DNA of 64,000 nucleotides from Shinella zoogloeoides (GTDB lineage: Bacteria; Pseudomonadota; Alphaproteobacteria; Rhizobiales; Rhizobiaceae): contig NZ_CP086612.1 in assembly GCF_020883495.1 (NCBI RefSeq), positions 186,001-250,000 on the forward strand. The letters run 5' to 3'. Shown here one piece after another: positions 1-64,000 of this stretch; the first letter of the stretch is position 1, and every line of letters begins with the position of its first letter. Made by a program: the position numbers and the translations under genes. The notes beneath the pieces were generated by a model. That model made no database searches, had not been told where the DNA came from, and saw only the letters and a list, made by a program, of their open reading frames with translations.

Positions 1-1
1 C

Positions 2-1075
2 CTTGTGGAAGAGGCCTCGGGCGAGACGCTGGAAGCGCTCTATGCGCGCCATATCTGGCAGCCGGCCGGCATGGCGGGCGCGGTGCTGACGGCCGATACG
101 CGCCACCCGGAAGACGGCGTGACCGGCTACGAGGGCAATGACGCGGCCGGCTACCTGCCGGCGGAAAACGGCATCTACTGGCGGGGCGACGCCGGCATTT
201 CCGCCTCGCTCGACGACATGCTCGCCTATGAAAGCTGGATCGACGCGACGCGCGACGATCCGGAAAGCCTCTACCGGCGCATTGCCGAGCCGCAGGCCTT
301 CCGCGACGGTGCGCCGGCGGCCTATGGTTTCGGCCTGCAGCATTCGCGCCTCGGCGATGTCGCCTTCACGGCCCATAGCGGCGCGCTGCGCGGCTTCCGT
401 GCCTATCGCGCCGTCTCCACCGAGGCGCGGCTGTCGGTCGTCGTGCTGTTCAACCATCATGGCGACGCCTATGGCGCGGCCCAGCGCATCCTGCGCGCGG
501 CGCTCGGCCTGCCGCATCCGGTCCCGCAGCCGCTTCGGCAGCGCTGGACGGGGCAATGGATCAGCGCCGAGACCGGCCTGCTGGCGCGGCTGGAGTCCGG
601 CTACGACGCGGCGACCCTGCGCTTCGGCACCTCGCCCGAAGCCCTTTCGGAGACGGCGGAGGGCAGCCTTGCCTCCACAGCCACCACGATCGACCGCGAA
701 GGCGACGATATCGTCATGCGCCGCCCCTCGGAGAACCATGCGGAGCGGCTGACGCCCGTTCCCCCGGCTCCCGCCGTTGCCGACCCGCAGATCGCCGGCC
801 GCTACCGTTCGGCGGAACTGGCGGCGGATATCGTCGTCGAATGCCGGGACGGCGGCACCTATCTCACGGCCGAAGGTTTTCTCGGCACGGGGCGGCCGGA
901 GATCGTCCAGCCCATCGGGCCGGACCTCTGGCTCGTCGTCACCCGCCGCTCCATGGACGCGCCGGCCCCCGGCGACTGGACCCTCAAGGCCGTCCGCGAC
1001 GAGGCGGGCGCGATTGCCGGCCTTACGCTCGGCTGCTGGCTGGCGCGCGGCATCGACTATGCACGCTGCGCCTGA
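2..1075 (+). CDS. dap: D-aminopeptidase, serine beta-lactamase-like family S12 (5' partial)
   Basis: The frame is open at the window edge, so the N-terminus with the SxxK and YxN motifs lies outside. What remains is the end of a penicillin-binding/beta-lactamase-type fold, including an HSG motif in the stretch HSGALRGFRAY, the third active-site element. Two C-terminal beta-barrel-like domains follow and the protein ends in GCWLARGIDYARCA, a tail resembling Ochrobactrum DAP. Members release N-terminal D-amino acids from peptides. Two further aminopeptidase genes follow on the same strand, which supports the peptidase call. An esterase of the same fold is the main alternative. Confidence 0.72.
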   Translation, partial: LVEEASGETLEALYARHIWQPAGMAGAVLTADTRHPEDGVTGYEGNDAAGYLPAENGIYWRGDAGISASLDDMLAYESWIDATRDDPESLYRRIAEPQAFRDGAPAAYGFGLQHSRLGDVAFTAHSGALRGFRAYRAVSTEARLSVVVLFNHHGDAYGAAQRILRAALGLPHPVPQPLRQRWTGQWISAETGLLARLESGYDAATLRFGTSPEALSETAEGSLASTATTIDREGDDIVMRRPSENHAERLTPVPPAPAVADPQIAGRYRSAELAADIVVECRDGGTYLTAEGFLGTGRPEIVQPIGPDLWLVVTRRSMDAPAPGDWTLKAVRDEAGAIAGLTLGCWLARGIDYARCA

Positions 1076-1165
1076 TCCTGCCCGGCGCGGGCAAGTGCCG
1101 GGGCTTCCATCTGGAAGCGCCGCGCATTCCGGTCTAGGAACGTCCTGCAGGATTGGGGAGCGGAT

Positions 1166-2203
1166 ATGAAGACGGCGCGCGAATGGGGACTGATGCCCGA
1201 AGGCCGGCTGCGGCCGGGGCCGGGCAATGCCATTACCGATGTCGCCGGCGTTTCCGTCGGCCATCGCTCGCTGCGCGGCGAGGGGCTTTTCACCGGCGTG
1301 ACGGCGGTTATTCCTCATCCGGGCGATCTTTTCCGGCTGAAGCCGCGGGCGGCCGTGGAGGTTATCAACGGCTTCGGCAAGTCGGCGGGGCTGATGCAGG
1401 TGGCCGAACTCGGCACCGTCGAAACGCCGATCCTGCTGACCAACACCTTCGGCGTTGCCGCCTGCACCGAGGCGCTGGTCCGCCGCGCCATCGCCGCCAA
1501 TCCCGCCATCGGCCGCAAGACCTCGACGGTCAACGCGCTGGTCTTCGAATGCAACGACGGCAGCATCAACGATATCCAGGCGCTGGCGGTAACGCCCGCC
1601 GATGCGGACGCGGCGCTCGACGCGGCAAAGGGCGGGCCGGTGGAGCAGGGCGCTGTCGGTGCCGGCTCCGGCATGACCGCCTTCGGCTTCAAGGCCGGCA
1701 TCGGCACGGCCTCCCGGCTGATGCGCATCGACAAGCGCGATTTCACGCTCGGCGCTCTGGTGCTCGCCAATTTCGGCGGCACGGGTGATCTCGTCCTGCC
1801 GGATGGCCGTTGGCCCGATCCGCGTGCGCCCTCCAGCCCCGAGCGCGGCTCCGTCATCGTCGTTCTCGCAACGGACCTGCCGCTTTCCGACCGCCAGCTC
1901 CAGCGCGGCGCGCGGCGCGGCGGTGCTGGCCTTGCCCGGCTCGGCGCGTTCTGGGGCCACGGCAGCGGCGATATCGTGCTCTGTTTCACCACCGCCGATC
2001 CCGTCGAGCACGAGCCGGCGGAGGCTTTTGCCTCCCAGCAGCGGCTTGCCGACGACCATATCGACATCGCCTTCCGCGCGGCCGCCGAGGCGACGCAGGA
2101 GGCGGTGCTGAACGCGCTCTGCATGGCGCCCGCCACCCCGGCTCGCAGCGGCCGCATCTACCCCTCGCTCGCCGACTGGCTGAAGGAGAACCCGCTTCTA
2201 TGA
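1166..2203 (+). CDS. dmpA: P1 family (DmpA-like) self-processing aminopeptidase
   Basis: 345 aa, close to the family length. P1 peptidases are N-terminal nucleophile-like enzymes that cut themselves before a Ser and then hydrolyse N-terminal residues, including D- and beta-amino acids. The expected cleavage site is visible as Gly228-Ser229 in ERGSVIVVLATD. Other family stretches are GPGNAITDVAGVSVGH near the N-terminus, TNTFGVAACTEA, and GSGMTAFGFKAGIGTASR. No signal peptide is seen, so it is probably cytoplasmic. It overlaps the next gene by 4 nt (ATGA), which implies translational coupling with the M55 peptidase. Confidence 0.85.
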   Translation: MKTAREWGLMPEGRLRPGPGNAITDVAGVSVGHRSLRGEGLFTGVTAVIPHPGDLFRLKPRAAVEVINGFGKSAGLMQVAELGTVETPILLTNTFGVAACTEALVRRAIAANPAIGRKTSTVNALVFECNDGSINDIQALAVTPADADAALDAAKGGPVEQGAVGAGSGMTAFGFKAGIGTASRLMRIDKRDFTLGALVLANFGGTGDLVLPDGRWPDPRAPSSPERGSVIVVLATDLPLSDRQLQRGARRGGAGLARLGAFWGHGSGDIVLCFTTADPVEHEPAEAFASQQRLADDHIDIAFRAAAEATQEAVLNALCMAPATPARSGRIYPSLADWLKENPLL

Positions 2204-3000
2204 AAGTCTTCATTTCCGCCGATATCGAAGGCACCGCCGGCATCGCCCACTGGAACGAGGCCGAGCGCACCCATCCCGACTGGGCCGAGTTCCGCGCCCT
2301 GATGACCGCCGAAGTGGTCGCCGCCTGCGAGGGCGCGCGCGCCGCCGGGGCAACGGAAGTGGTGATCAAGGACGCCCACGAGAGCGGCCGCAACCTCATC
2401 CTCGACCGCCTGCCCGACTATACGCGCATCGTGCGCGGCTGGTCCGGCCACCCGGACGAGATGATGTACGGCATCGACGAGAGCTTTTCCGCCGCGCTCT
2501 ATACCGGCTACCATTCCAAGGCCGGCACGGAGGTCAATCCGCTCGCCCATACCTCGAACCTGCGCATCTCGCGGCTGCTCCTGAATGGCGAGGTCGCCTC
2601 CGAATTCACCTTCAACGCGCTCTGCGCCGCCGGCTACGGCGTGCCCTCGGTCTTCCTGTCCGGCGATGTCGGCATGTGTGCGGAGGCTAAGGCCATGGTG
2701 CCCGGCCTTGCGACGGTGGAAACGCTGGACGGCCGCGGCAAGGCCTCGAACTCCATCGCCCCCACCCGCGCGCGCCGCCTGATCCGCGAAGGCGTGACGG
2801 CCGCTCTGTCGGGCGATTTCGCCAGGGCCCTGCCGGCAACGGCCGACCATTACGAGGTGGTCATCGAGTTCTGCACCCCGACCGAAGCCTACCGCGCCGC
2901 CTGGTATCCCGGCGCAAAAGCCCACGGCCCCCGCGCCGTCGCCTTCGAGCACAAGGATTTTTCCGAAATTCTGCGGGCGCTGCTGTTCCTCAAGGTGTGA
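2200..3000 (+). CDS. M55 family D-aminopeptidase (DppA-like)
   Basis: 266 aa, full family length. M55 enzymes are zinc D-aminopeptidases exemplified by Bacillus DppA. The N-terminal SADIEG gives the expected ligands Asp8 and Glu10, and the later His residues of KDAHESGRN and TGYHSKAG fit the remaining zinc and catalytic positions. The ATG overlaps the stop of the P1 gene by 4 nt. With the S12 and P1 genes upstream it makes a run of three structurally unrelated enzymes with similar predicted chemistry, probably salvaging D-Ala-containing or other unusual peptides. No dipeptide transporter is visible next to it. Confidence 0.85.
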   Translation: MKVFISADIEGTAGIAHWNEAERTHPDWAEFRALMTAEVVAACEGARAAGATEVVIKDAHESGRNLILDRLPDYTRIVRGWSGHPDEMMYGIDESFSAALYTGYHSKAGTEVNPLAHTSNLRISRLLLNGEVASEFTFNALCAAGYGVPSVFLSGDVGMCAEAKAMVPGLATVETLDGRGKASNSIAPTRARRLIREGVTAALSGDFARALPATADHYEVVIEFCTPTEAYRAAWYPGAKAHGPRAVAFEHKDFSEILRALLFLKV

Positions 3001-3243
3001 CGGGCTCTAGCAACAAAATTTCCCAGACCTTGCGATCTCATTAATAAAATTGCGAGGAATTCGTGCATGGGAGCTTGATGTGCAACTTGACGATTGCTAG
3101 GAATGCGCGAACTTGTCGTGCAGACGAGCGGGGGCATATTTCAACGCGAATCTCGTATCGCCGGAGCTTGGCGCCGGGTGATTCCGGCTATCCGGTGTTC
3201 TGGTGCATGTTCGCCTTTGAAATTCAAGATTGAAAGCGGTCGT

Positions 3244-6153
3244 ATGAGTATCCTGCATCCTGGACTGCGCGCCCTCTCGGCAACCGCGCTCGCTGGCGCC
3301 ACTTGGCTTGGCTTCGTCTCGTCGGTGCATGGCCAGACGTGGGAAGGTGACCTGAGCGGCAACTGGTTCGATAGCGGCAACTGGTCGACGAACAGCCTGC
3401 CGTCGGCCGGCTTTACGGCGATTATCGGGAATGTGGGTACGTCCAACGCGCCGGTAATTGAGGCGGCCGGAGCAAGCGCGGGGCTGCTTTATATCGGCGG
3501 GGTCCCTGCCAGTGGTGTCCCCGGCGCATCGCTCCATATCACCGATGGCGGCACGCTTACATCGATCACTGCGATCATCGCCAATAGCTCAAACGCCCAG
3601 GAACTGTGGTCCGACAGCGAATATGGTGCGGTGACGGTCAGTGGTGCTGGTTCACAGTGGACGAGCAATTCAATCGATGTCGGTTTCTATGGGCAAGGTA
3701 CTCTGACGGTCAAGGAAGGCGGTCGTGTCACTTCACAAACAGGCATGATCGGGGCCATTTCAAGCGGTAGCGGGACGGTCGATGTCATCGGGTCGGGTTC
3801 CTTATGGCAAACGACCGGCCAGATGGTGATCGGCAATGAGGGAGACGGCACCCTGAATGTAAGCCAGGGTGCTTCCGTGACAAACCATGCGGCCGCGTTG
3901 GGTTATTATGCGGCAGGCCATGGGGTCGCCAATATTTCCGGCAGTGGTTCGCAATGGAAGGTGACCGGGGCCAACATCGTAGTTGGCAACTTGGGTACCG
4001 GTGAACTCCATATTTCCGACGGAGCCAATGTCGATACCGCGTACCGCACATGGATAGGCTCCGGCGCGAATTCCTCTGGGATGCTCACAGTGGCAGGCGC
4101 AGGCTCGACGCTGAAATCCGCGATCGACGTCAGGATCGGGGTCAGTTCGATCGGCACGACCGTTGTTTCCGGGGGAGGGAACGTGGAGGCCGGTGCGGTC
4201 TATCTCGGGTTCAATGCAACCGGTTCCGGCAGCCTTGATGTTACCGGCTCCAATTCGCGCGTCACATCGGCCTACGGCATGATAATCGGCTATTTTGGCG
4301 ATGGCCTTGTGACGGTCGGCGATGGCGGTACGCTCGCCTTGGGGCCGACGATCCAGATCGCGAACAAGAGCGGCTCGTCCGGCACGCTCAATATCGGCGC
4401 CGCAGAAGGGCAGGCCGCCGCCGCGGCCGGCGGCGTGCAGGCCGGCACGCTTGTCTTTGGTGCGGGCGCCGGTGAACTGGTCTTCAACCATACGGATACG
4501 GGCTACAATTTCGCCCCGAAGATTTCCGGCAACGGTTCGATCCGCCAGATCAGCGGTGTCACGCGCCTGCTCGGCGACAGTTCCGGCTTTACCGGAACTT
4601 CCACCATCCTCGGCGGCGCGTTCGTGGTGAACGGCAAGCTCGGCGGTTCGAGCACCATTGGTTCCGGCGCCTTCCTCGGCGGGGTCGGTACGCTCGGCTC
4701 CGCCGGCTCCACGTTGACGGTTGCGGGCGGTGGCGTGCATGCGCCCGGTAACTCAATCGGTGTCCAGACCATTGCCGGCAACTACATCAACAATGGCACG
4801 CTGCGCATCGAGGCGACGCCCTTCGCGACGGACAGGGTCGTCGTCGCCGGGTCCGTCGATATTTCCAGTGCAGCGCTCGATCTGGCAGTTTCGCCGGGCG
4901 GCGGGCCGGGCAGCAATATCTTCAGCACCCCTTTCACCATCATCGAGAAAACGAGCGCCGGTGCCGTCAGTGGTCCTTTCCTCTCGGTGACGCAAAACCT
5001 GTTGTTCCTCGAGCCCCTCCTCGACTATGCTGGCGGCGATGGCAACGACGTGACGCTGCGACTGCAACGCAACGGCCTCGCTTTCTCGGGTGTCGGTCTC
5101 ACGCGCAATCAGGTCTCGACTGCTGCCGCCGTCGATATGCTGGACAGCGCCAGTGCGGCCTGGCAGGGCGTCGCACTGGCCGGGGGCGCGAGCGCCGCTC
5201 GGGCGGGCTTCGATGTGCTGTCGGGTGAAATCCACGCCTCGGCGAAGACGGCGCTTATCGAGGACAGCCGCTTTCTTCGCAATGCGATGAACGACCGGTT
5301 ATACGGTGTGTTCAGCGACGCTGACGTGGAGCATGCCACGATCTGGAGTCACGGTTTCGGTGCCTGGGGACATACCAGCGACGACGGCAATGCGGCGCGG
5401 CTCACCCGTTCGACTGGCGGCCTGCTCATGGGTGGAGACATGGCGGCACTCGCGGACTGGCGTTTTGGCGCTGTCGCCGGTTACAGCCACACGCGCTTTG
5501 ACGTGGCGGCGCGAGGTTCGTCCGGCGCGAGCGATAACTATCACATTGGCGTCTACGGCGGCACGATGCACGACGGTTTCGCGTTCCGCACGGGCGCAGC
5601 CTATACTTGGCACGAAATGCAGATTGAGCGCGAGGTCGCAATTCCTGGCCTGAACGAGAGCCTTGAGGCTGGTTACGATGCGGGTACGGCCCAGATATTC
5701 GGAGAGTTCGGCTATGGCATCGAGATGGATGCGGGCCGGTTCGAGCCGTTCGGGAACCTCGCCCATGTCGCGGTGAATGCGCACGATTTCCATGAAGGAG
5801 GTGGCTCGGCTGCGCTGTCGGGCGCCGGCGACACGAGCCATGTGACCTTCAGCACACTGGGCCTGCGCGTCGCGACGACCCTGGAGCTTGAGGGTGTGGC
5901 GGCAACGGTCAAGGGCATGGCCGGTTGGCGGCATGCTTTCGGTGGCGCGCTGCCGACGAGCACCCATGCCTTCCAGGGGGGAGGCGATTTTACGGTTGCG
6001 GGCGTTCCCGTTGCGCGCGATGCCGCGATCGTGGAGGCCGGCTTCGATATAGCACTCGCACCCGAGGCAATGCTCGGCCTTTCCTATGCCGCCCAGTTCG
6101 CATCCGATGCAATCGATCAGTCCCTGAAGGCGCGCCTCGACGTCCGGTTCTGA
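3244..6153 (+). CDS. Type V autotransporter with T5SS/PEP-CTERM-associated repeats
   Basis: 969 aa from the ATG at 3244. This start places a signal peptide (SATALAGATWLGFVSSVHG) at the N-terminus; an upstream in-frame start would bury it. The passenger has about five imperfect repeats of roughly 48 aa with the pattern G-x-V-x-V-S-G-x-G-S-Q-W followed by IGxxGxGxLxVxxGGxV, typical of beta-helical secreted passengers. A linker leads to a C-terminal domain of about 260 residues (FGAWGHTSDDGN, then GAVAGYSHTRFDV) ending in LDVRF, the terminal aromatic signature of outer-membrane beta-barrels. The product should be surface-exposed and could act as an adhesin. The 243 nt before it hold no recognisable gene or strong promoter. 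Confidence 0.9.
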   Translation: MSILHPGLRALSATALAGATWLGFVSSVHGQTWEGDLSGNWFDSGNWSTNSLPSAGFTAIIGNVGTSNAPVIEAAGASAGLLYIGGVPASGVPGASLHITDGGTLTSITAIIANSSNAQELWSDSEYGAVTVSGAGSQWTSNSIDVGFYGQGTLTVKEGGRVTSQTGMIGAISSGSGTVDVIGSGSLWQTTGQMVIGNEGDGTLNVSQGASVTNHAAALGYYAAGHGVANISGSGSQWKVTGANIVVGNLGTGELHISDGANVDTAYRTWIGSGANSSGMLTVAGAGSTLKSAIDVRIGVSSIGTTVVSGGGNVEAGAVYLGFNATGSGSLDVTGSNSRVTSAYGMIIGYFGDGLVTVGDGGTLALGPTIQIANKSGSSGTLNIGAAEGQAAAAAGGVQAGTLVFGAGAGELVFNHTDTGYNFAPKISGNGSIRQISGVTRLLGDSSGFTGTSTILGGAFVVNGKLGGSSTIGSGAFLGGVGTLGSAGSTLTVAGGGVHAPGNSIGVQTIAGNYINNGTLRIEATPFATDRVVVAGSVDISSAALDLAVSPGGGPGSNIFSTPFTIIEKTSAGAVSGPFLSVTQNLLFLEPLLDYAGGDGNDVTLRLQRNGLAFSGVGLTRNQVSTAAAVDMLDSASAAWQGVALAGGASAARAGFDVLSGEIHASAKTALIEDSRFLRNAMNDRLYGVFSDADVEHATIWSHGFGAWGHTSDDGNAARLTRSTGGLLMGGDMAALADWRFGAVAGYSHTRFDVAARGSSGASDNYHIGVYGGTMHDGFAFRTGAAYTWHEMQIEREVAIPGLNESLEAGYDAGTAQIFGEFGYGIEMDAGRFEPFGNLAHVAVNAHDFHEGGGSAALSGAGDTSHVTFSTLGLRVATTLELEGVAATVKGMAGWRHAFGGALPTSTHAFQGGGDFTVAGVPVARDAAIVEAGFDIALAPEAMLGLSYAAQFASDAIDQSLKARLDVRF

Positions 6154-6185
6154 GCGGCCTTCTCTAGGCCCACACCCGATGCAGT

Positions 6186-7100
6186 CTATCCCCGAGGCGT
6201 TGCGCCCGGGTGATCGGCGGCCCAGGCGATGAAGACGTTCTTCAGGTGCTCGGCGGCCGGGGAAAGGCTGTGGTGGCGGCGCTGGAGGAGGGAGACGTCG
6301 CGCATCACCGGCGGGTCGATCAGGTCGACGGTGGTGACCGTGACGTCGGAGGCGAGCAGGCTGGAATTTTCCGGCAGCACGGCGACGCCCATGCCCGCGC
6401 CGATCATGCTGATCGCCGTGGTCGAGAAGCGCACCTCGTATTTCGGTTTGAAGTTCGGCACGACGCGGATGAGGTTGTGATCGACGATGTTGCGCAGCGG
6501 GTTGGAGGCGGCGAGCGTGATGAGCTTCTCGTCCTTCAGCTCGGCCCAGCGCACGGACTTGCGCTTGGCGAATTTGTGATCCTCGCGGCAGACGAGCATC
6601 AGCTTGTCGCGCATCAGCGAGGTGCCGGTGATCTCCGGGTCTTCTTCCGAGAGCGTGCCTAGGGCGATATCCACCTCGTTGCGCTTCAGCGCCGGGCTGA
6701 TCTGCTCTTCCGGCATGTCGCGGATATTGACGGAGATTTCCGGATACATGCGCAGGAACCGCGCGATGACCGGCGGCACGATGGTCGCCGCCAGAACGAT
6801 GGCGGCGGCGATGGTCACCTGTCCGCGCTTCAGCGAGGCGTTGTCGCGCACGTCGCCGACGGCGAGCTCAAGGTCCTTCAGGATCTTGCGCGCCTGCGGC
6901 AGGAATTCCTGGCCGACGAGGGTGAGCGAAACCATGCGCGTGTGGCGGTCGAAGAGGCGCACGCCGATCTCCGATTCCAGATCGCGAATGAGGATGCTGA
7001 CCGCCGACTGGGTGAGATGGAGGTTTCGTGCGGCGAGATTGAACTGGCCGAGCTCGGCCACCGCGATGAAAGCCCTGAGTTGCCGCAGGGTTATGTTCAT
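6186..7100 (-). CDS. LysR family transcriptional regulator
   Basis: 304 aa. The N-terminal winged helix-turn-helix is clear (ITLRQLRAFIAVAELGQF, then HLTQSAVSILIRDLE), followed by a periplasmic-binding-like effector domain from about residue 90. It lies at the downstream end of the minus-strand transport operon, 118 nt past the ATPase gene, and resembles the second LysR gene at 16.5-17.4 kb in its first 30 residues. A role in controlling the catabolic cluster is inferred from position only. It converges with the autotransporter gene. Confidence 0.88.
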   Translation of the reverse strand: MNITLRQLRAFIAVAELGQFNLAARNLHLTQSAVSILIRDLESEIGVRLFDRHTRMVSLTLVGQEFLPQARKILKDLELAVGDVRDNASLKRGQVTIAAAIVLAATIVPPVIARFLRMYPEISVNIRDMPEEQISPALKRNEVDIALGTLSEEDPEITGTSLMRDKLMLVCREDHKFAKRKSVRWAELKDEKLITLAASNPLRNIVDHNLIRVVPNFKPKYEVRFSTTAISMIGAGMGVAVLPENSSLLASDVTVTTVDLIDPPVMRDVSLLQRRHHSLSPAAEHLKNVFIAWAADHPGATPRG

Positions 7101-7218
7101 GGACGCGCGGCCCTCCTGTTTTGCGGCTCCATAAAACCCTGCCGGCCCCGTGCCTGTCTAGACCCGCTCCGGCGAAATGCGGTTCGCCGGAGCGGAGTTT
7201 GGGCGGTGCGGCGGCGCT

Positions 7219-8751
7219 TCAGCTTGCCAGCGCCGGTTGATCGGTGTTGCCTGCCATCAGCAGGCCGAGTTCGTCGAGGCGGGTGCGGTCCGGCGGCAGC
7301 TCGCCGAGAATCTCGCCGTGGAACATGACGAGGATGCGGTCGCAGATCGCGAACAGCTCCTCCAGTTCCGTGGAGATGAGCAGGATGGCGCGGCCGTTGT
7401 CGCGCTGCTTCAGCATTTCCTCCATGACGAATTCCATCGCGCCGATATCGATGCCGCGGGCAAGCTGGTTGACGAGGATGAAGTCCGGCTTGCGGGCGAG
7501 CTCCCGCGCGACGACCAGCTTCTGCTGGTTGCCGCCCGAAAGCGCGCCGATGGCCTGGTTCTCGTCGCGGCTCTTCACGCGGAAGCGCTGGATGAGGTCG
7601 CGGGTATGCTCGCTGATCGCCCGGCGGTTCAGCATGCCGCGGCTGGCGAAGGGGGCCTGGTCGTAGCGCTGGAGAATGGTGTTCTCGCTCAGCGACAGCG
7701 ACAGGACGACGCCGTGCTTGTGCCGGTCTTCCGGGATATGGGAGAAGGCGCAGGCATTGATGCTGGCGGGGTCCAGGCCGGTAATGTCCTTGCCGTTCAG
7801 CATCACGCGGCCGGAATCGACCGGCAGCAGGCCGGACAGCGCCAGCGAAAGCTCGGTCTGGCCGTTGCCGGAGACGCCGGCGATGCCGACGATCTCGCCG
7901 GCCCGCACATTGAGGCTCACATTGCGCACGGCGGGCAGGCCCGTCTCGGCGCGGCAGGTAAGGTTTTCCACCGAGAGCACGACGCGGCCGGCCGGCTCCG
8001 GGCTGCGCGGCAGCTCCATGCGCACGTCGCGGCCGACCATCATGCGGGCAAGCTCGCGCGCATTGGTCTCCCCGACATTGACGGTATGCACCACGCGCCC
8101 GTCGCGCATGACGCTGATGCGGTTGGAAACGCGCATTACCTCGTCCAGCTTGTGCGAGATGAAGACGACGGTCTTGCCGTCCTTCACGAGATCGCCCATC
8201 AGCGCGAGCAGGCGGTCGGTTTCCTGCGGGGTCAGCACGGCGGTCGGCTCGTCGAGGATCAGCAGGTCGATGCCGTGGAACAGGGCCTTCAGGATTTCCA
8301 CGCGCTGCTGCTCGCCGACCGAAAGGTCCTCCACCAGCGCGTCCGGGCGCACGTCGAGGGCGTAGCGGTCGGAAAGCTCGCGGATCTTCGCATGAACCTT
8401 GTCCATGTCGTTGATGACGCGCAGCGCCGAGCCCTGGCCGAGAATGTAGTTTTCGGCCACCGTCAGGTTGGGCACCAGCATGAAGTGCTGGTGGACCATG
8501 CCGATGCGCTGGCGGATGGCCTCGCGCGGGCTGTTGAAGCGCACGGACTGGCCCTTGTAGACGATCTCGCCTTCATCGGGGCGGACCATGCCGCAGATCA
8601 TGCTCATCAGCACGCTCTTGCCCGCGCCGTTCTCGCCGAGCAGCGAGTGGATCTCGCCCTCCTCGATTTCCAGCGACACGCCGTCGCTGGCGATGATGGG
8701 GCCGAAGCGCTTGCGGATATTGTCGACGCGCAGGAAGGGTTTCTGGGACAT
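7219..8751 (-). CDS. ABC transporter ATP-binding protein, BMP/nucleoside type, two nucleotide-binding domains
   Basis: 510 aa with two fused ATPase domains, as in the NupO/YufO and RbsA type. Domain 1 has an intact Walker A (GENGAGKS) and signature LSVGEQQR. Domain 2 has a degenerate Walker A (GVSGNGQTEL, no GKS) but a good signature LSGGNQQK, the usual asymmetry of this family. It should power the two permeases encoded immediately upstream, only 5 nt away from the nearer one. BMP-linked ABC systems described so far carry nucleosides, purines or related compounds, which fits the NCS2 and deaminase-like genes nearby. Confidence 0.9.
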   Translation of the reverse strand: MSQKPFLRVDNIRKRFGPIIASDGVSLEIEEGEIHSLLGENGAGKSVLMSMICGMVRPDEGEIVYKGQSVRFNSPREAIRQRIGMVHQHFMLVPNLTVAENYILGQGSALRVINDMDKVHAKIRELSDRYALDVRPDALVEDLSVGEQQRVEILKALFHGIDLLILDEPTAVLTPQETDRLLALMGDLVKDGKTVVFISHKLDEVMRVSNRISVMRDGRVVHTVNVGETNARELARMMVGRDVRMELPRSPEPAGRVVLSVENLTCRAETGLPAVRNVSLNVRAGEIVGIAGVSGNGQTELSLALSGLLPVDSGRVMLNGKDITGLDPASINACAFSHIPEDRHKHGVVLSLSLSENTILQRYDQAPFASRGMLNRRAISEHTRDLIQRFRVKSRDENQAIGALSGGNQQKLVVARELARKPDFILVNQLARGIDIGAMEFVMEEMLKQRDNGRAILLISTELEELFAICDRILVMFHGEILGELPPDRTRLDELGLLMAGNTDQPALAS

Positions 8752-8756
8752 GTCCG

Positions 8757-9689
8757 TTACCTCATCTCGTAGGGCTGGCCGAGTTTGCTGGGGGCGGCGC
8801 CCTTGCCGCGGACCACGACGAGCGTGAGGATCGTCATGAGATAGGGGAGCGCCTGCAGGAGCTGGTAGGGCACGACGATGGACGCCTGCGCCTGGAGCAT
8901 CAGCTGCAGCGCGTAGAACATGCCGAAGAGCAGCGACACGAAGAAGGCGCCGATGGGCGACCAGCGGGCGAAGACGACCACGGCGAGCGCGATGAAGCCG
9001 CGGCCCGAGGTGATGCCCTCGACGAACTGGTTGGAGTGGCCGAGCGTCAGGAACGCGCCGCCGAGCCCGGCAAGGCCGGTGCCGATCAGCACCGCGCCGT
9101 AGCGGTAGGCCGCCACGTTCCGGCCGGCGACGTCGACGGCCTTCGGATGCTCGCCGACCGCGCGCAGCGTCAGGCCGAAGGAGGTGCGGAACAGCACCAG
9201 CGTGGCGACGATGGTCACGAGGATCGTCGAATAGACGATGAGGTTCTGCCGGAAGAAGGCTTCGCCGAAGAAGGGCAGGTCGCTGAGGAAGGGGATATGG
9301 ACCGGCTGGGCGATCTCGATGCCCTTGCCCGTCGAGACGTAGTAGGTGCGGAAGAGGAAGGCCGTGAGGCCCATGCCGAGCAGGTTGAGCGCCGCGCCGA
9401 CCACGATCTGGTCCGCCTTGATGGTGATCGTGAAGAAGGCGAAGATCAGGCCGAAGACCATGCCGCCCGCAATGCCGGCGGCAAGCCCGAGCGGGACGCT
9501 GCCGGTGGCGAAGGCCACGGCGAAGCCGCAGAACGCGCCGACGAGCATGGTGCCTTCCAGGCCGATATTGAGCACGCCCGCCCGCTCGGAGAAGACCTCG
9601 CCGATCGAGGCGAAGATGAGGGGGGTCGCAAGCCTCCAGGCGGCGCCGGCAAGCGTCGCGAGGAAGGTGAGAAACATCATGTCGTCCAT
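8757..9689 (-). CDS. ABC transporter permease, BMP/nucleoside type (NupQ-like)
   Basis: 310 aa with many hydrophobic segments. The stretch EVFSERAGVLNIGLEGTMLVGAF is the hallmark of BMP-linked permeases (here quoted only by its motif GLEGTMLVGA region near residue 45). It is the shorter of the two permeases and lies next to the ATPase gene, with a 78-nt gap containing a hairpin to the longer permease. Together they would form the transmembrane channel of a nucleoside-type importer. Confidence 0.88.
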   Translation of the reverse strand: MDDMMFLTFLATLAGAAWRLATPLIFASIGEVFSERAGVLNIGLEGTMLVGAFCGFAVAFATGSVPLGLAAGIAGGMVFGLIFAFFTITIKADQIVVGAALNLLGMGLTAFLFRTYYVSTGKGIEIAQPVHIPFLSDLPFFGEAFFRQNLIVYSTILVTIVATLVLFRTSFGLTLRAVGEHPKAVDVAGRNVAAYRYGAVLIGTGLAGLGGAFLTLGHSNQFVEGITSGRGFIALAVVVFARWSPIGAFFVSLLFGMFYALQLMLQAQASIVVPYQLLQALPYLMTILTLVVVRGKGAAPSKLGQPYEMR

Positions 9690-9729
9690 TGTGAAGACCC
9701 TTCAGGAACAGCGACTAAGATTTTGTTTT

Positions 9730-9754
9730 CCCGCAGGGTTTCGGCCCCTGCGGG
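9730..9754 (-). other. Intercistronic hairpin between the two permease genes
   Basis: CCCGCAGGG and CCCTGCGGG form a perfect 9-bp stem with a 7-nt loop. On the transcribed minus strand the stem is followed by A-rich rather than T-rich sequence, so it is not a good intrinsic terminator. It may instead limit mRNA decay or partially uncouple the downstream permease and ATPase. Confidence 0.45.
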
Positions 9755-9767
9755 AGTTTCCATTCTG

Positions 9768-10862
9768 TCAGGCCACGATCCTGAGAATATCGCGGAGCTT
9801 GGCGAAGGCGACGACGGAGAGGATGACGATGCCCTGGATGACCAGCACGAGGACCTGGGGGACCTGCGAGGTGATCTGCAACACTTCCGAACCGGAGCGC
9901 AGCACCGCGAACAGGCCGCCCGAGAGGATCGCCGCCAGCGGGTTGTTGTTGGCTAGCAGCGCCACCGCGATGCCCTCGTAGCCGTAGCCGGGCGAGATGT
10001 TCTGGTAGAGGCGGTGCGTGACGCCGGCCACTTCGAAGGCCCCGGCAAGGCCGGCCAGAGCGCCGGAAATGCAGATGGCGATCATCACGTTGCGGCGCAC
10101 GTCCATGCCGGCATAGCGGGCGGCGTGCGGGTTGAGGCCGACGACGCGCAGCGCAAAGCCGCGGCTGCTCCTTTGCAGGAAGATATAGAGCGCGACCGCA
10201 AGAACCACCGCGATCAGGATGCCGATATGCAGGCGCATGTCGGAAACGATGCGCGGCGTCCAGGCCTCGCGCACGAGGCGGGCGGACTGCGGATAGGCGG
10301 CGCTTGCATCGCGCATCGGGCCGGTGACGAGGTAGCTCGTCATGATGATGGCGATATAGTTGAGCATGATCGTGGTGACGATCTCGCTCGCCTGGAAGCG
10401 CACTTTCAGGTAGCCGGCAATGCCGGCCCAGGCCGCGCCCGCCAGCGCGCCGGCCAGCATGACGAGCGGCGCATGGACCCAGACGGACAGGCCGTCGAAG
10501 CTGGTGCCGACGAGCGTCGCGGCGATCGCCCCGACATAGAGCTGGCCTTCCGCGCCGATATTCCAGATCGAACACCGGAACGCGACGCACAGGCCCGCGC
10601 CGATGAGGATGAGCGGTGTCGCCTTCAGGAGGATTTCGCCGAAGGAGCGCATGTCCTGGAACGAGCCGAAGATCATGACGGTGACGACGTCGCTGCCGTT
10701 GAAGCCGTTGAGCCACAGAAGAAGCGCGCCGAAGGCGAGGGCGACGAGGACCGCCGCGATGGGGGTAACGGCGCTGATCGCGATTTGCGAGAGCGTCCGG
10801 AGGAGGGGATTGGTGGCTTGAGGATACACGTTCTCGCGCACTCCCTGATCTACCTGTGCCAT
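9768..10862 (-). CDS. ABC transporter permease, BMP/nucleoside type (NupP-like)
   Basis: 364 aa, the longer permease of the pair. It has an N-terminal cytoplasmic stretch, then about eight to ten hydrophobic segments, with the family motif NIGAEGQLYVGAIAA near residue 100. It is preceded by the first of three binding-protein genes and separated from it by a strong hairpin. The start at 10862 (ATG) gives MAQVDQGVRENVY. Confidence 0.88.
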   Translation of the reverse strand: MAQVDQGVRENVYPQATNPLLRTLSQIAISAVTPIAAVLVALAFGALLLWLNGFNGSDVVTVMIFGSFQDMRSFGEILLKATPLILIGAGLCVAFRCSIWNIGAEGQLYVGAIAATLVGTSFDGLSVWVHAPLVMLAGALAGAAWAGIAGYLKVRFQASEIVTTIMLNYIAIIMTSYLVTGPMRDASAAYPQSARLVREAWTPRIVSDMRLHIGILIAVVLAVALYIFLQRSSRGFALRVVGLNPHAARYAGMDVRRNVMIAICISGALAGLAGAFEVAGVTHRLYQNISPGYGYEGIAVALLANNNPLAAILSGGLFAVLRSGSEVLQITSQVPQVLVLVIQGIVILSVVAFAKLRDILRIVA

Positions 10863-10898
10863 GGGATCGGTCCAGATGTTCGGTTACGTTCGACGGCA

Positions 10899-10927
10899 GG
10901 CTGCGGCCGGATGAGGCGGCCGCAGCC
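10899..10927 (-). other. Strong hairpin after the proximal binding-protein gene
   Basis: GGCTGCGGCC and GGCCGCAGCC pair as a perfect 10-bp GC stem with a 9-nt loop. No T-run follows on the minus strand. A hairpin directly after a binding-protein gene and before its permease commonly stabilises the binding-protein mRNA and lowers permease expression; that role is inferred here. Confidence 0.55.
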
Positions 10928-10935
10928 CGGGGTCG

Positions 10936-11916
10936 TCACTGGGCGTCGGTCTTGATCTCGCCGGCAGCGATCTTGTCGCTGATCGCCTTGACCTCGGCGC
11001 GGATGTTCTCCGGCACGGAGACCGGGCCGTCGTCGCGGAAGGTGAAGGACATGACCTTCGGGTCCTTGAGGCCGAAGACGACGTTCTCCGTCGGCGGCGC
11101 GCCGTCCTTGATCCCCTGGACCACCTGGATCACGCCCTGCGCATAGTCGGCGACATAGAGGCCGAGGATGTTGTTGGGCGCGACTTCCGTAAAGTCGGAG
11201 AAGATGGAGAAGGTGCGCACGTCCGGGCCGGATTCGGCGATGGCCTGGTAGCCGCCGACCGTCGCGCCCGAGGCGTTCGGCACGACGAAGTCGGCGCCCT
11301 GCGAGATCATGCTGAGGGCGGCTTCCTTGGCGGCCGTCGTATCGGTGAAGTTGCCGATATAGGCTTCGCTGACCGGGAAGTCCGGGTTGACGCTCTTGGC
11401 GCCGGCCTTGAAGCCGGCGAAGGCCTGCTGGATCGGCGGGATTTCCATGCCGCCGACGAGACCGGCCTTGCGGCCCATCTTCGCGGCGATGACGCCCATC
11501 AGGTAGAAGGGCTGGCTGGTATCGGTGTTGAGGCCGATGACATTGCCTTCATGGATGGAGCTGGACGAGATCAGGAAGTAGGTGTCCGGATAGTCGGCGG
11601 CCACTTCCAGCGCGGCGTCCTGGAATTCGAAGCCGTGGCCGAGGATGACCTGGTAGCCCTGGCTGGCATAGTCGCGGAAGGCCTTTTCGAAGGAGGCCGG
11701 GTTCTGCTGCAGCTCGACATAGCTGATCTTCGCGCCAAGCTGCTCCTCGACGCCCTTCAGCGCGTTGTAGGCGATGCGGTTCCAGCCTTCTTCCGAAACG
11801 CTGCCGGGCACGAGAAGGCCCATCTTGAAGTCGTCGGCCTGCGCCATGCCCGGAGCGGCCAGGGCGATGGACAGCGCTGCCACGCCTTCCAGGAACAGTC
11901 TTCTTGAAAGTTTCAT
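10936..11916 (-). CDS. BMP family substrate-binding protein, copy 1
   Basis: 326 aa. The N-terminus (LSRRLFLEGVAALSIALAAP) looks like a twin-arginine signal ending before ADDFKMGLLVPGS. There is no lipobox Cys, unlike the PnrA/BmpA lipoproteins. Shared BMP stretches are LGHGFEFQDAALEVA, GNVIGLNTDTSQPFYLMGV and GADFVVPNASGATVGGYQ. It is the copy nearest the permeases and the most diverged of three tandem paralogues, differing for example at its PNASGATVGG loop, which in copies 2 and 3 reads PNANAAG. It should deliver a nucleoside-like ligand to the ABC permeases. Confidence 0.9.
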   Translation of the reverse strand: MKLSRRLFLEGVAALSIALAAPGMAQADDFKMGLLVPGSVSEEGWNRIAYNALKGVEEQLGAKISYVELQQNPASFEKAFRDYASQGYQVILGHGFEFQDAALEVAADYPDTYFLISSSSIHEGNVIGLNTDTSQPFYLMGVIAAKMGRKAGLVGGMEIPPIQQAFAGFKAGAKSVNPDFPVSEAYIGNFTDTTAAKEAALSMISQGADFVVPNASGATVGGYQAIAESGPDVRTFSIFSDFTEVAPNNILGLYVADYAQGVIQVVQGIKDGAPPTENVVFGLKDPKVMSFTFRDDGPVSVPENIRAEVKAISDKIAAGEIKTDAQ

Positions 11917-11951
11917 TGCAATTCCTCCCGTTGATGGTTGCCAGGAGCGCG

Positions 11952-12935
11952 CTATTGCGCGCGCGTCTGGATTTCACCCGACACGATCTTCGCAGTCACC
12001 TCCTCCAGGTGCTTGCGCAGATCTTGCGGTATCGATTTGGCGGCTTCGTCGTTGAGGGTGAACTTGATGACGTCCTTGTCCTTCAGGCCGAAGTCGACAT
12101 TGCTTTGCGGCACGTTGCCGTTCTTGATGTCCGAGACGATGCGCACGATGCCCCGGCCGTAATCGGCAAGGAACGTGCCCAGGATGTTTTTGGGGGCGAC
12201 GTCGGTATATTCGCTATAGACGCTGAACGTGCTCGCCTTCTCGCCCGCTTCCTGCGCCGCCTGGATGACGCCCAGCCCCGCCGCGTTCGCATTGGGGACG
12301 ACGAAATCGGCGCCGCGTGCGATCATGCTGACGGCGGCCTCCTTGGCGGCGCTCGCATCGGTGAAGCTGTTGATGAAGACCTTGGACACCGGGAAATCCG
12401 GGTTCACGCTCTTGGCCCCACGCTCGAAGCCGTCGAAAGCATGGGCGATGGGCGGGATTTCCATGCCGCCGATAAGGCCCGAACCCTTGCCCAGCGATGC
12501 GGCGATGACGCCCATCAGGTAGAAGGGCTGGCTGGCGTCGGTATTGAGGCCGATGACGTTGCCTTCGTGGATATAGCTCGACGACACGAGGAAGACGGTG
12601 TCGGGAAAGTCCTCGGCCGTCGTCAGGGCGGCGTCCTGAAACTGGAAGCCGTGCCCCAGCACCACCTGGTAGCCGTGGCTGGCATAATCGCGGAACGCCT
12701 TTTCGAAGGCGGCGGGATTGTCGGACAGTTCGACATAGCTGATCTTGGCGCCGAGTTCCTTCTCGACCTGCTTCAGCGCGTCATAGGCGATCTTGTTCCA
12801 GCCTTCCTCCGCCACGCTGCCGGGCACCAGAAGGCCCATCTTGAACTCTTCCGCCGCACTGGCGAAGGTCGGGACGGACACGGCGATCGACAAGGCGGCG
12901 ACGCATTCCAGGACCTGTCTTCTTGAAAGTCTCAT
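11952..12935 (-). CDS. BMP family substrate-binding protein, copy 2
   Basis: 327 aa. The signal region LSRRQVLECVAALSIAVSVP again has the twin-arginine pair and is followed by EEFKMGLLVPGS. It aligns without large gaps to copies 1 and 3, sharing GHGFQFQDAAL, NVIGLNTDASQPFYLMG and GADFVVPNANAAGLGVIQ. The gap to copy 1 is 35 nt. The duplicates probably bind different but related ligands and share one membrane complex. Confidence 0.9.
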   Translation of the reverse strand: MRLSRRQVLECVAALSIAVSVPTFASAAEEFKMGLLVPGSVAEEGWNKIAYDALKQVEKELGAKISYVELSDNPAAFEKAFRDYASHGYQVVLGHGFQFQDAALTTAEDFPDTVFLVSSSYIHEGNVIGLNTDASQPFYLMGVIAASLGKGSGLIGGMEIPPIAHAFDGFERGAKSVNPDFPVSKVFINSFTDASAAKEAAVSMIARGADFVVPNANAAGLGVIQAAQEAGEKASTFSVYSEYTDVAPKNILGTFLADYGRGIVRIVSDIKNGNVPQSNVDFGLKDKDVIKFTLNDEAAKSIPQDLRKHLEEVTAKIVSGEIQTRAQ

Positions 12936-12968
12936 GCACTTCCTCCCCCAGTGTTTCCCGTCGGCGCG

Positions 12969-13952
12969 TTATTGCGCGAGCGTGCGAACCTCGCCCGAGA
13001 CGATCTTCGCGGTCACCTCCTCCAGGTGCTTGCGAAGCTCTTGCGGTATCGGCCTTTCGGCCTGGTCGTTGAAGGTGAACTTGACGACGTCCCTGTCCTT
13101 CAGGCCGAATTCGATATTGGCTTTCGGCACGTTGCCGTCCTTGATGTCCGAGACGACGCGCACGATGCCCTGGCCGTAATCGGCAAGGAACGTGCCGAGC
13201 ACGTTCTTCGGCGCGGCATTGGTGTAGTCGCTGTAGACGTTGAAGGTATTGACCCCCGCGCCCGCTTCCTTGACCGCCTGGATGACGCCCATGCCCGCCG
13301 CGTTGGCGTTGGGAACCACGAAATCCGCGCCCTGCGAGATCAGGCTGACCGAAGCCTCCTTCGCTGCGGTGGCGTCGGTGAAGGTGCCGAGAAAGACGGT
13401 CGAGATCGGGAAGTCCGCCTTCACGCTTTTCGCGCCCTTCGCAAAGCCCTCGAAGGCCTGCGTGACGGGCGGGATTTCCGCGCCGCCGACAAGGCCCGCC
13501 TTGTGGCCCATCGTGGCGGCGACGATGCCCATCAGGTAGAAGGGCTGGCTGACATCGGTGTTGAGGCCGATGACATTGGCCTCGTGAACGCGGCTCTGCG
13601 AAACGAGGAAGACGGTGTCCGGGAAGTCCTCGGCCGCGGCGAGCGCGGCTTCCTGGAACTGGAAACCGTGGCCCAGCACGACGCGGAAGCCCTGACCGGC
13701 GAAATCGCGGAACGCCTTTTCGAAGGCGTCCGGGTTTTCCGGCAGCTCGACATGGCTGACCTTGGCGCCAAGCTCCTTCTCGACGCGCTTCAGCGCGTCG
13801 TAGCCGATCCGGCTCCAGCCTTCCTCGCCGATGCTGCCGGGCACCAGAAGGCCCATCTTGAAGTCGTCGGCATGGGCGGGTAGCGCGCCGGCAAGGGTCA
13901 GTGCGAAGGCGGATGCGAGCAGCGAACGACGTGAAAATGCGGTCTTCTTCAT
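12969..13952 (-). CDS. BMP family substrate-binding protein, copy 3
   Basis: 327 aa from the ATG at 13952, chosen because it gives the same length as copy 2, a signal peptide with SRRSLLASAFAL, and a GGGAGG ribosome site just upstream. The frame is open further upstream, but that extension is unlike the family. The mature part DDFKMGLLVPGS, GHGFQFQEAALA and PNANAAGMGVIQA is close to copy 2, so these two are the more recent duplicates. It is 50 nt downstream of the amidohydrolase gene and likely cotranscribed with it. Confidence 0.9.
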   Translation of the reverse strand: MKKTAFSRRSLLASAFALTLAGALPAHADDFKMGLLVPGSIGEEGWSRIGYDALKRVEKELGAKVSHVELPENPDAFEKAFRDFAGQGFRVVLGHGFQFQEAALAAAEDFPDTVFLVSQSRVHEANVIGLNTDVSQPFYLMGIVAATMGHKAGLVGGAEIPPVTQAFEGFAKGAKSVKADFPISTVFLGTFTDATAAKEASVSLISQGADFVVPNANAAGMGVIQAVKEAGAGVNTFNVYSDYTNAAPKNVLGTFLADYGQGIVRVVSDIKDGNVPKANIEFGLKDRDVVKFTFNDQAERPIPQELRKHLEEVTAKIVSGEVRTLAQ

Positions 13953-14002
13953 TTCAAACCTCCCATTCGATTGAGGTCCAATCCCCCGGAGACGCCGTTC
14001 GG

Positions 14003-15298
14003 TTACGCGATCTCCTTCGCGGGAAGGTTCTCCGTCGCGCTCTGCGAGACGAGACGCCCCTTGGTGAAGACGAAGGCGCGGTCCGGCCCGCCGGCAACCA
14101 GCGTGTCGGTGTCGATGCAATCGGTCACGACGAAGTCGGCGCGCGCGCCGGCCGCAAGGCCGTAGTCCTTGCCAAGACCCATCAGGCGGGCCGGGGCGGA
14201 GGTGATCATCTTGTGGGCGGCCGCAAGCTCGTCGCCGCGCAGATGGCCGGCCAGCAGCGTCCAGCGGGCGATTTCCAGCATGTCGCCCGAGCCGGTCGGC
14301 ACGAACGGGTCCTGGATATTGTCCGAGGCCGTGGCGATGGTGATGCCCGCCCGGTGCATTTCGGCGACGCGTGTCAGGCCGCGCGGCGGCAGCATCTCGT
14401 AGTCGCGGGCCTGGAGATAGAGATTGGCCGCCGGCAGCGTCACCGCGCCGACATTAAGGGCCAGCATGCGCTCGGCGATGCGCTGGTATTCCGAGCGGGG
14501 CAGGGCGCTCAGCACGGAGACGTGGCTGAACACGGTGCGGCCCTGCATGCCGAAGCGCTCGACCCGTTCGAGGGCGGCGTCGAGAAGCTGCACGTCGGCG
14601 CGCAGATGCTCGTCGAGATGCAGGTCGACCGGCTTTCCGGCCTTCACGGCGGCGGAGAACAGGATGTCGAGATAGCGCGGCGGGTCCTCGGAGACGGCGG
14701 GCGTGCCGCCCACGGCGTCGGCCAGTTCCACCGCGCCGTCGATATTTGCGGCCAGCCAGTCGAAGTCCTGGCCGGGATGCGGCGTCATGAAGGCGACGAG
14801 CTGGAGCGTGATGCGGTCCTTCGCGCCATCGCGGATTTCAGCCAGCGTCCTGATGCCGTGGAAGCCGGCGTCCTTGTCGACATTGATGTGGCTGCGGATG
14901 GCCGTGGTGCCGCGGGAGAGACATCGCTCGACCGTGCGGGTGGCGCGCTTGTGAATGTCGTCCGGGCCGGCGGTGCGGGCATATTTGGCGAAGGCGTCGC
15001 GGGCGCCCTGCAGGGTGCCGGACGGATTGGGCGTGAAGCGCAGCACGCCGGTCTTGTCGAGATGCTGGTGCGCATCGACGAAGCCGGGCGTGACGAGCAT
15101 GCCGGTAATGTCGATGCAGGCGCCGCAGGACCCCGTGTCGAGCGCCGGGCCGACGGCAACGATGCGCCCGTCCGCCCCTACGATGATGTCGCTGACCGAT
15201 TGCGAGCCGTCCTCAAGGAGGACGGTTCCGCCAGTGAGTGCAAAGGACTGGCCGGGAGCCAGATTTGCGAGCGACACGGTTGCATTCACACGTTCCAT
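14003..15298 (-). CDS. Cytosine-deaminase-like metal-dependent amidohydrolase
   Basis: 431 aa. Metal-ligand motifs of the CodA-type amidohydrolases are visible: DAHQHLDKT near residue 76, HLDEH, HVSVL and the SDNIQDPF loop with the catalytic Asp. This group deaminates or hydrolyses C-N bonds in pyrimidines, triazines and related rings. It lies at the head of the binding-protein/permease operon, so the imported compound is a plausible substrate. A C-terminal hydantoinase-like composite barrel is present (DFVVTDCIDTDTLVAGG). Exact substrate unknown. Confidence 0.82.
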   Translation of the reverse strand: MERVNATVSLANLAPGQSFALTGGTVLLEDGSQSVSDIIVGADGRIVAVGPALDTGSCGACIDITGMLVTPGFVDAHQHLDKTGVLRFTPNPSGTLQGARDAFAKYARTAGPDDIHKRATRTVERCLSRGTTAIRSHINVDKDAGFHGIRTLAEIRDGAKDRITLQLVAFMTPHPGQDFDWLAANIDGAVELADAVGGTPAVSEDPPRYLDILFSAAVKAGKPVDLHLDEHLRADVQLLDAALERVERFGMQGRTVFSHVSVLSALPRSEYQRIAERMLALNVGAVTLPAANLYLQARDYEMLPPRGLTRVAEMHRAGITIATASDNIQDPFVPTGSGDMLEIARWTLLAGHLRGDELAAAHKMITSAPARLMGLGKDYGLAAGARADFVVTDCIDTDTLVAGGPDRAFVFTKGRLVSQSATENLPAKEIA

Positions 15299-15349
15299 TC
15301 GTCCCCACCTTCTCGTTATGCCTCAAACGTAACCATGCAGCGTTAATTT

Positions 15350-15397
15350 AAACAAATTCATTATTTCAATTGTTTGATACGCTATCGGAAACAATTG
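15350..15397. promoter_or_regulatory. Inverted-repeat operator candidate upstream of the minus-strand catabolic operon
   Basis: CAATTGTTT (15367-15375) and AAACAATTG (15389-15397) are a perfect 9-bp inverted repeat with a 13-nt spacer. An extra half-site AAACAA sits at 15350. It lies 52-99 nt upstream of the amidohydrolase start in an AT-rich island inside GC-rich DNA, as expected for a LysR or GntR operator. A related CCGATTGTTT occurs upstream of the NCS2 permease gene, and its complement upstream of the paired amidohydrolase genes. Confidence 0.6.
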
Positions 15398-15518
15398 CGC
15401 GTGCTAAGAGGTTTTGCAAGTGCGAGATTTCTTGATGAAGAGCAAAGTGAATCAAGCGATTAAGGATTGATAAACGCCGCGCCGCACGAAGCGCCGCGGC
15501 GCAATCGGACGAAGAATC

Positions 15519-16319
15519 CTAGTGCCGATATTGCGGTTCTTCGGCGTCGAGCTGCCGGCGGATGGCGGCCAGATGGGCTTTTGCGGAGTCGGCGTCGCCC
15601 TCGCGCATCTGCCGGTAGGCGGCCTCGGCGATGGCCGGATCGACCGGGCTGACGGTGCGGCCCGTCGACATGGCGAGGACCTGCACCTCGGCCGCCCGCT
15701 CCAGATAGTAGAGATCGTCCCAGGCCTCGGCGACCGTGGGGGCGAGCACCAGCACGCCATGATGCTTCAGGAAGACGATATCGGCGTCGCCCACCGTGCC
15801 GGCGATGCGCGCGCCCTCGCTATAGTCGAGGGCGAGGCCGTTGTAGTTCTCGTCGACGGCGGTGCGGCCGTAGAATTTGAGGGCGGTCTGCCCCGCCCAG
15901 ATCATCGGCGGGCCGTCCGTCATGGACAGCGCCGTCGCATAGGGCATGTGGGTGTGGAAGGCCACTTTCGCCCGCGGCAGGCGGCGGTGGATTTCGGCAT
16001 GGATGTAGAAGGCCGTGGCTTCCGGTTCGCCCTCGCCGTCGACGACCGTGCAGTTGAAGTCGCAGACCAGCAGCTTCGAGGCGGTCAGTTCGCGGAAGGC
16101 GTAGCCGTAGGGATTGACGACGAAGAGATCGTCATGGCCCGGCACCACGGCCGAGAAGTGGTTGCAGATGCCCTCCTCGAAACCGTTGCGCGCGGCCATG
16201 CGGAAACAGGCGGCAAGGTCTTCCTTCACGGTGCGGATGGCGTCGGTGGAAAGGTCGGGGCGATTCGGGCGGACGCGCTCGTCGGCGGAGGCGGCGCGGT
16301 CCTTCAGGGAGTGGGCCAT
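15519..16319 (-). CDS. Class II aldolase/adducin family protein
   Basis: 266 aa from the ATG at 16319, preceded by AGGAGC; the longer open frame upstream lacks family similarity. Zinc-ligand positions are visible: AFHTHMPYATALS provides two His, and KHHGVLVLAP the third. Family members are zinc aldolases, epimerases or, less often, decarboxylases and dehydratases acting on small hydroxy-acids or sugar phosphates. It sits between a LysR gene and the amidohydrolase operon on the same strand and may process a late intermediate. Substrate cannot be assigned. Confidence 0.82.
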   Translation of the reverse strand: MAHSLKDRAASADERVRPNRPDLSTDAIRTVKEDLAACFRMAARNGFEEGICNHFSAVVPGHDDLFVVNPYGYAFRELTASKLLVCDFNCTVVDGEGEPEATAFYIHAEIHRRLPRAKVAFHTHMPYATALSMTDGPPMIWAGQTALKFYGRTAVDENYNGLALDYSEGARIAGTVGDADIVFLKHHGVLVLAPTVAEAWDDLYYLERAAEVQVLAMSTGRTVSPVDPAIAEAAYRQMREGDADSAKAHLAAIRRQLDAEEPQYRH

Positions 16320-16473
16320 GGGTGCTCCTGGTCTGGCGTGGCTGGGAGCGGCGGCGGGCCATGCGGCGCTGGAGCGCCGGCCTCCGCGCACGGCCTGGCA
16401 TCGCCGCGCCCTGCCTGCCCGCGCCCTGCGCGGTCCAGCAGCGCCCTCAGATAACGCGCAAATTTTCAGGCGG

Positions 16474-17370
16474 TCAATGCACCGATTTGAGCAGGTAGTC
16501 GCGGAACCTTCGGGCGGCCGGGGAGAGCGTGCGCGCCCGTTTCTGGATCAGGCTCACCTCGCGCTTGATATGCGGTTCGGTCGGCGTGCGAACGATGAGA
16601 CCCATCGAGGTCGCCAGCCGCGTGACGGCCGAGGTCATGATCGCAACGCCGAGGCCGCCTTCCACCATGCCGATGATCGTCAGCGGCAGCGCCACCTCCT
16701 GCATCGCCTTGTCGAGCGGCAGGATGATGCCGTGGCGGGTCAGCTCGCTTTCCAGCCGGTCGCGGATCGGGTTGCCGCGCTGCGGGCCGATCAGCTTGCG
16801 GTCGGCAAGGTCGGTCCAGCGCAGTTCCGGCAGCTTCACCAGCGGGTCTTCGGCATGGAGCACGACGAGGAATTCGTCGGTCGCCATGCGCGTGGCCATG
16901 AGTTCGGTATCGTCGTCCGGCACCGTGCCGATGCCAAGGTCCACCGAACCGTTGGCGACCTGCTCCAGCACGGTCTTCTCCGCGACGTCGTGCAGCTCCA
17001 CGGCAATTTCGGGGTGAAGCTTGTTGAAGCCGTGGACGAGCTGCGGCAGCATCAGCGCGGCCTGCACCGTGCCGGCCGCCATCGTCACCTTGCCGCGCCG
17101 CAGCGCATTCAGCTCCCGCGAGCTTTCCACCATGCCCTCGATATCGGCGACGGCGCGCGCGGCGATGGGCAGGATGTCCATGCCCGCCTGCGTGAGGCGC
17201 AGCAGCCGCGTGTGCCGGTCGAAGAGGCGCAGGTTCAGGTTCGCCTCAAGCTGGCGCACGAGCGTGCTCACGGCCGACTGCGAGGAGCCGAGCTTGTCGG
17301 CGGCCAGCGTGAACTGCCCGAGATTGGCCACCGTGACGAAGGCGCGAAGCTGCTTCAGCGTTATGTCCAT
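16474..17370 (-). CDS. LysR family transcriptional regulator, divergent from the NCS2/molybdenum hydroxylase operon
   Basis: 298 aa from the ATG at 17370, chosen because GGATG precedes it and the protein then starts MDITLKQLRAF like the other LysR gene here; a start at 17379 adds three residues. The HTH (SSQSAVSTLVRQLE) and effector domain are normal. Divergent arrangement with the permease gene is the classic LysR layout, so it is the best candidate activator of the plus-strand operon and perhaps of the whole cluster. Confidence 0.88.
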   Translation of the reverse strand: MDITLKQLRAFVTVANLGQFTLAADKLGSSQSAVSTLVRQLEANLNLRLFDRHTRLLRLTQAGMDILPIAARAVADIEGMVESSRELNALRRGKVTMAAGTVQAALMLPQLVHGFNKLHPEIAVELHDVAEKTVLEQVANGSVDLGIGTVPDDDTELMATRMATDEFLVVLHAEDPLVKLPELRWTDLADRKLIGPQRGNPIRDRLESELTRHGIILPLDKAMQEVALPLTIIGMVEGGLGVAIMTSAVTRLATSMGLIVRTPTEPHIKREVSLIQKRARTLSPAARRFRDYLLKSVH

Positions 17371-17377
17371 GACATCC

Positions 17378-17423
17378 ATTCATTCAGTTATTGGATGAAT
17401 AAATATAATTATGCCGATTGTTT
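17378..17423. promoter_or_regulatory. Divergent LysR/NCS2 promoter region with operator-like repeats
   Basis: ATTCAT (17378-17383) and ATGAAT (17395-17400) form an inverted repeat with an 11-nt spacer, a T-N11-A arrangement typical of LysR sites. Downstream, CCGATTGTTT (17414-17423) matches, in inverse, AAACAATCGG at 23957-23966 and resembles the arms of the 15.37 kb inverted repeat. A TATAAT hexamer lies at 17404. The combination suggests shared control of three promoters. Confidence 0.5.
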
Positions 17424-17529
17424 ACTGATTTGGCCAGCCGCATGATCCCCGGGTACGGCGAGCGGTGCCAAGATACAAGGCCAAGATGCCCCCACCGCGC
17501 CGGAACGCTATTCGCTGGGAGGAAAGCGA

Positions 17530-18912
17530 ATGTCCAATCCTGCAACGGCGGATCCCGTCGAGAAGAAGTATCCTATCCCGAGCCTTTTCGCTCTGGGTCT
17601 TCAGCACGTTCTTGTCATGTATGCCGGCGCGGTCGCCGTGCCGCTCATCGTCGGCACCGCGCTGCACCTGTCGAAAGACCAGATCGCGATGCTCGTCAGC
17701 GCGGACCTGTTCTGTTGCGGCATCGTCACCATGATCCAGTCGCTCGGTTTCGGCCGCTATGTCGGCATTCGCCTGCCGATCATGATGGGCATCTCGTTCA
17801 CCGCCGTGCCGACGCTGATTGCGACGGGCACCAATCCCGATCTCGGTATGCCCGGCGTCATCGGCGCGGTCATCGGCTCGGGCGTTTTCACCATTCTCGC
17901 CGCGCCCTTCTTCGGAAAATGGGTGCGCTTCTTCCCGCCGCTTGTCACCGGCACGGTCATGCTGGTCATCGGCCTTTCGCTGATGCGCGTCGGCGTCAAC
18001 TGGGCCGCCGGCGGCCAGCCGATGATCCGCGGCCCCGAGGGCATGATCCCGAACCCGGCCTATGGCGCGCCCTTCGCGCTCGCCGTCGCGGCCATCGTTC
18101 TCCTGTCGATCCTGCTGCTCACCCGCGTGCTGAAGGGCTTCCTGGCGAACCTTGCGGTTCTCATGGGCATCGGCATCGGCTTTGCCATCGCCATCGCCTT
18201 CGGCAAGGTGGATTTCCACGGCGTCGGAGATGCCGGCTGGGTGCGGATCATCCATCCGCTCGCCTTCGGCTGGCCGGTCTTCGAGTTCTGGTCGATCTTC
18301 TCGCTCTGTGCCGTCATGGTGGTCATGATGATCGAATCGACCGGCCAGTTCCTGGCGGTCGGCGACATGGCCGGGCGCAAGATCACCCAGGCCGAGCTGA
18401 CCCGCGGTCTTCGCACCGACGGCGTCGGCAACATCATCGGCGGTCTGCTCAACACCTTCACCTACACCACCTATGCCCAGAATGTCGGCCTGCTGCAGAT
18501 CACCGGCGTGCTCAGCCGTTGGGTCGTGGCGGCGGGCGGCGTCATCCTGATCCTGCTCGGCTCGCTGCCGAAGGTCGCCTTCATCAGCGCCTCGATCCCG
18601 AGCTACGTCGTCGGCGGCGCGGCCATCGTGATGTTCGGCATGGTCTCGGCCACGGGCGTGAAGATCCTTGCCCGGGTGGATTTCACCGCCAACCGGCGCA
18701 ACCTCTACATCGTCGCCGTCAGCGTCGGTCTCGCCATGGTGCCGGTCGTCGCGGACAACATCTTCGCCCAGCTTCCCGAGGCGCTCGGCAAGTTCCTGCA
18801 CAGCGGCGTTCTGGTCGGCACCTTCGCGGCGGCCCTGCTCAACATCCTCTTCAACGGCGTGCCCGCCGCGGAGACGGACGAGGTCTCGCAAGCCGCTGCC
18901 GACGCTGCCTGA
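17530..18912 (+). CDS. NCS2 family nucleobase:cation symporter (xanthine/uracil permease type)
   Basis: 460 aa, with GGAGG before the ATG. About 12-14 hydrophobic segments; the NAT/NCS2 signature is present as QNVGLLQITG and the preceding substrate-site segment contains MMIESTGQFLAVG. Family members import xanthine, uric acid, uracil or related bases by proton symport. It opens the plus-strand operon ahead of a molybdenum hydroxylase, an order usual for purine catabolism, although no uricase or allantoinase gene is in the window. Confidence 0.9.
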   Translation: MSNPATADPVEKKYPIPSLFALGLQHVLVMYAGAVAVPLIVGTALHLSKDQIAMLVSADLFCCGIVTMIQSLGFGRYVGIRLPIMMGISFTAVPTLIATGTNPDLGMPGVIGAVIGSGVFTILAAPFFGKWVRFFPPLVTGTVMLVIGLSLMRVGVNWAAGGQPMIRGPEGMIPNPAYGAPFALAVAAIVLLSILLLTRVLKGFLANLAVLMGIGIGFAIAIAFGKVDFHGVGDAGWVRIIHPLAFGWPVFEFWSIFSLCAVMVVMMIESTGQFLAVGDMAGRKITQAELTRGLRTDGVGNIIGGLLNTFTYTTYAQNVGLLQITGVLSRWVVAAGGVILILLGSLPKVAFISASIPSYVVGGAAIVMFGMVSATGVKILARVDFTANRRNLYIVAVSVGLAMVPVVADNIFAQLPEALGKFLHSGVLVGTFAAALLNILFNGVPAAETDEVSQAAADAA

Positions 18913-18929
18913 AAACCACCCGTATTAGT

Positions 18930-18949
18930 CCGGCGGCCTCGGCCGCCGG
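18930..18949 (+). other. GC-rich hairpin between the permease and the hydroxylase genes
   Basis: CCGGCGGC and GCCGCCGG form a perfect 8-bp stem with a CTCG loop in the 89-nt gap. No T-run follows, so it may tune downstream expression rather than end transcription. Confidence 0.4.
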
Positions 18950-19001
18950 AGCCCCGAACCCCGGCCCCGAGCGGCCGGCGGCCTGATCCCGGAGGAATGC
19001 C

Positions 19002-19865
19002 ATGAGGCGCTTTGAATACCATAGGGCGGACACGCTGGAGCATGCATCCCGTCTCCTCACCGATCTCGGTGACGATACCTTCCTGTTCAACGGCGGCACG
19101 GACCTTCTGGTCGAGATCCGCGAGCGGCTGCGCCGCGTGCGCCACGTCGTCGACATCAAGCAGATCCCCGGCATGTCCGACATCACCTATGACGAGACGC
19201 GGGGCCTGAGTTTTGGCGCGCTTGTCACGGTCGGCCGGCTGGAGCGCCTGCCGCTGGTGCGCAAGCTCTATCCCAACCTGCGCGCGGCGCTCGCCTCGCT
19301 CGGCTCCATCCAGGTGCGCAACCGCGCCACGGTGGTCGGCAATGTCTGTCGCGCCTCGCCCTCGGCCGATACGATCCCGCCGCTGATCGCCGACGGCGCT
19401 TTCATCCACATCTACAGCCGCACGAACATGCGCGTCGTGCCGCTCGCCGAATTCTTCACCGGCCCCGGCAAGACCGTGCTCGCCAAGGGTGAGATCGTCA
19501 CCGGCATCACCGTGCCGCCGGCCGCCGACAATGCCGGCAAGGCCTATATCAAGCACGGCCGCCGCAAGGCGATGGAACTGTCCACCGTCGGCGTCGCCGT
19601 CAGCCTTTCCATGGATGACGGCGTGTGCAGCGATATCCGCATCGCGCTCGGCGCGGTCGGCGCGACCGTTCTGCGCGCGCCGGAGGCCGAGGCCATGCTG
19701 CGCGGCAGCAGGCTCGATGACGCCACGGTCAAGAGCGCCGCCAACAAGGCGATGGAGGAATGCACGCCGATCAGCAACGTGCGCGCCAGCGCCGATTACC
19801 GCCGCGACATGGTGGGCGTGCTTACGGGCCGCGCCATCAAACAGGCTTTGGAGACTTTCGCATGA
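19002..19865 (+). CDS. Molybdenum hydroxylase FAD-binding subunit
   Basis: 287 aa. FAD-binding motifs of the xanthine dehydrogenase/CoxM type are visible: NGGTDLLVEIRER near residue 28 and ATVVGNVCRASPSADTIPPL in the middle, followed by the CO-dehydrogenase flavoprotein C-terminal domain. The stop overlaps the next ATG (ATGA). With the next two genes it forms a complete three-subunit hydroxylase, ordered medium, small, large, that transfers electrons from the Mo centre through 2Fe-2S clusters to FAD. Confidence 0.92.
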   Translation: MRRFEYHRADTLEHASRLLTDLGDDTFLFNGGTDLLVEIRERLRRVRHVVDIKQIPGMSDITYDETRGLSFGALVTVGRLERLPLVRKLYPNLRAALASLGSIQVRNRATVVGNVCRASPSADTIPPLIADGAFIHIYSRTNMRVVPLAEFFTGPGKTVLAKGEIVTGITVPPAADNAGKAYIKHGRRKAMELSTVGVAVSLSMDDGVCSDIRIALGAVGATVLRAPEAEAMLRGSRLDDATVKSAANKAMEECTPISNVRASADYRRDMVGVLTGRAIKQALETFA

Positions 19866-20344
19866 AACGGATCGTTGAATTCACCGTGAACGGCGAAGAG
19901 CGCGAGATGGCGGTCGAGACCTGCTGTTCGCTGCTCGACGCGCTGCGCGACGATGTCGGCCTCACCGGCACCAAGAAGGGCTGCGACGTCGGCGACTGCG
20001 GCGCCTGCACCGTCATCGTCGACGGCCAGCCGGTCAATGCCTGTCTCATGCTCGCCGTCGAGGCCGAGGGCCGCACCGTCGAGACCATCGAGGGCCTTCA
20101 GCCGGGCGTCGACGTGCTGCACCCGCTGCAGGACGCCTTCATGCGCCACGGCGCGTCCCAGTGCGGCTTCTGCACGCCGGGCATCCTGATGATGGCCAAG
20201 AAGCTGCTCGAGGACAATCCGAACCCGACCGACGAGGAAATCCGCTTCGGTCTCAGCGGCAATATCTGCCGCTGCACCGGCTACACGAAGATTTTCGACG
20301 CGATCAAATCCGCCGCGCTCGAGATGGAGGCTGCAAGATCATGA
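19862..20344 (+). CDS. Molybdenum hydroxylase 2Fe-2S subunit
   Basis: 160 aa from the ATG at 19862, which overlaps the preceding stop. Eight Cys for two 2Fe-2S clusters are visible: the plant-ferredoxin-like set in GCDVGDCGACTVIVDG plus NAC, and the alpha-helical set CGFC and GNICRCTGY. Length and motif spacing are those of small subunits such as HcrC, NdhS and CoxS. Its stop overlaps the start of the large subunit. Confidence 0.94.
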   Translation: MKRIVEFTVNGEEREMAVETCCSLLDALRDDVGLTGTKKGCDVGDCGACTVIVDGQPVNACLMLAVEAEGRTVETIEGLQPGVDVLHPLQDAFMRHGASQCGFCTPGILMMAKKLLEDNPNPTDEEIRFGLSGNICRCTGYTKIFDAIKSAALEMEAARS

Positions 20345-22665
20345 ACGTAACAACCCCTGTCGAAAAGCGCGACTTCAAGGAAAAGAGCGATTTCAAGATC
20401 GTCGGCAAGAGCGTCAAGCGCGAGGATGTCGTCGAGAAGGTGACGGGCGAGGCCGAATATACCGGCGACGTCAAGCTGCCCGGCATGCTGCACGGCAAGA
20501 TCAAGCGCGCCGCCATCGCCCATGCCCGCATCAAGAGCATCGACGTCAGCAAGGCGCTCGCCTATCCGGGCGTCAAGGCCGTGCTGACCCATGAGAACGT
20601 GCCGCGCGTGCTGCATTACGGCTCGCCGCATCCGCGCTCGGCCTCCTGCACCAAGGACCAGTACATCCTCGACAACAAGGTGCGCTTCTGGGGCGAGGGC
20701 GTCGCCGCCGTCGCCGCCATCAGCGAGGAGATCGCCGACGAGGCGCTCGACCTGATCGAGGTCGAATACGAGGCCCTGCCGGCCGTCTTCGAGCCGGAAG
20801 ACGCCGCCCTGCCGGGCGCGCCGCTGATCCACGACGTCGGCCCGGGCGGCAACCTGGTGCTCGATCCGGTGCGCGTCAACCGCGGCGACGTCGAGGCCGG
20901 CTTCGCCGAAGCCGACTTCATCCTCGAAGGCACCTTCTCCGGCGGCCGTCCGCATCCCGCTTACATGGAGCCGAATGTCTGCATCGCGGACTGGGACGGC
21001 ACAAACAAGCTGACCTTCTGGACCTCGACGCAGACCGCCTTCATGGTGCGCGGCATCCTTGCCGAAGTGCTCGGCCTGCCGCTCACCAAGGTGCGCGTCC
21101 TCGTCGACCATATGGGCGGCGGCTTCGGCGCCAAGCAGGACTGCTTCCAGCACGAATTTTTGTGCGCGCTTCTCGCCAAGGAGACGCGCCGTCCGGTCAA
21201 GATGGAGTTCACCCGCCACGAGACCTTCGTGGCCGGCCGCGCGCGCCATCCCTGCCGGATCTGGCTGAAGCAGGGCTTCAAGAACGACGGCACGCTCGTC
21301 GCCCGCGACATGAAGCTGGTTTACGATTCGGGCGCTTACGGTTCGCACGGTCCGGGCGTGACCATCGTCGGCACCAATGCCGCGACCTCGCTCTATCGCT
21401 GCGAGAACGTGCGTCTTGAAGGCCGCTGCCTCTACACCAACACGCCGATCAACGGCGCGTTCCGCGGCTATGGCGTGGTGCAGAGCTACTATGCGCTCGA
21501 CATCCAGATGGACGAGGCCGCCGAACGGCTCGGCATGGACCCGGCCGAACTGAAGCTGAAGAACGTGGTGCGCGAGGGCGATATCGCTCCCTCCGGTCAC
21601 CCGATCCTCGGCCATGGCCTGGAAATCTGCCTCCAGCACGGCCTTGACGTGGTCGACTGGAAGAAGCTGCGCGGCCGCGACCGCACGCCGGATTCCAAGC
21701 GTCCCCATATCCGCAAGGGCTGGGGCATCGGCTGCGAAATGCACGGTTCCTCCGCCTATCCGGGCATCAAGGAACAGGGCAACGCCACCGTGAAGGTCAA
21801 CGAGGACGGCACGGTGACGCTGCTCACCGGCGCTGCCGGCCTCGGCACCGGCGCGCATACCGCGCTGGCGCAGATCGTCGCCGAAGAACTCGGCGTGCGC
21901 TTCGAGGACGTCGGCACCATCCACGGCGACACGGACGTCGTGCCGTGGGATATCGGCGCCTTCGCCAGCCACACGACCTATCTCGTCGGCACCGCCGCCA
22001 AGATGGCCGCCACCAAGGTCCGCGCCGAGGTTCTCGACCGCGCGGCCATGAAGCTGCAGGTCAAGGCCGAGGAACTGGACCTTTCCGAAGGCAAGGTCTT
22101 CGTTTCGGCCGAGCCGGGCCGCTTCATGACGGTCGCCGAGGCGATGGGTCCCTCGCGGGGCATTCCCGCCGCCAACATCGTGGCGAACGGCACCTATGAG
22201 CCGACCAAGTCCTATTCCTTCGCCGTCCACTTCACCGAGGTGGATGTCGATACGGAAACGGGCATCGTCGAGGTCAAGCGCGTCGTGCCGGTGCACGATA
22301 TCGGCAAGGTCATCCACCCGATCGCCGCGCAGGGCCAGATCGAGGGCGGCATCCAGCAGGGCATCGGCCACACGTTGACCGAGGACTATGTCATCGACAA
22401 GAAGACCGGCCGCTCGCTCAATGCCGGCCTCGTCGACTACAAGATGCCGTTGTCCATGGACATGCCCGATATCGAGACTATTATCCTGGAAGCTGCACCC
22501 GATCCGGGCGGCCCCTGGGGCGCCAAGGGCGTGGGCGAGGATCCGATCATCGCGATCGGCCCCTCGATCTCCAACGCCATCTATGACGCGATCGGCGTGC
22601 GGTTCCACCACTATCCGATCACCCCGGAAGACGTACTGAAAGCCTTGAGGGAGAAGGGCCAATGA
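20341..22665 (+). CDS. Molybdenum hydroxylase large, molybdopterin-binding subunit
   Basis: 774 aa from the ATG at 20341, overlapping the upstream stop. Molybdopterin motifs include GGGFGAKQD, GAFRGYGVVQ, GTGAHTALAQ and the C-terminal GAKGVGED, whose Glu is the active-site base of the xanthine oxidase family. The sequence is nearer in style to 4-hydroxybenzoyl-CoA reductase and nicotinate-type subunits than to classical XdhB, so the substrate may be a non-purine ring; this is a judgement by eye. Maturation by XdhC (encoded at 28.3 kb) implies a sulfurated cofactor. The ATG of the CobW gene overlaps its stop. Confidence 0.92.
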   Translation: MNVTTPVEKRDFKEKSDFKIVGKSVKREDVVEKVTGEAEYTGDVKLPGMLHGKIKRAAIAHARIKSIDVSKALAYPGVKAVLTHENVPRVLHYGSPHPRSASCTKDQYILDNKVRFWGEGVAAVAAISEEIADEALDLIEVEYEALPAVFEPEDAALPGAPLIHDVGPGGNLVLDPVRVNRGDVEAGFAEADFILEGTFSGGRPHPAYMEPNVCIADWDGTNKLTFWTSTQTAFMVRGILAEVLGLPLTKVRVLVDHMGGGFGAKQDCFQHEFLCALLAKETRRPVKMEFTRHETFVAGRARHPCRIWLKQGFKNDGTLVARDMKLVYDSGAYGSHGPGVTIVGTNAATSLYRCENVRLEGRCLYTNTPINGAFRGYGVVQSYYALDIQMDEAAERLGMDPAELKLKNVVREGDIAPSGHPILGHGLEICLQHGLDVVDWKKLRGRDRTPDSKRPHIRKGWGIGCEMHGSSAYPGIKEQGNATVKVNEDGTVTLLTGAAGLGTGAHTALAQIVAEELGVRFEDVGTIHGDTDVVPWDIGAFASHTTYLVGTAAKMAATKVRAEVLDRAAMKLQVKAEELDLSEGKVFVSAEPGRFMTVAEAMGPSRGIPAANIVANGTYEPTKSYSFAVHFTEVDVDTETGIVEVKRVVPVHDIGKVIHPIAAQGQIEGGIQQGIGHTLTEDYVIDKKTGRSLNAGLVDYKMPLSMDMPDIETIILEAAPDPGGPWGAKGVGEDPIIAIGPSISNAIYDAIGVRFHHYPITPEDVLKALREKGQ

Positions 22666-23846
22666 ACATGCATATCGAAGCTGCGAGCCAGCAGAAGCTC
22701 CCGATCACGATCCTCACGGGTTTCCTTGGATCGGGCAAGACGACGCTGCTCAACTACATCCTCACCGAGCGCCACGGCCACCGCATCGCGGTGATCGAGA
22801 ACGAATATGGCGAAGTGGATGTGGACAGCGACCTCGTGCTCGCCTCCGACGAAGAGATCTTCCAGATGCAGAACGGCTGCATCTGCTGCTTCGTCGACGT
22901 GCGCAACGACCTGATCGACGTGATGAAGAAGCTCCTCAGCCACAAGGACAAGTTCGATCACATCATCGTCGAGACATCAGGCCTTGCCGACCCGACGCCC
23001 GTCGCCACCGCCTTCTTCGTCGACCGCAACGTCGCCGAGGAAGTGGAGCTAGACGCCGTGGTGACGCTGGTCGACGCCATGCATATCGACCAGCATCTCT
23101 ACGATCCGGTGCTCGACGGCAGCGACAACCAGGCGGTCAACCAGATCGTCGCGGCCGACCGCATCCTCGTCAACAAGATCGACCTCGCCTCCGAGGAAGC
23201 GCTCGGCTCGCTGGAAGGCTCGCTGCGCAAGCTCAACCAGACCGCGCCGATCCTGCGCTCCACCTATGGCCAGGTCGACCTTTCCAACATCCTCGGCGTC
23301 AAGGGCTTCCGCCCGTCCTACGTGCGCGAGCGCGCGGAAATCCTCGACATCGACATGGACGACGACAGCGATGCGCATGGCCATCATGCCCACGATTGCC
23401 ACGACGCGGCCTGCGACCATCCGGACCACGACCACGGCCATCATCACCATGCATGCACCGATGCGTCCTGCGACAACCCGGATCATCACCACCACGATCA
23501 TGACCACGGCCACAAGAACACCGCAGCGCTGCGCCCGCACAGCCATGACGCGACGGTGAAGTCCCATTCCTTCGTCTATCCCGAGGCTTTCGACGGCGAG
23601 AAGCTCGGCGCGTTCCTGAAGGATTATCTCGGCGAACACGGCGACGACATCTTCCGCACCAAGGGCATCGTCTCGGTGGCGGGCGACAACCGCTTCTTCG
23701 TGCTCCAGGCGGTCCACAAGCTGGTCGATTTCCGGCCGGACCACGCCTGGGGCGAGGATGCGCGGAAGTCGAAATTCGTCTTCATCGGCCGCAACCTCGA
23801 CCGTGACGGCATCGACAGAAGCTTGCGCGCATGCCTGGTCTCCTGA
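22662..23846 (+). CDS. CobW/G3E family GTP-binding metallochaperone with His-rich insert
   Basis: 394 aa. G3E features are clear: Walker A GFLGSGKT at residues 20-27, the metal motif CICC at 73-76, ETSGLADP, NKID at 171-174, and a C-terminal CobW_C domain. Between the domains, residues about 238-295 carry an extraordinary His/Asp/Cys-rich segment (HHAHDCHDAACDHPDHDHGH and more) able to store or hand over metal, usually zinc. The gene overlaps the hydroxylase stop by 4 nt, so it is part of this operon. The likely client is the following pair of metal-dependent amidohydrolases rather than the Mo enzyme, which is inferred. Confidence 0.9.
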   Translation: MNMHIEAASQQKLPITILTGFLGSGKTTLLNYILTERHGHRIAVIENEYGEVDVDSDLVLASDEEIFQMQNGCICCFVDVRNDLIDVMKKLLSHKDKFDHIIVETSGLADPTPVATAFFVDRNVAEEVELDAVVTLVDAMHIDQHLYDPVLDGSDNQAVNQIVAADRILVNKIDLASEEALGSLEGSLRKLNQTAPILRSTYGQVDLSNILGVKGFRPSYVRERAEILDIDMDDDSDAHGHHAHDCHDAACDHPDHDHGHHHHACTDASCDNPDHHHHDHDHGHKNTAALRPHSHDATVKSHSFVYPEAFDGEKLGAFLKDYLGEHGDDIFRTKGIVSVAGDNRFFVLQAVHKLVDFRPDHAWGEDARKSKFVFIGRNLDRDGIDRSLRACLVS

Positions 23847-24244
23847 CGGCGCTTCTCCCGCCCCAGGAAACCTAGCTCAACTCGTTCTGTCTAAACCGCC
23901 CGCGCACCCTCCAGCGCGCGGGCGGACTTTTGTGTTTGTCTATATAATTACTTTAAAAACAATCGGTTGGATTGATTATTTTATTGACATAAAGGCGCCG
24001 TCGTGGTTCCTTTGAGGTCGAGTATAAGCACCGACAATTGCTCACCGTCTGTTGGAAGATGAGGCTGCGATGTCGATGCTGATTGCGAAAGGAACGTCTG
24101 CCGTTCGTACCCCCTGCGGGGTCCCGGCCGTTTCCTCCCGTCCCCGGCATTTCCTGAGATCGCGAATCCACGCCCGGCTTGTCCCGGCGTGGCGTACATC
24201 GTGCGGCCCCGCATCGACCGGACCCTCTACGACAGGAGAACGCA
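23847..24244 (+). promoter_or_regulatory. 398-nt intergenic region: terminator, AT-rich promoter island, short hairpin
   Basis: After the terminator at 23896-23931 comes an AT-rich stretch (23940-24000) containing AAACAATCGG at 23957-23966 (inverse of the site at 17414), an imperfect CAATC/GATTG repeat, and TTGACA at 23984-23989 as a possible -35 box. No convincing -10 box is seen. A small ACCCC-CTGC-GGGGT hairpin lies near 24107. No coding potential is evident. The region probably carries a separate promoter for the amidohydrolase-UbiD-UbiX-XdhC genes. Confidence 0.5.
23896..23931 (+). terminator. Rho-independent terminator after the CobW gene
   Basis: CCGCCCGCGC and GCGCGGGCGG form a perfect 10-bp stem with a 10-nt loop, followed by ACTTTTGTGTTT. 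This would end the NCS2-hydroxylase-CobW transcript. Confidence 0.75.
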
Positions 24245-25168
24245 ATGATAATTGACCTAAGCTGCTACCCCACCGATCTGGTGGACCTGGCTTGGCGCCA
24301 TGACGGACCGCCCTTCACCGGCGACAAGCTTCTGAAGATGATGGACGGCCCGTACTACGTGAACGGCAAGCCGCGCCGCGTCGACATGGCCTTCATTCAG
24401 CCGCCGCAGGGCAACACCATCTACACCCACGAGATCATGGACCTGGAAGGCAAGGCCGCCATCCGCCAGTACATGGGCTACACGGAAAAGATGGTGACCG
24501 AGCATCCCGACCGCTTCCTCGGCTGCTTCGTCTACAATCCGCGTTATGGCGTGCAGAACGGCGTCGACGAAATCGAGCGCTACGCCAAGGAGTTCGATTT
24601 CAAGATGGTCCAGCTGCAGGCGAACATGCACGCCTACCGCCCGGACCGCGCGCTCGACTGGCTGCGTCCGGCCATGAAGAAGTGCGCCGAGCTCGGCCTG
24701 ATGGTGAAGGTACATACCGGCGACGGCCCGTACTCGATCCCGACCGAGTTCTACCCGATCATCCGCGAGTTCCCGGAAGTCAACTTCATCCTCGCCCACT
24801 TCGGCGTCCAGACGGGCGGCGTTTACGTGTTCGAGCCGATGCAGATGGCCCTCGACACGCCGAGCGTCTACGTCGAATCGGGCTGGTGCCTCCAGTCGCG
24901 TATCGTCGAATTCGCCAAGGTCCTGCCCAAGCACAAGATCCTCTTCGGCTCCGACACCCCGCCGAACGAGCCGGGCATGTGGATCAACCTTCTGGAAGTC
25001 CTCTGCCACGAGCCGCCGCAGGGCCTGAACCTCTCCGAGGACGACCTGGAAGACTATCTGGGCAACAACCTCGCCCGCATGATCGGCCTCGAGCCGACCA
25101 AGCCGCCGGCAAGCGTCGAGGAAGCCGAGGCGTATCTGCGCCAGCACGGCATCTCCATCGCCGCGTAA
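24245..25168 (+). CDS. Amidohydrolase-2 (ACMSD-like) family paralogue lacking the HxH metal motif
   Basis: 307 aa from the ATG at 24245, preceded by AGGAG. It is strongly similar to the next protein over its whole length, yet where that one starts MIIDTHLHPTNL this one reads MIIDLSCYPTDL, so both His of the HxH metal pair are replaced (Ser6 and Tyr8). Later ligands are kept: VHTGDGP, AHFG and GSDTPPNEPG. Family members are metal-dependent decarboxylases or hydrolases. This copy is either inactive alone, a partner subunit of the intact paralogue, or uses another metal geometry. Confidence 0.85.
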   Translation: MIIDLSCYPTDLVDLAWRHDGPPFTGDKLLKMMDGPYYVNGKPRRVDMAFIQPPQGNTIYTHEIMDLEGKAAIRQYMGYTEKMVTEHPDRFLGCFVYNPRYGVQNGVDEIERYAKEFDFKMVQLQANMHAYRPDRALDWLRPAMKKCAELGLMVKVHTGDGPYSIPTEFYPIIREFPEVNFILAHFGVQTGGVYVFEPMQMALDTPSVYVESGWCLQSRIVEFAKVLPKHKILFGSDTPPNEPGMWINLLEVLCHEPPQGLNLSEDDLEDYLGNNLARMIGLEPTKPPASVEEAEAYLRQHGISIAA

Positions 25169-25185
25169 ACTGAACGGAGTGAACA

Positions 25186-26133
25186 ATGATCATCGATACC
25201 CATCTTCACCCGACCAACCTCGTCGACGAGGCGTGGCGTCATACGGGTACGCCCTTCACGGGCGAGCGCATGCTCAAGCTGATGGACGGCCCCTACATGA
25301 TCAACGGCAAGCCGCGCCGTATCGACATGGGCTTCATCCAGCCGCCGCCGGGCAACACCGGCTACCGTGACGGCAACCGCAAGGGCCGCGAAGGCATTCG
25401 CGACTACATGGCCTATATTGCCGAGCTGTGCGAGAAGTACCCGGACCGCTTCATCGGCAACTTCAACTACAACCCGCGCTGGGGGCCTGAAAACGGCGCA
25501 GCGGAGCTGGAATTCCACGTCAAGGAATACGGCTTCAAGATGCTGAAGCTGCATGCCAACATGCACGGCTACCGTCCCGACCGCGCGCTGGAATGGCTGC
25601 GTCCGGCGATGAAGAAGTGCGCCGAACTCGGCGTCGTCGTCCTCATCCACACCGGCGACGGCCCCTACACGATCCCGACGATGTTCTACCCGATCATCCG
25701 CGAGTTCCCGATGGTCAACTTCATCATCGGTCACTTCGGCATCCAGACGGGCGGCAACTACTCGTTCGAGTCCTTCTGGATGGCGATGGACACGCCGAAC
25801 GTCTACTGCGAATCCGGCTGGTGCTTCCAGTCGCGCATCGTGGAGTTCGCCCAGCAGCTTCCGAAGAACAAGATCGTCTTCGGCACGGACAGCCCGCCGA
25901 ACGACCCGGGCATGTGGCTGCGCGAACTGGAAGTGCTCTGCAAGGATCCGCCGCACGGCATCAACCTCTCCGAGGACGATCTGGAAGGCTATCTCGGCAA
26001 CAACATCGCCAAGCTCGTAGGCATCGACCCGTCCCCGCCGCCGCGTGACCTGAAGGACGCCCAGGCGCGCCTGACGGACTCCTATGCCGGCGTCGACCGC
26101 GCCACCGGCAAGCACCTGCTGCAGCCGGCCTGA
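25186..26133 (+). CDS. Amidohydrolase-2 (ACMSD-like) family protein, intact metal site
   Basis: 315 aa, 17 nt after the previous gene. The TIM-barrel metal motifs are complete: DTHLHPTNL at the N-terminus, HTGDGP near residue 160, GHFG, and GTDSPPNDPG with the catalytic Asp. The family includes ACMSD, gamma-resorcylate decarboxylase, 5-carboxyvanillate decarboxylase and isoorotate decarboxylase as well as lactone and amide hydrolases. With UbiD next door, either a second decarboxylation or hydrolysis of a ring-cleaved product is possible. Confidence 0.88.
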   Translation: MIIDTHLHPTNLVDEAWRHTGTPFTGERMLKLMDGPYMINGKPRRIDMGFIQPPPGNTGYRDGNRKGREGIRDYMAYIAELCEKYPDRFIGNFNYNPRWGPENGAAELEFHVKEYGFKMLKLHANMHGYRPDRALEWLRPAMKKCAELGVVVLIHTGDGPYTIPTMFYPIIREFPMVNFIIGHFGIQTGGNYSFESFWMAMDTPNVYCESGWCFQSRIVEFAQQLPKNKIVFGTDSPPNDPGMWLRELEVLCKDPPHGINLSEDDLEGYLGNNIAKLVGIDPSPPPRDLKDAQARLTDSYAGVDRATGKHLLQPA

Positions 26134-26139
26134 CAATGA

Positions 26140-26164
26140 CGCCCGCCGCCTCAAGCGGCGGGCG
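26140..26164 (+). other. Hairpin after the second amidohydrolase gene
   Basis: CGCCCGCCGC and GCGGCGGGCG pair perfectly over 10 bp with a CTCAA loop, 6 nt past the stop codon. No T-run follows, so it is at best a weak terminator. It directly precedes the RIME-like repeat. Confidence 0.45.
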
Positions 26165-26168
26165 AAGG

Positions 26169-26284
26169 CCCCCTCATCCGGCCCTGCGGGCCACCTTCTC
26201 CCCGAGGGGAGAAGGGGAGTGCGGACCTCACGGTTTTCCCCCTTCTCCCCCCGGGGAGAAGGTGCCGGCAGGCGGATGAGGGGG
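26169..26284. repeat. RIME-like rhizobial intergenic palindromic element
   Basis: The left half begins CCCCCTCATCCGGCC and CCACCTTCTCCCC; the right half is its inverse, GGGGAGAAGGTGCC to GGATGAGGGGG. Between them are further CTTCTCCCC/GGGGAGAAG pairs. This large interrupted palindrome matches the look of RIME elements that are spread through intergenic regions of Rhizobium, Ensifer and relatives. It separates the amidohydrolase pair from UbiD within the same orientation. Confidence 0.7.
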
Positions 26285-26341
26285 CTTTTCCATATCGGGC
26301 GGACAGACGCGCCGCCAACCCCGAGCGACCCGAGGCCGAAC

Positions 26342-27715
26342 ATGACCCAGTACCACAAGCAAGACGTCCGCCGCTTCCTGGCCGATTACAGCGCCGAGCA
26401 TCCCGAGGACGTCATCACCATCGACCGGCCGGTCTCGGACGATCAGGACGCCACCGCGCTGATCTGGAACCTCGCGGACAAGGGCCAGCACCAGATGCTG
26501 CACCTGAAGAATGTCAGCGGCATCGGCGCTGAAGTCGTCTGCAATATCTTCGCCTCGCGCGACCGTATCGCCCGCCTTCTCGGCTCGACCGCCGACAAGC
26601 TGCACGAGGCCTATCAGGCGCGTTCCAACAAGCCCTTCGCGCCGGAAGTGCTGGAAAGCGGCCCGATCACCGAGGAGATCATCTCCGGTGACGACGTGGA
26701 CCTCCATGCGCTGCCGATGCTCAAGCACTTCGACACCGACCGTGCGAAATACATCACGTCCGGCATCGTCATCGGCGAGCACCCGGAAACCGGGGCCGGC
26801 AATCTCAGCTATCACCGCGCGATGATCCATTCGAAGAATTCGCTCGCCACCTCGCTGCATTCGCGCGGCCATCTCTGGCGCCTGATGAACATGGCGAAGG
26901 AGAAGGGCAAGCCGATGCCGGTCGCCATGGTGATCGGCGGCCATCCGCTGTTCATGATCGCCGCCTCCGCCCGCCTTGCCTTCGGCGAGGACGAGCGCGA
27001 CGTCGCCGGCGGCCTGATGGGCGAACCCTTGCAGGTCGTGCGCACGCCGAAATACGGCATCCGCGTTCCCGCTTATGCGGAAATCGTGCTGGAAGGCGTG
27101 CTGGACCCGGAAGCGCATGTCGAGGAAGGCCCGTTCGGCGAGTTCACCGGCTATTCCTCCGACCGCTCGACCAACAACCTCTTCACCGTCGAGACCGTCA
27201 TGCGCCGGCGCGACGCCATGCTCGTCTCCGTCGCGGGCGGCAATTCGGCCGAACACCTCAACCTCGGCCGCGTGCCGCGCGAAGCGGAAGTGGTGGAGAA
27301 GCTGAAGGCCCGCTTCCCCTCGATCACCGCCGTTCACTACCCGTCCTCGGGCACCCATTTCCATGCCTATATCGCGATGAACCAGACCCGCGAGGGCGAG
27401 GCGCGGCAGGTCATGCTCGGGCTTCTGGGCTGGGACCAGTATTTGAAGAACGTCATCGTGGTGGATGCGGATGTCGACATCACCAAGGACAGTGAAGTGC
27501 TCTGGGCGCTCGCCACCCACTTCCAGCCGCACAAGGATGTCGTTATCATCGAGGGGTTGCCGGGCAATGCGCTCGATCCGTCGGCCAGCGGCATCGGCAC
27601 CACTTCGCGCATGGGCCTCGACGCCACGCGCGGACCGAACTTCCATGGGGTACGCGCCCGCATCAGCGACGAGGCCACGGCCCGGGCCGCGGCGCTCCTC
27701 AAAAGCGTGGGATAA
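26342..27715 (+). CDS. UbiD family prenyl-FMN-dependent decarboxylase
   Basis: 457 aa. UbiD-fold motifs are visible: GNLSYHRAMIHSKNS with the conserved Arg, VIGGHPLFMIAAS, the Glu-bearing EEGPFGEFTGYSS, and GIGTTSRMGLDATR near the C-terminus. These enzymes reversibly decarboxylate unsaturated or aromatic acids using prenylated FMN made by UbiX, whose gene lies 6 nt downstream. It is shorter than UbiQ-pathway UbiD and lies in a catabolic cluster, so it is a degradative member. Substrate unknown. Confidence 0.92.
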   Translation: MTQYHKQDVRRFLADYSAEHPEDVITIDRPVSDDQDATALIWNLADKGQHQMLHLKNVSGIGAEVVCNIFASRDRIARLLGSTADKLHEAYQARSNKPFAPEVLESGPITEEIISGDDVDLHALPMLKHFDTDRAKYITSGIVIGEHPETGAGNLSYHRAMIHSKNSLATSLHSRGHLWRLMNMAKEKGKPMPVAMVIGGHPLFMIAASARLAFGEDERDVAGGLMGEPLQVVRTPKYGIRVPAYAEIVLEGVLDPEAHVEEGPFGEFTGYSSDRSTNNLFTVETVMRRRDAMLVSVAGGNSAEHLNLGRVPREAEVVEKLKARFPSITAVHYPSSGTHFHAYIAMNQTREGEARQVMLGLLGWDQYLKNVIVVDADVDITKDSEVLWALATHFQPHKDVVIIEGLPGNALDPSASGIGTTSRMGLDATRGPNFHGVRARISDEATARAAALLKSVG

Positions 27716-27721
27716 AAGGGC

Positions 27722-28303
27722 ATGACACGGCCAAGACGCATGATCGTCGGCATTTCGGGGGCTTCCGGGGTCATCTACGGCAAGCGCATCCTCGAAGTGC
27801 TGCGCGACCTCGAAATCGAGACGCACCTGATCATGTCGCGCGCGGCCTGCATCACGCTCGCCGCCGAGGCGGACTTCACCAAGCAGGAACTGGAAGCGCT
27901 GGCGACGACCACCCATTCCAACAAGGATATCGGCGCGGTCTGCTCTTCCGGCTCCTACAAGACGCTCGGCATGATCGTCGCGCCCTGCTCGGTCAAGACC
28001 ATGGCGGAGATCGCGACCGGGACCACGGACAACCTGCTCTCGCGCGCCGCCGACGTGGTGCTGAAGGAGCGCCGCCGGCTGGTCCTGATGCTGCGTGAAA
28101 CGCCGCTGCATCTCGGCCATATCCGCAACATGGCGCAGGTGACGGAAATGGGCGGCATCATCTATCCGCCCGTGCCCGCCTTCTACGCCAAGCCGAAAAG
28201 TCTGGAAGAGATGGTCGACCACACGGTCGGCCGCGTGCTCGACCTGTTCGATCTCGACCCCGGCATCGTGCGCCGCTGGGAAGGAACGCAAGGAGGGGAA
28301 TGA
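27722..28303 (+). CDS. ubiX: UbiX family flavin prenyltransferase
   Basis: 193 aa. The Rossmann-like flavin site is visible in GISGASGVIYGKRILE, and the conserved APCSVKTMAEIATGTTDNLL and VLMLRETPLHLGHIRNM segments follow. It makes prenyl-FMN for the UbiD protein encoded just upstream. A catabolic cluster carrying its own UbiX suggests high demand for the cofactor. XdhC starts 1 nt after its stop. Confidence 0.95.
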   Translation: MTRPRRMIVGISGASGVIYGKRILEVLRDLEIETHLIMSRAACITLAAEADFTKQELEALATTTHSNKDIGAVCSSGSYKTLGMIVAPCSVKTMAEIATGTTDNLLSRAADVVLKERRRLVLMLRETPLHLGHIRNMAQVTEMGGIIYPPVPAFYAKPKSLEEMVDHTVGRVLDLFDLDPGIVRRWEGTQGGE

Positions 28304-28304
28304 C

Positions 28305-29237
28305 ATGGCCGTCCGCATCGCTCCCGACCCGGAAACGCTCGCGCCCGAACCCCGCGCCGCCTTCCTCTCGGACGATGCGATCGACATCCTCGCCTTCGCG
28401 GCGGATGCGCTCGATCAAGGCCATGCCGCCGCTCTCGTCACCCTCGTGGAAATCCGCGGCGGGGCCGCCCGCGCCATCGGCGCGCAGATGGCGGTGCGCG
28501 GCGACGGCCTTTATTGCGGCTATGTCTCCGGCGGCTGCACCGAGGCGGCCGTCGCCGCCGACGCGGTGATCGCCCTGCAAAAAGGCCTCGACCGCAATCT
28601 CAAGCTCGGCGAAGGCTCGCCCTTCTTCGATATCGTGCTGCCCTGCGGGGGCGGCATCACGCTCGCCATCCATGTCCTGCGCGACGCCGCCGTTCTGCGC
28701 CTTGCCCTTTCGGCCCTGCAACGCCGCACGGCCGCCCGCCTTCGCTACCATCCCGGCCAGCAGGTCCTTTCCTTCGAGCCGGGGGCGGGGACGAGCGGCT
28801 GGGAGGGCGAGAGTTTTGTGCGCGCCTATCGCCCGAAACAACGGCTGCTTCTGGCCGGAACCCCGCTGGAGGCCGGCACGGTGGCGCGCGTGGCCGCCGC
28901 CTCGGGCTACGAGGTCGTCACCCTCGAGCGCGGCCAGACGCCGACGCCCGACCAGCTCGACGCCGACACGGCCGTCGCGCTGCTCTTCCACGATATCGAC
29001 CGCGAACTGCCGATGCTCGACGCCGCGCTTGCCGCGCCCGTCTTCTATATCGGCGCGCTCGGCAGCCGCCGCACCCATGTCAAGCGCTGCGAGGCGCTGC
29101 GCGCGCACGGCCATGGCGATGCGGCGCTCGCCCGCATCAAGGCCCCGATCGGCATCTTCGACAAGGCGCGCGATTCCCATGCGCTCGCTTTGTCGGTCGT
29201 GGCGGATATCGCGGCGGCGCGGCTGCGGCTGGAGTGA
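28305..29237 (+). CDS. xdhC: XdhC family molybdenum cofactor maturation protein
   Basis: 310 aa with a strong AGGAGGGG ribosome site. The family motif YVSGGCTEAAV with its Cys is near residue 75, and the C-terminal Rossmann-like XdhC_C domain contains FYIGALGSRRTHVKR. XdhC binds the cofactor, promotes its sulfuration and inserts it into xanthine-oxidase-family enzymes. Its presence downstream of UbiX, 5.6 kb from the hydroxylase large subunit, ties the two plus-strand transcripts into one pathway. The outer Tn3 terminal repeat begins 42 nt after its stop. Confidence 0.92.
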   Translation: MAVRIAPDPETLAPEPRAAFLSDDAIDILAFAADALDQGHAAALVTLVEIRGGAARAIGAQMAVRGDGLYCGYVSGGCTEAAVAADAVIALQKGLDRNLKLGEGSPFFDIVLPCGGGITLAIHVLRDAAVLRLALSALQRRTAARLRYHPGQQVLSFEPGAGTSGWEGESFVRAYRPKQRLLLAGTPLEAGTVARVAAASGYEVVTLERGQTPTPDQLDADTAVALLFHDIDRELPMLDAALAAPVFYIGALGSRRTHVKRCEALRAHGHGDAALARIKAPIGIFDKARDSHALALSVVADIAAARLRLE

Positions 29238-29278
29238 TGCGCGACAGCGCTTTGACATGCCGTGCATTTGCCATACAT

Positions 29279-29318
29279 GGGGCTCCGTGGGCATTTCTAC
29301 AATAATACACGCTAAGGG
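29279..29318 (+). repeat. Left terminal inverted repeat of the outer Tn3 element
   Basis: Begins GGGGCTCCGTGGGCATTTCT and ends ACACGCTAAGGG; it matches the inverse of 36879-36917 with only two mismatches over about 39 bp. The stop codon of the transposase gene (29312-29314) lies inside it. Confidence 0.9.
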
Positions 29319-32281
29319 AATTTGAAGTTGTTTGGATTGAAGCGGTTAGCTCGGATTGGCCTGAAGCGTTCGAGGGGTCGGTCAATTTCGTTCCAGAGGT
29401 AGTCGCCGGTCAGCGCGATATGCGCCCATGGCAAGGGGGCGACCTGGGAAAGCAGCTCGTCCGGAATGATGATGCCCTGGCTGCGGATATAGTCGACGGC
29501 GCGACTGAGATAGACGGTGTTCCACAGGATGATGGCATTGACGACGAGGTTGAGACCGGACGCGCGGTAAGCCATAGTTTCGGCGACGCGGTTGCGCAAT
29601 TCACCGAGCTGGTGGAGAAAGATGGCGCGTGCAAGAGCGTGACGGCTTTCGCCCTTGTTGAGGATTGCATGAGATCTACGGCGCAGTTTCGTATCGAGCA
29701 GCCAGTCGCAGATGAAGATCGAGCGCTCGATCCGGCCCATTTCGCGCAGGGCCTGGTTCAGCCGGTTTTGTCGCGGCGACGCTGCCAGCTTTTTGAGGAT
29801 CACGGAAGGCGGGACCAGTCCTGCAGCGATCGATGCCTTCAGCCGCAACACTTCATCCCAGTGCTGCTCAACGACATCCATGTTGACGGATCCCGCGATC
29901 AGCGCATCGAGCGGTTCGTAAGCCGCATAGCGATCGATGACGAAGAGCCTGCGATTGCCGAGATTTCGGATACGGGGAATGAGCCTGTAGCCGAAGGCAT
30001 GGAACATGGAGAACGTCGTTTCGGTCGCGCCGGCTGTATCGGTTGCGTGCTCATGGATTTCGACGGAGCTTTCGTTGTGAAGAAGGCCGTCGAGCACGTA
30101 GGGTGCTTCGCCCTCGGATGCCTGGATCATGCGGGAGAAGAAGGAAGCAAAACGGTTGGACAGGAAGCCGTAGATCGACGCACCCGGTCGTTTGCCATAT
30201 TTTGCATTGTAGTCGAGGCTGGCTTCGCCGCGGCCGCCTGCCGGAAAGAACTGGCCATCGGAGGACGAGATATGGCCGTCACCCCAGATTGCCGCAAAGG
30301 GATGGGCCTGCTGCGCATCAACCAGTACGGCGGTCGCCGTGGCATAGGTTTCCGACCGCAGATGCCGGTCCACCATCAGCATCATCTGGTGGATCGTGAC
30401 GCCGCGTGAGCTTTCCGCCATCCGTTCGGCTCCGGCATTGGTGGCGTCGGCAAGGATCGCAGCCATCAGCGCCGCCTCGTCGTTCGCCGTCTCACCGGTC
30501 CGATAATGCGTGAAGCTGTCGAGGAACCTCGTCCAGCTTTGCACCTCGGCAAGCAGGCTGGTGATCCTGATCCGTGGCACCAGAACATAAAGTCGGCGGC
30601 TGAGCGTAAGAATCCTGTCGCGTTCCTCCTCGCGGATGGGCGAGATCGACAGCCCCTTGTCGGAAATCGCCGCATCCGGAATGGCATTGGCTGCGGCCGC
30701 CTTTGCCAGCTGTTTCAGCTTCGCATCGAGCGTGGCGGTCCGTTCTGCTCGCCATTCGGCAAAGCTGTCTGGGAGTGCGAGCCCGAGCCGCCCCTCGGCG
30801 CGCATCAGGTCGAAGATCGGCCGAGGCAGAAGATAATCTTCGAAACTGCGCCATGCCCGGCTGCCTTCGACCCAGATGTCACCGGCCCGCAGACGGTCTC
30901 GCAGGTGAACGAGTACCGCCACTTCCCAGGCGCGCAGGTCGATATCGGTACCGTTCGGGCGCACGCGGCGTCGCCATTTGCGGGTCAGGAAGGCGAGCGG
31001 CAAATGTGCCGGCAATTTCCGGCCACCATAGAGAGCGCGCAGATGGTCCACCGCCGCAAGGATCGGATCATCAGCACGAAACGAGCGGAACGAGAACGTG
31101 CGGAATATCAGTCTGCCCAGCTTGCGCAACGATTTGTGCCGTTCAATGAGCTCGTCGAATTCGTCACTGCGATCAGGATGGACAACAGACTTGGCTGCCG
31201 CCATGCTGGCGATCAATCCGTCCCAGCCGAGGGAGGCCGCGATCGCGAATTCAAGATCGGTCTTGCCCTCTCGGGCGGCCAAAAGCGCCTCGCCGAGCTT
31301 GAGATGATCGAGCGCCACCCCATCAAGAACCTCGGCCTCTTTCAGCCGGCGTTCCGTGCGGCTGATCTCGGCCTTGCGGCGGTTGCTGCCAATCATTTTG
31401 CAGAATATGTCGATCGTCAGGTCGGTAATTGCGGCCTGCCTCTCGATGACGAAGGCAGCCAGCGTGGCGTGACGACGTTCGGATGTCAGGCGTCTTATCT
31501 CGCGGGCATGCAGAATGCGTGCATCCCTGGCGATGATGCCGTAGCGATTGGCATGGATCGTCTTGCGACGGTCGTCAGGAATGGCGGTCGAGCGCAATAC
31601 CTCTAGGCGGGCGATCAAGCCTTTGAGGTTCTTCAGCTTCGCCCCTTCAGGTGCTTCCGCAATCCAGCCAAGGTGGCTCCGATCGCCGGCCCGCTCAGCG
31701 AGAAGCTGATCAAGCGCCTCGATCGAGGGCTGCTCCAGATCCCGGATCAATTCGCGATAGGCTTGTCGACGCGCCGCTGCCCGGCCGGCCAGTGCCAGAC
31801 GGATCAGTAGCTCCGGCATAGGAACGAGCAACTTTCGTTCCTTCAAGGCTTCGATCACGGCCTTGGCGATCGGCGCACCTTGTTCAGTGGCCGCCGCCTC
31901 GCGTGCCGCCGCCGTAATCAATTCACGATAATCACTCGTCCGGACAGGTTGAAGCTCCAGCGCAGAGACGATCTCGCGCGCATGCTCCCGGCGCGTTTCC
32001 TCGCGCTGGGCATATAGCCCGAACACCGCAGGATCGACGCCAAGCTGCTCGGCGACAACCGAGACAACTGCTTGAGGTGGAACTTCACCTGTCCGCAGCA
32101 GACGGCCCAGATCACGCACCAGTGCGACCTGGATCGCGAAGCCAAGCCGATTATGCGACCGGCGATGTTGCCTGGCGAAGGCAATATCCTCGCAACTCAG
32201 GGCATAGCGCGCCTGGGCATCTTCATAAGCTTCGGGTGGTTCGAATAAAACGGCACGCGATTGCGCATCGAGAAACGCCAT
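29312..32281 (-). CDS. tnpA: Tn3 family transposase TnpA (outer element)
   Basis: 989 aa, full length for the family. The first catalytic Asp is Asp668 in WGDGHISSSDGQFF, and the C-terminal DDE_Tnp_Tn3 domain runs to the end, with GLNLVVNAIILWNT and LTGDYLWNEID typical of these enzymes. An N-terminal DUF4158-type DNA-binding domain occupies roughly the first 165 residues. No frameshift is seen. It performs replicative cointegrate transposition; the resolvase gene lies 9 nt upstream on the same strand. Confidence 0.96.
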   Translation of the reverse strand: MAFLDAQSRAVLFEPPEAYEDAQARYALSCEDIAFARQHRRSHNRLGFAIQVALVRDLGRLLRTGEVPPQAVVSVVAEQLGVDPAVFGLYAQREETRREHAREIVSALELQPVRTSDYRELITAAAREAAATEQGAPIAKAVIEALKERKLLVPMPELLIRLALAGRAAARRQAYRELIRDLEQPSIEALDQLLAERAGDRSHLGWIAEAPEGAKLKNLKGLIARLEVLRSTAIPDDRRKTIHANRYGIIARDARILHAREIRRLTSERRHATLAAFVIERQAAITDLTIDIFCKMIGSNRRKAEISRTERRLKEAEVLDGVALDHLKLGEALLAAREGKTDLEFAIAASLGWDGLIASMAAAKSVVHPDRSDEFDELIERHKSLRKLGRLIFRTFSFRSFRADDPILAAVDHLRALYGGRKLPAHLPLAFLTRKWRRRVRPNGTDIDLRAWEVAVLVHLRDRLRAGDIWVEGSRAWRSFEDYLLPRPIFDLMRAEGRLGLALPDSFAEWRAERTATLDAKLKQLAKAAAANAIPDAAISDKGLSISPIREEERDRILTLSRRLYVLVPRIRITSLLAEVQSWTRFLDSFTHYRTGETANDEAALMAAILADATNAGAERMAESSRGVTIHQMMLMVDRHLRSETYATATAVLVDAQQAHPFAAIWGDGHISSSDGQFFPAGGRGEASLDYNAKYGKRPGASIYGFLSNRFASFFSRMIQASEGEAPYVLDGLLHNESSVEIHEHATDTAGATETTFSMFHAFGYRLIPRIRNLGNRRLFVIDRYAAYEPLDALIAGSVNMDVVEQHWDEVLRLKASIAAGLVPPSVILKKLAASPRQNRLNQALREMGRIERSIFICDWLLDTKLRRRSHAILNKGESRHALARAIFLHQLGELRNRVAETMAYRASGLNLVVNAIILWNTVYLSRAVDYIRSQGIIIPDELLSQVAPLPWAHIALTGDYLWNEIDRPLERFRPIRANRFNPNNFKFP

Positions 32282-32290
32282 CAGCCACGT

Positions 32291-32902
32291 TCACTCGTCA
32301 AACCACGAGTTCGGGGGGCCGATCTTGCCGGGACCTGTCCATCCTGTCCGCTTCAACGTGTCGATCAACGTCGAGCGTGCCACCTTGAACGTCCGGCAGA
32401 CGGATGCCTTGCTGGCGCCAGCTTCCAAGGCAGCCAGAACCTGCTCGACCTTTTCCGCATCGATCGACGGAGGTCTCCCGCCTTTCCGGCCGCGTCGGCG
32501 AGCGGCGGCCAGGCCGGCATTGACCCGCTCCGTGATCAGCACTCTCTCATATTCGGCAAGCGAGCCGAAAAGATTGAACAGGAACGCGCCGTGCGAATTC
32601 GTGGTGTCGATCGCCTCCGTCAGAGAGCGGAAGGCGACACCACGTTTCTTCAAATCCTCGACGATGCGGATCAAATGGGAGAGTGACCGGCCTAACCGAT
32701 CTATCTTCCAGACGACCAGGACATCACCTTCGCGCAATTCGCCGAGGCAGGCCTTCAGGCCTGGTCGATCATCACGCGCTCCGGAAGCGCGATCCTGATG
32801 AAGATGGCGCTCATCGACCCCGGCCGCGAGTAGGGCATCCCGCTGCAAGGCTACCGACTGGCGCTCGTCACTACTCGATACCCGCATGTAACCGATCAAC
32901 AT
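32291..32902 (-). CDS. tnpR: Tn3 resolvase, serine recombinase family (outer element)
   Basis: 203 aa. The catalytic Ser9 is in MLIGYMRVSSSDERQ, followed by KIDRLGRSLSHL and EYERVLITER, then a helix-turn-helix (KASVCRTFKVARSTL). It resolves cointegrates at a res site probably located in the following 147 nt. It is cotranscribed with tnpA. Confidence 0.95.
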   Translation of the reverse strand: MLIGYMRVSSSDERQSVALQRDALLAAGVDERHLHQDRASGARDDRPGLKACLGELREGDVLVVWKIDRLGRSLSHLIRIVEDLKKRGVAFRSLTEAIDTTNSHGAFLFNLFGSLAEYERVLITERVNAGLAAARRRGRKGGRPPSIDAEKVEQVLAALEAGASKASVCRTFKVARSTLIDTLKRTGWTGPGKIGPPNSWFDE

Positions 32903-32957
32903 GTACGGTAAACCTCAAATCAGGAGTTGCCGCACAGTCTCACATTCCGACAGGGTT

Positions 32958-33006
32958 TGTCGCGCAAAAAATCGCCCTATTGTGTGACCAACTTTGTCAC
33001 GCGACA
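32958..33006. other. Candidate res site of the outer Tn3 element
   Basis: TGTCGCG (32958-32964) and CGCGACA (33000-33006) frame a region with TGTGTGAC and TTTGTCAC half-sites, upstream of tnpR. Position and repeated TGTC/GACA arms fit resolvase binding subsites. Confidence 0.5.
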
Positions 33007-33054
33007 GCGGTGAACGGAAATCATGTGTTTCCCGTCACATGCAAAAGGCCCTTA

Positions 33055-33102
33055 GGCGTCACGACACGAAAGTGTTGGATCTGTCCGACTTTTGAGAACG
33101 TA
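33055..33102 (+). repeat. Left terminal inverted repeat of the inner Tn3 element
   Basis: Starts GGCGTCACGACACGAAAGTG and continues with ATCTGTCCGACTTTT and GAGAACGTA. The inverse at 36831-36878 reads the same except for a few positions. Confidence 0.88.
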
Positions 33103-33108
33103 TGGTGA

Positions 33109-36075
33109 TCACGCTGCGAGGATAGATGTTTCGCGCCGCAATGGCCTGAGATCAACGCCGTCTGTTGGGGTCCAGATGTAATCGCCGGTGAGACTGATGT
33201 GCTGCCAGCCGAGTGGGGTAATGTGTTTGATGATGTCAAGCGGCGTGGGAATGCCATCTCGGTTGAGCTCGGCGAACGCCGGTTCGAGATAGAGTGTGTT
33301 CCAGTAGACGATGGCGTTGATTAGCAGGTTCAGTCCAGATGCTCGGTAGAACTGGCTCTCGAAAGTCCGGTCGCGCAATTCTCCGAGGCGATTGAAGAAC
33401 AGTGCGCGGGCCAAGGTGTTCTGGGATTCGCTCTTGTTGAGGCCGACCGTCGCGTTCCTGCGCATTTCGGGGTTCTGCCACCACTGGGGCAGAAAGATGG
33501 ACCGATTGATGCGACCGAGATCGCGTAGCGCCAACGCCAGTCCGTTCTGGCGTGGGAATGCGGACAGCTTTGCCAACACCGTCGAAGGCCGAACCTGCCC
33601 GGAACGGATCGTCGTGACCAGCCGCAGGATGTCGTTCCAGTTTGCCTTGATCCGCTCGACGTTGATGTGCTCGCCAACGAGCGGCGCCAGGTTTTCGGGA
33701 GGCGCGTCGCCCGGGAAGAGATAGAGCTTGCGATCCTTGAGACCGCGCAGCCGAGGCACAATCTGGAAACCAACGAGATGGCAAAGGGCGAAGCTCATAT
33801 CGCTTACCCCGCCGGTATCGACATAGTGGGTTTCGATGGCGAGATCGCTGCCATGATAGAGCAGTCCATCGAGGACATAGATGGCTTCGCTCGCATTGGC
33901 ATTCATGGCGATGATGTAGAAAGCGCCGTACTGGTCAGAGGTGAACCGGTAGAATTTGGCGCCGGGGTTGGGACCATAGCGGCCGTTGAGGTCGCCGATC
34001 GCCTCGGCGTGTCCGCCCGCCGGAAAATACTGGCCATCGGAGGATGACGTTGTTCCATCGCCCCACAAGCTTGCCAGAGGCAATTGCCTCTGGGCGTTGA
34101 CGAGAATGGCGTGCGCGGCCGTGTAACCTTCCTCGCGAATATGCCAGTCGTGCGCCCAGGCGAGTTGGCGCATCGTAATGCCGGGGGAAACGTCCGCCAT
34201 TCTCGTGAGACCGAGATTGATGCCGTCCGCCAGGATGGCGGTGAGGAGCGCAAGCTTGTTGTCGGCCGTCCGACCGCTGCGCAAATGGGTAAAGGCGTTC
34301 GAAAATTCCGTTCGGGCGTCAACCTCGAGCAAAAGGTCAGTGATGCGGATCGCAGGCAGACGGCTTTCCACCTTTAGCTTCAGCGGCTTGGCGATGTCCG
34401 GAAACATAGCCTTGTGCGGCGTGACGCTAAACCCCGCCCCGGTCAGTTCTACATCGTCGAGCTCGCCGGCTGCGGCCAGACGCGAGAGGTCAGCCAGTCC
34501 ATCGTTCAGCAGCTGGCGCTGTTGGCGAAGATACGTCTCGACATCGGTATCAACGGCGATTGGAAGCGGTCCTTCCTCACGCATCAGCTCGAATGTCGGC
34601 GTGGGAATGAGAAAGCTTTCGAAAGACTGGAAGCGTTTGGCTCCTTCCACCCAGACATCGCCCGCATCGAGCCGGCGCTTCAATTCGCTGAACAGGCAAA
34701 GCTCATAAGCCCTGCGATCAATCTTTCCATCTTTGAGTATGAGAGGCATCCAGCCCTTCGGCGCAAAGGAGATCGGTGCCTTGTCGGGTATGGTCCTTTT
34801 GCCCGTACGATATAGACCCGCGACCACGGATAGCGCCCGCAAGAGGGTCGCCGCCACTGCGTGACCGCGGAACACGAGAGTGGAGAGAAACTGTGGCGCC
34901 AGTTTCCTGATCGTCGGATAGCGCTGGAGCATTTCGATTTTACCGTCGATAACATCCGGCGCGATCAGCGTATCGACCGCCTGGACACTGGTTGTAAAAG
35001 CTGGCCATTGGATGACCAGATCAAGCGCTTTGGCCATGTCCTCACCCTTCTCTCTAGCCTTGATGATCGCATGGCAGACTTTTGAAACGTCCTTCAACGG
35101 CGTCTGCACTTCCCGAACGGATCGGGTGACGCGAGCAGCCGCCTGGTTATTGGCTCGCCGCGTCAGGATGCCCATGAGTTTCTTGAACATGTCGATCGCG
35201 CAATCGGTGAGATGGCGGGAAAGGTGGAGCACTGTTGCAGCCAGGACAGCATGTCGGCGTTCGGTGTTAAGGTCGCGCAGATGCTGCGCGCTCATTCGCG
35301 TCCCCTCTGCAGCAAATTCGTCAAAGACCTTGGCCGGAATTCGATCCATCAACGTCGTCGGCAGGTTCAGAGACCGGAGAAAGCGAATGCGCTCGGCAAT
35401 TCTGTCGAGGTTGACGGCGGCTGGCGACAATGCCGGCGTTCTCGCCCAGGCAAGAATGGTCACGCTTGTCCCCTCACGCGGATCGAGAAGCTTGTCCAGA
35501 TCGAGCTTTTGGCCTTCTGAGATCCCGCCGGCCAAGGCCCGATGAGCAATACGAATGCCGCGCCTGATCGCCACATGAATGATGGCTTCGAGCGCTGGCC
35601 GCGCTGGCAAGAGAATTCTCCTGCGTCGCAGTTCTTCCACGACCATATCCGCCAATACATCGGCCTGGCGCAGGGTTTGTGCGGCAGGTGTCAGCCAGCC
35701 TGTGAGTGCCCGCACGTCCGAAGGCACAAACGGACGCATCTGCATTCTGTCGAAAAGCAGGGCCAGATGCTCGCGCCGCGTCTGTGGGCGCTCGAAATAA
35801 CGTTCGATCTCATGGTGATCGACGCCGATCTGCCGCGCCAGAAATCGTAAGACGCCAGCCGGCAGGACCTCGCCATTCGCAAGCGGTCGGCCAGGGTATC
35901 GTAGCGTGGCCAGAACACAGGCGAGGCCCAGTCTGTTCGCGGCCTTGTTCTGTCGCATGATCAGGTCGAGATCCGATCGATCCAGCGTATAATGTTTGGC
36001 GATCTCCCTTTCGTTATCCGGGATGGTCGTCGCCTGTTGCCACCATGCCTCGCTCAGTAATGCTCTTCGCGCCAT
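33109..36075 (-). CDS. tnpA: Tn3 family transposase TnpA (inner element)
   Basis: 988 aa, intact. Asp673 in WGDGTTSSSDGQYF is the first catalytic residue; GLNLLINAIVYWNT and LTGDYIWTPTDG mark the C-terminal catalytic domain. It is clearly a different lineage from the outer TnpA (about the same length, but few identical stretches outside motifs). It is transcribed away from tnpR, from a shared control region. Confidence 0.96.
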   Translation of the reverse strand: MARRALLSEAWWQQATTIPDNEREIAKHYTLDRSDLDLIMRQNKAANRLGLACVLATLRYPGRPLANGEVLPAGVLRFLARQIGVDHHEIERYFERPQTRREHLALLFDRMQMRPFVPSDVRALTGWLTPAAQTLRQADVLADMVVEELRRRRILLPARPALEAIIHVAIRRGIRIAHRALAGGISEGQKLDLDKLLDPREGTSVTILAWARTPALSPAAVNLDRIAERIRFLRSLNLPTTLMDRIPAKVFDEFAAEGTRMSAQHLRDLNTERRHAVLAATVLHLSRHLTDCAIDMFKKLMGILTRRANNQAAARVTRSVREVQTPLKDVSKVCHAIIKAREKGEDMAKALDLVIQWPAFTTSVQAVDTLIAPDVIDGKIEMLQRYPTIRKLAPQFLSTLVFRGHAVAATLLRALSVVAGLYRTGKRTIPDKAPISFAPKGWMPLILKDGKIDRRAYELCLFSELKRRLDAGDVWVEGAKRFQSFESFLIPTPTFELMREEGPLPIAVDTDVETYLRQQRQLLNDGLADLSRLAAAGELDDVELTGAGFSVTPHKAMFPDIAKPLKLKVESRLPAIRITDLLLEVDARTEFSNAFTHLRSGRTADNKLALLTAILADGINLGLTRMADVSPGITMRQLAWAHDWHIREEGYTAAHAILVNAQRQLPLASLWGDGTTSSSDGQYFPAGGHAEAIGDLNGRYGPNPGAKFYRFTSDQYGAFYIIAMNANASEAIYVLDGLLYHGSDLAIETHYVDTGGVSDMSFALCHLVGFQIVPRLRGLKDRKLYLFPGDAPPENLAPLVGEHINVERIKANWNDILRLVTTIRSGQVRPSTVLAKLSAFPRQNGLALALRDLGRINRSIFLPQWWQNPEMRRNATVGLNKSESQNTLARALFFNRLGELRDRTFESQFYRASGLNLLINAIVYWNTLYLEPAFAELNRDGIPTPLDIIKHITPLGWQHISLTGDYIWTPTDGVDLRPLRRETSILAA

Positions 36076-36240
36076 TCACTGATCTTCCCGTTTCGCCGCG
36101 GAGAGTGCAGCGAAACGGAAAATGCGTGTCCGACAAACGAACGTTTCGCGGCATCCACAGTTCTTGTCCGCAAACCTTGTCATGAAACGGCAAATCGGAC
36201 AATGTCCGTATTCAACGGAAAAACGGACAAACCACGTCTC
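36076..36240. other. tnpA-tnpR divergent control region with candidate res site (inner element)
   Basis: Repeated TGTCCG/CGGACA half-sites occur at about 36127, 36172, 36197, 36201 and 36226. They lie between divergent tnpA and tnpR genes, where Tn3-type res sites with promoters are normally placed. Confidence 0.6.
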
Positions 36241-36822
36241 ATGACCGCTATCGGCTATGCAAGGGTCTCCACCGGCGACCAGGACACCGCCCTGCAACTC
36301 GACGCTTTGCGCAAAGCAGGTTGTGAAAGGCTGTTCGAGGATAAGGCATCCGGCATGAAGACTGACCGACTCGGATTGGCGGAGGCGATCCGCTACGTTC
36401 GCGACGGCGACACGCTCACAGTCTGGAAGCTCGACCGCCTCGGCCGGTCGATGAAGCACCTCATCGAGATCATCACCGAACTGGAGGCCAAAGGCGTCGG
36501 CTTCCGATCCATCACCGAAAACATCGACACCACGACATCCGGCGGTCGCCTGGTCTTCCACCTGTTCGGCGCGCTGGCACAGTTCGAGCGCGATCTGATC
36601 CGGGAACGAACACGTGCCGGTCTGCAAGCCGCAGAGGAACGCGGCCGACGCGGTGGCCGACAAGTCGTCGTAACCCCGGACAAACTTGCCAAAGCCCGCC
36701 AGCATCTGGCGGCCGGTTTGAACGTCCGGGAAGCCGCGGCCCGCGTGAAAATCGGGAAAACCGCCCTCTACGAAGCTCTCAAGGCCGAAAAAGCAACGAC
36801 ATCCACGGTCAAACCAACCTGA
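36241..36822 (+). CDS. tnpR: Tn3 resolvase, serine recombinase family (inner element)
   Basis: 193 aa from the ATG at 36241, chosen because the protein then starts MTAIGYARVST with catalytic Ser10 at the classic position; an ATG at 36202 would add 13 residues encoded within the res repeats. KLDRLGRSMKHL, FERDLIRERTRAGL and a C-terminal HTH (NVREAAARVKIGKTALYEAL) are intact. Confidence 0.94.
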   Translation: MTAIGYARVSTGDQDTALQLDALRKAGCERLFEDKASGMKTDRLGLAEAIRYVRDGDTLTVWKLDRLGRSMKHLIEIITELEAKGVGFRSITENIDTTTSGGRLVFHLFGALAQFERDLIRERTRAGLQAAEERGRRGGRQVVVTPDKLAKARQHLAAGLNVREAAARVKIGKTALYEALKAEKATTSTVKPT

Positions 36823-36830
36823 GTTCCGGA

Positions 36831-36878
36831 TACGTTCTTAAAAGCCGGACAGATTCGCCACTTTCGTGTCGTGACGCC
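36831..36878 (-). repeat. Right terminal inverted repeat of the inner Tn3 element
   Basis: Inverse of 33055-33102; ends GTGTCGTGACGCC and is followed by the CCTTA duplication. Confidence 0.88.
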
Positions 36879-36917
36879 CCTTAGCGTGTATTATTGCAGA
36901 AATGACCACGGAGCCCC
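36879..36917 (-). repeat. Right terminal inverted repeat of the outer Tn3 element
   Basis: CCTTAGCGTGTATTATTGCA to GGAGCCCC, inverse of the left repeat at 29279. Its innermost bases are the CCTTA duplicated by the inner transposon. Confidence 0.9.
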
Positions 36918-37898
36918 AGGCAGCCGATTCAGATTGGCGCGGCCGCCCGGCGGTTCTCCTTGAGCCTCGGCATTGCAGTTTTCCCAGGCAATGGAAACGA
37001 TGCAGAGAACCTGTTCCAGGCTGCTGACCTTGCTCTTTACCACGCGAAGGCTCTCGGACGCGATCGTCTCGAAATCTTCCATCCCAAACTCAAAGAAGCT
37101 GCCGAGCATCGTTCCCAACTCCTGCTGGAGATCGAAGATGGCTTGCGACTGGACGCGTTCGAACTCCACTACCAGCCGATCGTGCCTGTCGTCAGCAACG
37201 GGCTTGTCTCTCTTGAAGCCCTCATGCGATGGCAGCACCCACAACTTGGACTGTTGACGCCAAGCGCATTTCAGGAGGGGTTTTCCGATCCCGCAGTTCG
37301 AGCGGCAATCGGCATGTTCGTGCTCGAACGAGCATTCAAGGATACGGCTGATATGCTGGCCGCGCAAATCCCTCTTGAACGGATCGCCATCAACCTGACG
37401 AATTCCGATTTCCGATCGGATGTCTTCTTGGAACGCTTTTTTGAGCTATCTGCTCAAACTGGAATCCGCCCGGAAAAATTCTGCGTAGAAGTGACGGAGA
37501 GCATGTTTCTTGGCTCCCATCAGAAACGCGTCGAGCAGGGATTGCGTCGCTTGCACGATGCCGGCGTGGAAATCGCATTCGATGATTTTGGAACGGGGTA
37601 TGCATCCCTGACCCATCTGCGTCAGCTACCACTCGGCAAACTGAAGATTGATCGTAGCTTTGTTGCCAATATGGTAACGTGTCCAGAGGATCGGGCGATC
37701 ATCCGCGGTATAATCGATATTGCCCATAGCCTCGGCAAGACTGTAACAGCAGAGGGCGTTGAAACCCTGGAACAGGTGGAGTTGCTGACTGGCATGCAGT
37801 GCGACCACCTGCAGGGGTGGTATTTCAGCAAGGCATGCCCTCCTGGGCATCTGCCAAGGCTTATAGGGTCCATGCAAGGGAGACTTGAGGCGGTATAG
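36918..37898 (+). pseudogene. GGDEF-EAL protein, 5'-truncated by the Tn3 terminal repeat
   Basis: The reading frame runs straight out of the transposon end. It begins with the last part of a GGDEF domain (SLSLGIAVFPGNGND, QAADLALYHAKALGRDRLEIF) and continues with a complete EAL domain: LEALMRWQ, EVTESMF, DDFGTGYASL, LKIDRSFV and TAEGVET are intact. EAL domains hydrolyse cyclic di-GMP. The GG(D/E)EF site and any sensor are missing, and the lost half is not on the other side of the transposon. A TTG at 36960 could start a short EAL protein, but no good ribosome site precedes it. Confidence 0.85.
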
Positions 37899-37924
37899 AG
37901 GGGGAAAGACCATCATGAACAAGT

Positions 37925-38290
37925 TCATGATGCTTCGACTCCCTGCCGTGCCCTCTCGAACGCATCCAGCGCCCGCATGAGCACGTCATCCGACGTGATA
38001 CCCGCTTCATCTGCAATCCGCGCCAACCGATCGGCGAGAGTAGCAGGGAGCCTGATCATCCGATCCACGGCATGCGTCTGACGATACCGCCGCGCTCGCT
38101 CCGCCGATGTCATCGCTCCACCCGGCAAAGGCGGACGCCCGCGCCTTGGCTGTGCCGGCGCTGGTGTCGTCGGGATTTCCGTGACGCTTTCCGTCACGCA
38201 AATTTCCTGGGTCTCCTCAAGCATTTCCACCGGGTCAAGCGCTGGCGGCTCGATCTGGATGCGCGGAGTTTCCGTAACGCTCTCCGTCAC
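37925..38290 (-). CDS. Small conserved hypothetical protein with ribbon-helix-helix-like C-terminus
   Basis: 121 aa from a GTG start. The N-terminal half is low-complexity and contains a short internal repeat (TESVTETP and TESVTEIP). The middle is Pro/Arg-rich (QPRRGRPPLPG), and the last 45 residues (MIRLPATLADRLARIADEAG, then DDVLMRALDAF) look like a ribbon-helix-helix or short plasmid-type DNA-binding module. It starts 8 nt from IS21-like end repeats, so the true 5' end may have been lost. Function unknown. Confidence 0.5.
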   Translation of the reverse strand: MTESVTETPRIQIEPPALDPVEMLEETQEICVTESVTEIPTTPAPAQPRRGRPPLPGGAMTSAERARRYRQTHAVDRMIRLPATLADRLARIADEAGITSDDVLMRALDAFERARQGVEAS

Positions 38291-38297
38291 GGAAATG

Positions 38298-38349
38298 TGT
38301 CAACGGCGGAGTAAAAACCGGCCACGGGGCGGAGCAAAAGTCGGCCACT
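38298..38349. repeat. IS21-family-like end remnant
   Basis: TGTCAACGG is followed by two near-identical 21-bp units of the form GGCGGAG-(C/T)-AAAA-x-x-CGGCCAC with a 23-bp period (38305-38325 and 38328-38348). Tandem end repeats like these are typical of IS21-family termini. No istA or istB gene adjoins, so only an end is left. Confidence 0.5.
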
Positions 38350-38369
38350 GTGGCGCCGGCCTGAGACGG

Positions 38370-38377
38370 CCGGGAGG
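38370..38377 (+). repeat. 8-bp target duplication, left copy, of the IS256 element
   Basis: CCGGGAGG occurs here and at 39797-39804, directly flanking the two ends of the insertion sequence. Confidence 0.85.
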
Positions 38378-39796
38378 GATAGCGTCCGTCAAGTTGGTGT
38401 AATTTCGGGTGTAGGACCGGGCCGTCATGATCAGGCGGCTCTGGGTGTAATCTGAAGTGTAGTTTCCTCTTCGATTGTTGGTGGGTTTAGCTCGGCCATT
38501 GCCTCGACCTGCATGTATCGGCTCAGGAGCTGCCATTCGTCGTTGGCTTCGAGCAGAACCGCGCCGATGAGGCGAACGATGCTGTCCTCGTTGGGGAAGA
38601 TGCCGACGACATCGGCACGGCGCTTGACCTCCTTGTTGAGGCGTTCGAGTGGATTCGTTGAATGTAATTTCGTGCGGTGCTGGGCGGGGAAGGCCATGTA
38701 GGCCAGCACGTCGGCTTCGGCATTGTCCATGAAGGTACCGAGCTTGGGCCATCTGGCGCGGAGCTGGTCGGCGACATGCCGCCAGGTCTGCACGGCATTG
38801 TCATGGTCGGGCTGGATGAAAGCCTGACGGATCGCGGCGGCGACCATGGTGTGCTGGCCCTTGGGAACGTAGGCCAGCGCATTGCGTGTCGCATGAACAC
38901 GGCAGCGCTGCCATGTCGCGCTGAGGATACGGGTAATGGCCGCTTTCAGCCCTTCATGGGCATCGGAGATGACCAGCTTGACGCCGGTGAGGCCTCGGCG
39001 GACCAGATCACGCAGGAAGCTCGTCCAGAACGGCTCGGCTTCGGAGGGGCCGATGTGCAGGCCGACAATCTCCCTCTTCCCGTCCGTGTTGACCGCCACC
39101 GCGATTATCGCCGCCACCGACACGATGCGACCGCCCTCACGCACCTTCAGATAGGTGGCGTCGAGCCAGAGGTATGGCCAGTCACCGGAAAGGGGGCGCT
39201 TGAGGAAGGCGTTCACCCGCTCGTCGATATCCTTGCACAGCTTGGAGACGGAGGATTTGGAGATGCCGGTCATGCCCATGGCCTGCACCAGCTCATCGAC
39301 CTTGCGCGTCGAGACGCCGTTGATCCACGCCTCCTGGATCACGGCCACCAGCGCCTTCTCCACCATCTTCCTCGGCTCCAGAAAGCCGGGAAAGTAGGCT
39401 CCCTGTCGCATCTTCGGTATCTTCAGGTTCAGCGTGCCGAGCCGGGTGTCGAGCGAGCGGTCGCGGTAGCCGTTGCGCCATGTCTGGCGGCTGTCGCCAC
39501 GTTCATAGCGCCCAGCGCCGATCAGGCCATCAACATCGGCTTCCATGATCAGTTGCAGCACGCTTTCGGCAATCGTGCGCAGAAAATCGCTATCGCCACT
39601 CTTCGCGGCAAGCTCGGAAAGAGCTAATCTGTCGTCGGTCATCGGGGTTCCTTTCGGCTGGTTGAAGCTTTGCAACTCCACCTTCTCCGACAGGCCCGGT
39701 GCCCACCTTGCGCTCAACGAATTCGGCAGCTCATTCTCCACCGCCGTTTCCACCTCAATGCGCCTCCGAAATTACACCACGTGCGCGGACGCTACC
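38378..39796. mobile_element. Complete IS256-family insertion sequence
   Basis: 1419 bp. Terminal inverted repeats are GATAGCGTCC at the left and GGTAGCGTCC (inverse) at the right, with GTGGTGTAATTTCGG-like similarity further in. An 8-bp CCGGGAGG duplication on both sides shows a real transposition event. One intact transposase gene is inside. It landed between an IS21-like end remnant and a decapitated transporter gene. Confidence 0.92.
38431..39642 (-). CDS. IS256 family transposase
   Basis: 403 aa from the ATG at 39642, which has AAAGGAA in front; the frame is open further upstream but that part is not family-like. The DDE residues are in WLDATYLKV, ISDAHEGLKAAI and NPLERLNKEVKRR. The C(2)H motif and spacing are those of mutator-type transposases. 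Intact. Confidence 0.96.
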   Translation of the reverse strand: MTDDRLALSELAAKSGDSDFLRTIAESVLQLIMEADVDGLIGAGRYERGDSRQTWRNGYRDRSLDTRLGTLNLKIPKMRQGAYFPGFLEPRKMVEKALVAVIQEAWINGVSTRKVDELVQAMGMTGISKSSVSKLCKDIDERVNAFLKRPLSGDWPYLWLDATYLKVREGGRIVSVAAIIAVAVNTDGKREIVGLHIGPSEAEPFWTSFLRDLVRRGLTGVKLVISDAHEGLKAAITRILSATWQRCRVHATRNALAYVPKGQHTMVAAAIRQAFIQPDHDNAVQTWRHVADQLRARWPKLGTFMDNAEADVLAYMAFPAQHRTKLHSTNPLERLNKEVKRRADVVGIFPNEDSIVRLIGAVLLEANDEWQLLSRYMQVEAMAELNPPTIEEETTLQITPRAA

Positions 39797-39804
39797 CCGG
39801 GAGG
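39797..39804 (+). repeat. 8-bp target duplication, right copy, of the IS256 element
   Basis: Second CCGGGAGG, matching 38370-38377. Confidence 0.85.
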
Positions 39805-40478
39805 GCGTAGCCCGAGCGGGGGTATTCGGCATCATGGCGGTCTTCCTTTATCTGGGAGGCTTCGCGCTTGCCATAGAGCAGAAAGTGCCAACCGGGTTGG
39901 TCGCGCTTATCGCCGACCTTCTTCCGCTCGCCATAGCCGCCCTTTCCCAGCCCGTCCTCGGTGAGCGGCTGACGCAACGGCAATGGCTGGGCACCGCGAT
40001 TGCCGTCGTCGGCGTCTTGATCGTCTCCTTCGACAGCCTCAGTTTCGGTACCGCTCCGATCTGGGCGTACGGTCTGACGGTAGGTTCGATGCTGGTGTTC
40101 GCCGTCGCCTCGGTCCTGCATAGGAGACGCAAGACTCAACACATGCCGGTCCACCAGAGCCTTTGCATCCAGACGCTGATGGGGTCGGTTCTCTTCGGCC
40201 TGTGCGCATTGACGCAGGGCAGCCTTGCTCCACCGATGACCCGAGACTTTGCAATCGGGATGGTCTGGCTAGTCCTGATCGCAACGTTCCTAGCGTATGC
40301 GGTCTACTATACCAGTCTTCGGCTGTTCCCGGTTGCCAAGGTGAGCGCCGCCATCTACCTCAGCCCACCCGTGACAATGCTATGGGCTTGGATGTTGTTC
40401 TCGGAGCCTCTGACCTTCGCGATGTTCGCCGGGCTGGCGGTGACCTTGGTTGGCGTATGGCTGACCTCACGGGGCTGA
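39805..40478 (+). pseudogene. EamA/DMT family transporter, N-terminally truncated
   Basis: About 224 codons remain, with around seven hydrophobic segments. The sequence enters in the middle of the first EamA repeat (FLYLGGFALAIEQKVPTGLV, LGERLTQRQWLG) and includes the whole second repeat, ending LVGVWLTSRG. Full-length relatives have roughly 290 aa, so about 70 N-terminal residues are missing. Before IS256 arrived, a stop codon already lay in frame 8 codons upstream, so an earlier event (probably the IS21-like element) removed the 5' end. An ATG at 39834 exists without a convincing ribosome site. Confidence 0.8.
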
Positions 40479-40549
40479 CCAATGCGCAATCGGCGGCTAC
40501 AATACAATTGGAAGAACATTGGTGGGCCTATCCCTGTCCCTAACAAACG

Positions 40550-41195
40550 TTACTCGGCCTGATGATTCCAGGGAAGCAGATCATCGATCTGTCTCTGCTT
40601 ATACCCTCTGACGATGGCTGAGAGCGTGCGGGTCAGGTAGACTTGTGGGTCGACGGAATTGAGTTTGCAGGTTTCGATCAGCGAGGCGATTGTCGCCCAG
40701 TTCTCGGCCCCGGCATCGTGCCCGGCAAAGAGTGCGTTCTTCCGACTGAGGGCTATCGGCCGGATGGTCCGCTCGACGCTATTGTTGTCGATCTCGATGC
40801 GGCCATCGGTCAGGAAGAGCTTCAGGCCGTCCCAGTATTTGGCGATGTAGGCCAAGGCATCGCCGAGCGGGGACTTCGTCGCGACAAGGGCACGGTGATG
40901 GACGAGCCAAGCCTGCATGTCGGCGACGAGCGGCGCAGATCGTTCCCGTCTTCCGGCAAGTCGAGCCTCCTGATCAAGACCACGCAGTTCGGCCTCGATC
41001 CGATAAAGCTCTCCGATCCGGTTAACGCCGTCCTCGGCAATGGGTGATGTTCCGTTGCGGGTGATCTCCACCAGCTTGCGACGGGCGTGTGCCCAGCAGT
41101 AGGCAAGCCGAATGTCCGGCCCAACGCGCTCTGATGCGATCAGTCTGTTGTATCCGGCATAGCCATCGACCTGCAGGATGCCCGAACTTTCCGCC
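40550..41195 (-). pseudogene. IS66 family transposase (TnpC), C-terminal remnant
   Basis: About 215 codons survive from GILQVDGYAGYNRLI through AYCWAHARRKLVE, DGRIEIDNNSVERTIRP and LFAGHDAGAENWA to the family end LLPWNHQ. These are the second half of the IS66 catalytic region. The N-terminal half is absent; at about 41195 the sequence switches to the DUF3500 gene on the other strand. No IS66 terminal repeats were recognised. Confidence 0.88.
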
Positions 41196-41196
41196 A

Positions 41197-42018
41197 ATGG
41201 GATTCCAAGAGCGTGTTGGACCGACACTTGGCGATTTTACTCCGGAGCAACGCGGCTTGGTGAAAGCGATCCTACAGGCTGCCGCCAGTATTGCGGCGAA
41301 TGAAGGTTACGACGAACTCGAGCAGGTGCTGAACGCCGACGACTATCTCCTGGAGGAAACAGGTGAAGCTGGCTTTTCATCATCAAACTTTCATATAGCA
41401 TTCCTTGGTAGCCCTGCTGAGACCGGGACATGGCAACTTTACTTCGGTGGCCATCATTTCGCGCTTTCAAACACTTATCGTGATGGCCAGATGGTTGGTG
41501 CAACACCCTCGTTTCGCGGGGTTGAGCCCTTCACTCCCTTCACGATGAACGGCCGCGAGAACGCGCCGATGGCACAGGAGCGGGTCGCCTTCGCCGCCGC
41601 TCTCGAGGCATTGTCGCAGGAGGAGGCCAGCAAGGCGACTCTGTCTGGCACCTACACCAACATTCTCGCTGGTCCGCAGCAAGACGATGCAATTCCGGTC
41701 GTTCAGGAGGGCCTGCGGTTGCAAGAAGCTACGCCCACTGTTCAGTCCCTCGTGCTGGCTGCAATCGAAACTTATGTCCGCGACGTCAATGATACTGGCG
41801 CAGACGTGGTCATGGCCAAGTACAAGGCCGAGCTTGGCGACACATTCCTCGGCTTCTCCGGGACCCGGTCGGTTGATGCGGAGAACGATTACGTCCGCAT
41901 CGATGGGCCGTCCGTTTGGATCGAGTTTTCCTTGCAGCCCGGAAGGTCCATTCCCGGGATCCACCCCCATTCTGTCTGGCGTGACAAATCCTCTGATTAC
42001 GGCGGGAATACGGAGTGA
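41197..42018 (+). pseudogene. DUF3500 family protein, N-terminally truncated
   Basis: From the ATG at 41197 273 aa remain. Recognisable DUF3500 stretches are TWQLYFGGHHFALSNTY, TPSFRGVEPF and the C-terminal DYVRIDGPSVWIEFS, PHSVWRDKSSDYGG. Relatives are larger and start with a signal peptide, missing here. The frame is continuous with IS66 antisense sequence upstream, marking the break. The stop overlaps the next start (GTGA), so the two were an operon. Function of DUF3500 is unknown. Confidence 0.8.
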
Positions 42019-42575
42019 GCCGGATGAAAAGTGTCGTGCGAATGGCTCTTTTCCTCGGGCTCGCGCTATGGGGACAAGCGCTTTTGGCGCATGGTCTTCC
42101 TGGGACCTCGCTGACCTTTCAACCCACAGGCGATCGTGTTGCATTGCGTATCACCATGCCGCTCGAAGAGTTAAACCTTGTTTTAGGTAAACTGGGTGAC
42201 GTCGCGTTCAATCAGGATTTGCCTGCGCTCTCGGAAGCTGAGGTACAGCGCATTTCCAACTATCTAATGAGCCACCTCTTTGTGGCCGATTTACAAGAAA
42301 ATATTGTTCAGTTCTCGGTGTTGTCAGCTCGGATTGAGGGGGCGTTTGACGATCATGTTGGCGATTACCAAGTGTTGGTAGTCCAACTTTCAGCGTCACA
42401 GGCCACATTTCCTCTGACGCTGCGATACGATGCTATCATGCACGAAGTCCGCAACCACCGAGCAACAGTGTTCCTGGAGCGGTCGGGCGTCGCTCCGGTT
42501 AAGATTGCGACATTGCAGAATAACGCAGTGCTGCGTGCGCCGGTATCCCTTTTGATTAAAGATCTGCGCGATTGA
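42015..42575 (+). CDS. Secreted hypothetical protein, possibly related to the N-terminal domain of HupE/UreJ-like proteins
   Basis: 186 aa from the GTG that overlaps the DUF3500 stop; an ATG nine bases on is an alternative. A signal peptide is clear (MKSVVRMALFLGLALWGQALLAHG). The mature part is mostly beta-like, with SLTFQPTGDRVALRITMPLE and PLTLRYDAIMHEVRNHRA, which recalls the extracytoplasmic domain of long HupE/UreJ-like proteins, but no membrane domain follows. Codon use and GC are lower than in most of the window. Call tentative. Confidence 0.5.
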   Translation: MSRMKSVVRMALFLGLALWGQALLAHGLPGTSLTFQPTGDRVALRITMPLEELNLVLGKLGDVAFNQDLPALSEAEVQRISNYLMSHLFVADLQENIVQFSVLSARIEGAFDDHVGDYQVLVVQLSASQATFPLTLRYDAIMHEVRNHRATVFLERSGVAPVKIATLQNNAVLRAPVSLLIKDLRD

Positions 42576-42805
42576 GCTGGCGCGACCATAACCGCCTCTT
42601 AACTCGATACTCCTCATCTCGGGGGGGCATCATTGTATCCGATGGCATGGTTTGCATGGCCGGTCTGTTCAAAACCGGAAAGGGCATGTCCAAGGGTGTC
42701 GATTGGGTAGTCGAAATTCATCGTCAAGCGGCAGAACTCGGAAATGCATCCGCTATTGAAGCCCTCGCACGGTTAGGCCTCCGAGCGACTTGCCTGCAAG
42801 ATTGA
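42576..42805 (+). pseudogene. Sel1-repeat fragment
   Basis: One unit resembling a Sel1 repeat is visible (MAGLFKTGKGMSKGVD, then IHRQAAELGNASAIEALARLG). Nothing around it encodes more repeats or a signal peptide. It lies in a 281-nt gap that otherwise shows nothing. Confidence 0.35.
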
Positions 42806-42856
42806 AGCGGCCTTCAATTGAGGCATGCCTTGAGAGACATGCCTCAAGTCACACCC

Positions 42857-44554
42857 TCAGCGCGCTGCTGGATCAACGGCATCATCCAGCACACCGGCCA
42901 GCCAGGCATAGGTTTCCCGCACATCGTAATCGCCGCTATGCGGGGTCATCCAGGGCAGGCGGAAATCTACGGACTGTACGTCGCTATCCATACGGGCCGC
43001 TTCGGCAAGTGAGAGTTCCACCGCAAAGGATGTATCCCGGTCGATCATGCCATGGCGGATATACCAGTAGCCTGCCGCCTTCGCCTCGGTGCGAAGATAG
43101 GCCATGGGGTTGATCAGGCGCACCTGCTCGGCAAGCGCCGCTCCTGCTCCACTTGTATAGCCTGCCCAGTCCATTCCGGTATCGTCGGGACCGGATCCAT
43201 CCCCTTTGACCTCGTTGTTATTCCAGCCGAAGGCGCTGAAGTTCGAATAGGCCTGAGTGGGCGCGCCAAACAGCGAGTTCTCGCCGTCAACGCCTTCATT
43301 GCCGGTATTGGCGCTTCGGTCGAAGGCGGGCACGTTCTTCAGCGCGGAGGTCTTGACGACGAAACCCAGGAATGCGTCGAAGTCGAGTGCCGTCACGGCG
43401 CCGTTTTCGACGGTCACCCAATCATTCTGGAGAACGAGCGTCTTCTCGCCGCCTCGCTGCCGCAGCGTGATTTCGAAATCTTCGCCACGTGCGGGGATGG
43501 TGCCACCTGCTGCGACATGGCGTTCGACTTCCTGGCGAACCTCATCGGTGATTGCGGCCTTCATGGTCGCAGAGGTGAGCGGTGTGCCGTCGGTTCGCGT
43601 CAGCTTCAAGCCGTCCAGATAGGCGGGATAGGCGGCAGCGAGCTCGGCTGACGCGGCCTTGGCCCGCTCTCCCCAGCGATTGTCCGCTGTGTTTTCCTCC
43701 GTGCGGATGCCGCTATAGAGCCATTCATAGGCCATGTCGGCGTGACCGAGATCGGTGATCGGGCAATAGGCAATGACGGCGAAGACGTCGTCGTTGAGAC
43801 TGCTTGTCCCGTCTTCCGCAACGCCGGCAGCACCAATCTCGGCCAGATGACGCAGATAATCTGGGCTGTTGCCGCTCGCGGCAACCACGGAAGACAGACC
43901 GCCGCCGCCGGAGGTTCCGGTGATGACGATGCGCTCCGCAGATCCGGGAAGGGCTGTATCGTTGAGCCTCAGGTAACGGATAGCTGCCTTGGTGTCGATC
44001 ACGGCTGCCGGCGCCTTGCCCGGAAGGCTGCCGTCGGCCGCCAGAATGCCACGTCCGCGACTGCCGATATCAACATAGACATAGCCGGCGGCGAGCGCTG
44101 CGCCGGCCTTGTCCGTATCGCTGTCCGATCGGTAGGCGCCGCCGTCTTCGATATCGGACTGCAGTTCGCTGGCGAACCATCCTCCGTTGTTGACATTCAG
44201 GATGATTGCCGAGGTCTCGGATGCCGTTTCAGGAACGAAGATGCTGAGCTTCTGGTATGTCAGCGGATCAGCCAGCGTTTGCGTGTCGGCGCCCGAGGGG
44301 CTTCCGCCCGGCCCCATCCTGCGAGCCGGCTGCTCGGATGCCATGGCGACAGGCTTGCCGACATAGACCGCATCATAGCGCCGCAGCACCATGGGCTTGC
44401 CGTCCACAGTGACGTTGACGACCGCAAAGCGCGCGGGATCAAGTGTCAATGTCTTGTCGAAAGCACCTTCCGCCATCGCCTCACCCGCCGTCAAACTCGC
44501 TATCATGCTCACCCCGCCCAAAAGGCCGCGCATGGTTCTCGAAAAGGGTTCCAT
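42857..44554 (-). CDS. Secreted tannase-like alpha/beta hydrolase (subtype B type)
   Basis: 565 aa. The N-terminus is a signal peptide ending in GEAMAEG. The nucleophile elbow is GTSGGGGLSS in the middle third, followed by VVAASGNSPDYLRHLAEIGA, a combination typical of bacterial subtype B tannases. Such enzymes hydrolyse gallate esters. A late HGMIDRDTSFAVELSL supplies a plausible catalytic Asp/His region. The start could instead be the ATG at 44533. No gallate pathway genes adjoin, so a general esterase role is possible. Confidence 0.75.
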   Translation of the reverse strand: MEPFSRTMRGLLGGVSMIASLTAGEAMAEGAFDKTLTLDPARFAVVNVTVDGKPMVLRRYDAVYVGKPVAMASEQPARRMGPGGSPSGADTQTLADPLTYQKLSIFVPETASETSAIILNVNNGGWFASELQSDIEDGGAYRSDSDTDKAGAALAAGYVYVDIGSRGRGILAADGSLPGKAPAAVIDTKAAIRYLRLNDTALPGSAERIVITGTSGGGGLSSVVAASGNSPDYLRHLAEIGAAGVAEDGTSSLNDDVFAVIAYCPITDLGHADMAYEWLYSGIRTEENTADNRWGERAKAASAELAAAYPAYLDGLKLTRTDGTPLTSATMKAAITDEVRQEVERHVAAGGTIPARGEDFEITLRQRGGEKTLVLQNDWVTVENGAVTALDFDAFLGFVVKTSALKNVPAFDRSANTGNEGVDGENSLFGAPTQAYSNFSAFGWNNNEVKGDGSGPDDTGMDWAGYTSGAGAALAEQVRLINPMAYLRTEAKAAGYWYIRHGMIDRDTSFAVELSLAEAARMDSDVQSVDFRLPWMTPHSGDYDVRETYAWLAGVLDDAVDPAAR

Positions 44555-44818
44555 CCAGGATACTCACTCACTGTGGTGGTTCGCGTGTTGTTTTATGACA
44601 CTTCTGATTATTGGCCATCCGCGTCAAATGCAATGCAATTCACAAGGTTTATCGTCGTGTCGGCGTCGATTACGCTTCCGCTGGCTCAACCATACATCGA
44701 ATTTGGGAGGAGCAGCGCTATCTGCGGGAAGGCGATGATGAGAATGAGTGCAAAGGTTCTTCATAGACAAATGATCATCGACATCGACGCCAGATGCTGA
44801 AAGGCAACTCGGGAGACC

Positions 44819-46084
44819 ATGGACACTGACGCCCTGCTCAGCCGCCTTGCGGTATCGCTTTCGATCGGTCTGCTGATCGGCCTGGAGCGTGGATGGCGTA
44901 CCCGCAACGAGGAAGACCATCTGCGCGCGGCAGGTCTACGAACGTTCGCGCTGACCGGTCTCACCGGCGGCATTACCGGCGCCCTGGCCCGGCAGTTCGA
45001 CTCTGGCCTCGTGATCGGTCTTGTTTTCCTCGGGTTCACCGCGGCATTCGCCTCCTACCACTGGCTCGAAGCGCGGGCCGAGCGAAATTACAGCGCGACA
45101 TCCGTCGTCGCCGGCATAGCCACGTTCCTGCTGGGAACGCTTGCCGTCGTCGGCGACCTTGCAGCCGCCATCGCCGGGGCTGTTGCCACGGCTGTGCTGC
45201 TTGCCCTGCGCGAGCCGTTGCATCGTTGGGTCGCGTCGCTGAGCTGGAATGAGATCCGGTCGGGCCTGACGCTTCTGGCAATGACCTTTCTCATGCTGCC
45301 GATCCTGCCGAACAGGCCGGTCGATCCCTGGGGCACCGTCAATCCATATGAGATCTGGTTGCTGACCATCCTGATCGCCGCGGTCTCCTTCGCCGGCTAC
45401 GTCGCCGTCCGCGTGTTCGGGGACCGGCTTGGCGTCCTGATGACGGCGATCGCGGGCGGGCTCGCCTCTTCGACAGCGACGACCTTGACGCTGGCAAGGC
45501 TTGCCCGCCGGCACCCCGAGTCCAGCACGCTGCTTTCCTGTGGCGTGCTTCTTTCCGGCTTGACCATGATCATCCGCGTTGCAGTCGTGGCAACGGCCTT
45601 GAACCCAAGCTTGCTTCCGCATCTCAAATGGCCATTGCTCATCGGCGGTGGCGTGCTCGCCATCGGCGCCGGGCTCCTGCTGCTACAAAGTCGCGGCTCC
45701 TCCGAACAGCCGGAACTTACGATCACCAACCCGCTGGAATTGGCGCCTGCCCTGAAAATGGGGACACTCATCACCGTGGTCATGGTGGTGTCGCATCTGC
45801 TTCAGCAGTCGTTCGGGAATGCGGGCGTTCTGGTGACCGCCGCCGCTTCGGGCATCGCCGATGTGGATGCGATTTCGATCTCCATGGCCCGCCTGGCGTC
45901 GCATTCGATCGAGCCCGGTCTTGCGGCAGATGCGATCCTGATCGCCGTGGCCATGAATACACTTGTCAAAGCCGTGATGGCGGCATGGGTCGGAGGCTCA
46001 AGGATCGGCGGGCCCGTCAGCGCCCTTAGCGTGCTCGGCCTTGCGGCCGGCATGGCAGCGTCTCTGTATCTTGGCCGTTCGTGA
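44819..46084 (+). CDS. MgtC/SapB family protein with DUF4010 domain
   Basis: 421 aa integral membrane protein. The N-terminal MgtC-like part contains LSIGLLIGLERGWRTRN and GLRTFALTGLTGG; the C-terminal DUF4010 part has AIAGGLASSTATTLTLARLA and ASGIADVDAISISMARLA. About ten or more hydrophobic segments are present. Members are thought to affect magnesium or other ion homeostasis, without a settled transport activity. The 264 nt upstream, shared with the divergent tannase gene, show no other gene. Confidence 0.88.
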   Translation: MDTDALLSRLAVSLSIGLLIGLERGWRTRNEEDHLRAAGLRTFALTGLTGGITGALARQFDSGLVIGLVFLGFTAAFASYHWLEARAERNYSATSVVAGIATFLLGTLAVVGDLAAAIAGAVATAVLLALREPLHRWVASLSWNEIRSGLTLLAMTFLMLPILPNRPVDPWGTVNPYEIWLLTILIAAVSFAGYVAVRVFGDRLGVLMTAIAGGLASSTATTLTLARLARRHPESSTLLSCGVLLSGLTMIIRVAVVATALNPSLLPHLKWPLLIGGGVLAIGAGLLLLQSRGSSEQPELTITNPLELAPALKMGTLITVVMVVSHLLQQSFGNAGVLVTAAASGIADVDAISISMARLASHSIEPGLAADAILIAVAMNTLVKAVMAAWVGGSRIGGPVSALSVLGLAAGMAASLYLGRS

Positions 46085-46242
46085 ATTGAGGGGGAGATCG
46101 CGGCCGGGCATGCGGCCACACTCGGGCCTTGATGGGTCGGTCTGGTCGGCTGTAAGCGATGGTTTCGGGGAGAGTGGTGTCGCTGATCTCCCCGAAATCG
46201 GGTAATGCAAGCGGGGCAGCAAAACCCGGCCTCGCAGTCCCC

Positions 46243-46482
46243 TCACGCGTTGCGGAGCGATGCCACGATCTTGTCTTTTAACATCAGCCGCTGGCGGCGC
46301 AGATCGGCCTCGGCTGCTTCGGAAATGGCGTCGAGACGTGTCTCGGACCGATGAATCTTGTCGTTCACCGCGTCATATTCCGTCAAAACATGCGCAAACT
46401 CCGGGCTTTTCGCCTTCAGGGCATGAATGGCGTCCATCTGGTCTGGGAATTCGTCGCCAAGAGTGTGAGGTGTATTCGACAA
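46243..46482 (-). CDS. YdcH/DUF465 family small protein
   Basis: 79 aa from a TTG start at 46482, chosen because AAAGGAGAAAG lies just upstream and the length then fits the family. It is a short helical, probably coiled-coil protein (MDAIHALKAKSPEFAHVLTE, then NDKIHRSETRLDAISE). Function unknown; widely found in alphaproteobacteria. Confidence 0.75.
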   Translation of the reverse strand: MSNTPHTLGDEFPDQMDAIHALKAKSPEFAHVLTEYDAVNDKIHRSETRLDAISEAAEADLRRQRLMLKDKIVASLRNA

Positions 46483-46517
46483 GGTTCTTTCTCCTTTTCT
46501 GCAATTTCGCCCCGGCG

Positions 46518-46919
46518 TCAGGGCTTTTCGACGCGCGCGACCTGATAGGTGACAAACGCGCCTTCCCGCCCGACCGAGATGTATTCGCCAAGACGGAAGC
46601 ACTCCTCGCCCAGGCGGAAACCGATCTCGTCGTCCCGATCACCCAGCTCGTAATCGAAATACCACTGCCCGCCGGGCTTGCGCCGCAACAGCCCGATGCG
46701 GGCCGTCTTACCGTCCCGAAAATATCGGACGCGACAGGCGTCGCGAGATTTCTTCCATTCCAGCGGATCAAGGAATCCTTCGTGGTTGAGCGGAACCAGA
46801 AGATCATAGCCTTCTTCCCGATCTCCCTCCGGATGGTCTTTGCCGCGAGCGAGAACCAACCGCACGTGGTGGAAACTTGAGGGTAGTTCTTGTGCCTTGA
46901 CCACGATCCGATCCTTCAT
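46518..46919 (-). CDS. Conserved hypothetical protein
   Basis: 133 aa, with GGGGGGAA before the ATG. It contains GYDLLVPLNHEGFLDPLEW and GGQWYFDYELGDRDDEIGF, and looks like a small soluble beta-rich protein. It is 35 nt upstream of the YdcH-like gene and probably cotranscribed with it. No known domain is recognised. Confidence 0.65.
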   Translation of the reverse strand: MKDRIVVKAQELPSSFHHVRLVLARGKDHPEGDREEGYDLLVPLNHEGFLDPLEWKKSRDACRVRYFRDGKTARIGLLRRKPGGQWYFDYELGDRDDEIGFRLGEECFRLGEYISVGREGAFVTYQVARVEKP

Positions 46920-47003
46920 TTCCCCCCCTGATACACCATTGGCAAAGGAACGTTCTTGATCTGGCGCAAGTGAGACGAGGCATGTGTTATCCGATGCCGG
47001 CGA

Positions 47004-47169
47004 CTATCCGGAACGGTCGAGATGGGCCTGCGTCAGGATGACCGCGCCGATCGCCGCAGGCTGAACCGGAAGCTTCTCCCAGTTAAGCTCGCGCAGGTTC
47101 TTGAGCCCCTGGAACAGCCCGCAGTCGATAAGGATGCGGTGGCGCGCCGAGCGATGTCAAAGTCAGCAT
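47004..47169 (-). pseudogene. Fragment of an MBL-fold beta-CASP (RNase J-like) gene
   Basis: On the minus strand, ATGCTGACTTTGACATCGCT encodes MLTLTSLGA, the usual start of this family. After a small deletion and frame change, HRILIDCGLFQGLKNLRE, then LPVQPAAIGAVILTQAHLDR and a stop follow. The zinc motif THAHLDH has decayed to TQAHLDR. It fills most of the 316-nt gap between 46920 and 47235; the rest shows nothing. Confidence 0.7.
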
Positions 47170-47235
47170 CGGTGTCCCTTTGCGGTTTTTAGGACAGGGA
47201 AGGTCCGGCTGCCGCCCAATCAGCACTGGGTCCAA

Positions 47236-49215
47236 TCATGGTGTGGTGGGCGAGGTCGCCCGCGATCCGGACGTGCTGCCCGTTTGATCCTGGAACTCAT
47301 ATTGACGAGAATGGTGAAGATAGCCGTCGGTGGCGCGGATTCGGTCCGACAGGAGGCGTAGGCCATTCAGCACGACCAGAACGGTGCCGCCTTCGTGTCC
47401 GATCACCGCGAGCGGAAGCGGCAGGTCGAAGAACAGGCCGCCGGTCACAAGTACCAGCATGGCGCCGATCGCGAGGACGAGATTCTGTCGGATGATGACG
47501 GCCGTCCGCCGTGCAAGCCGGTGCGCATCGGCCAGCTTCTTCATGTCTTCCGACAGCAGGGCGACGTCGGCGGCCTGCAGTGCGACGTCCGACCCCGCCG
47601 CGCCCATGGCGATGCCGACGTCGGCGCGAGCCAATGCGGCGGCATCGTTGACGCCATCGCCGACGAAAGCGACCTTGCCATCACGCGCGAGGTCGCCGAC
47701 CTGGAGCACCTTGTCCTGCGGCAGCATCTCGGCATGAACCTCGCCGGGCGCAAGGCCAAGTTCCGTACCGATGCGCAAGGCCACCGGCCTGCGGTCGCCG
47801 GTCATCATCACGATGCGGTTGACGCCACCGGCGCGAAGCGCGGCCAGCGCCGGGGCTGAGCTGGCTCTTGCTTCGTCCGCAACACTGACCGCCCCCAGAA
47901 CGGTCGCACCGCGCCCAAGATAGACCACGGTCTGAGAACTGTCGGCGAGTTCACGGAACGCCGGATCATCGACGGAGGCGCCCATGTCCTCGACGAGGTG
48001 AGCGTTGCCGGCCCATATCGGGCCGAAGGAATCGTAGCCGACGATGCCGGCGCTCGGATGCGACGTAACGTCCACGACCGCCACCGGCTCAACGCCATGA
48101 ACCAGGGCCTCACGACGGATGGCGGCAGCGATGTGATGCTCGGAATGCGCTTCCAGCCCGGCAAGGAGCGAAAGGAAACGGCGATCCTCACCATCCAGGG
48201 CGACAATGCGCGTAACCTCTGCACGTCCATTGGTCAGGGTCCCGGTCTTGTCGAACGCGAAGGTATCGACAGCGGCGAGCGTTTCGAGCGCACCGCCCCC
48301 CTTGAACAGCACGCCGCCTCGCGCCGCGGCGGAGAGCGCCGACAGGATCGCTGCCGGGACTGAGATGACGATCGCGCAGGGACTGGCGGCGACCAGGAGT
48401 GTCGCGGCCTTGTAGAGGGCCTGTTCCCAGTCGCGGCCAAGCCAATAGAAGACCGCAAGGGCCAGAGCGGAGCCCAGCAGGACACCGACCGTATAACGCT
48501 GGCCGAACCACGCGCTGAAGCGCTCGGACGGCGCCTTCGCTTCCTGCGCCTCGGTGACGAGCTGGATCATGCGCGCGATCGTGCTGTCGCCGACCGTCCT
48601 GGTGACGGTCACGTCAAGGACCCCGTCAAGATTGACGGTCGCCTCGAAAACCTGCTCGCCCGGTTCCTTGGAGACCGGCATCGACTCACCGGTGATATTG
48701 GCTTCGTCGATTCCGCCACGGCCATGCAGGATCACACCGTCGGTCGGCACGCGTGCGCCCGGACGCAGCACCACCACATCGCCGACGGCAAGCTCCGCAG
48801 CAGGAACCTCCACCGTGGTCCCGTCCTCTCCTTTGCGGAAAGCCGTCTCCGGCCGGAGCGCCATGAGCGCCTCAACAGCCCTGCGCGCGCGTCCCAATGC
48901 CTGGTGCTCAAGCGTGGTCGACACGCTGAACAACGTCAGCAACACCGCGCCTTCGAACGGCGCCCCGACGATCGCCGCCGCCACGGCCGCGACGACCATC
49001 AGAAGATCGATGTCGAGGATATGATCGCGCCACAACGCCGTCAGGGCGCTCCAGGTGGCGGGAAGCCCTCCGGCCAAATAGACCATCGCCAGACCGGGAG
49101 ATCTTAGAATGGAAAGGCCTTCCGCCGGCGGCCAGGTCCCGGCGACGGCCAGCATCATCCCGAGGACCGCAATTGCCGACATGACGGTCTGGAAATCGAG
49201 CGACAGACGTTTCAT
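47236..49215 (-). CDS. P1B-4-type heavy-metal-exporting ATPase (Fe2+/Co2+/Ni2+ type)
   Basis: 659 aa from the ATG at 49215. P-type landmarks are intact: TGES, FDKTGTLTNG with the phosphorylated Asp, and GDGVNDAAAL. The membrane metal motif is SPC (AASPCAIVISVPAA) and the last helices carry HEGGT, the signature pair of P1B-4 pumps. There is no N-terminal heavy-metal-binding domain, also typical. Rhizobial relatives such as Nia export ferrous iron and nickel. Its gene starts 2 nt after the VIT/CCC1 gene, which points to iron. Confidence 0.9.
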   Translation of the reverse strand: MKRLSLDFQTVMSAIAVLGMMLAVAGTWPPAEGLSILRSPGLAMVYLAGGLPATWSALTALWRDHILDIDLLMVVAAVAAAIVGAPFEGAVLLTLFSVSTTLEHQALGRARRAVEALMALRPETAFRKGEDGTTVEVPAAELAVGDVVVLRPGARVPTDGVILHGRGGIDEANITGESMPVSKEPGEQVFEATVNLDGVLDVTVTRTVGDSTIARMIQLVTEAQEAKAPSERFSAWFGQRYTVGVLLGSALALAVFYWLGRDWEQALYKAATLLVAASPCAIVISVPAAILSALSAAARGGVLFKGGGALETLAAVDTFAFDKTGTLTNGRAEVTRIVALDGEDRRFLSLLAGLEAHSEHHIAAAIRREALVHGVEPVAVVDVTSHPSAGIVGYDSFGPIWAGNAHLVEDMGASVDDPAFRELADSSQTVVYLGRGATVLGAVSVADEARASSAPALAALRAGGVNRIVMMTGDRRPVALRIGTELGLAPGEVHAEMLPQDKVLQVGDLARDGKVAFVGDGVNDAAALARADVGIAMGAAGSDVALQAADVALLSEDMKKLADAHRLARRTAVIIRQNLVLAIGAMLVLVTGGLFFDLPLPLAVIGHEGGTVLVVLNGLRLLSDRIRATDGYLHHSRQYEFQDQTGSTSGSRATSPTTP

Positions 49216-49217
49216 CG

Positions 49218-49913
49218 TCACACCGCCCGGCCGATCACGGAGCCGATCAATGCGGTCGAGGCCATCGCGACAGCGCCCCAGAACACCACCCGGATAGTCG
49301 GTTTCCAGATGCTGGCGCCGCCCGCCCGTGCCCCGATTGCGCCGAGGATGGCAAGACCGATGAGGCAAGCAAGGGACACGGTCCATGCAGCCGTTCCGGC
49401 CGGCGCAAGCAGGGCGACGATCAACGGCAAAGCCGCACCCGCCGCAAACGTGACCGCCGAGGTCAGCGCAGCTTGAACCGGTCTTGCCATCACATGGCTC
49501 GCCAATCCGAGTTCATCCCGCGCATGGGCTTCGAAGGCATCCTTCGCCATCATCTGTTCGGCGACCTGCCGGGCCAGCTCTGGGGCCACGCCGCGCTGCT
49601 CGTAGATTGCCGCGAGTTCGGCCAACTCGGCCTCCGGCTGCGTCGCCAGCTCGTGCCGTTCCCGCGCCATGTCGGCTTCCTCGGTATCGGCCTGCGAACT
49701 GACCGACACATATTCGCCCGCCGCCATCGACATCGCCCCGGCCACCAGACCGGCAACACCGGCAACAAGGATCTCATGCGAGGCGTTGGTCGCCGCGGCG
49801 ACACCGACGATCAGGCTCGACGTCGAGATCAACCCGTCATTGGCACCCAGTACAGCCGCCCGAAGCCAGCCTATCCGTTCGATGAGATGATTTTCCTTGT
49901 GAAGGGCGCGCAT
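49218..49913 (-). CDS. VIT1/CCC1 family iron/manganese transporter
   Basis: 231 aa from the ATG at 49913, with GGAGC upstream; longer starts add an unlike N-terminus. Motifs are LGANDGLISTSSLIVGVAAA in helix 1 and GAMSMAAGEYVSVSSQADTE in helix 2, then a cytoplasmic helical metal-binding segment with several Glu and Met, and three C-terminal helices. Members move Fe2+ or Mn2+ out of the cytoplasm. It heads a two-gene unit with the P1B-4 ATPase, giving a metal-detoxification pair. Confidence 0.9.
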   Translation of the reverse strand: MRALHKENHLIERIGWLRAAVLGANDGLISTSSLIVGVAAATNASHEILVAGVAGLVAGAMSMAAGEYVSVSSQADTEEADMARERHELATQPEAELAELAAIYEQRGVAPELARQVAEQMMAKDAFEAHARDELGLASHVMARPVQAALTSAVTFAAGAALPLIVALLAPAGTAAWTVSLACLIGLAILGAIGARAGGASIWKPTIRVVFWGAVAMASTALIGSVIGRAV

Positions 49914-50012
49914 GAATGGTGCTCCGAGCAGTGATTGTGTGTGCAGCGGGATGATGCTGCGTCGACGCAACCTCATTCCGTGATGGAAGGAAAACGCAGA
50001 AAAATGTTCAGT

Positions 50013-50027
50013 TTAGAATTATTCTAA
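50013..50027. promoter_or_regulatory. Candidate Irr (ICE) iron-response box upstream of the VIT-ATPase pair
   Basis: TTAGAAT and ATTCTAA are perfect 7-bp arms around one central T, inside AGTTTAGAATTATTCTAACT. This resembles the TTTAGAA...TTCTAAA box bound by the haem-dependent regulator Irr in rhizobia. It lies 100 nt upstream of the VIT/CCC1 start. Confidence 0.6.
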
Positions 50028-50028
50028 C

Positions 50029-50265
50029 TTGGTCGATCATGAATTCGTGCTCGACCAGGAAGACAAGATCATGGAGCACAAAGCCGTGATGGAGAAATTC
50101 CCGGAAATGGAACACGAGGATCCGAACGCCATTCGCCTCGCGCCCGGAAAATCCGGCGAGATCGTCTGGAAGTTCACCAACGACGGCGTGTCCAAGATCG
50201 CCTGCCTCGTTCCCGGTCACTACGATTCCGGCATGCACGGCGACGTCACGGTCGCGAAGAAATAA
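50029..50265 (+). pseudogene. Cupredoxin domain protein, N-terminally truncated
   Basis: 78 codons remain, beginning inside the domain at VDHEFVLD. All type 1 copper ligands are present: His of HEFVLD, then Cys, His and Met in CLVPGHYDSGMHG. The signal peptide and first strands are lost; the frame closes at a TAG (50014) inside the Irr-like palindrome, so the break is at about 50017-50030. The CusF-like gene follows 12 nt later. Confidence 0.75.
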
Positions 50266-50277
50266 GGAGCAACAGAA

Positions 50278-50568
50278 ATGACGATGAAAGCTATCACAAG
50301 AATCACACTCGCCGGCGCCGTCGCCTTCGCCTTCGGCACCGCCGCCTTCGCGCAGGAATTCACCAGCGGCACGGTCAAGAAGCTGGACGAGAAGGCGAAG
50401 AAGGTCACGCTCATCCATGAAGAGCTGAAGAACCTCGAGATGCCGGCCATGACGATGGTATTCCAGGTCGCTGATGACGCGATGCTGGAAAAGCTCAAGG
50501 TCGGCGCAAAGGTCCAGTTCGTTGCCGAGCGCGTCAACGGAAAGCTGACTGTCACCCAGGTCAAGTGA
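50278..50568 (+). CDS. CusF-like periplasmic copper-binding protein
   Basis: 96 aa with AAGGAG upstream. A signal peptide ends in GTAAFAQ. The small OB-fold domain has GTVKKLDEKAKKVTLIHEEL and LEMPAMTMVFQV, giving the His and Met residues expected to bind Cu(I). Members hand copper to efflux systems. It probably formed an operon with the cupredoxin before that gene was cut. Confidence 0.88.
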   Translation: MTMKAITRITLAGAVAFAFGTAAFAQEFTSGTVKKLDEKAKKVTLIHEELKNLEMPAMTMVFQVADDAMLEKLKVGAKVQFVAERVNGKLTVTQVK

Positions 50569-50606
50569 AGCACAGGGCCGCGCTGGATGCAGCGCGGCCC
50601 CGTTCC

Positions 50607-50975
50607 TCATGAGACCGGCAGGAGGCAGAAGGTGCGCCAGAGATCCTGCTTCCAATCCCCCGGCTCGGGCGAATCCGACAGCATAAACTCTGATTGGCCG
50701 ATCATGACGGCCTTCGGCGCGGCGCATCGTACCTTTGCAAGGTGGGCGCTGTGGTCGATGAATCTGATCTGACCCTCGGGTCCGCGCTCCGTGAGCGCGA
50801 CTTGCACATCGAAATTATATTCCGGGTCAAGAGAGGTTGCCGCGACGGTCACGGACAGGCTGATGGTCGTTTCATCCGCGAAATAAGACGTATGAAACGG
50901 CTGATCCTCTTGGGCATTTGACGCCGACACCAGCAAAGCCAGAACGACAAATGCGCATGTTATGCCAGTTCGCAT
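50607..50975 (-). CDS. Secreted hypothetical protein
   Basis: 122 aa from the ATG at 50975, with GGGAGGGG in front. A signal peptide ends in SASNAQ. The mature part (TTISLSVTVAATSLDPEYNF, then KAVMIGQSEFMLSDSPEPG) is beta-rich with two Cys. It sits among copper genes on the strand of the cytochromes and oxidase. No family recognised. Confidence 0.6.
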   Translation of the reverse strand: MRTGITCAFVVLALLVSASNAQEDQPFHTSYFADETTISLSVTVAATSLDPEYNFDVQVALTERGPEGQIRFIDHSAHLAKVRCAAPKAVMIGQSEFMLSDSPEPGDWKQDLWRTFCLLPVS

Positions 50976-51100
50976 TGCACACCCCTCCCATAGGCGACTT
51001 GGCCGCCTCATCCTATCACACCACAACTCCACTCGCAGCCGCCCGATTTCCTCAAACCCGCCTCGACAGGTCTGGCAGGGTATCTCGCCGCCAATGCTCC

Positions 51101-51532
51101 TCAATTAATGCCGTTCGCCCGCTGAAGCTCGCGCACATAGGCCACGATCGTAGCGACGTCGGCCCTCGTCAGACCCGGCTGAGGAGGCATGTTTCCGAAT
51201 TTCCAGTGATGCGCGCGCACGCCGTTGGCGACGGCCATTTCAAAGGCGTAGTCTCCGTGGTGAGAAGGTTCGTATATCCGATGGATGAGCGGCGGGCCGG
51301 CATCGGTTCCGGCCGCGTTCTTGCCGTGGCACGCTGCACAGACGGCGTTGAAAGCTCGTTCTCCCATCTTTGCGGTGTCGGACAATGACGAAGGCACGAC
51401 AACCGACAATGCCGTCCCCTGGCCCGATACTCCTCTTCTGGCTTCGTCTTCCGATCCGGTTCGATTCCAAAGCGCAAAGCCCGCAACCGCTGCCGCGGCG
51501 ACGAGCAGAGCGAAGACGTTTCTCTTGTTCAT
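51101..51532 (-). CDS. Membrane-anchored or secreted c-type cytochrome
   Basis: 143 aa. An N-terminal hydrophobic segment (VFALLVAAAAVAGFALW) is followed by a single haem site CAACH and a downstream Met in GNMPPQPGLT as likely axial ligand. It resembles other small class I cytochromes adjoining copper oxidases. It lies 141 nt downstream of the second cytochrome gene on the same strand. Confidence 0.88.
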   Translation of the reverse strand: MNKRNVFALLVAAAAVAGFALWNRTGSEDEARRGVSGQGTALSVVVPSSLSDTAKMGERAFNAVCAACHGKNAAGTDAGPPLIHRIYEPSHHGDYAFEMAVANGVRAHHWKFGNMPPQPGLTRADVATIVAYVRELQRANGIN

Positions 51533-51673
51533 TTGTGAATCCTTATGTCTTTAGGCCGCCGAACACCCTCTCTGCCGCCATCAACTGCCGAACCCGTCGG
51601 CATGAATGTGGTGGTGGGGCGGCGCGCGATGGCGATGTGGGGCCACGAAATTGTTTTCGTGGCCTCCGGCGTG

Positions 51674-52108
51674 TCAGCCGTTCGAGATGCGGCGTTGGTA
51701 GTCTGCCTCTCGCTGCGGCCAGGTACTCTTGATGTAGTCGAGGACAGCCTCGATCTCGGCGGAGGTCAGAGCCTCCCGAAAGCTGGGCATGTCACTCTCG
51801 TAGCCACCGCCAACCACCGCGGCGGTCCCATCGGTGATGATTGCGAGGAGCTGCCTGTCCGAATGATGCCAGGTGTGACCGGTCTCGTCATGCGGCGGCG
51901 CCGGAAGGCGGCCGCTCGTGCCCGGGCTGCGCCAGTCGGGCTGGCCTTCGAGTTTCGTGCCGTGACAGCTCGCACAGTTCGCTAGATAGACTGCCCGGCC
52001 AAGGGCGATGCGATCGCTCGCCTCCTGACCGGACCGTCCCTTTCCGACCAAGATCGCACCGGCCGCCGCCAGGAGAGTTGCGGCGACCGCGATCCAGAGC
52101 GGTTTCAT
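51674..52108 (-). CDS. c-type cytochrome next to the multicopper oxidase
   Basis: 144 aa from the ATG at 52108, which overlaps the stop of the oxidase gene by 4 nt. A hydrophobic anchor (LWIAVAATLLAAAGAILVG) precedes the haem motif CASCH; a Met in YESDMPSFREAL is the probable sixth ligand. Coupling to the oxidase suggests electron exchange between the two proteins. Confidence 0.9.
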   Translation of the reverse strand: MKPLWIAVAATLLAAAGAILVGKGRSGQEASDRIALGRAVYLANCASCHGTKLEGQPDWRSPGTSGRLPAPPHDETGHTWHHSDRQLLAIITDGTAAVVGGGYESDMPSFREALTSAEIEAVLDYIKSTWPQREADYQRRISNG

Positions 52109-53589
52109 GCAGCGATCCTGAACTCGGTCATCATCCCGGTGGCCAGATGCGGCATATGATGGCAATGCAACATCCAGCTCGCGGCCTCGCCGGCATCAAG
52201 GGCAACAGTGACCATCGACATCGGCGGTATGTACACGGTATCGCGGCGCGCACCTTCGAAGCGTCGCCTGTTGATGCCAACAACCTGGAATGCATGCCCA
52301 TGCAGATGCATCGGGTGCCCCATCATCGACATATTGTGGAACATCAGTTCCACCCGATCGCCGCTCGTTGCGGCAACCGGCCGATGCTTGCCCCATGTTG
52401 CTCCGTCGATGGTCCAGACATAGGGCTGCATCGAGCCGCCGAGCATGATCATGTGGCTTCGATCCACCGGACGGGCGGCAAGCGTGTCGACAGCGACCAG
52501 CCGTGACTCCTGAGACAAGTCCGTGTCGAAGGCCGGGGCGTCATTCGCTGAAAGGGAATCGATCCTGTCGATCGTGGCGCCCGCGGGGGCGAGAATAATG
52601 CCGGTCCTTTCACGTTCGCCCTCCCTGAGCGCCAGAATCGGCCATGCGCGGGTCTCATTTGGAAGGTCGATCTCCAGGTCGAGACGCTGCCCCATGGCCA
52701 GCCCGAACCGCGAACCCGCGACCGGCTGGACCTCATGCCCGTCGACGGCGACGAGCCGGGCTTGTGCTTCGCCCGTGTCGATCCAGAAAACGGTGGCTGC
52801 GGCTGCGTTGATGACACGGAGGCGAACCCGGCCGCCGCGTTCGACCTGAACGACATCGGGATCGGACAGGGTTCGGTCATTGGCGAGATAGGCATCCCAG
52901 TCGTAGTCGTTGAGATCCATCGCCATGTTACCCATATCCATGGCCATCGAGCCCATTCCCCCGGCCTCGCCCTGGTTCATTCCAGGCATGCCGCCATGGT
53001 TCATGCCTTGCATCGCGCGTGACATGCCGGCAGCGCCATGTCCATCAGCGCTTGCGCTGGTGATCTCTTCCAGCACTTCTTCCGGTGTCTTGAACGCGAA
53101 GTCGTGCAGGAACAGGACGACTTCCTGCCGATCGGCGGATAGGTCTTCTGCCCTCCGGACGATCAGCGGCGCGGCGAGCAATCGCATTTCCTGGATCGGC
53201 ACATGGCTGTGCATCCAGTGCGTTCCGGGCTGGGGCGCGAAATCGAAGCTGCGCGTTTCACTGGGCTGAAGAAGCGGCTGCGGCATATCCGGGACGCCGT
53301 CCTGAGCGTTCGGGGGAATCTGGCCGTGCCAATGAATGATCGTGGACTCGGCGAGATCGTTGGTCAGATCCACCCGAAATCGCTCGCCCGGATCGAGGAG
53401 CAGCCCCTGCCCGTTGGGACCAGCAAGTCCGAAAACGGTGGCCGGTCGATTGTCTATATCGAGCGTGCGGCTGGTGGCGGCCAGGCGGATCGCAGCCGCG
53501 TCCTGGCCGTAGGCCCTGATGGGGAAATGGGATGCAGCAAGCATGGCTGCGCTGGCGGCGAGGAAGCCGCGTCGTGAAAAGGTCGTCAT
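52105..53589 (-). CDS. Multicopper oxidase, CopA/CueO-like, Tat-exported
   Basis: 494 aa from the ATG at 53589, with GAGGTG upstream. The Tat signal is TFSRRGFLAASAAM. All four copper motifs are present: HWHG, MHSHVP, HPMHLHGH and HCHHMPHLATGM. Between domains a Met/His-rich loop (about residues 190-235, e.g. MQGMNHGGMPGMNQGE) is likely a copper-capture segment. Such enzymes oxidise Cu(I) in the periplasm. It leads the cytochrome genes. Confidence 0.93.
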   Translation of the reverse strand: MTTFSRRGFLAASAAMLAASHFPIRAYGQDAAAIRLAATSRTLDIDNRPATVFGLAGPNGQGLLLDPGERFRVDLTNDLAESTIIHWHGQIPPNAQDGVPDMPQPLLQPSETRSFDFAPQPGTHWMHSHVPIQEMRLLAAPLIVRRAEDLSADRQEVVLFLHDFAFKTPEEVLEEITSASADGHGAAGMSRAMQGMNHGGMPGMNQGEAGGMGSMAMDMGNMAMDLNDYDWDAYLANDRTLSDPDVVQVERGGRVRLRVINAAAATVFWIDTGEAQARLVAVDGHEVQPVAGSRFGLAMGQRLDLEIDLPNETRAWPILALREGERERTGIILAPAGATIDRIDSLSANDAPAFDTDLSQESRLVAVDTLAARPVDRSHMIMLGGSMQPYVWTIDGATWGKHRPVAATSGDRVELMFHNMSMMGHPMHLHGHAFQVVGINRRRFEGARRDTVYIPPMSMVTVALDAGEAASWMLHCHHMPHLATGMMTEFRIAA

Positions 53590-53664
53590 ATTCGTCACCT
53601 CGGGACGATCTGTCCCGCCTGAAAGGTCCAAATGGATCGCAGCGGGATCAGCCCCGCCGCAGGC

Positions 53665-54015
53665 TCAGAGGAGGCGCGATATAGGAGGGCGATCATTCCG
53701 GCCGGGAGCTGCCGCAACGAAGACGGCATCCGGCGGGAAGGGATATTTTTGCCGCGAGCTGATTTGCTTTGCCGAAGTACGCACAACCGGAAGCCAGGCC
53801 GATATTCCGGCGCAGGCGAAGGTGCACAATCCGGCATCTGCTTTGCAGGATTTCCCTTCGCTGCAAGCGGCCATCGAAGAAGAGGCTTGCTCCATGTGCT
53901 GCGTCAGCGCGGCGCGTTCCAACATCCCGGACATGCGGGTCTCGTGTGCTTGAACGGCAAAAGAAGCAGCGGCAAGCGAGATGGTTGTAACAATGATAAG
54001 CAACGCGCGAAGCAT
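53665..54015 (-). CDS. Small exported protein of the copper cluster
   Basis: 116 aa from the ATG at 54015; a start at 54051 adds 12 residues. A signal peptide (LRALLIIVTTISLAAASFAV) ends before AHETRMSGM. The mature part is rich in Met, His and Cys (MLERAALTQHMEQASSSMAA, CSEGKSCKADAGLCTFAC), consistent with metal handling. Function unknown. Confidence 0.6.
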   Translation of the reverse strand: MLRALLIIVTTISLAAASFAVQAHETRMSGMLERAALTQHMEQASSSMAACSEGKSCKADAGLCTFACAGISAWLPVVRTSAKQISSRQKYPFPPDAVFVAAAPGRNDRPPISRLL

Positions 54016-54136
54016 GGGCAAAGAATAGAGCCTCGCCGACCCTTTGTCCATTGATGAAGCCTGCATGCCGGCCGTCCTGCTCATAGGTTTGAGGCTTAGG
54101 TCGTGCGGGGCGGCGAAGCGCCGCCCCGACGTTGCA

Positions 54137-55195
54137 TCACTGCGCCTGATAGGTGACGCCGTTCGGTCCCTTGCCGACAGCATATGTCTTGACCACGGAC
54201 TGGCTGCCGACGTCGATCTGGGAAACGGTCCCGGCCACGATGTTGGTGACGAAGACAAAGGCTCCGTCGGCAACGACCGTCACGCCGTGAGCGCCCTTGT
54301 CCGTCTGGATGGTCTTCACGACATTCCCGCCTACGACATCGATAACCGAGACCGTCTCATCCGGCTCCGTTTCGGTTCCCTGGTTCGCGACGTAAACCAG
54401 CCGGCCATCAGGCGTGGCGTAAACCTGGATGGGCGAACGGCCGACATTGATGCGTGCGATCACCTCGCGCGACTGCGTGTCGATAACGGCGACCTTGTTT
54501 TCATCGCGCAGCGAGACATAGACCCGCTTTCCGTCAGGTGTGAAGCCGACCTGGACGGGCGCAACGCCTACCTTGATCCTGGCAACTTCCGAAAGCGCCG
54601 TTGTGTCGATAACCGAAACAGTACCGTCCTGGACATTCGCGACATAGATGGCGCTTCCATCCGGGCTCATCCGCAGGCCGTGGGGGTAGTCGCCGGTGCC
54701 GACCGTGGCGACGACCTCGCCCTTGGCAAGATCAACGACCGACAAGCTGTCGTCTTCGGAATTCGAGACGTAGGCGCGATTGCCTTGCGCGTCTGCGATC
54801 ACATGCGCAGGATGCCCACCCACGGGGATCGACGCCTTCACGCCGGAGGAAATATCGGCCGCGTCGAGGACGATCAATTGGCCTGCGACAGCGGCATCAC
54901 CATGTCCGTCGCCGCCATGGCCAGCCCCATTGGACGCATGAGCGTCTTCAGCTTTGCCGGCGACCGGCAGGCCCACCGCCAGCACCAAATCTTTTCCCGA
55001 TACGAACTGCACGTTGTGGGGCGTGATCGGGACCGGAACGATGTCGATCTTTTCCGTGGTAAGGTCGATGCGGCTAACGGTGTTGCCAAATTCATCGGCC
55101 GTATAGACGAAGCCGGTTGCAGCAGGCTCCGCTCGGACGGTGGCGGCGAACGGAATAGCAAGCACCAGGGCCGATGCCGTCGCGAAGGCCAGCAT
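54137..55195 (-). CDS. YncE-like YVTN-repeat beta-propeller, exported
   Basis: 352 aa from the ATG at 55195 with a signal peptide (ASALVLAIPFAATVRA). At least six repeats of the GxxPxxVxxxPDGxxxYVxN type are visible, for example VGTGDYPHGLRMSPDGSAIY and VGRSPIQVYATPDGRLVYVA. A His/Gly-rich insert (HASNGAGHGGDGHGD) near residue 90 may bind metal. The reading frame continues 12 codons upstream as far as the IS6 end (IRRRAAM), so the original start may have been cut off by the insertion. Confidence 0.82.
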   Translation of the reverse strand: MLAFATASALVLAIPFAATVRAEPAATGFVYTADEFGNTVSRIDLTTEKIDIVPVPITPHNVQFVSGKDLVLAVGLPVAGKAEDAHASNGAGHGGDGHGDAAVAGQLIVLDAADISSGVKASIPVGGHPAHVIADAQGNRAYVSNSEDDSLSVVDLAKGEVVATVGTGDYPHGLRMSPDGSAIYVANVQDGTVSVIDTTALSEVARIKVGVAPVQVGFTPDGKRVYVSLRDENKVAVIDTQSREVIARINVGRSPIQVYATPDGRLVYVANQGTETEPDETVSVIDVVGGNVVKTIQTDKGAHGVTVVADGAFVFVTNIVAGTVSQIDVGSQSVVKTYAVGKGPNGVTYQAQ

Positions 55196-55231
55196 GGCCG
55201 CACGTCTGCGAATCGCGGTTGCTGTCAGGAC

Positions 55232-56049
55232 GGTGGCGTCGCCTTAACCGCCTGTTTTAGCCGACTTGATATTCGGATTGTCATGACCGAATTCCCTGCC
55301 GCCCACTTCAGACGCCACCGCTTTCCTGCCGAGATCATCACCCATGCGGTCTGGCTGTATTTCCGATTTCCGCTCAGTTTACGCGACGTCGAAGATCTGT
55401 TGGCCGAGCGCGGCATCAACGTCTCATTCCAGACCGTCTCGGAATGGGCGGCGAAATTTGGCTTGAAGTTCGCCAATCAGCTCCGACGCCGCTCACGAGG
55501 CCAGTTTGCCGACAAGTGGCAGCTCGATGAGATGGTGGTGACGATCAAGGGAAAGAAATACTGGCTGTGGCGCGCCGTCGATGCCAACGGCTACGTTCTC
55601 GACGCCCTCTTGCAAAGCCGAAGGAACAAGGCAGCAGCCTTGCGTCTGATGCGCAAACTGCTCAAGGGTCAAGGTATCGCCCCGCGCGTGATGCTGACCG
55701 ACAAGCTGCGTTCCTATTCGGCTGCGAAGGCGGATTTGATGCCGAAGGTCGAACATCGCTCGCACAAGGGATTGAACAACCAGGCTGAAAATTCCCATCT
55801 TGCTGTGCGACGACGAGAGCGGCGCATGATGCGCTTCAAGTCCGCGCGGCAATGTCAGCGTTTCGTCTCCACTCACGGCCAGATCGCCAATCTCTTCCTT
55901 CTTCACCGCAAAGACTTGACCGCCGCAGACCATCGCCAGCTTCGCACTCACGCCATCTCGACCTGGCGGGAAATCGCTTTGTCGATTGATGCGTGAAGTT
56001 CAGGTCGAAGAGACTACCGCATCCCAAACTCGGTTAAGGCGACGCCACC
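55232..56049. mobile_element. IS6-family insertion sequence
   Basis: 818 bp bounded by a perfect 19-bp inverted repeat, GGTGGCGTCGCCTTAACCG at the left and its inverse at the right. One transposase gene fills it. The 8 bp on each side (GTCAGGAC and TAGCAAAG) differ, so the element is a product of cointegrate or homologous recombination rather than a simple insertion. Confidence 0.9.
55283..55996 (+). CDS. IS6 family transposase
   Basis: 237 aa from the ATG at 55283. The DDE residues lie in WQLDEMVVTIKGKKYWLWRA, LTDKLRSYSAAK and NQAENSHLAVRRRERRM. The frame is open far upstream, over the copper genes, but the family similarity starts here. Intact. Confidence 0.95.
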   Translation: MTEFPAAHFRRHRFPAEIITHAVWLYFRFPLSLRDVEDLLAERGINVSFQTVSEWAAKFGLKFANQLRRRSRGQFADKWQLDEMVVTIKGKKYWLWRAVDANGYVLDALLQSRRNKAAALRLMRKLLKGQGIAPRVMLTDKLRSYSAAKADLMPKVEHRSHKGLNNQAENSHLAVRRRERRMMRFKSARQCQRFVSTHGQIANLFLLHRKDLTAADHRQLRTHAISTWREIALSIDA

Positions 56050-56230
56050 TAGCAAAGCGGCTGACCCGCTCCACGAGCGACGTCACGTTGGCCTTGCCGA
56101 ACTTCTGGCGAAACTAGATCAGATCGCACTCCCAATGCCTGAACTGCTTGCGGTCGGCGACAACCTCTGGGCGACGCAGAATATTGAGTTCCGGGTTAAA
56201 GCTTTCCAAAGTGCCGCATTTGAAGGCCTG
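56050..56230 (-). pseudogene. IS30 family transposase remnant with in-frame stop
   Basis: Minus-strand translation gives NPELNILRRPEVVADRKQF, RHWECDLI, a TAG stop, then KFGKANVTSLVERVSRF up to the IS6 edge. HWEGDLI and TLVER are IS30 hallmarks. The remaining 200 nt to 56433 show no recognisable gene. Confidence 0.65.
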
Positions 56231-56433
56231 ACAGAAGACCGCACTCGATCATGCCCAAGGGTTCAGAAACTTCTTGCATCATGAGCGGCAACCACAGAAG
56301 CTCCTACAATCAGTACTTGCGTAAGGCAGAACTATCGAACACGCCAAGCTTTTCATATTGTTGCGGATTCCGGTAGTAAAACCAATGACCGCAGATGGGA
56401 TACCTCGACCTCCTTTATTTTAAGAACACTAGC

Positions 56434-57129
56434 TTAGTTTCGCTCCTCAATCTTGACAATGCGGCCGTCTTCCAGTGTCAGGATACGATCAGCGCGGTCA
56501 AGGATGCGGTTGTCATGGGTGACGAGCAAGGTCGTTGTGCCCCGCGCTTCGCCCATGCGTTTCAACAGATCGACGACCTCGGCCGCACTGTCCTTGTCCA
56601 GTGCGGCGGTGGGCTCGTCTGCCAGCACCAGCGCCGGGCTGGAGATAAGGGCCCGAGCCACGGCCACGCGCTGTTTCTGCCCACCTGACAAGTTGGCGGG
56701 CAGGTAGGTCGTGCGGTCTGTCAGGCCGACGAGGCCAAGCGCATGGGCGGCCGCGCGTTGCGCCACGCCGTCGGGCACGCCACCATGCACCTGCACCCCC
56801 ATCATCACATTCTGCGCCGCAGTCAGGCTTTCATGCAGGTTGTGGGCCTGGAATATGAAGCCCAGACGCCGGCGCAGCGCGACAAGCTGTGTCTGGGGTG
56901 CGCCCTTCAGTTCGTGATCCAGAAGCCGTACCGACCCATCCTGTACCGCGCGGAGGCAGCCGATCAGCGTGAGCACCGTGGTCTTGCCAGACCCAGAAGG
57001 GCCCATCAACACGGTGAAGCTGCCGCGTTTCAACGTCAGGTTCACGTCGAACAGGGCTTGTTTCCGGACTTCGCCGCTGCCGAACCAGTGGTTCAAGGCC
57101 CGTACTTCAACGATTGCGTCGCTGTCCAT
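56434..57129 (-). CDS. ABC exporter ATP-binding protein, DevA/LolD-like
   Basis: 231 aa. Walker A GPSGSGKTT, signature LSGGQKQRVAVARAL and Walker B VLADEPTAALD are intact. Together with the permease and HlyD-like genes upstream it forms a DevBCA-type export system (compare heterocyst glycolipid export). It is the last gene of the unit, 9 nt after the permease. Confidence 0.92.
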   Translation of the reverse strand: MDSDAIVEVRALNHWFGSGEVRKQALFDVNLTLKRGSFTVLMGPSGSGKTTVLTLIGCLRAVQDGSVRLLDHELKGAPQTQLVALRRRLGFIFQAHNLHESLTAAQNVMMGVQVHGGVPDGVAQRAAAHALGLVGLTDRTTYLPANLSGGQKQRVAVARALISSPALVLADEPTAALDKDSAAEVVDLLKRMGEARGTTTLLVTHDNRILDRADRILTLEDGRIVKIEERN

Positions 57130-57138
57130 GGCAGCCTC

Positions 57139-58311
57139 CTAGAAGAGATCGGCAGGGTCGGCAGCGGCAAGCCGACGGGTGGCGATGGCGCCGGACAGGG
57201 CGGAAAACACGATGGTGCCGAGGAAGACCGTCGCCGCCATCGAGGGTGTCATGCCCAGTGGCAGGGTGGTTATCTTGCCCATGACTGTCAAAATGGTCGT
57301 CCCGACAACCAGACCGGGGATAAATCCCATGATCCCCAGCACCAGCGCCTCTTCGAAGACGATGCCGAGAAAGAACTGGGGGCCATAACCCATGGCCTTG
57401 AAGGTTGCGTATTCACGCAGGTGGTCGGCCACGTCGGTGGACAGCACCTGATAGACGATCACGATTCCGACGAGAACGCCTATCAGTACGCCGAAGCCGA
57501 AGATGATGCCCGTGGGCCGCTTGGTCTGCTGGTAGCGCAGGTCCTCCTGCGCGGCTTGTTCATAGCTGCGGATGCGCAGGGATGGATCGGAGATCAGGGA
57601 TTTCAGGCGCGCGATCACGGCCTCCGTCTGCGCGCCGGGGCGCAGCGTCAAAAGGATATGGTCGGGCGCCGTGGAACTGCGCGTCGGGAACAGCGACAAA
57701 AAGGTCTGATCCGAGACCAGCATATAGCCATCGCCACCGAACCCGCCTCCGCCGGCAAAGGTGGCGTAAGCGGTGACGGTACGGCCCTGCGTTTCAAAGG
57801 AGAGCGGTGATTGCGGACGGATCGCGGAAGCTTCATCCTTGCCCAGTCCCCGGGCCAGCCGGTCGAGTATCGCCGCATCTTGCACCTGCAAGAGGTACAG
57901 ATCGCTTGCGATATCGGCGGCCAGGAATTCTTTCTTGACCGGGTCCACGCCAAAGGTCGTCAGACTGATGTCCTTCTCGCCCCGGTCCCAGGGAACATTG
58001 GCGATCAGGAGACCCATGCCCGCGGAGACATCCGGATCACCCATTGCCTGTAGCAGCCATTGCCTTGCGACATTGCCGCCATCGGTCAGGGTGCTCGCGT
58101 CGCTGGCCGAAATCATGATATCTGCCTGGAAGAAATCATAGGGTCGCAATGTTGCAGCACCCATCGAATTCATGATCCCAAGCTGGACGAAGACCAGCAC
58201 ATTGGCAAAGGCCACGCCGGCCAGTGCCGCCGCAAAGCGGGTGCGGTTATGGGTCAATTGCAGCCAGCCGATCGGCAGCCGCCCGAACAGGCGTTGCAGC
58301 AGGTAGCTCAT
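57139..58311 (-). CDS. ABC exporter permease, DevC/MacB-like
   Basis: 390 aa with an N-terminal membrane helix (NRTRFAAALAGVAFANVLVF), a large periplasmic domain and three C-terminal helices of the FtsX type (TGIIFGFGVLIGVLVGIVIV and so on). This is the DevC topology. It overlaps the HlyD-like gene by 4 nt. Confidence 0.9.
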   Translation of the reverse strand: MSYLLQRLFGRLPIGWLQLTHNRTRFAAALAGVAFANVLVFVQLGIMNSMGAATLRPYDFFQADIMISASDASTLTDGGNVARQWLLQAMGDPDVSAGMGLLIANVPWDRGEKDISLTTFGVDPVKKEFLAADIASDLYLLQVQDAAILDRLARGLGKDEASAIRPQSPLSFETQGRTVTAYATFAGGGGFGGDGYMLVSDQTFLSLFPTRSSTAPDHILLTLRPGAQTEAVIARLKSLISDPSLRIRSYEQAAQEDLRYQQTKRPTGIIFGFGVLIGVLVGIVIVYQVLSTDVADHLREYATFKAMGYGPQFFLGIVFEEALVLGIMGFIPGLVVGTTILTVMGKITTLPLGMTPSMAATVFLGTIVFSALSGAIATRRLAAADPADLF

Positions 58312-59522
58312 GGATTGACCCGCGCAGTGGTGTCAATGCGGGCTATGACCTCGAGATTCGTGAAGCGTGCGGCAAGTTCAGAGGAGGCCTTGTCCAGCAC
58401 CACCAGGACCTGGATCACGCGCGCATCCTTGTTTTCCGCCGCGTCGTCCGAAATCAGTCCCTGCCGTCCCACGGTCAGCCCGATGCTGTCCACCCGGCCC
58501 TGAAGCGTGACACCCAGTGCCGGGGTGGCCAACTCCACCGGTTGGCCGACCAAAACATTACTGATGCGGTCCTGCCAGATCTCCACCTCGGCCATCATCT
58601 GGTCGGTGTCGCCCATGTCCATGATGCCGTCGGTAGGAGGGCGCTGTCCGGGCGTAACATGGATGTCGAGGATTGTACCGGTGATCGGGGCCACGACCTC
58701 GGCGCGCGCAAGATCAAGCTGCGCACGGGCGAGGTCGGATCGGGCGGCATCCACATTGCGGCTCGCCACGATCACATCGGGCTGTTCGTCCAGCGTGACT
58801 GCGGCATAGCGCGTTAACGTCGCCTCGGCGCGCACCACGGAAAGTTGGGCGCTCTCTGCCGCCGAACGGGCGGCATCGAGCGTAGCCTGTGTGCCCACAT
58901 CGTGCGAAACGAGTTCTGCCGTTCGCGCCAGCGTCGTGGCGGCTTCTGCCGCAGTGGCCAGGGCCTGATCAAGCGTAGCTTGTGCTTCGTTGCGGCTTGC
59001 CTCTATCGCGGCACGGGTCTGAATGAGGTTTGCTTCGCGCACGGCAAGGTTTGCCTCGGCCGTCAGGACCGCGCCGGTCAGAGCCGAGTGATTGTCGAGC
59101 CGCGCCAGCACGGTGCCCTTCTCCACCCGGTCACCCACGGATACGAGGATTTCGGCAACGCGCGCATCGCCCGCGCCGTAGGGTGCCGCCACAACCGAGA
59201 CATCGCCACGCGGCATCACCCGCGCCAACCCCACCACATCGGTGGGCAGCAGGGTTTCCGCCATCTTCGACGGCAGCTCGATCTCGGGCGGCAGCGCAAT
59301 GGGTGCATCCGAGCCGCCACCGGGAGTAAGGCCCGTCAGTGCGTAGAACTTCTGCAAGCCCGTCGGTTGAAAATACAGTCCCAGCACCGCGCCCGAGAAC
59401 ATGAACACCGGGACCAGCAGGACCAGCAGATAGCGCTTGCGAAACCAGCGGCGCCGGCGAGCAACTGTCGGCTCAGACAGTTTCAGATCAATCGGAAGGC
59501 TTTGCTCTTCGGGCGCTGACAT
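58308..59522 (-). CDS. HlyD/DevB-like periplasmic adaptor protein
   Basis: 404 aa from the ATG at 59522, preceded by AGAGAAG; the longer frame upstream is not family-like. One N-terminal helix (YLLVLLVPVFMFSGAVLGLY), a lipoyl-type half (VSVGDRVEKGTVLARLDN), a long coiled coil rich in Ala and Glu, and the second lipoyl/beta-barrel part (VVAPITGTILDIHVTPGQ) are in order. It links the inner-membrane pump to an outer-membrane channel not encoded here. Confidence 0.9.
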   Translation of the reverse strand: MSAPEEQSLPIDLKLSEPTVARRRRWFRKRYLLVLLVPVFMFSGAVLGLYFQPTGLQKFYALTGLTPGGGSDAPIALPPEIELPSKMAETLLPTDVVGLARVMPRGDVSVVAAPYGAGDARVAEILVSVGDRVEKGTVLARLDNHSALTGAVLTAEANLAVREANLIQTRAAIEASRNEAQATLDQALATAAEAATTLARTAELVSHDVGTQATLDAARSAAESAQLSVVRAEATLTRYAAVTLDEQPDVIVASRNVDAARSDLARAQLDLARAEVVAPITGTILDIHVTPGQRPPTDGIMDMGDTDQMMAEVEIWQDRISNVLVGQPVELATPALGVTLQGRVDSIGLTVGRQGLISDDAAENKDARVIQVLVVLDKASSELAARFTNLEVIARIDTTARVNP

Positions 59523-59696
59523 GGCGGTCTTCTCTTTCTGTCGATCTTGGAAATTTGGATTGATGCCCAACCCGATTGAACCCGCTACGTCGAGACGTTT
59601 CCAGCATGATGACCCATGACTGCTCTTGTCCAGCACATTCGCCAGGCTCCCCCCGCCGGCGACCTTTAACGGTCGAGCCCCACTCGGTAGTCGCCG

Positions 59697-60188
59697 CTAC
59701 TCCGCCGGACGGATCATGCGGATCATGACGTTGTTTTTCAGCACGATCCGATGGAAGGGAATAGCCAGGACATGCAGAGCGACAAGCGCCAGAAGCACGA
59801 CCTTGAAGATGTTGTGGACCTGTGCGGCAATGGTGAGATCGACGAACCACGCCAATGCACCCGATACAGACATGATCGCCAGTACCGCATAGAAGGCCCA
59901 GTGGGCGACATGGCTCAGCAGCTTTAGCGGCGCGGGTTCATTCGCGGGCGGTAGAGGCGCGCCACGCGTCAGACGCAGGGCCAGTCGCCACAGGATGAAG
60001 ACGAGGATCAGCCCGCCGCCCGCGACATGGGCCAGGATCAGTGGGTCGAAGGCATAGTCCGTGCCCTGCCGGATCGCATCCCAGGCAGAGGCGATGGAGT
60101 CCTTGAAGATATATTGACCGGCGACCAGCAGGGCGACGATCCAGTGGAGCGCGATCTGCGCTCCGGAATAACCTGTGGGATGTGTCAT
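59697..60188 (-). CDS. Cytochrome b561 family protein
   Basis: 163 aa from the ATG at 60188. Four membrane helices with the expected haem-ligand His (IALHWIVALLVAG, LAHVAGGG, VAHWAFYAV, ALVALHVLAIPFHR). It is a likely diheme b561 carrying electrons in the inner membrane. It lies between the export unit and the EF-hand gene in the same orientation; the 174 nt downstream show no gene. Confidence 0.9.
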   Translation of the reverse strand: MTHPTGYSGAQIALHWIVALLVAGQYIFKDSIASAWDAIRQGTDYAFDPLILAHVAGGGLILVFILWRLALRLTRGAPLPPANEPAPLKLLSHVAHWAFYAVLAIMSVSGALAWFVDLTIAAQVHNIFKVVLLALVALHVLAIPFHRIVLKNNVMIRMIRPAE

Positions 60189-60248
60189 GGCTCTGTCCCT
60201 TTGAATGATTGGGCGGGCACCTTTCGGCACCCGCTATCCCCTGTCTGG

Positions 60249-60770
60249 TTACGGTTTGGTCGGGGTTCCGGCATTGATGTCTGTCAAGCGGCCCATGCGG
60301 GCCATCATCTTCACGGGAAAGGTGATTTCCTCGGCGCTGATTTCCTTGTTGCCATCATCATCGAGCATGGCGAAGGGTCGCGCGGCCATGCCTTTGGTCA
60401 CCTCGGAAAAGAGCGCGGCAAATTCCGCCTCGGACAGAGCGCCGCTCTTGTCGGCATCATGGGTGGCGAGCAGGGCGGAAACACCGGCCTCTGCCTCCGT
60501 AGCCGTGACCTTGCCGTCCTTGTCGGCATCGAAAGACTGGAAGACCGGATTTTCGGCAAAGCCGTTCATGCCCATCGGGCCATGGCCGGCGCGCTGGCCC
60601 ATCCGGCCAGGCCCCCATCCTGCGCCGTCGGCGCCCTGCATCATCATGCCCGGTGCATGGCCTCCCATCATGCCCCAGGGGCCGCCGCCCGCGATGGCCG
60701 GAATGGTCGCACCGCCGATGACTGCGACGGCAGCGATGGCGCCAAGAGTAAGGATCGTCTTGCGTTTCAT
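60249..60770 (-). CDS. Exported EF-hand protein with Gly/Met-rich N-terminal region
   Basis: 173 aa with AGGTGAG before the ATG. A signal peptide (TLGAIAAVAVIGGATIPAIA) is followed by a Gly/Met/His-rich stretch (GMMGGHAPGMMMQGADGAG) and three EF-hand-like loops: DADKDGKVTATE, DADKSGALSEAE and DDDGNKEISAEE. The first two match the 12-residue calcium loop. It is divergent from the two-component genes and may be the sensed output of the calcium or copper response. Confidence 0.85.
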   Translation of the reverse strand: MKRKTILTLGAIAAVAVIGGATIPAIAGGGPWGMMGGHAPGMMMQGADGAGWGPGRMGQRAGHGPMGMNGFAENPVFQSFDADKDGKVTATEAEAGVSALLATHDADKSGALSEAEFAALFSEVTKGMAARPFAMLDDDGNKEISAEEITFPVKMMARMGRLTDINAGTPTKP

Positions 60771-60856
60771 GGTCTCACCTCTTCGGGTCTGTGTTTCGAA
60801 TGAGACCAGGATGGAGGGGCTTTGTCGCAGAAGGATGCCGCGACGGGGCCTGAATT

Positions 60857-60899
60857 GTATCCGTCTGTCGCAAGGACAGGGAGTGCGACAGACGGATAC
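60857..60899. promoter_or_regulatory. Perfect 16-bp inverted repeat in the divergent EF-hand/response regulator promoter
   Basis: GTATCCGTCTGTCGCA (60857-60872) and TGCGACAGACGGATAC (60884-60899) are exact inverses with an 11-nt spacer. The region is 87 nt from the EF-hand gene start and 45 nt from the response regulator start. It lacks a T-run, so an operator is more likely than a terminator. The half-site TCTGTCGCA could be the box of the response regulator encoded next door. Confidence 0.7.
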
Positions 60900-60943
60900 G
60901 CAAAATTCCTCCCGCTTGCTGCAACGGCAGGCTATGTAAGGGC

Positions 60944-61669
60944 ATGACTGATCTATCGCCCCATATCCTGGTCGTGGACGACCATCGCGAAATCCGCGAT
61001 GCGGTGACGCGATATCTGGAAAAGAACGGGATGCGCGCAACGCCTGCTCGCGATGCCGCGGAAATGGACGTGGCTCTGAAGGCCGGAAGGTTCGATCTGA
61101 TCGTTCTCGATGTGATGATGCCAGGCGAGGATGGGCTTTCCGCCGCGCGGCGCGTTTCGGCCAGCGGCGGCCCGCCGATCCTGATGCTCAGCGCCTTGGG
61201 CGAGGAGACCGACCGCATCGTTGGTCTGGAAATCGGCGCCGACGACTATCTGGTGAAGCCTTTCAATCCGCGCGAACTCCTGGCGCGGATCAAGGCCATC
61301 TTGCGACGTTCTGACCGGCCCGAGCCCATGGCTGGTACTCTTGGTGGGCGCAAGCTGGCCTTCGCAGGTTGGGTGCTCGACACCGATACCCGCGCCCTCA
61401 CGCATCAGGACGGGCGTGAAGTCAGCCTGACAAGCGCCGAGTTCAAGTTGCTGACCATCTTTCTGGAACGCCCGCGCTTCGTGCTGTCGCGCGATCAGCT
61501 GTTGGACCTGACGTCCGGCCGGGTAGCCGAGGTTTTCGACCGCACCATCGACAACCAGGTCAGCCGCCTGCGCCGCAAGATCGAAGATGACGCGGCAAGC
61601 CCCAGGATCATCGCCACCATTCGGGCGGGTGGCTACAGCCTTGCGACCGATGTCCGAGAGGTGAATTGA
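60944..61669 (+). CDS. OmpR family response regulator
   Basis: 241 aa. The receiver domain has VVDDHRE, phospho-acceptor Asp56 in LIVLDVMMPGEDG and the Lys of DDYLVKPF; the C-terminal winged helix includes LTSAEFKLLTIFLERP and FDRTIDNQVSRLRRKIE. The stop overlaps the sensor kinase start. It probably controls the divergent genes and itself. Confidence 0.94.
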   Translation: MTDLSPHILVVDDHREIRDAVTRYLEKNGMRATPARDAAEMDVALKAGRFDLIVLDVMMPGEDGLSAARRVSASGGPPILMLSALGEETDRIVGLEIGADDYLVKPFNPRELLARIKAILRRSDRPEPMAGTLGGRKLAFAGWVLDTDTRALTHQDGREVSLTSAEFKLLTIFLERPRFVLSRDQLLDLTSGRVAEVFDRTIDNQVSRLRRKIEDDAASPRIIATIRAGGYSLATDVREVN

Positions 61670-63054
61670 TGCGGCTTGCCCCTCGCAGCCTGACCGGGCA
61701 GTTGGCACTGTTGATCCTGGTCGCCTTCCTGGTGGCCCAGTTCATAAGCCTCTGGCTTTTCACGGGTGAACGCGGGACCGCCTTGCAAGCCAGCCTCAGA
61801 GTCGAAACCGCCGAGCGGGCAGCGGCGGTCGTTCTCGCACTGGAAGCCGCCGAACCGGAAAATCGTCCGGGCGTCCTTGCCGCGGCCCGCTCGCATCAAG
61901 CGCAATTCGAGGTGGGAGAGAGCGCGATCAGTTTGAAGGAAACTGAGCTACCGGCGGTCCGATCCAGGGTAACAGATGTGCTGGGAAGCCCGCGCGAGAT
62001 TCGTGCCGAAGAAGTCGGGATCTCCCCGCGCGACGGCCGTCCCATGACGCCTCCTGCCGCGCTTGCCTGGTTGCGTGACCGGCTGCTGGCCGCAGGCGTG
62101 GCTCCAACCGAACTTCGCCTGTCCGTGCTCTTGAAGGACGGGACCTGGCTCAATGTCCGCTCCCGCAACGACCGCCGGGATTTCCAGCTCCCTCCGGCTA
62201 TCCTGGGCACTATTCTGCTTTCGTTGGCGCTGATCATGGCAGCGCTCTGGCTTGGACTGCGCCGGATCACCGGCCCGCTGCGACACCTTGTTCAGGCGGC
62301 GGAAGAGATGGGGATCGACGGTCCGGCATTTTCCATGCCGCGCGGCGGGCCCGACGAGGTGCGCGCACTGTCCGACGCGATGGAGCGGATGCAGGCACGC
62401 ATATCCGGCATGGTTGCCGACCGGACGCGAATGCTGGCGGCGCTCGGTCACGATCTTAGGTCGCCCATCACGGCGCTGCGCCTGCGGGCGGAGATGGTCG
62501 ATGATGACGAGACGCGAGAGCGCATGGCAGCGACGCTGGATGAAATGCAGGACATGGTCGAGGCGACGCTGGCCTATGCCCGTGGCGTCTCGCCTGACCA
62601 GCCGATGGAACCGACGGACATTTCGCGACTGCTCCTGGATCTGGCCTCCGAACTGAGCGAAACCGGTCCGCAGGTGGTAACCGGCACGATGGAACCCGTC
62701 ACCTTGCCGCTTCGGCGGACGCCGATGCGGCGCGCCTTGCGCAACCTGATAGAGAATGCCCAGCGTTACGGGGGCGAAGCGGTCATTGGTCTCAGTCGAA
62801 TGGGCAGCGATGTCGTCATTTCCATCGACGATACAGGACCGGGCATACCCGATGCGGATCTCTCCCGCGTCTTCGAGCCGTTTACACGGCTTGAACAATC
62901 CCGCTCTCGTGAGACCGGGGGTGTCGGGTTGGGTCTCCCCATTGCGAGAGCCATACTGCACGCGCATGGCGGAACGGTGGAGTTAACGAACCGGGCCAAG
63001 GGCGGCCTGCGGGCGACCATTACACTGCGAGGCGCGGTTGCACGAGAGGGGTGA
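61669..63054 (+). CDS. Sensor histidine kinase (EnvZ/RstB type)
   Basis: 461 aa from the ATG overlapping the regulator stop (TGATG). Two membrane helices (LTGQLALLILVAFLVAQFIS and PPAILGTILLSLALIMAALW) bracket a periplasmic domain of about 120 residues; then HAMP, the H-box GHDLRSPITALRL, N-box NLIENAQRYGG and G-box DDTGPGIPD. Periplasmic sensor and inner-membrane location are expected. Downstream, 178 AT-rich nt show no gene. Confidence 0.93.
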   Translation: MRLAPRSLTGQLALLILVAFLVAQFISLWLFTGERGTALQASLRVETAERAAAVVLALEAAEPENRPGVLAAARSHQAQFEVGESAISLKETELPAVRSRVTDVLGSPREIRAEEVGISPRDGRPMTPPAALAWLRDRLLAAGVAPTELRLSVLLKDGTWLNVRSRNDRRDFQLPPAILGTILLSLALIMAALWLGLRRITGPLRHLVQAAEEMGIDGPAFSMPRGGPDEVRALSDAMERMQARISGMVADRTRMLAALGHDLRSPITALRLRAEMVDDDETRERMAATLDEMQDMVEATLAYARGVSPDQPMEPTDISRLLLDLASELSETGPQVVTGTMEPVTLPLRRTPMRRALRNLIENAQRYGGEAVIGLSRMGSDVVISIDDTGPGIPDADLSRVFEPFTRLEQSRSRETGGVGLGLPIARAILHAHGGTVELTNRAKGGLRATITLRGAVAREG

Positions 63055-63232
63055 CGCGGCTGCGTTTTTTCAGATTGGGTCAATCGGGATTCCAAATCTG
63101 TTAAAATAGAAAATACGTGAGCTCAATTTTGTTGCCACCACACAGAAGGACCTCAACAACTGCTCCGTCGCGAATAAAATGGGACTGCTAGTGGCTCATA
63201 ATTGATGCGGGGTTCTCAAGGCGGAATGGCCG

Positions 63233-64000
63233 TCAGGCATGGACGGCGGCGACCAGGCGGCGGCAGGCATCGACCAGGTTAGGCTCCTGCAGCAGCGCGC
63301 CGCCGATCAGATACATGACGTCGTCACCATAGGCCTCTCGCATTTCGGGCACACGGCTTAAGGTCATGCCACCACCCGGCGCGGCAACGATCGCCTTGGG
63401 TCCCCCAATGTCGGCCGCACAAGCCCTCGCAATCGACAGGCACTCTTCGCGAGTAAAGCCGAAACGCCCACCGAAGTTCGGGTAGATGGCAGCGTCCACA
63501 CCCATCAGCCGGTGCAAGGTGCCGAAAAAGCTGCGGTGCGAGAAGCCGCAGTCGGGTGAGACGACATTCGCGCCGGAAAAGGCGGGGTGGGAGATGATGG
63601 GAAGCGAGAAGTCCGAATCCTCCGCCAGCGCACGGATGGCGTCGTAGCCGGCCAGTGCCGGGGCGATCATCACGGCACCCGCGCCAGCTTCCTGCGCTCG
63701 TCTTGCGCGCTCGACGAGTGATGTCGTTGGCCCGGTAATGTTGGGGACAAAGCTTGTCTGGCCGCCGGATTTCGCGTTCGACTCGCCGACGGCCTCGACG
63801 CAGGCCCGCAACCGCTCTTCGAACGGAGACGTCTTCTGATCGACGAGGCCGTGATCGTCCTTCACGAAATGCATGCCGCCGAGCGCGAAGTCATGGGCGA
63901 GACGAGCCAGCTGTGCTGTCGACAGGCCCACGGGCTTGATGGCAGACATCAGAAGGGGTGTGTCACCTATGCCCGCCCTGGCGCGAAGTCCGGCAATGCC
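63233..64000 (-). CDS. RuBisCO-like protein (form IV), 5' partial
   Basis: The frame continues past the window edge; in front of the Met at 63949 it reads GIAGLRARAGIGDTPLL, which is family sequence, so the N-terminal domain lies outside. The TIM-barrel part has FVKDDHG in place of the RuBisCO KDDE loop, then FVPNITGP, ISHPAFSGA and YPNFGGRFGFT. RuBisCO-like proteins act as enolases, isomerases or decarboxylases, as in methionine salvage and apionate catabolism. The specific role cannot be told. Confidence 0.85.
   Translation of the reverse strand, partial: GIAGLRARAGIGDTPLLMSAIKPVGLSTAQLARLAHDFALGGMHFVKDDHGLVDQKTSPFEERLRACVEAVGESNAKSGGQTSFVPNITGPTTSLVERARRAQEAGAGAVMIAPALAGYDAIRALAEDSDFSLPIISHPAFSGANVVSPDCGFSHRSFFGTLHRLMGVDAAIYPNFGGRFGFTREECLSIARACAADIGGPKAIVAAPGGGMTLSRVPEMREAYGDDVMYLIGGALLQEPNLVDACRRLVAAVHA

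Follow-up and report, generated by a model that had tools for sequence, protein, structure and literature searches.

Background

Pterins are compounds of butterfly-wing pigments, and McNutt is said to have followed in the 1960s the catabolism of isoxanthopterin in 'Alcaligenes faecalis', including a tetrahydroxypteridine cycloisomerase (EC 5.5.1.3). This enzyme converts tetrahydroxypteridine to xanthine-8-carboxylate; to our knowledge it is an orphan, with no gene or sequence and only the extracts of the 1960s to describe it. An isoxanthopterin deaminase was reportedly characterized by Hall et al. in 2010, and we take structure 2PAJ to be this enzyme. Arad3529 and a Variovorax homologue acting in folate degradation are further enzymes of soil bacteria described as deaminating the pterin ring (PMC9513972), and the accessible portion of that report describes no linked ring-contracting or decarboxylating genes.

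Here we analyse a cluster at positions 6186-29237 of a 64 kb stretch of Shinella zoogloeoides DNA (the window; NZ_CP086612.1, GCF_020883495.1, 186,001-250,000). Deamination, oxidation and ring contraction as in the Alcaligenes route would map onto its deaminase, Mo hydroxylase and paired amidohydrolase (AH1/AH2) slots; the route differs in that no cycloisomerase gene is known for it, and a UbiD acting as xanthine-8-carboxylate decarboxylase is proposed only here.

Results and Discussion

Gene content of the cluster

Gene classes were assigned by Pfam and NCBIfam profile searches with curated cut-offs, and all classes named in the initial annotation were recovered within the cluster (Table 1). 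The BMP-type ABC importer consists of an ATPase, two permeases and three tandem binding proteins. The Mo hydroxylase, of the xanthine oxidase family, is complete with FAD, 2Fe-2S and molybdopterin subunits and an XdhC-type maturation factor; as a xanthine dehydrogenase proper it falls below the cut-offs (NF043082, 658 versus 780; TIGR02965, 335 versus 850). The start of UbiD was taken from the annotated Shinella orthologue, the longest open frame beginning at 26084.

Table 1. Features of the cluster, in window positions
Feature	Position	Strand	Basis or remark
LysR-type regulator 1 (LysR1)	6186..7100	-	38% identity to LysR2
ABC importer ATPase	7219..8751	-	Pfam
ABC importer permease	8757..9689	-	Pfam
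ABC importer permease	9768..10862	-	Pfam
BMP-family binding protein 1	10936..11916	-	Pfam
BMP-family binding protein 2	11952..12935	-	nearest solved chains 7x0r, 3s99, 6pi5 (atrazine-binding protein)
BMP-family binding protein 3	12969..13952	-	60-69% identity to binding proteins 1 and 2
DeamA, cytosine-deaminase-like amidohydrolase, proposed pterin deaminase	14003..15298	-	Pfam, NCBIfam, solved-structure matches
Operator-like element 5' of DeamA, AAACAATTGAAATAAT	15360..15375	-	pattern scan
Class II aldolase/adducin-fold protein	15519..16319	-	NF005068, 449 bits, cut-off 269
LysR-type regulator 2 (LysR2), divergent from NCS2	16474..17379	-	Pfam
Operator-like element, LysR2/NCS2 intergenic, AAACAATCGGCATAAT	17408..17423	-	pattern scan
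NCS2 nucleobase permease	17530..18912	+	xanthine-permease subfamily TIGR03173, 507 bits, cut-off 414
Mo hydroxylase FAD subunit	19002..19865	+	Pfam, NCBIfam
Mo hydroxylase 2Fe-2S subunit	19862..20344	+	Pfam, NCBIfam
Mo hydroxylase molybdopterin subunit	20341..22665	+	Pfam, NCBIfam
CobW-family GTPase metallochaperone	22662..23846	+	Pfam, NCBIfam
AH1, ACMSD-fold amidohydrolase without HxH (SCY in place), proposed non-catalytic partner of AH2	24245..25168	+	Amidohydro_2 (Pfam)
AH2, HxH-bearing amidohydrolase of ACMSD fold, proposed as the catalytic subunit that contracts the tetrahydroxypteridine ring	25186..26133	+	Amidohydro_2 (Pfam)
UbiD-family decarboxylase, proposed xanthine-8-carboxylate decarboxylase	26342..27715	+	PF01977, 206.7 bits, cut-off 23.3
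UbiX flavin prenyltransferase	27722..28303	+	NF004685, 271 bits, cut-off 188
XdhC-like Mo hydroxylase maturation factor	28305..29237	+	Pfam, NCBIfam

Conservation in other genomes

The cluster is real and not specific to this strain. A neighbourhood search, as proposed with the initial annotation, retrieved 17 rhizobial loci with UbiD, and in all of them AH1/AH2, UbiX, CobW, NCS2, the Mo hydroxylase and the deaminase are linked, the DeamA orthologue lying 10.2-10.8 kb from UbiD in each; the description of the locus as one catabolic supercluster holds, and its gene set is shared with other genomes. A smaller core is also found in Sinorhizobium (pSymB), Paracoccus, Pseudomonas and Burkholderiaceae. 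In Sinorhizobium, Cupriavidus, Paraburkholderia, Caballeronia and Pseudomonas, AH1, AH2 and UbiD come with a slot for the deaminase and one for the Mo hydroxylase; in Paracoccus they come with the deaminase slot, and a Mo hydroxylase is sometimes present and sometimes not. For two Paracoccus loci the stretch read holds a deaminase, AH1/AH2 and UbiD/UbiX but lacks a Mo hydroxylase, and we propose this gene set as the minimum for converting leucopterin to xanthine.

UbiD lies immediately 3' of AH2 in every locus read that extends beyond AH2, while the Mo hydroxylase differs in type between loci or is missing from the stretch read, an arrangement which fits UbiD acting downstream of the amidohydrolases. 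Because CobW also occurs in clusters that lack a linked Mo hydroxylase, its metal probably goes to AH2 and/or the deaminase. In one genome (G1147) the deaminase is not linked to the cluster and sits on another contig; in a second (G1199) neither of the two deaminase types described below occurs in the stretch read, and a genome-wide search at E<=1e-150 found none of the 2PAJ type.

The deaminase slot and the substrate

In relatives the deaminase slot is filled either by the cytosine-deaminase-like type of the window or by a second type with 2PAJ as its best structure. The slot deaminase of Pseudomonas is a clear homologue of 2PAJ (452 bits, next best structure 296), and the 2PAJ type is present in 65 of the 68 non-rhizobial genomes that carry AH2, a count covering AH2-bearing genomes only. 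In 62 genomes it shares the contig of AH2 at a distance of 4.5-15.8 kb, in 61 of them on the same strand. DeamA itself belongs to another subfamily: 2PAJ is absent from its 39 matches among solved structures, its closest relatives there are isopropylammelide hydrolase and cytosine deaminase (about 141 bits), and its homologues are annotated at source as 'cytosine deaminase', 'deaminase' or 'amidohydrolase'. As DeamA is not of the 2PAJ type, its suggested pterin specificity rests on the shared slot. The 2PAJ-type deaminases of relatives point to a bicyclic pterin as substrate rather than a monocyclic aromatic acid, and the earlier view that importers and deaminase indicate a purine- or pyrimidine-like ring gains support. 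The xanthine type of the permease (TIGR03173) also speaks for the pterin reading. A pteridine route had already been proposed before the 2PAJ match turned up.

The AH1/AH2 pair

AH1 and AH2 are paralogues with 64% identity. The initial annotation had rightly described a pair of ACMSD-like fold, yet it missed that AH1, which keeps this fold, has lost the HxH metal motif. Among the fetched loci, with overlapping loci counted apart, the motif is missing in 49 of 49 copies of AH1 and kept in 46 of 46 copies of AH2, from which it follows that AH1 is probably a non-catalytic partner of AH2, the partnership itself being inferred. AH2 retains HxH, two further His and an Asp on an ACMSD-like (Amidohydro_2) fold, thereby sharing TIM barrel and metal residues with the decarboxylases and hydratases of this family, such as LigW2, 2,6-dihydroxybenzoate decarboxylase, isoorotate decarboxylase and LigJ; the pair differs from these enzymes in its low identity (12-22%) and in being a tandem of which one member lacks HxH. 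No NCBIfam model matches AH1 or AH2 at E<=0.001. The listed fold-comparison matches of both proteins share one barrel fold and point to no substrate.

UbiD and UbiX

UbiD and UbiX both score above the cut-offs for a prenylated-FMN system (Table 1), and the motifs NLSYHR and EGPFGE are present in UbiD, aligned with solved chains; we take the R of the former and the E..E of the latter to be the catalytic residues. The nearest solved chains are 6h6x and 6h6v (about 210 bits), presumably HmfF-type furan-2,5-dicarboxylate decarboxylase, and 7p9q (147 bits), presumably the indole-carboxylate enzyme AnInD, is also among the matches. The UbiD of the window shares family and motifs with these enzymes of five-membered heteroaromatic acids, suggesting that it may act on such an acid, like xanthine-8-carboxylate; it differs from them in the low bit scores.

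A proposed route from pterins to xanthine

We put at roughly 60% the reading that the cluster encodes the uptake of oxidised pterins and their breakdown to xanthine, the exit product. Gene identities, conserved linkage, the loss of HxH from AH1, the second deaminase type of relatives and the purine genes of the host are all read from sequence, and from these we infer the substrates and reactions. The BMP-ABC importer and the NCS2 permease would import pterin or lumazine, and DeamA would remove the 2-amino group, turning pterin into lumazine. The XdhC-matured Mo hydroxylase would then oxidise C6 and/or C7 to give 2,4,6,7-tetrahydroxypteridine. AH2, with its metal-less partner AH1, would hydrolyse one amide of the cyclic oxamide to 6-amino-5-oxalylaminouracil, which would lose water on re-closing and so give xanthine-8-carboxylate; overall this would be an isomerisation, corresponding to EC 5.5.1.3. 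The carboxylate would thus arise late, through ring contraction, and UbiD with prenylated FMN from UbiX would remove it, yielding xanthine for the xanthine dehydrogenase/urate oxidase route of the host.

The cluster has neither a urate oxidase nor a true xanthine dehydrogenase, in agreement with the earlier remark that no uricase is present; for the genome this remark does not hold, since contig C1 of the host encodes both a complete xanthine dehydrogenase and a urate oxidase of the PuuD type, the cluster being on contig C3. Similarly, the cluster is indeed not the standard purine route, but it probably yields a purine, which genes located elsewhere in the genome would carry into that route. 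The likeness to standard purine catabolism thus lies in the proposed exit product, with both genes in the host, and the difference in their position on another contig. Xanthine dehydrogenase scores above the cut-off in the host and in all 22 cluster genomes searched. It also occurs in 122 of 396 Pseudomonadota, a sample in which the host's family is represented by 17 genomes, 16 of them with the enzyme; it is common anyway, which counts against its weight as support for the pterin reading.

The odds seem to us about even that AH1/AH2 are the missing tetrahydroxypteridine cycloisomerase genes, encoding a heteromer of a metal subunit and a pseudoenzyme that turns a pteridine into a purine carboxylate, that the UbiD next to them is the first prenylated-FMN decarboxylase with a purine as substrate, and that these enzymes make up a bacterial route, patchy in occurrence yet broad in phylogeny, by which pterin pigments and the debris of cofactors return to the purine pool. 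If so, genes would be assigned to an orphan enzyme, UbiD chemistry would extend to purines, a tandem active/pseudo amidohydrolase pair would be available for mechanistic work, and a block of genes on pSymB, a megaplasmid of Sinorhizobium meliloti, would gain a function. Soil and plant-associated bacteria would then have a way of recycling pterins, which are rich in nitrogen and come from insect pigments and from the debris of folate and biopterin, into purines.

In the open-licence literature we found no publication on the conserved unit and no described pathway matching it, in line with the initial annotation, which knew of no characterised pathway with this exact gene set. Searches of the same literature returned only a metabolomics paper for xanthine-8-carboxylate or cycloisomerase, only a flavin review for UbiD with purine, nothing related for UbiD with lumazine or pterin, no title on bacterial leucopterin or isoxanthopterin catabolism, none on topic for pteridine with UbiD and amidohydrolase, and nothing for isoxanthopterin with Alcaligenes. 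'2PAJ' occurred in no paper among the matches listed for 2PAJ/isoxanthopterin, and guessed locus tags of the S. meliloti pSymB block gave one mention in a network paper, with no function found.

Alternative readings

UbiD might instead act early, in a folate-breakdown route from pterin-6-carboxylate: the deaminase would give lumazine-6-carboxylate, the Mo hydroxylase would add the 7-hydroxyl, UbiD would take the 6-carboxylate, and after a second oxidation to tetrahydroxypteridine AH1/AH2 would hydrolyse the ring to oxalate and diaminouracil, with no xanthine formed. Lumazine-6-carboxylate is indeed named as a candidate intermediate of folate degradation in the accessible portion of the paper on that pathway (PMC9513972). 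We nevertheless consider this route unlikely, as it leaves the xanthine-type permease unexplained and as UbiD directly follows AH2 while the Mo hydroxylase varies or is absent, an order that suits UbiD after the amidohydrolases. AH2 might also be a decarboxylase itself, as are most of its structural neighbours with a known function; the unit would then degrade a pyrimidine or purine carboxylate by a nonoxidative reaction of the ACMSD/isoorotate type, with UbiD handling a second carboxylate or an intermediate. Identities of just 12-22% to the listed chains, the oddity of two unrelated decarboxylases side by side and the lack of any role for the 2PAJ-type deaminase make this quite improbable.

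The reading of the initial annotation was that a monocyclic aromatic or N-heteroaromatic acid is hydroxylated and then decarboxylated, the importers serving a similar ring. Pathways of such acids with Mo hydroxylases, with UbiD/UbiX and with ACMSD-like enzymes are known, but the 2PAJ-type deaminases of relatives speak for a bicyclic pterin, and the Pfam search of the cluster proteins gave no match to a ring-cleaving dioxygenase family, as the annotation itself had noted. We regard this reading as slightly more improbable again; the nicotinate, pyrazine and pyrrole carboxylate routes were set aside, as they explain neither the deaminase linked in most surveyed genomes nor the xanthine-type permease. 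Conversion of 8-oxoguanine to urate was also rejected, for it would require neither UbiD nor the amidohydrolase pair.

The class II aldolase and the BMP proteins had prompted a comparison with vitamin B6 degradation, which was dropped: the BMP proteins reached 99 bits with the 'putative B6' model, against a cut-off of 400, and the aldolase matched Mlr6791/2z7b at only 31 bits. The aldolase has no place in the proposed pterin scheme.

Operator-like elements

The two operator-like elements of Table 1 are the sole sites with two or fewer mismatches within the 64 kb; the chance expectation of 0.01 is too favourable, because the pattern was written from these same two sites. When both strands of related loci were scanned, exact matches preceded NCS2 at 10 of the 17 right-arm loci and the deaminase gene at 9 of the 17 deaminase loci, bearing out the earlier observation that the two arms share an operator-like sequence.

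Organization of the cluster

The window is carried by a 340-kb contig within a 4.85-Mb genome, and the cluster in it is made up of two arms, the right one containing AH1 and AH2, tandem amidohydrolases of the ACMSD fold of which AH1 lacks and AH2 has an HxH metal motif. Since the right arm ends 74 bases short of the first Tn3-family transposase gene, this boundary may have been made by a transposon.

Features of the window with their coordinates, strands and gene content
Feature	Coordinates	Strand	Content
Peptidase genes	5-3000		three families in series: D-aminopeptidase B-domain protein, S58, M55
Left arm		minus	DeamA (cytosine-deaminase-like amidohydrolase), three BMP binding proteins, two permeases, ATPase, LysR1
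BMP binding proteins	10936-13952	minus	three in tandem, 60-69% identical, serving one ABC importer
DeamA	14003-15298	minus	
Between the arms			class II aldolase, LysR2
Class II aldolase/adducin-fold gene	15519-16319		
Right arm		plus	NCS2 (xanthine-type permease), three Mo hydroxylase subunits, CobW, AH1, AH2, UbiD, UbiX, XdhC-like gene
First Tn3-family transposase gene	29312-32281		
Region directly behind the cluster	29312-32902 and 33109-36075		two Tn3-family transposase genes and a resolvase
Metal-related genes	47236-63054		P-type ATPase, multicopper oxidase, HlyD-type efflux protein, histidine kinase

Against the three BMP binding proteins of the window, one or two were seen in those relatives that were inspected.

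Conservation in rhizobia

With each species represented by a single genome, a scan for UbiD yielded 46 pattern matches and, from these, 19 loci, namely two from Pseudomonas and 17 rhizobial ones from Shinella, Ensifer/Sinorhizobium, Aminobacter, Mesorhizobium, Pararhizobium and Rhizobium. Order and strand of LysR2, NCS2, the three Mo hydroxylase subunits, CobW, AH1, AH2, UbiD and UbiX are kept in 17/17 rhizobial loci, the AH2 proteins are 97-100% identical to that of the window and an XdhC-like gene is present in 15. DeamA orthologues (84-89% identical) are found 10.2-10.8 kb from UbiD in all 17, including three Aminobacter loci in which the deaminase-transporter arm lies on the opposite side with the linkage retained. 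The class II aldolase/adducin-fold gene adjoins LysR2 in 13 of the 17 (loci are cut by the locus end).

Across broader genome samples the cluster is rare and patchy, AH2 clusters being detected in 1/289 genomes of the host's class (the host itself), 4/398 of its phylum, the host included, and 12/297 of its family.

The initial annotation held that the arms share operator-like sequence, and this is borne out by two shared 16-base elements, one upstream of DeamA and the other between LysR2 and NCS2, which recur exactly before NCS2 in 10/17 loci and before the deaminase in 9/17. Judged from sequence, they are plausible as a putative common operator. The regulators LysR1 and LysR2 are 38% identical.

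Modular relatives

On pSymB of Sinorhizobium meliloti 2011, AH1, AH2, UbiD, UbiX, NCS2, CobW, Mo hydroxylase, a DeamA orthologue (66% identity) and BMP-ABC genes all lie inside 18 kb. Two Paracoccus plasmids carry LysR, AH1, AH2, UbiD, UbiX, CobW, NCS2 and a DeamA-type deaminase, which in P. methylovorus reads as two pieces, and no Mo hydroxylase was found in the 16 and 12 kb on each side; a third has both Mo hydroxylase and an XdhC-like gene. Two positions are filled differently in a Pseudomonas locus (L020), in genome G360 and on plasmids of Paraburkholderia and Caballeronia: the Mo hydroxylase there is of another type, with two subunits, and the deaminase position is taken by an amidohydrolase other than DeamA. 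Cupriavidus and genome G609 pair this alternative deaminase with the window-type Mo hydroxylase.

Burkholderiaceae-type clusters of genomes G1199 and G1147 (L076-L077, L079-L080) combine AH1-AH2-UbiD-UbiX-CobW with the two-subunit Mo hydroxylase, and the stretches read around them contained no deaminase, which would fit a substrate deaminated beforehand. AH2 homologues with HxH (71-75% identity) were also detected among Actinobacteria and in a Caldilineales bin (P0017, P0021, P0026, P0034, P0039).

A proposed route from pterins to purines

The proposed route would lead from a pterin via tetrahydroxypteridine and xanthine-8-carboxylate to xanthine. A pteridine route had been proposed before the structural match of the alternative deaminase emerged, so that this match was a prediction able to fail: the Pseudomonas protein (L020:14468-15856) scored 452 bits against 2PAJ, which we take to be isoxanthopterin deaminase, the next structure reaching 296.

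AH2 surveys (E<=1e-60) of the host's family, the genus of G360 and the family of G609 gave 12/297, 4/25 and 64/299 genomes, 80 in all, and AH1 and AH2 form a tandem, by coordinates of adjacent matches, in 80/80 (AH2 of G1179 is split over two contigs). The 2PAJ-type deaminase (E<=1e-150) is present in 65 of these 80, with 0/12 in the host's family and 65/68 in the others. It lies on the contig of AH2 in 62/65, at 4.5-15.8 kb and on the same strand in 61 of the 62. As the counts cover AH2-bearing genomes only, it is this linkage, not presence alone, that constitutes the evidence. The three genes on another contig belong to G540 and G1166, whose clusters reach the contig end, and to G1147, whose cluster does not. 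Among the three genomes without the gene, the contigs of G1107 and G1203 stop short of the expected place, and neither deaminase type was found in the 36.5 kb read of G1199 (matches below 33% identity left out). Six of seven genomes fetched from the host's family have the DeamA type; in the seventh (G724) the contig stops just past AH2.

Tetrahydroxypteridine holds a cyclic oxamide. AH1/AH2 would hydrolyse one of its amides, and the amine so released would close a ring onto the adjacent amide, expelling water and giving xanthine-8-carboxylate, a net isomerisation which we assume to be the reaction of EC 5.5.1.3 from Alcaligenes extracts. Ring contraction by amidohydrolase chemistry would supply the carboxylate for UbiD and yield a purine as end product. 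The Paracoccus gene set without Mo hydroxylase would be sufficient for leucopterin. This route leaves the class II aldolase without a role; the enzyme may remove side chains from substituted pterins or decarboxylate them.

Of the 80 AH2 genomes, 15 have UbiD behind AH2, these being the ones whose DNA was read there (the host, G360, G540, G609 and 11 more), with G724 cut off. The window protein retains the UbiD motifs, and its nearest solved chains are 6h6x (211 bits), 6h6v (209), 5m1c (UbiD proper, 159) and 7p9q (AnInD, 147); 6h6x, 6h6v and AnInD are presumably enzymes acting on furan- and indole-carboxylates. Xanthine-8-carboxylate likewise bears its carboxylate on a five-membered heteroaromatic ring, and by this analogy it is proposed as the UbiD substrate.

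On a contig other than that of the cluster, the host has genes, 2.7 kb apart, for a urate oxidase (463 bits) and a true xanthine dehydrogenase (1361 bits against a cut-off of 849.5). All 22 cluster genomes searched have a true xanthine dehydrogenase, compared with 122/396 Pseudomonadota, yet this is weak evidence for the purine exit because 16/17 host-family genomes within that sample carry the enzyme anyway. No published account of the cluster was found in the open-licence literature.

Other features of the window

The peptidase trio is possibly a D-peptide unit. The four metal-related gene types at 47236-63054 suggest that the contig of the cluster also bears an island for copper handling.
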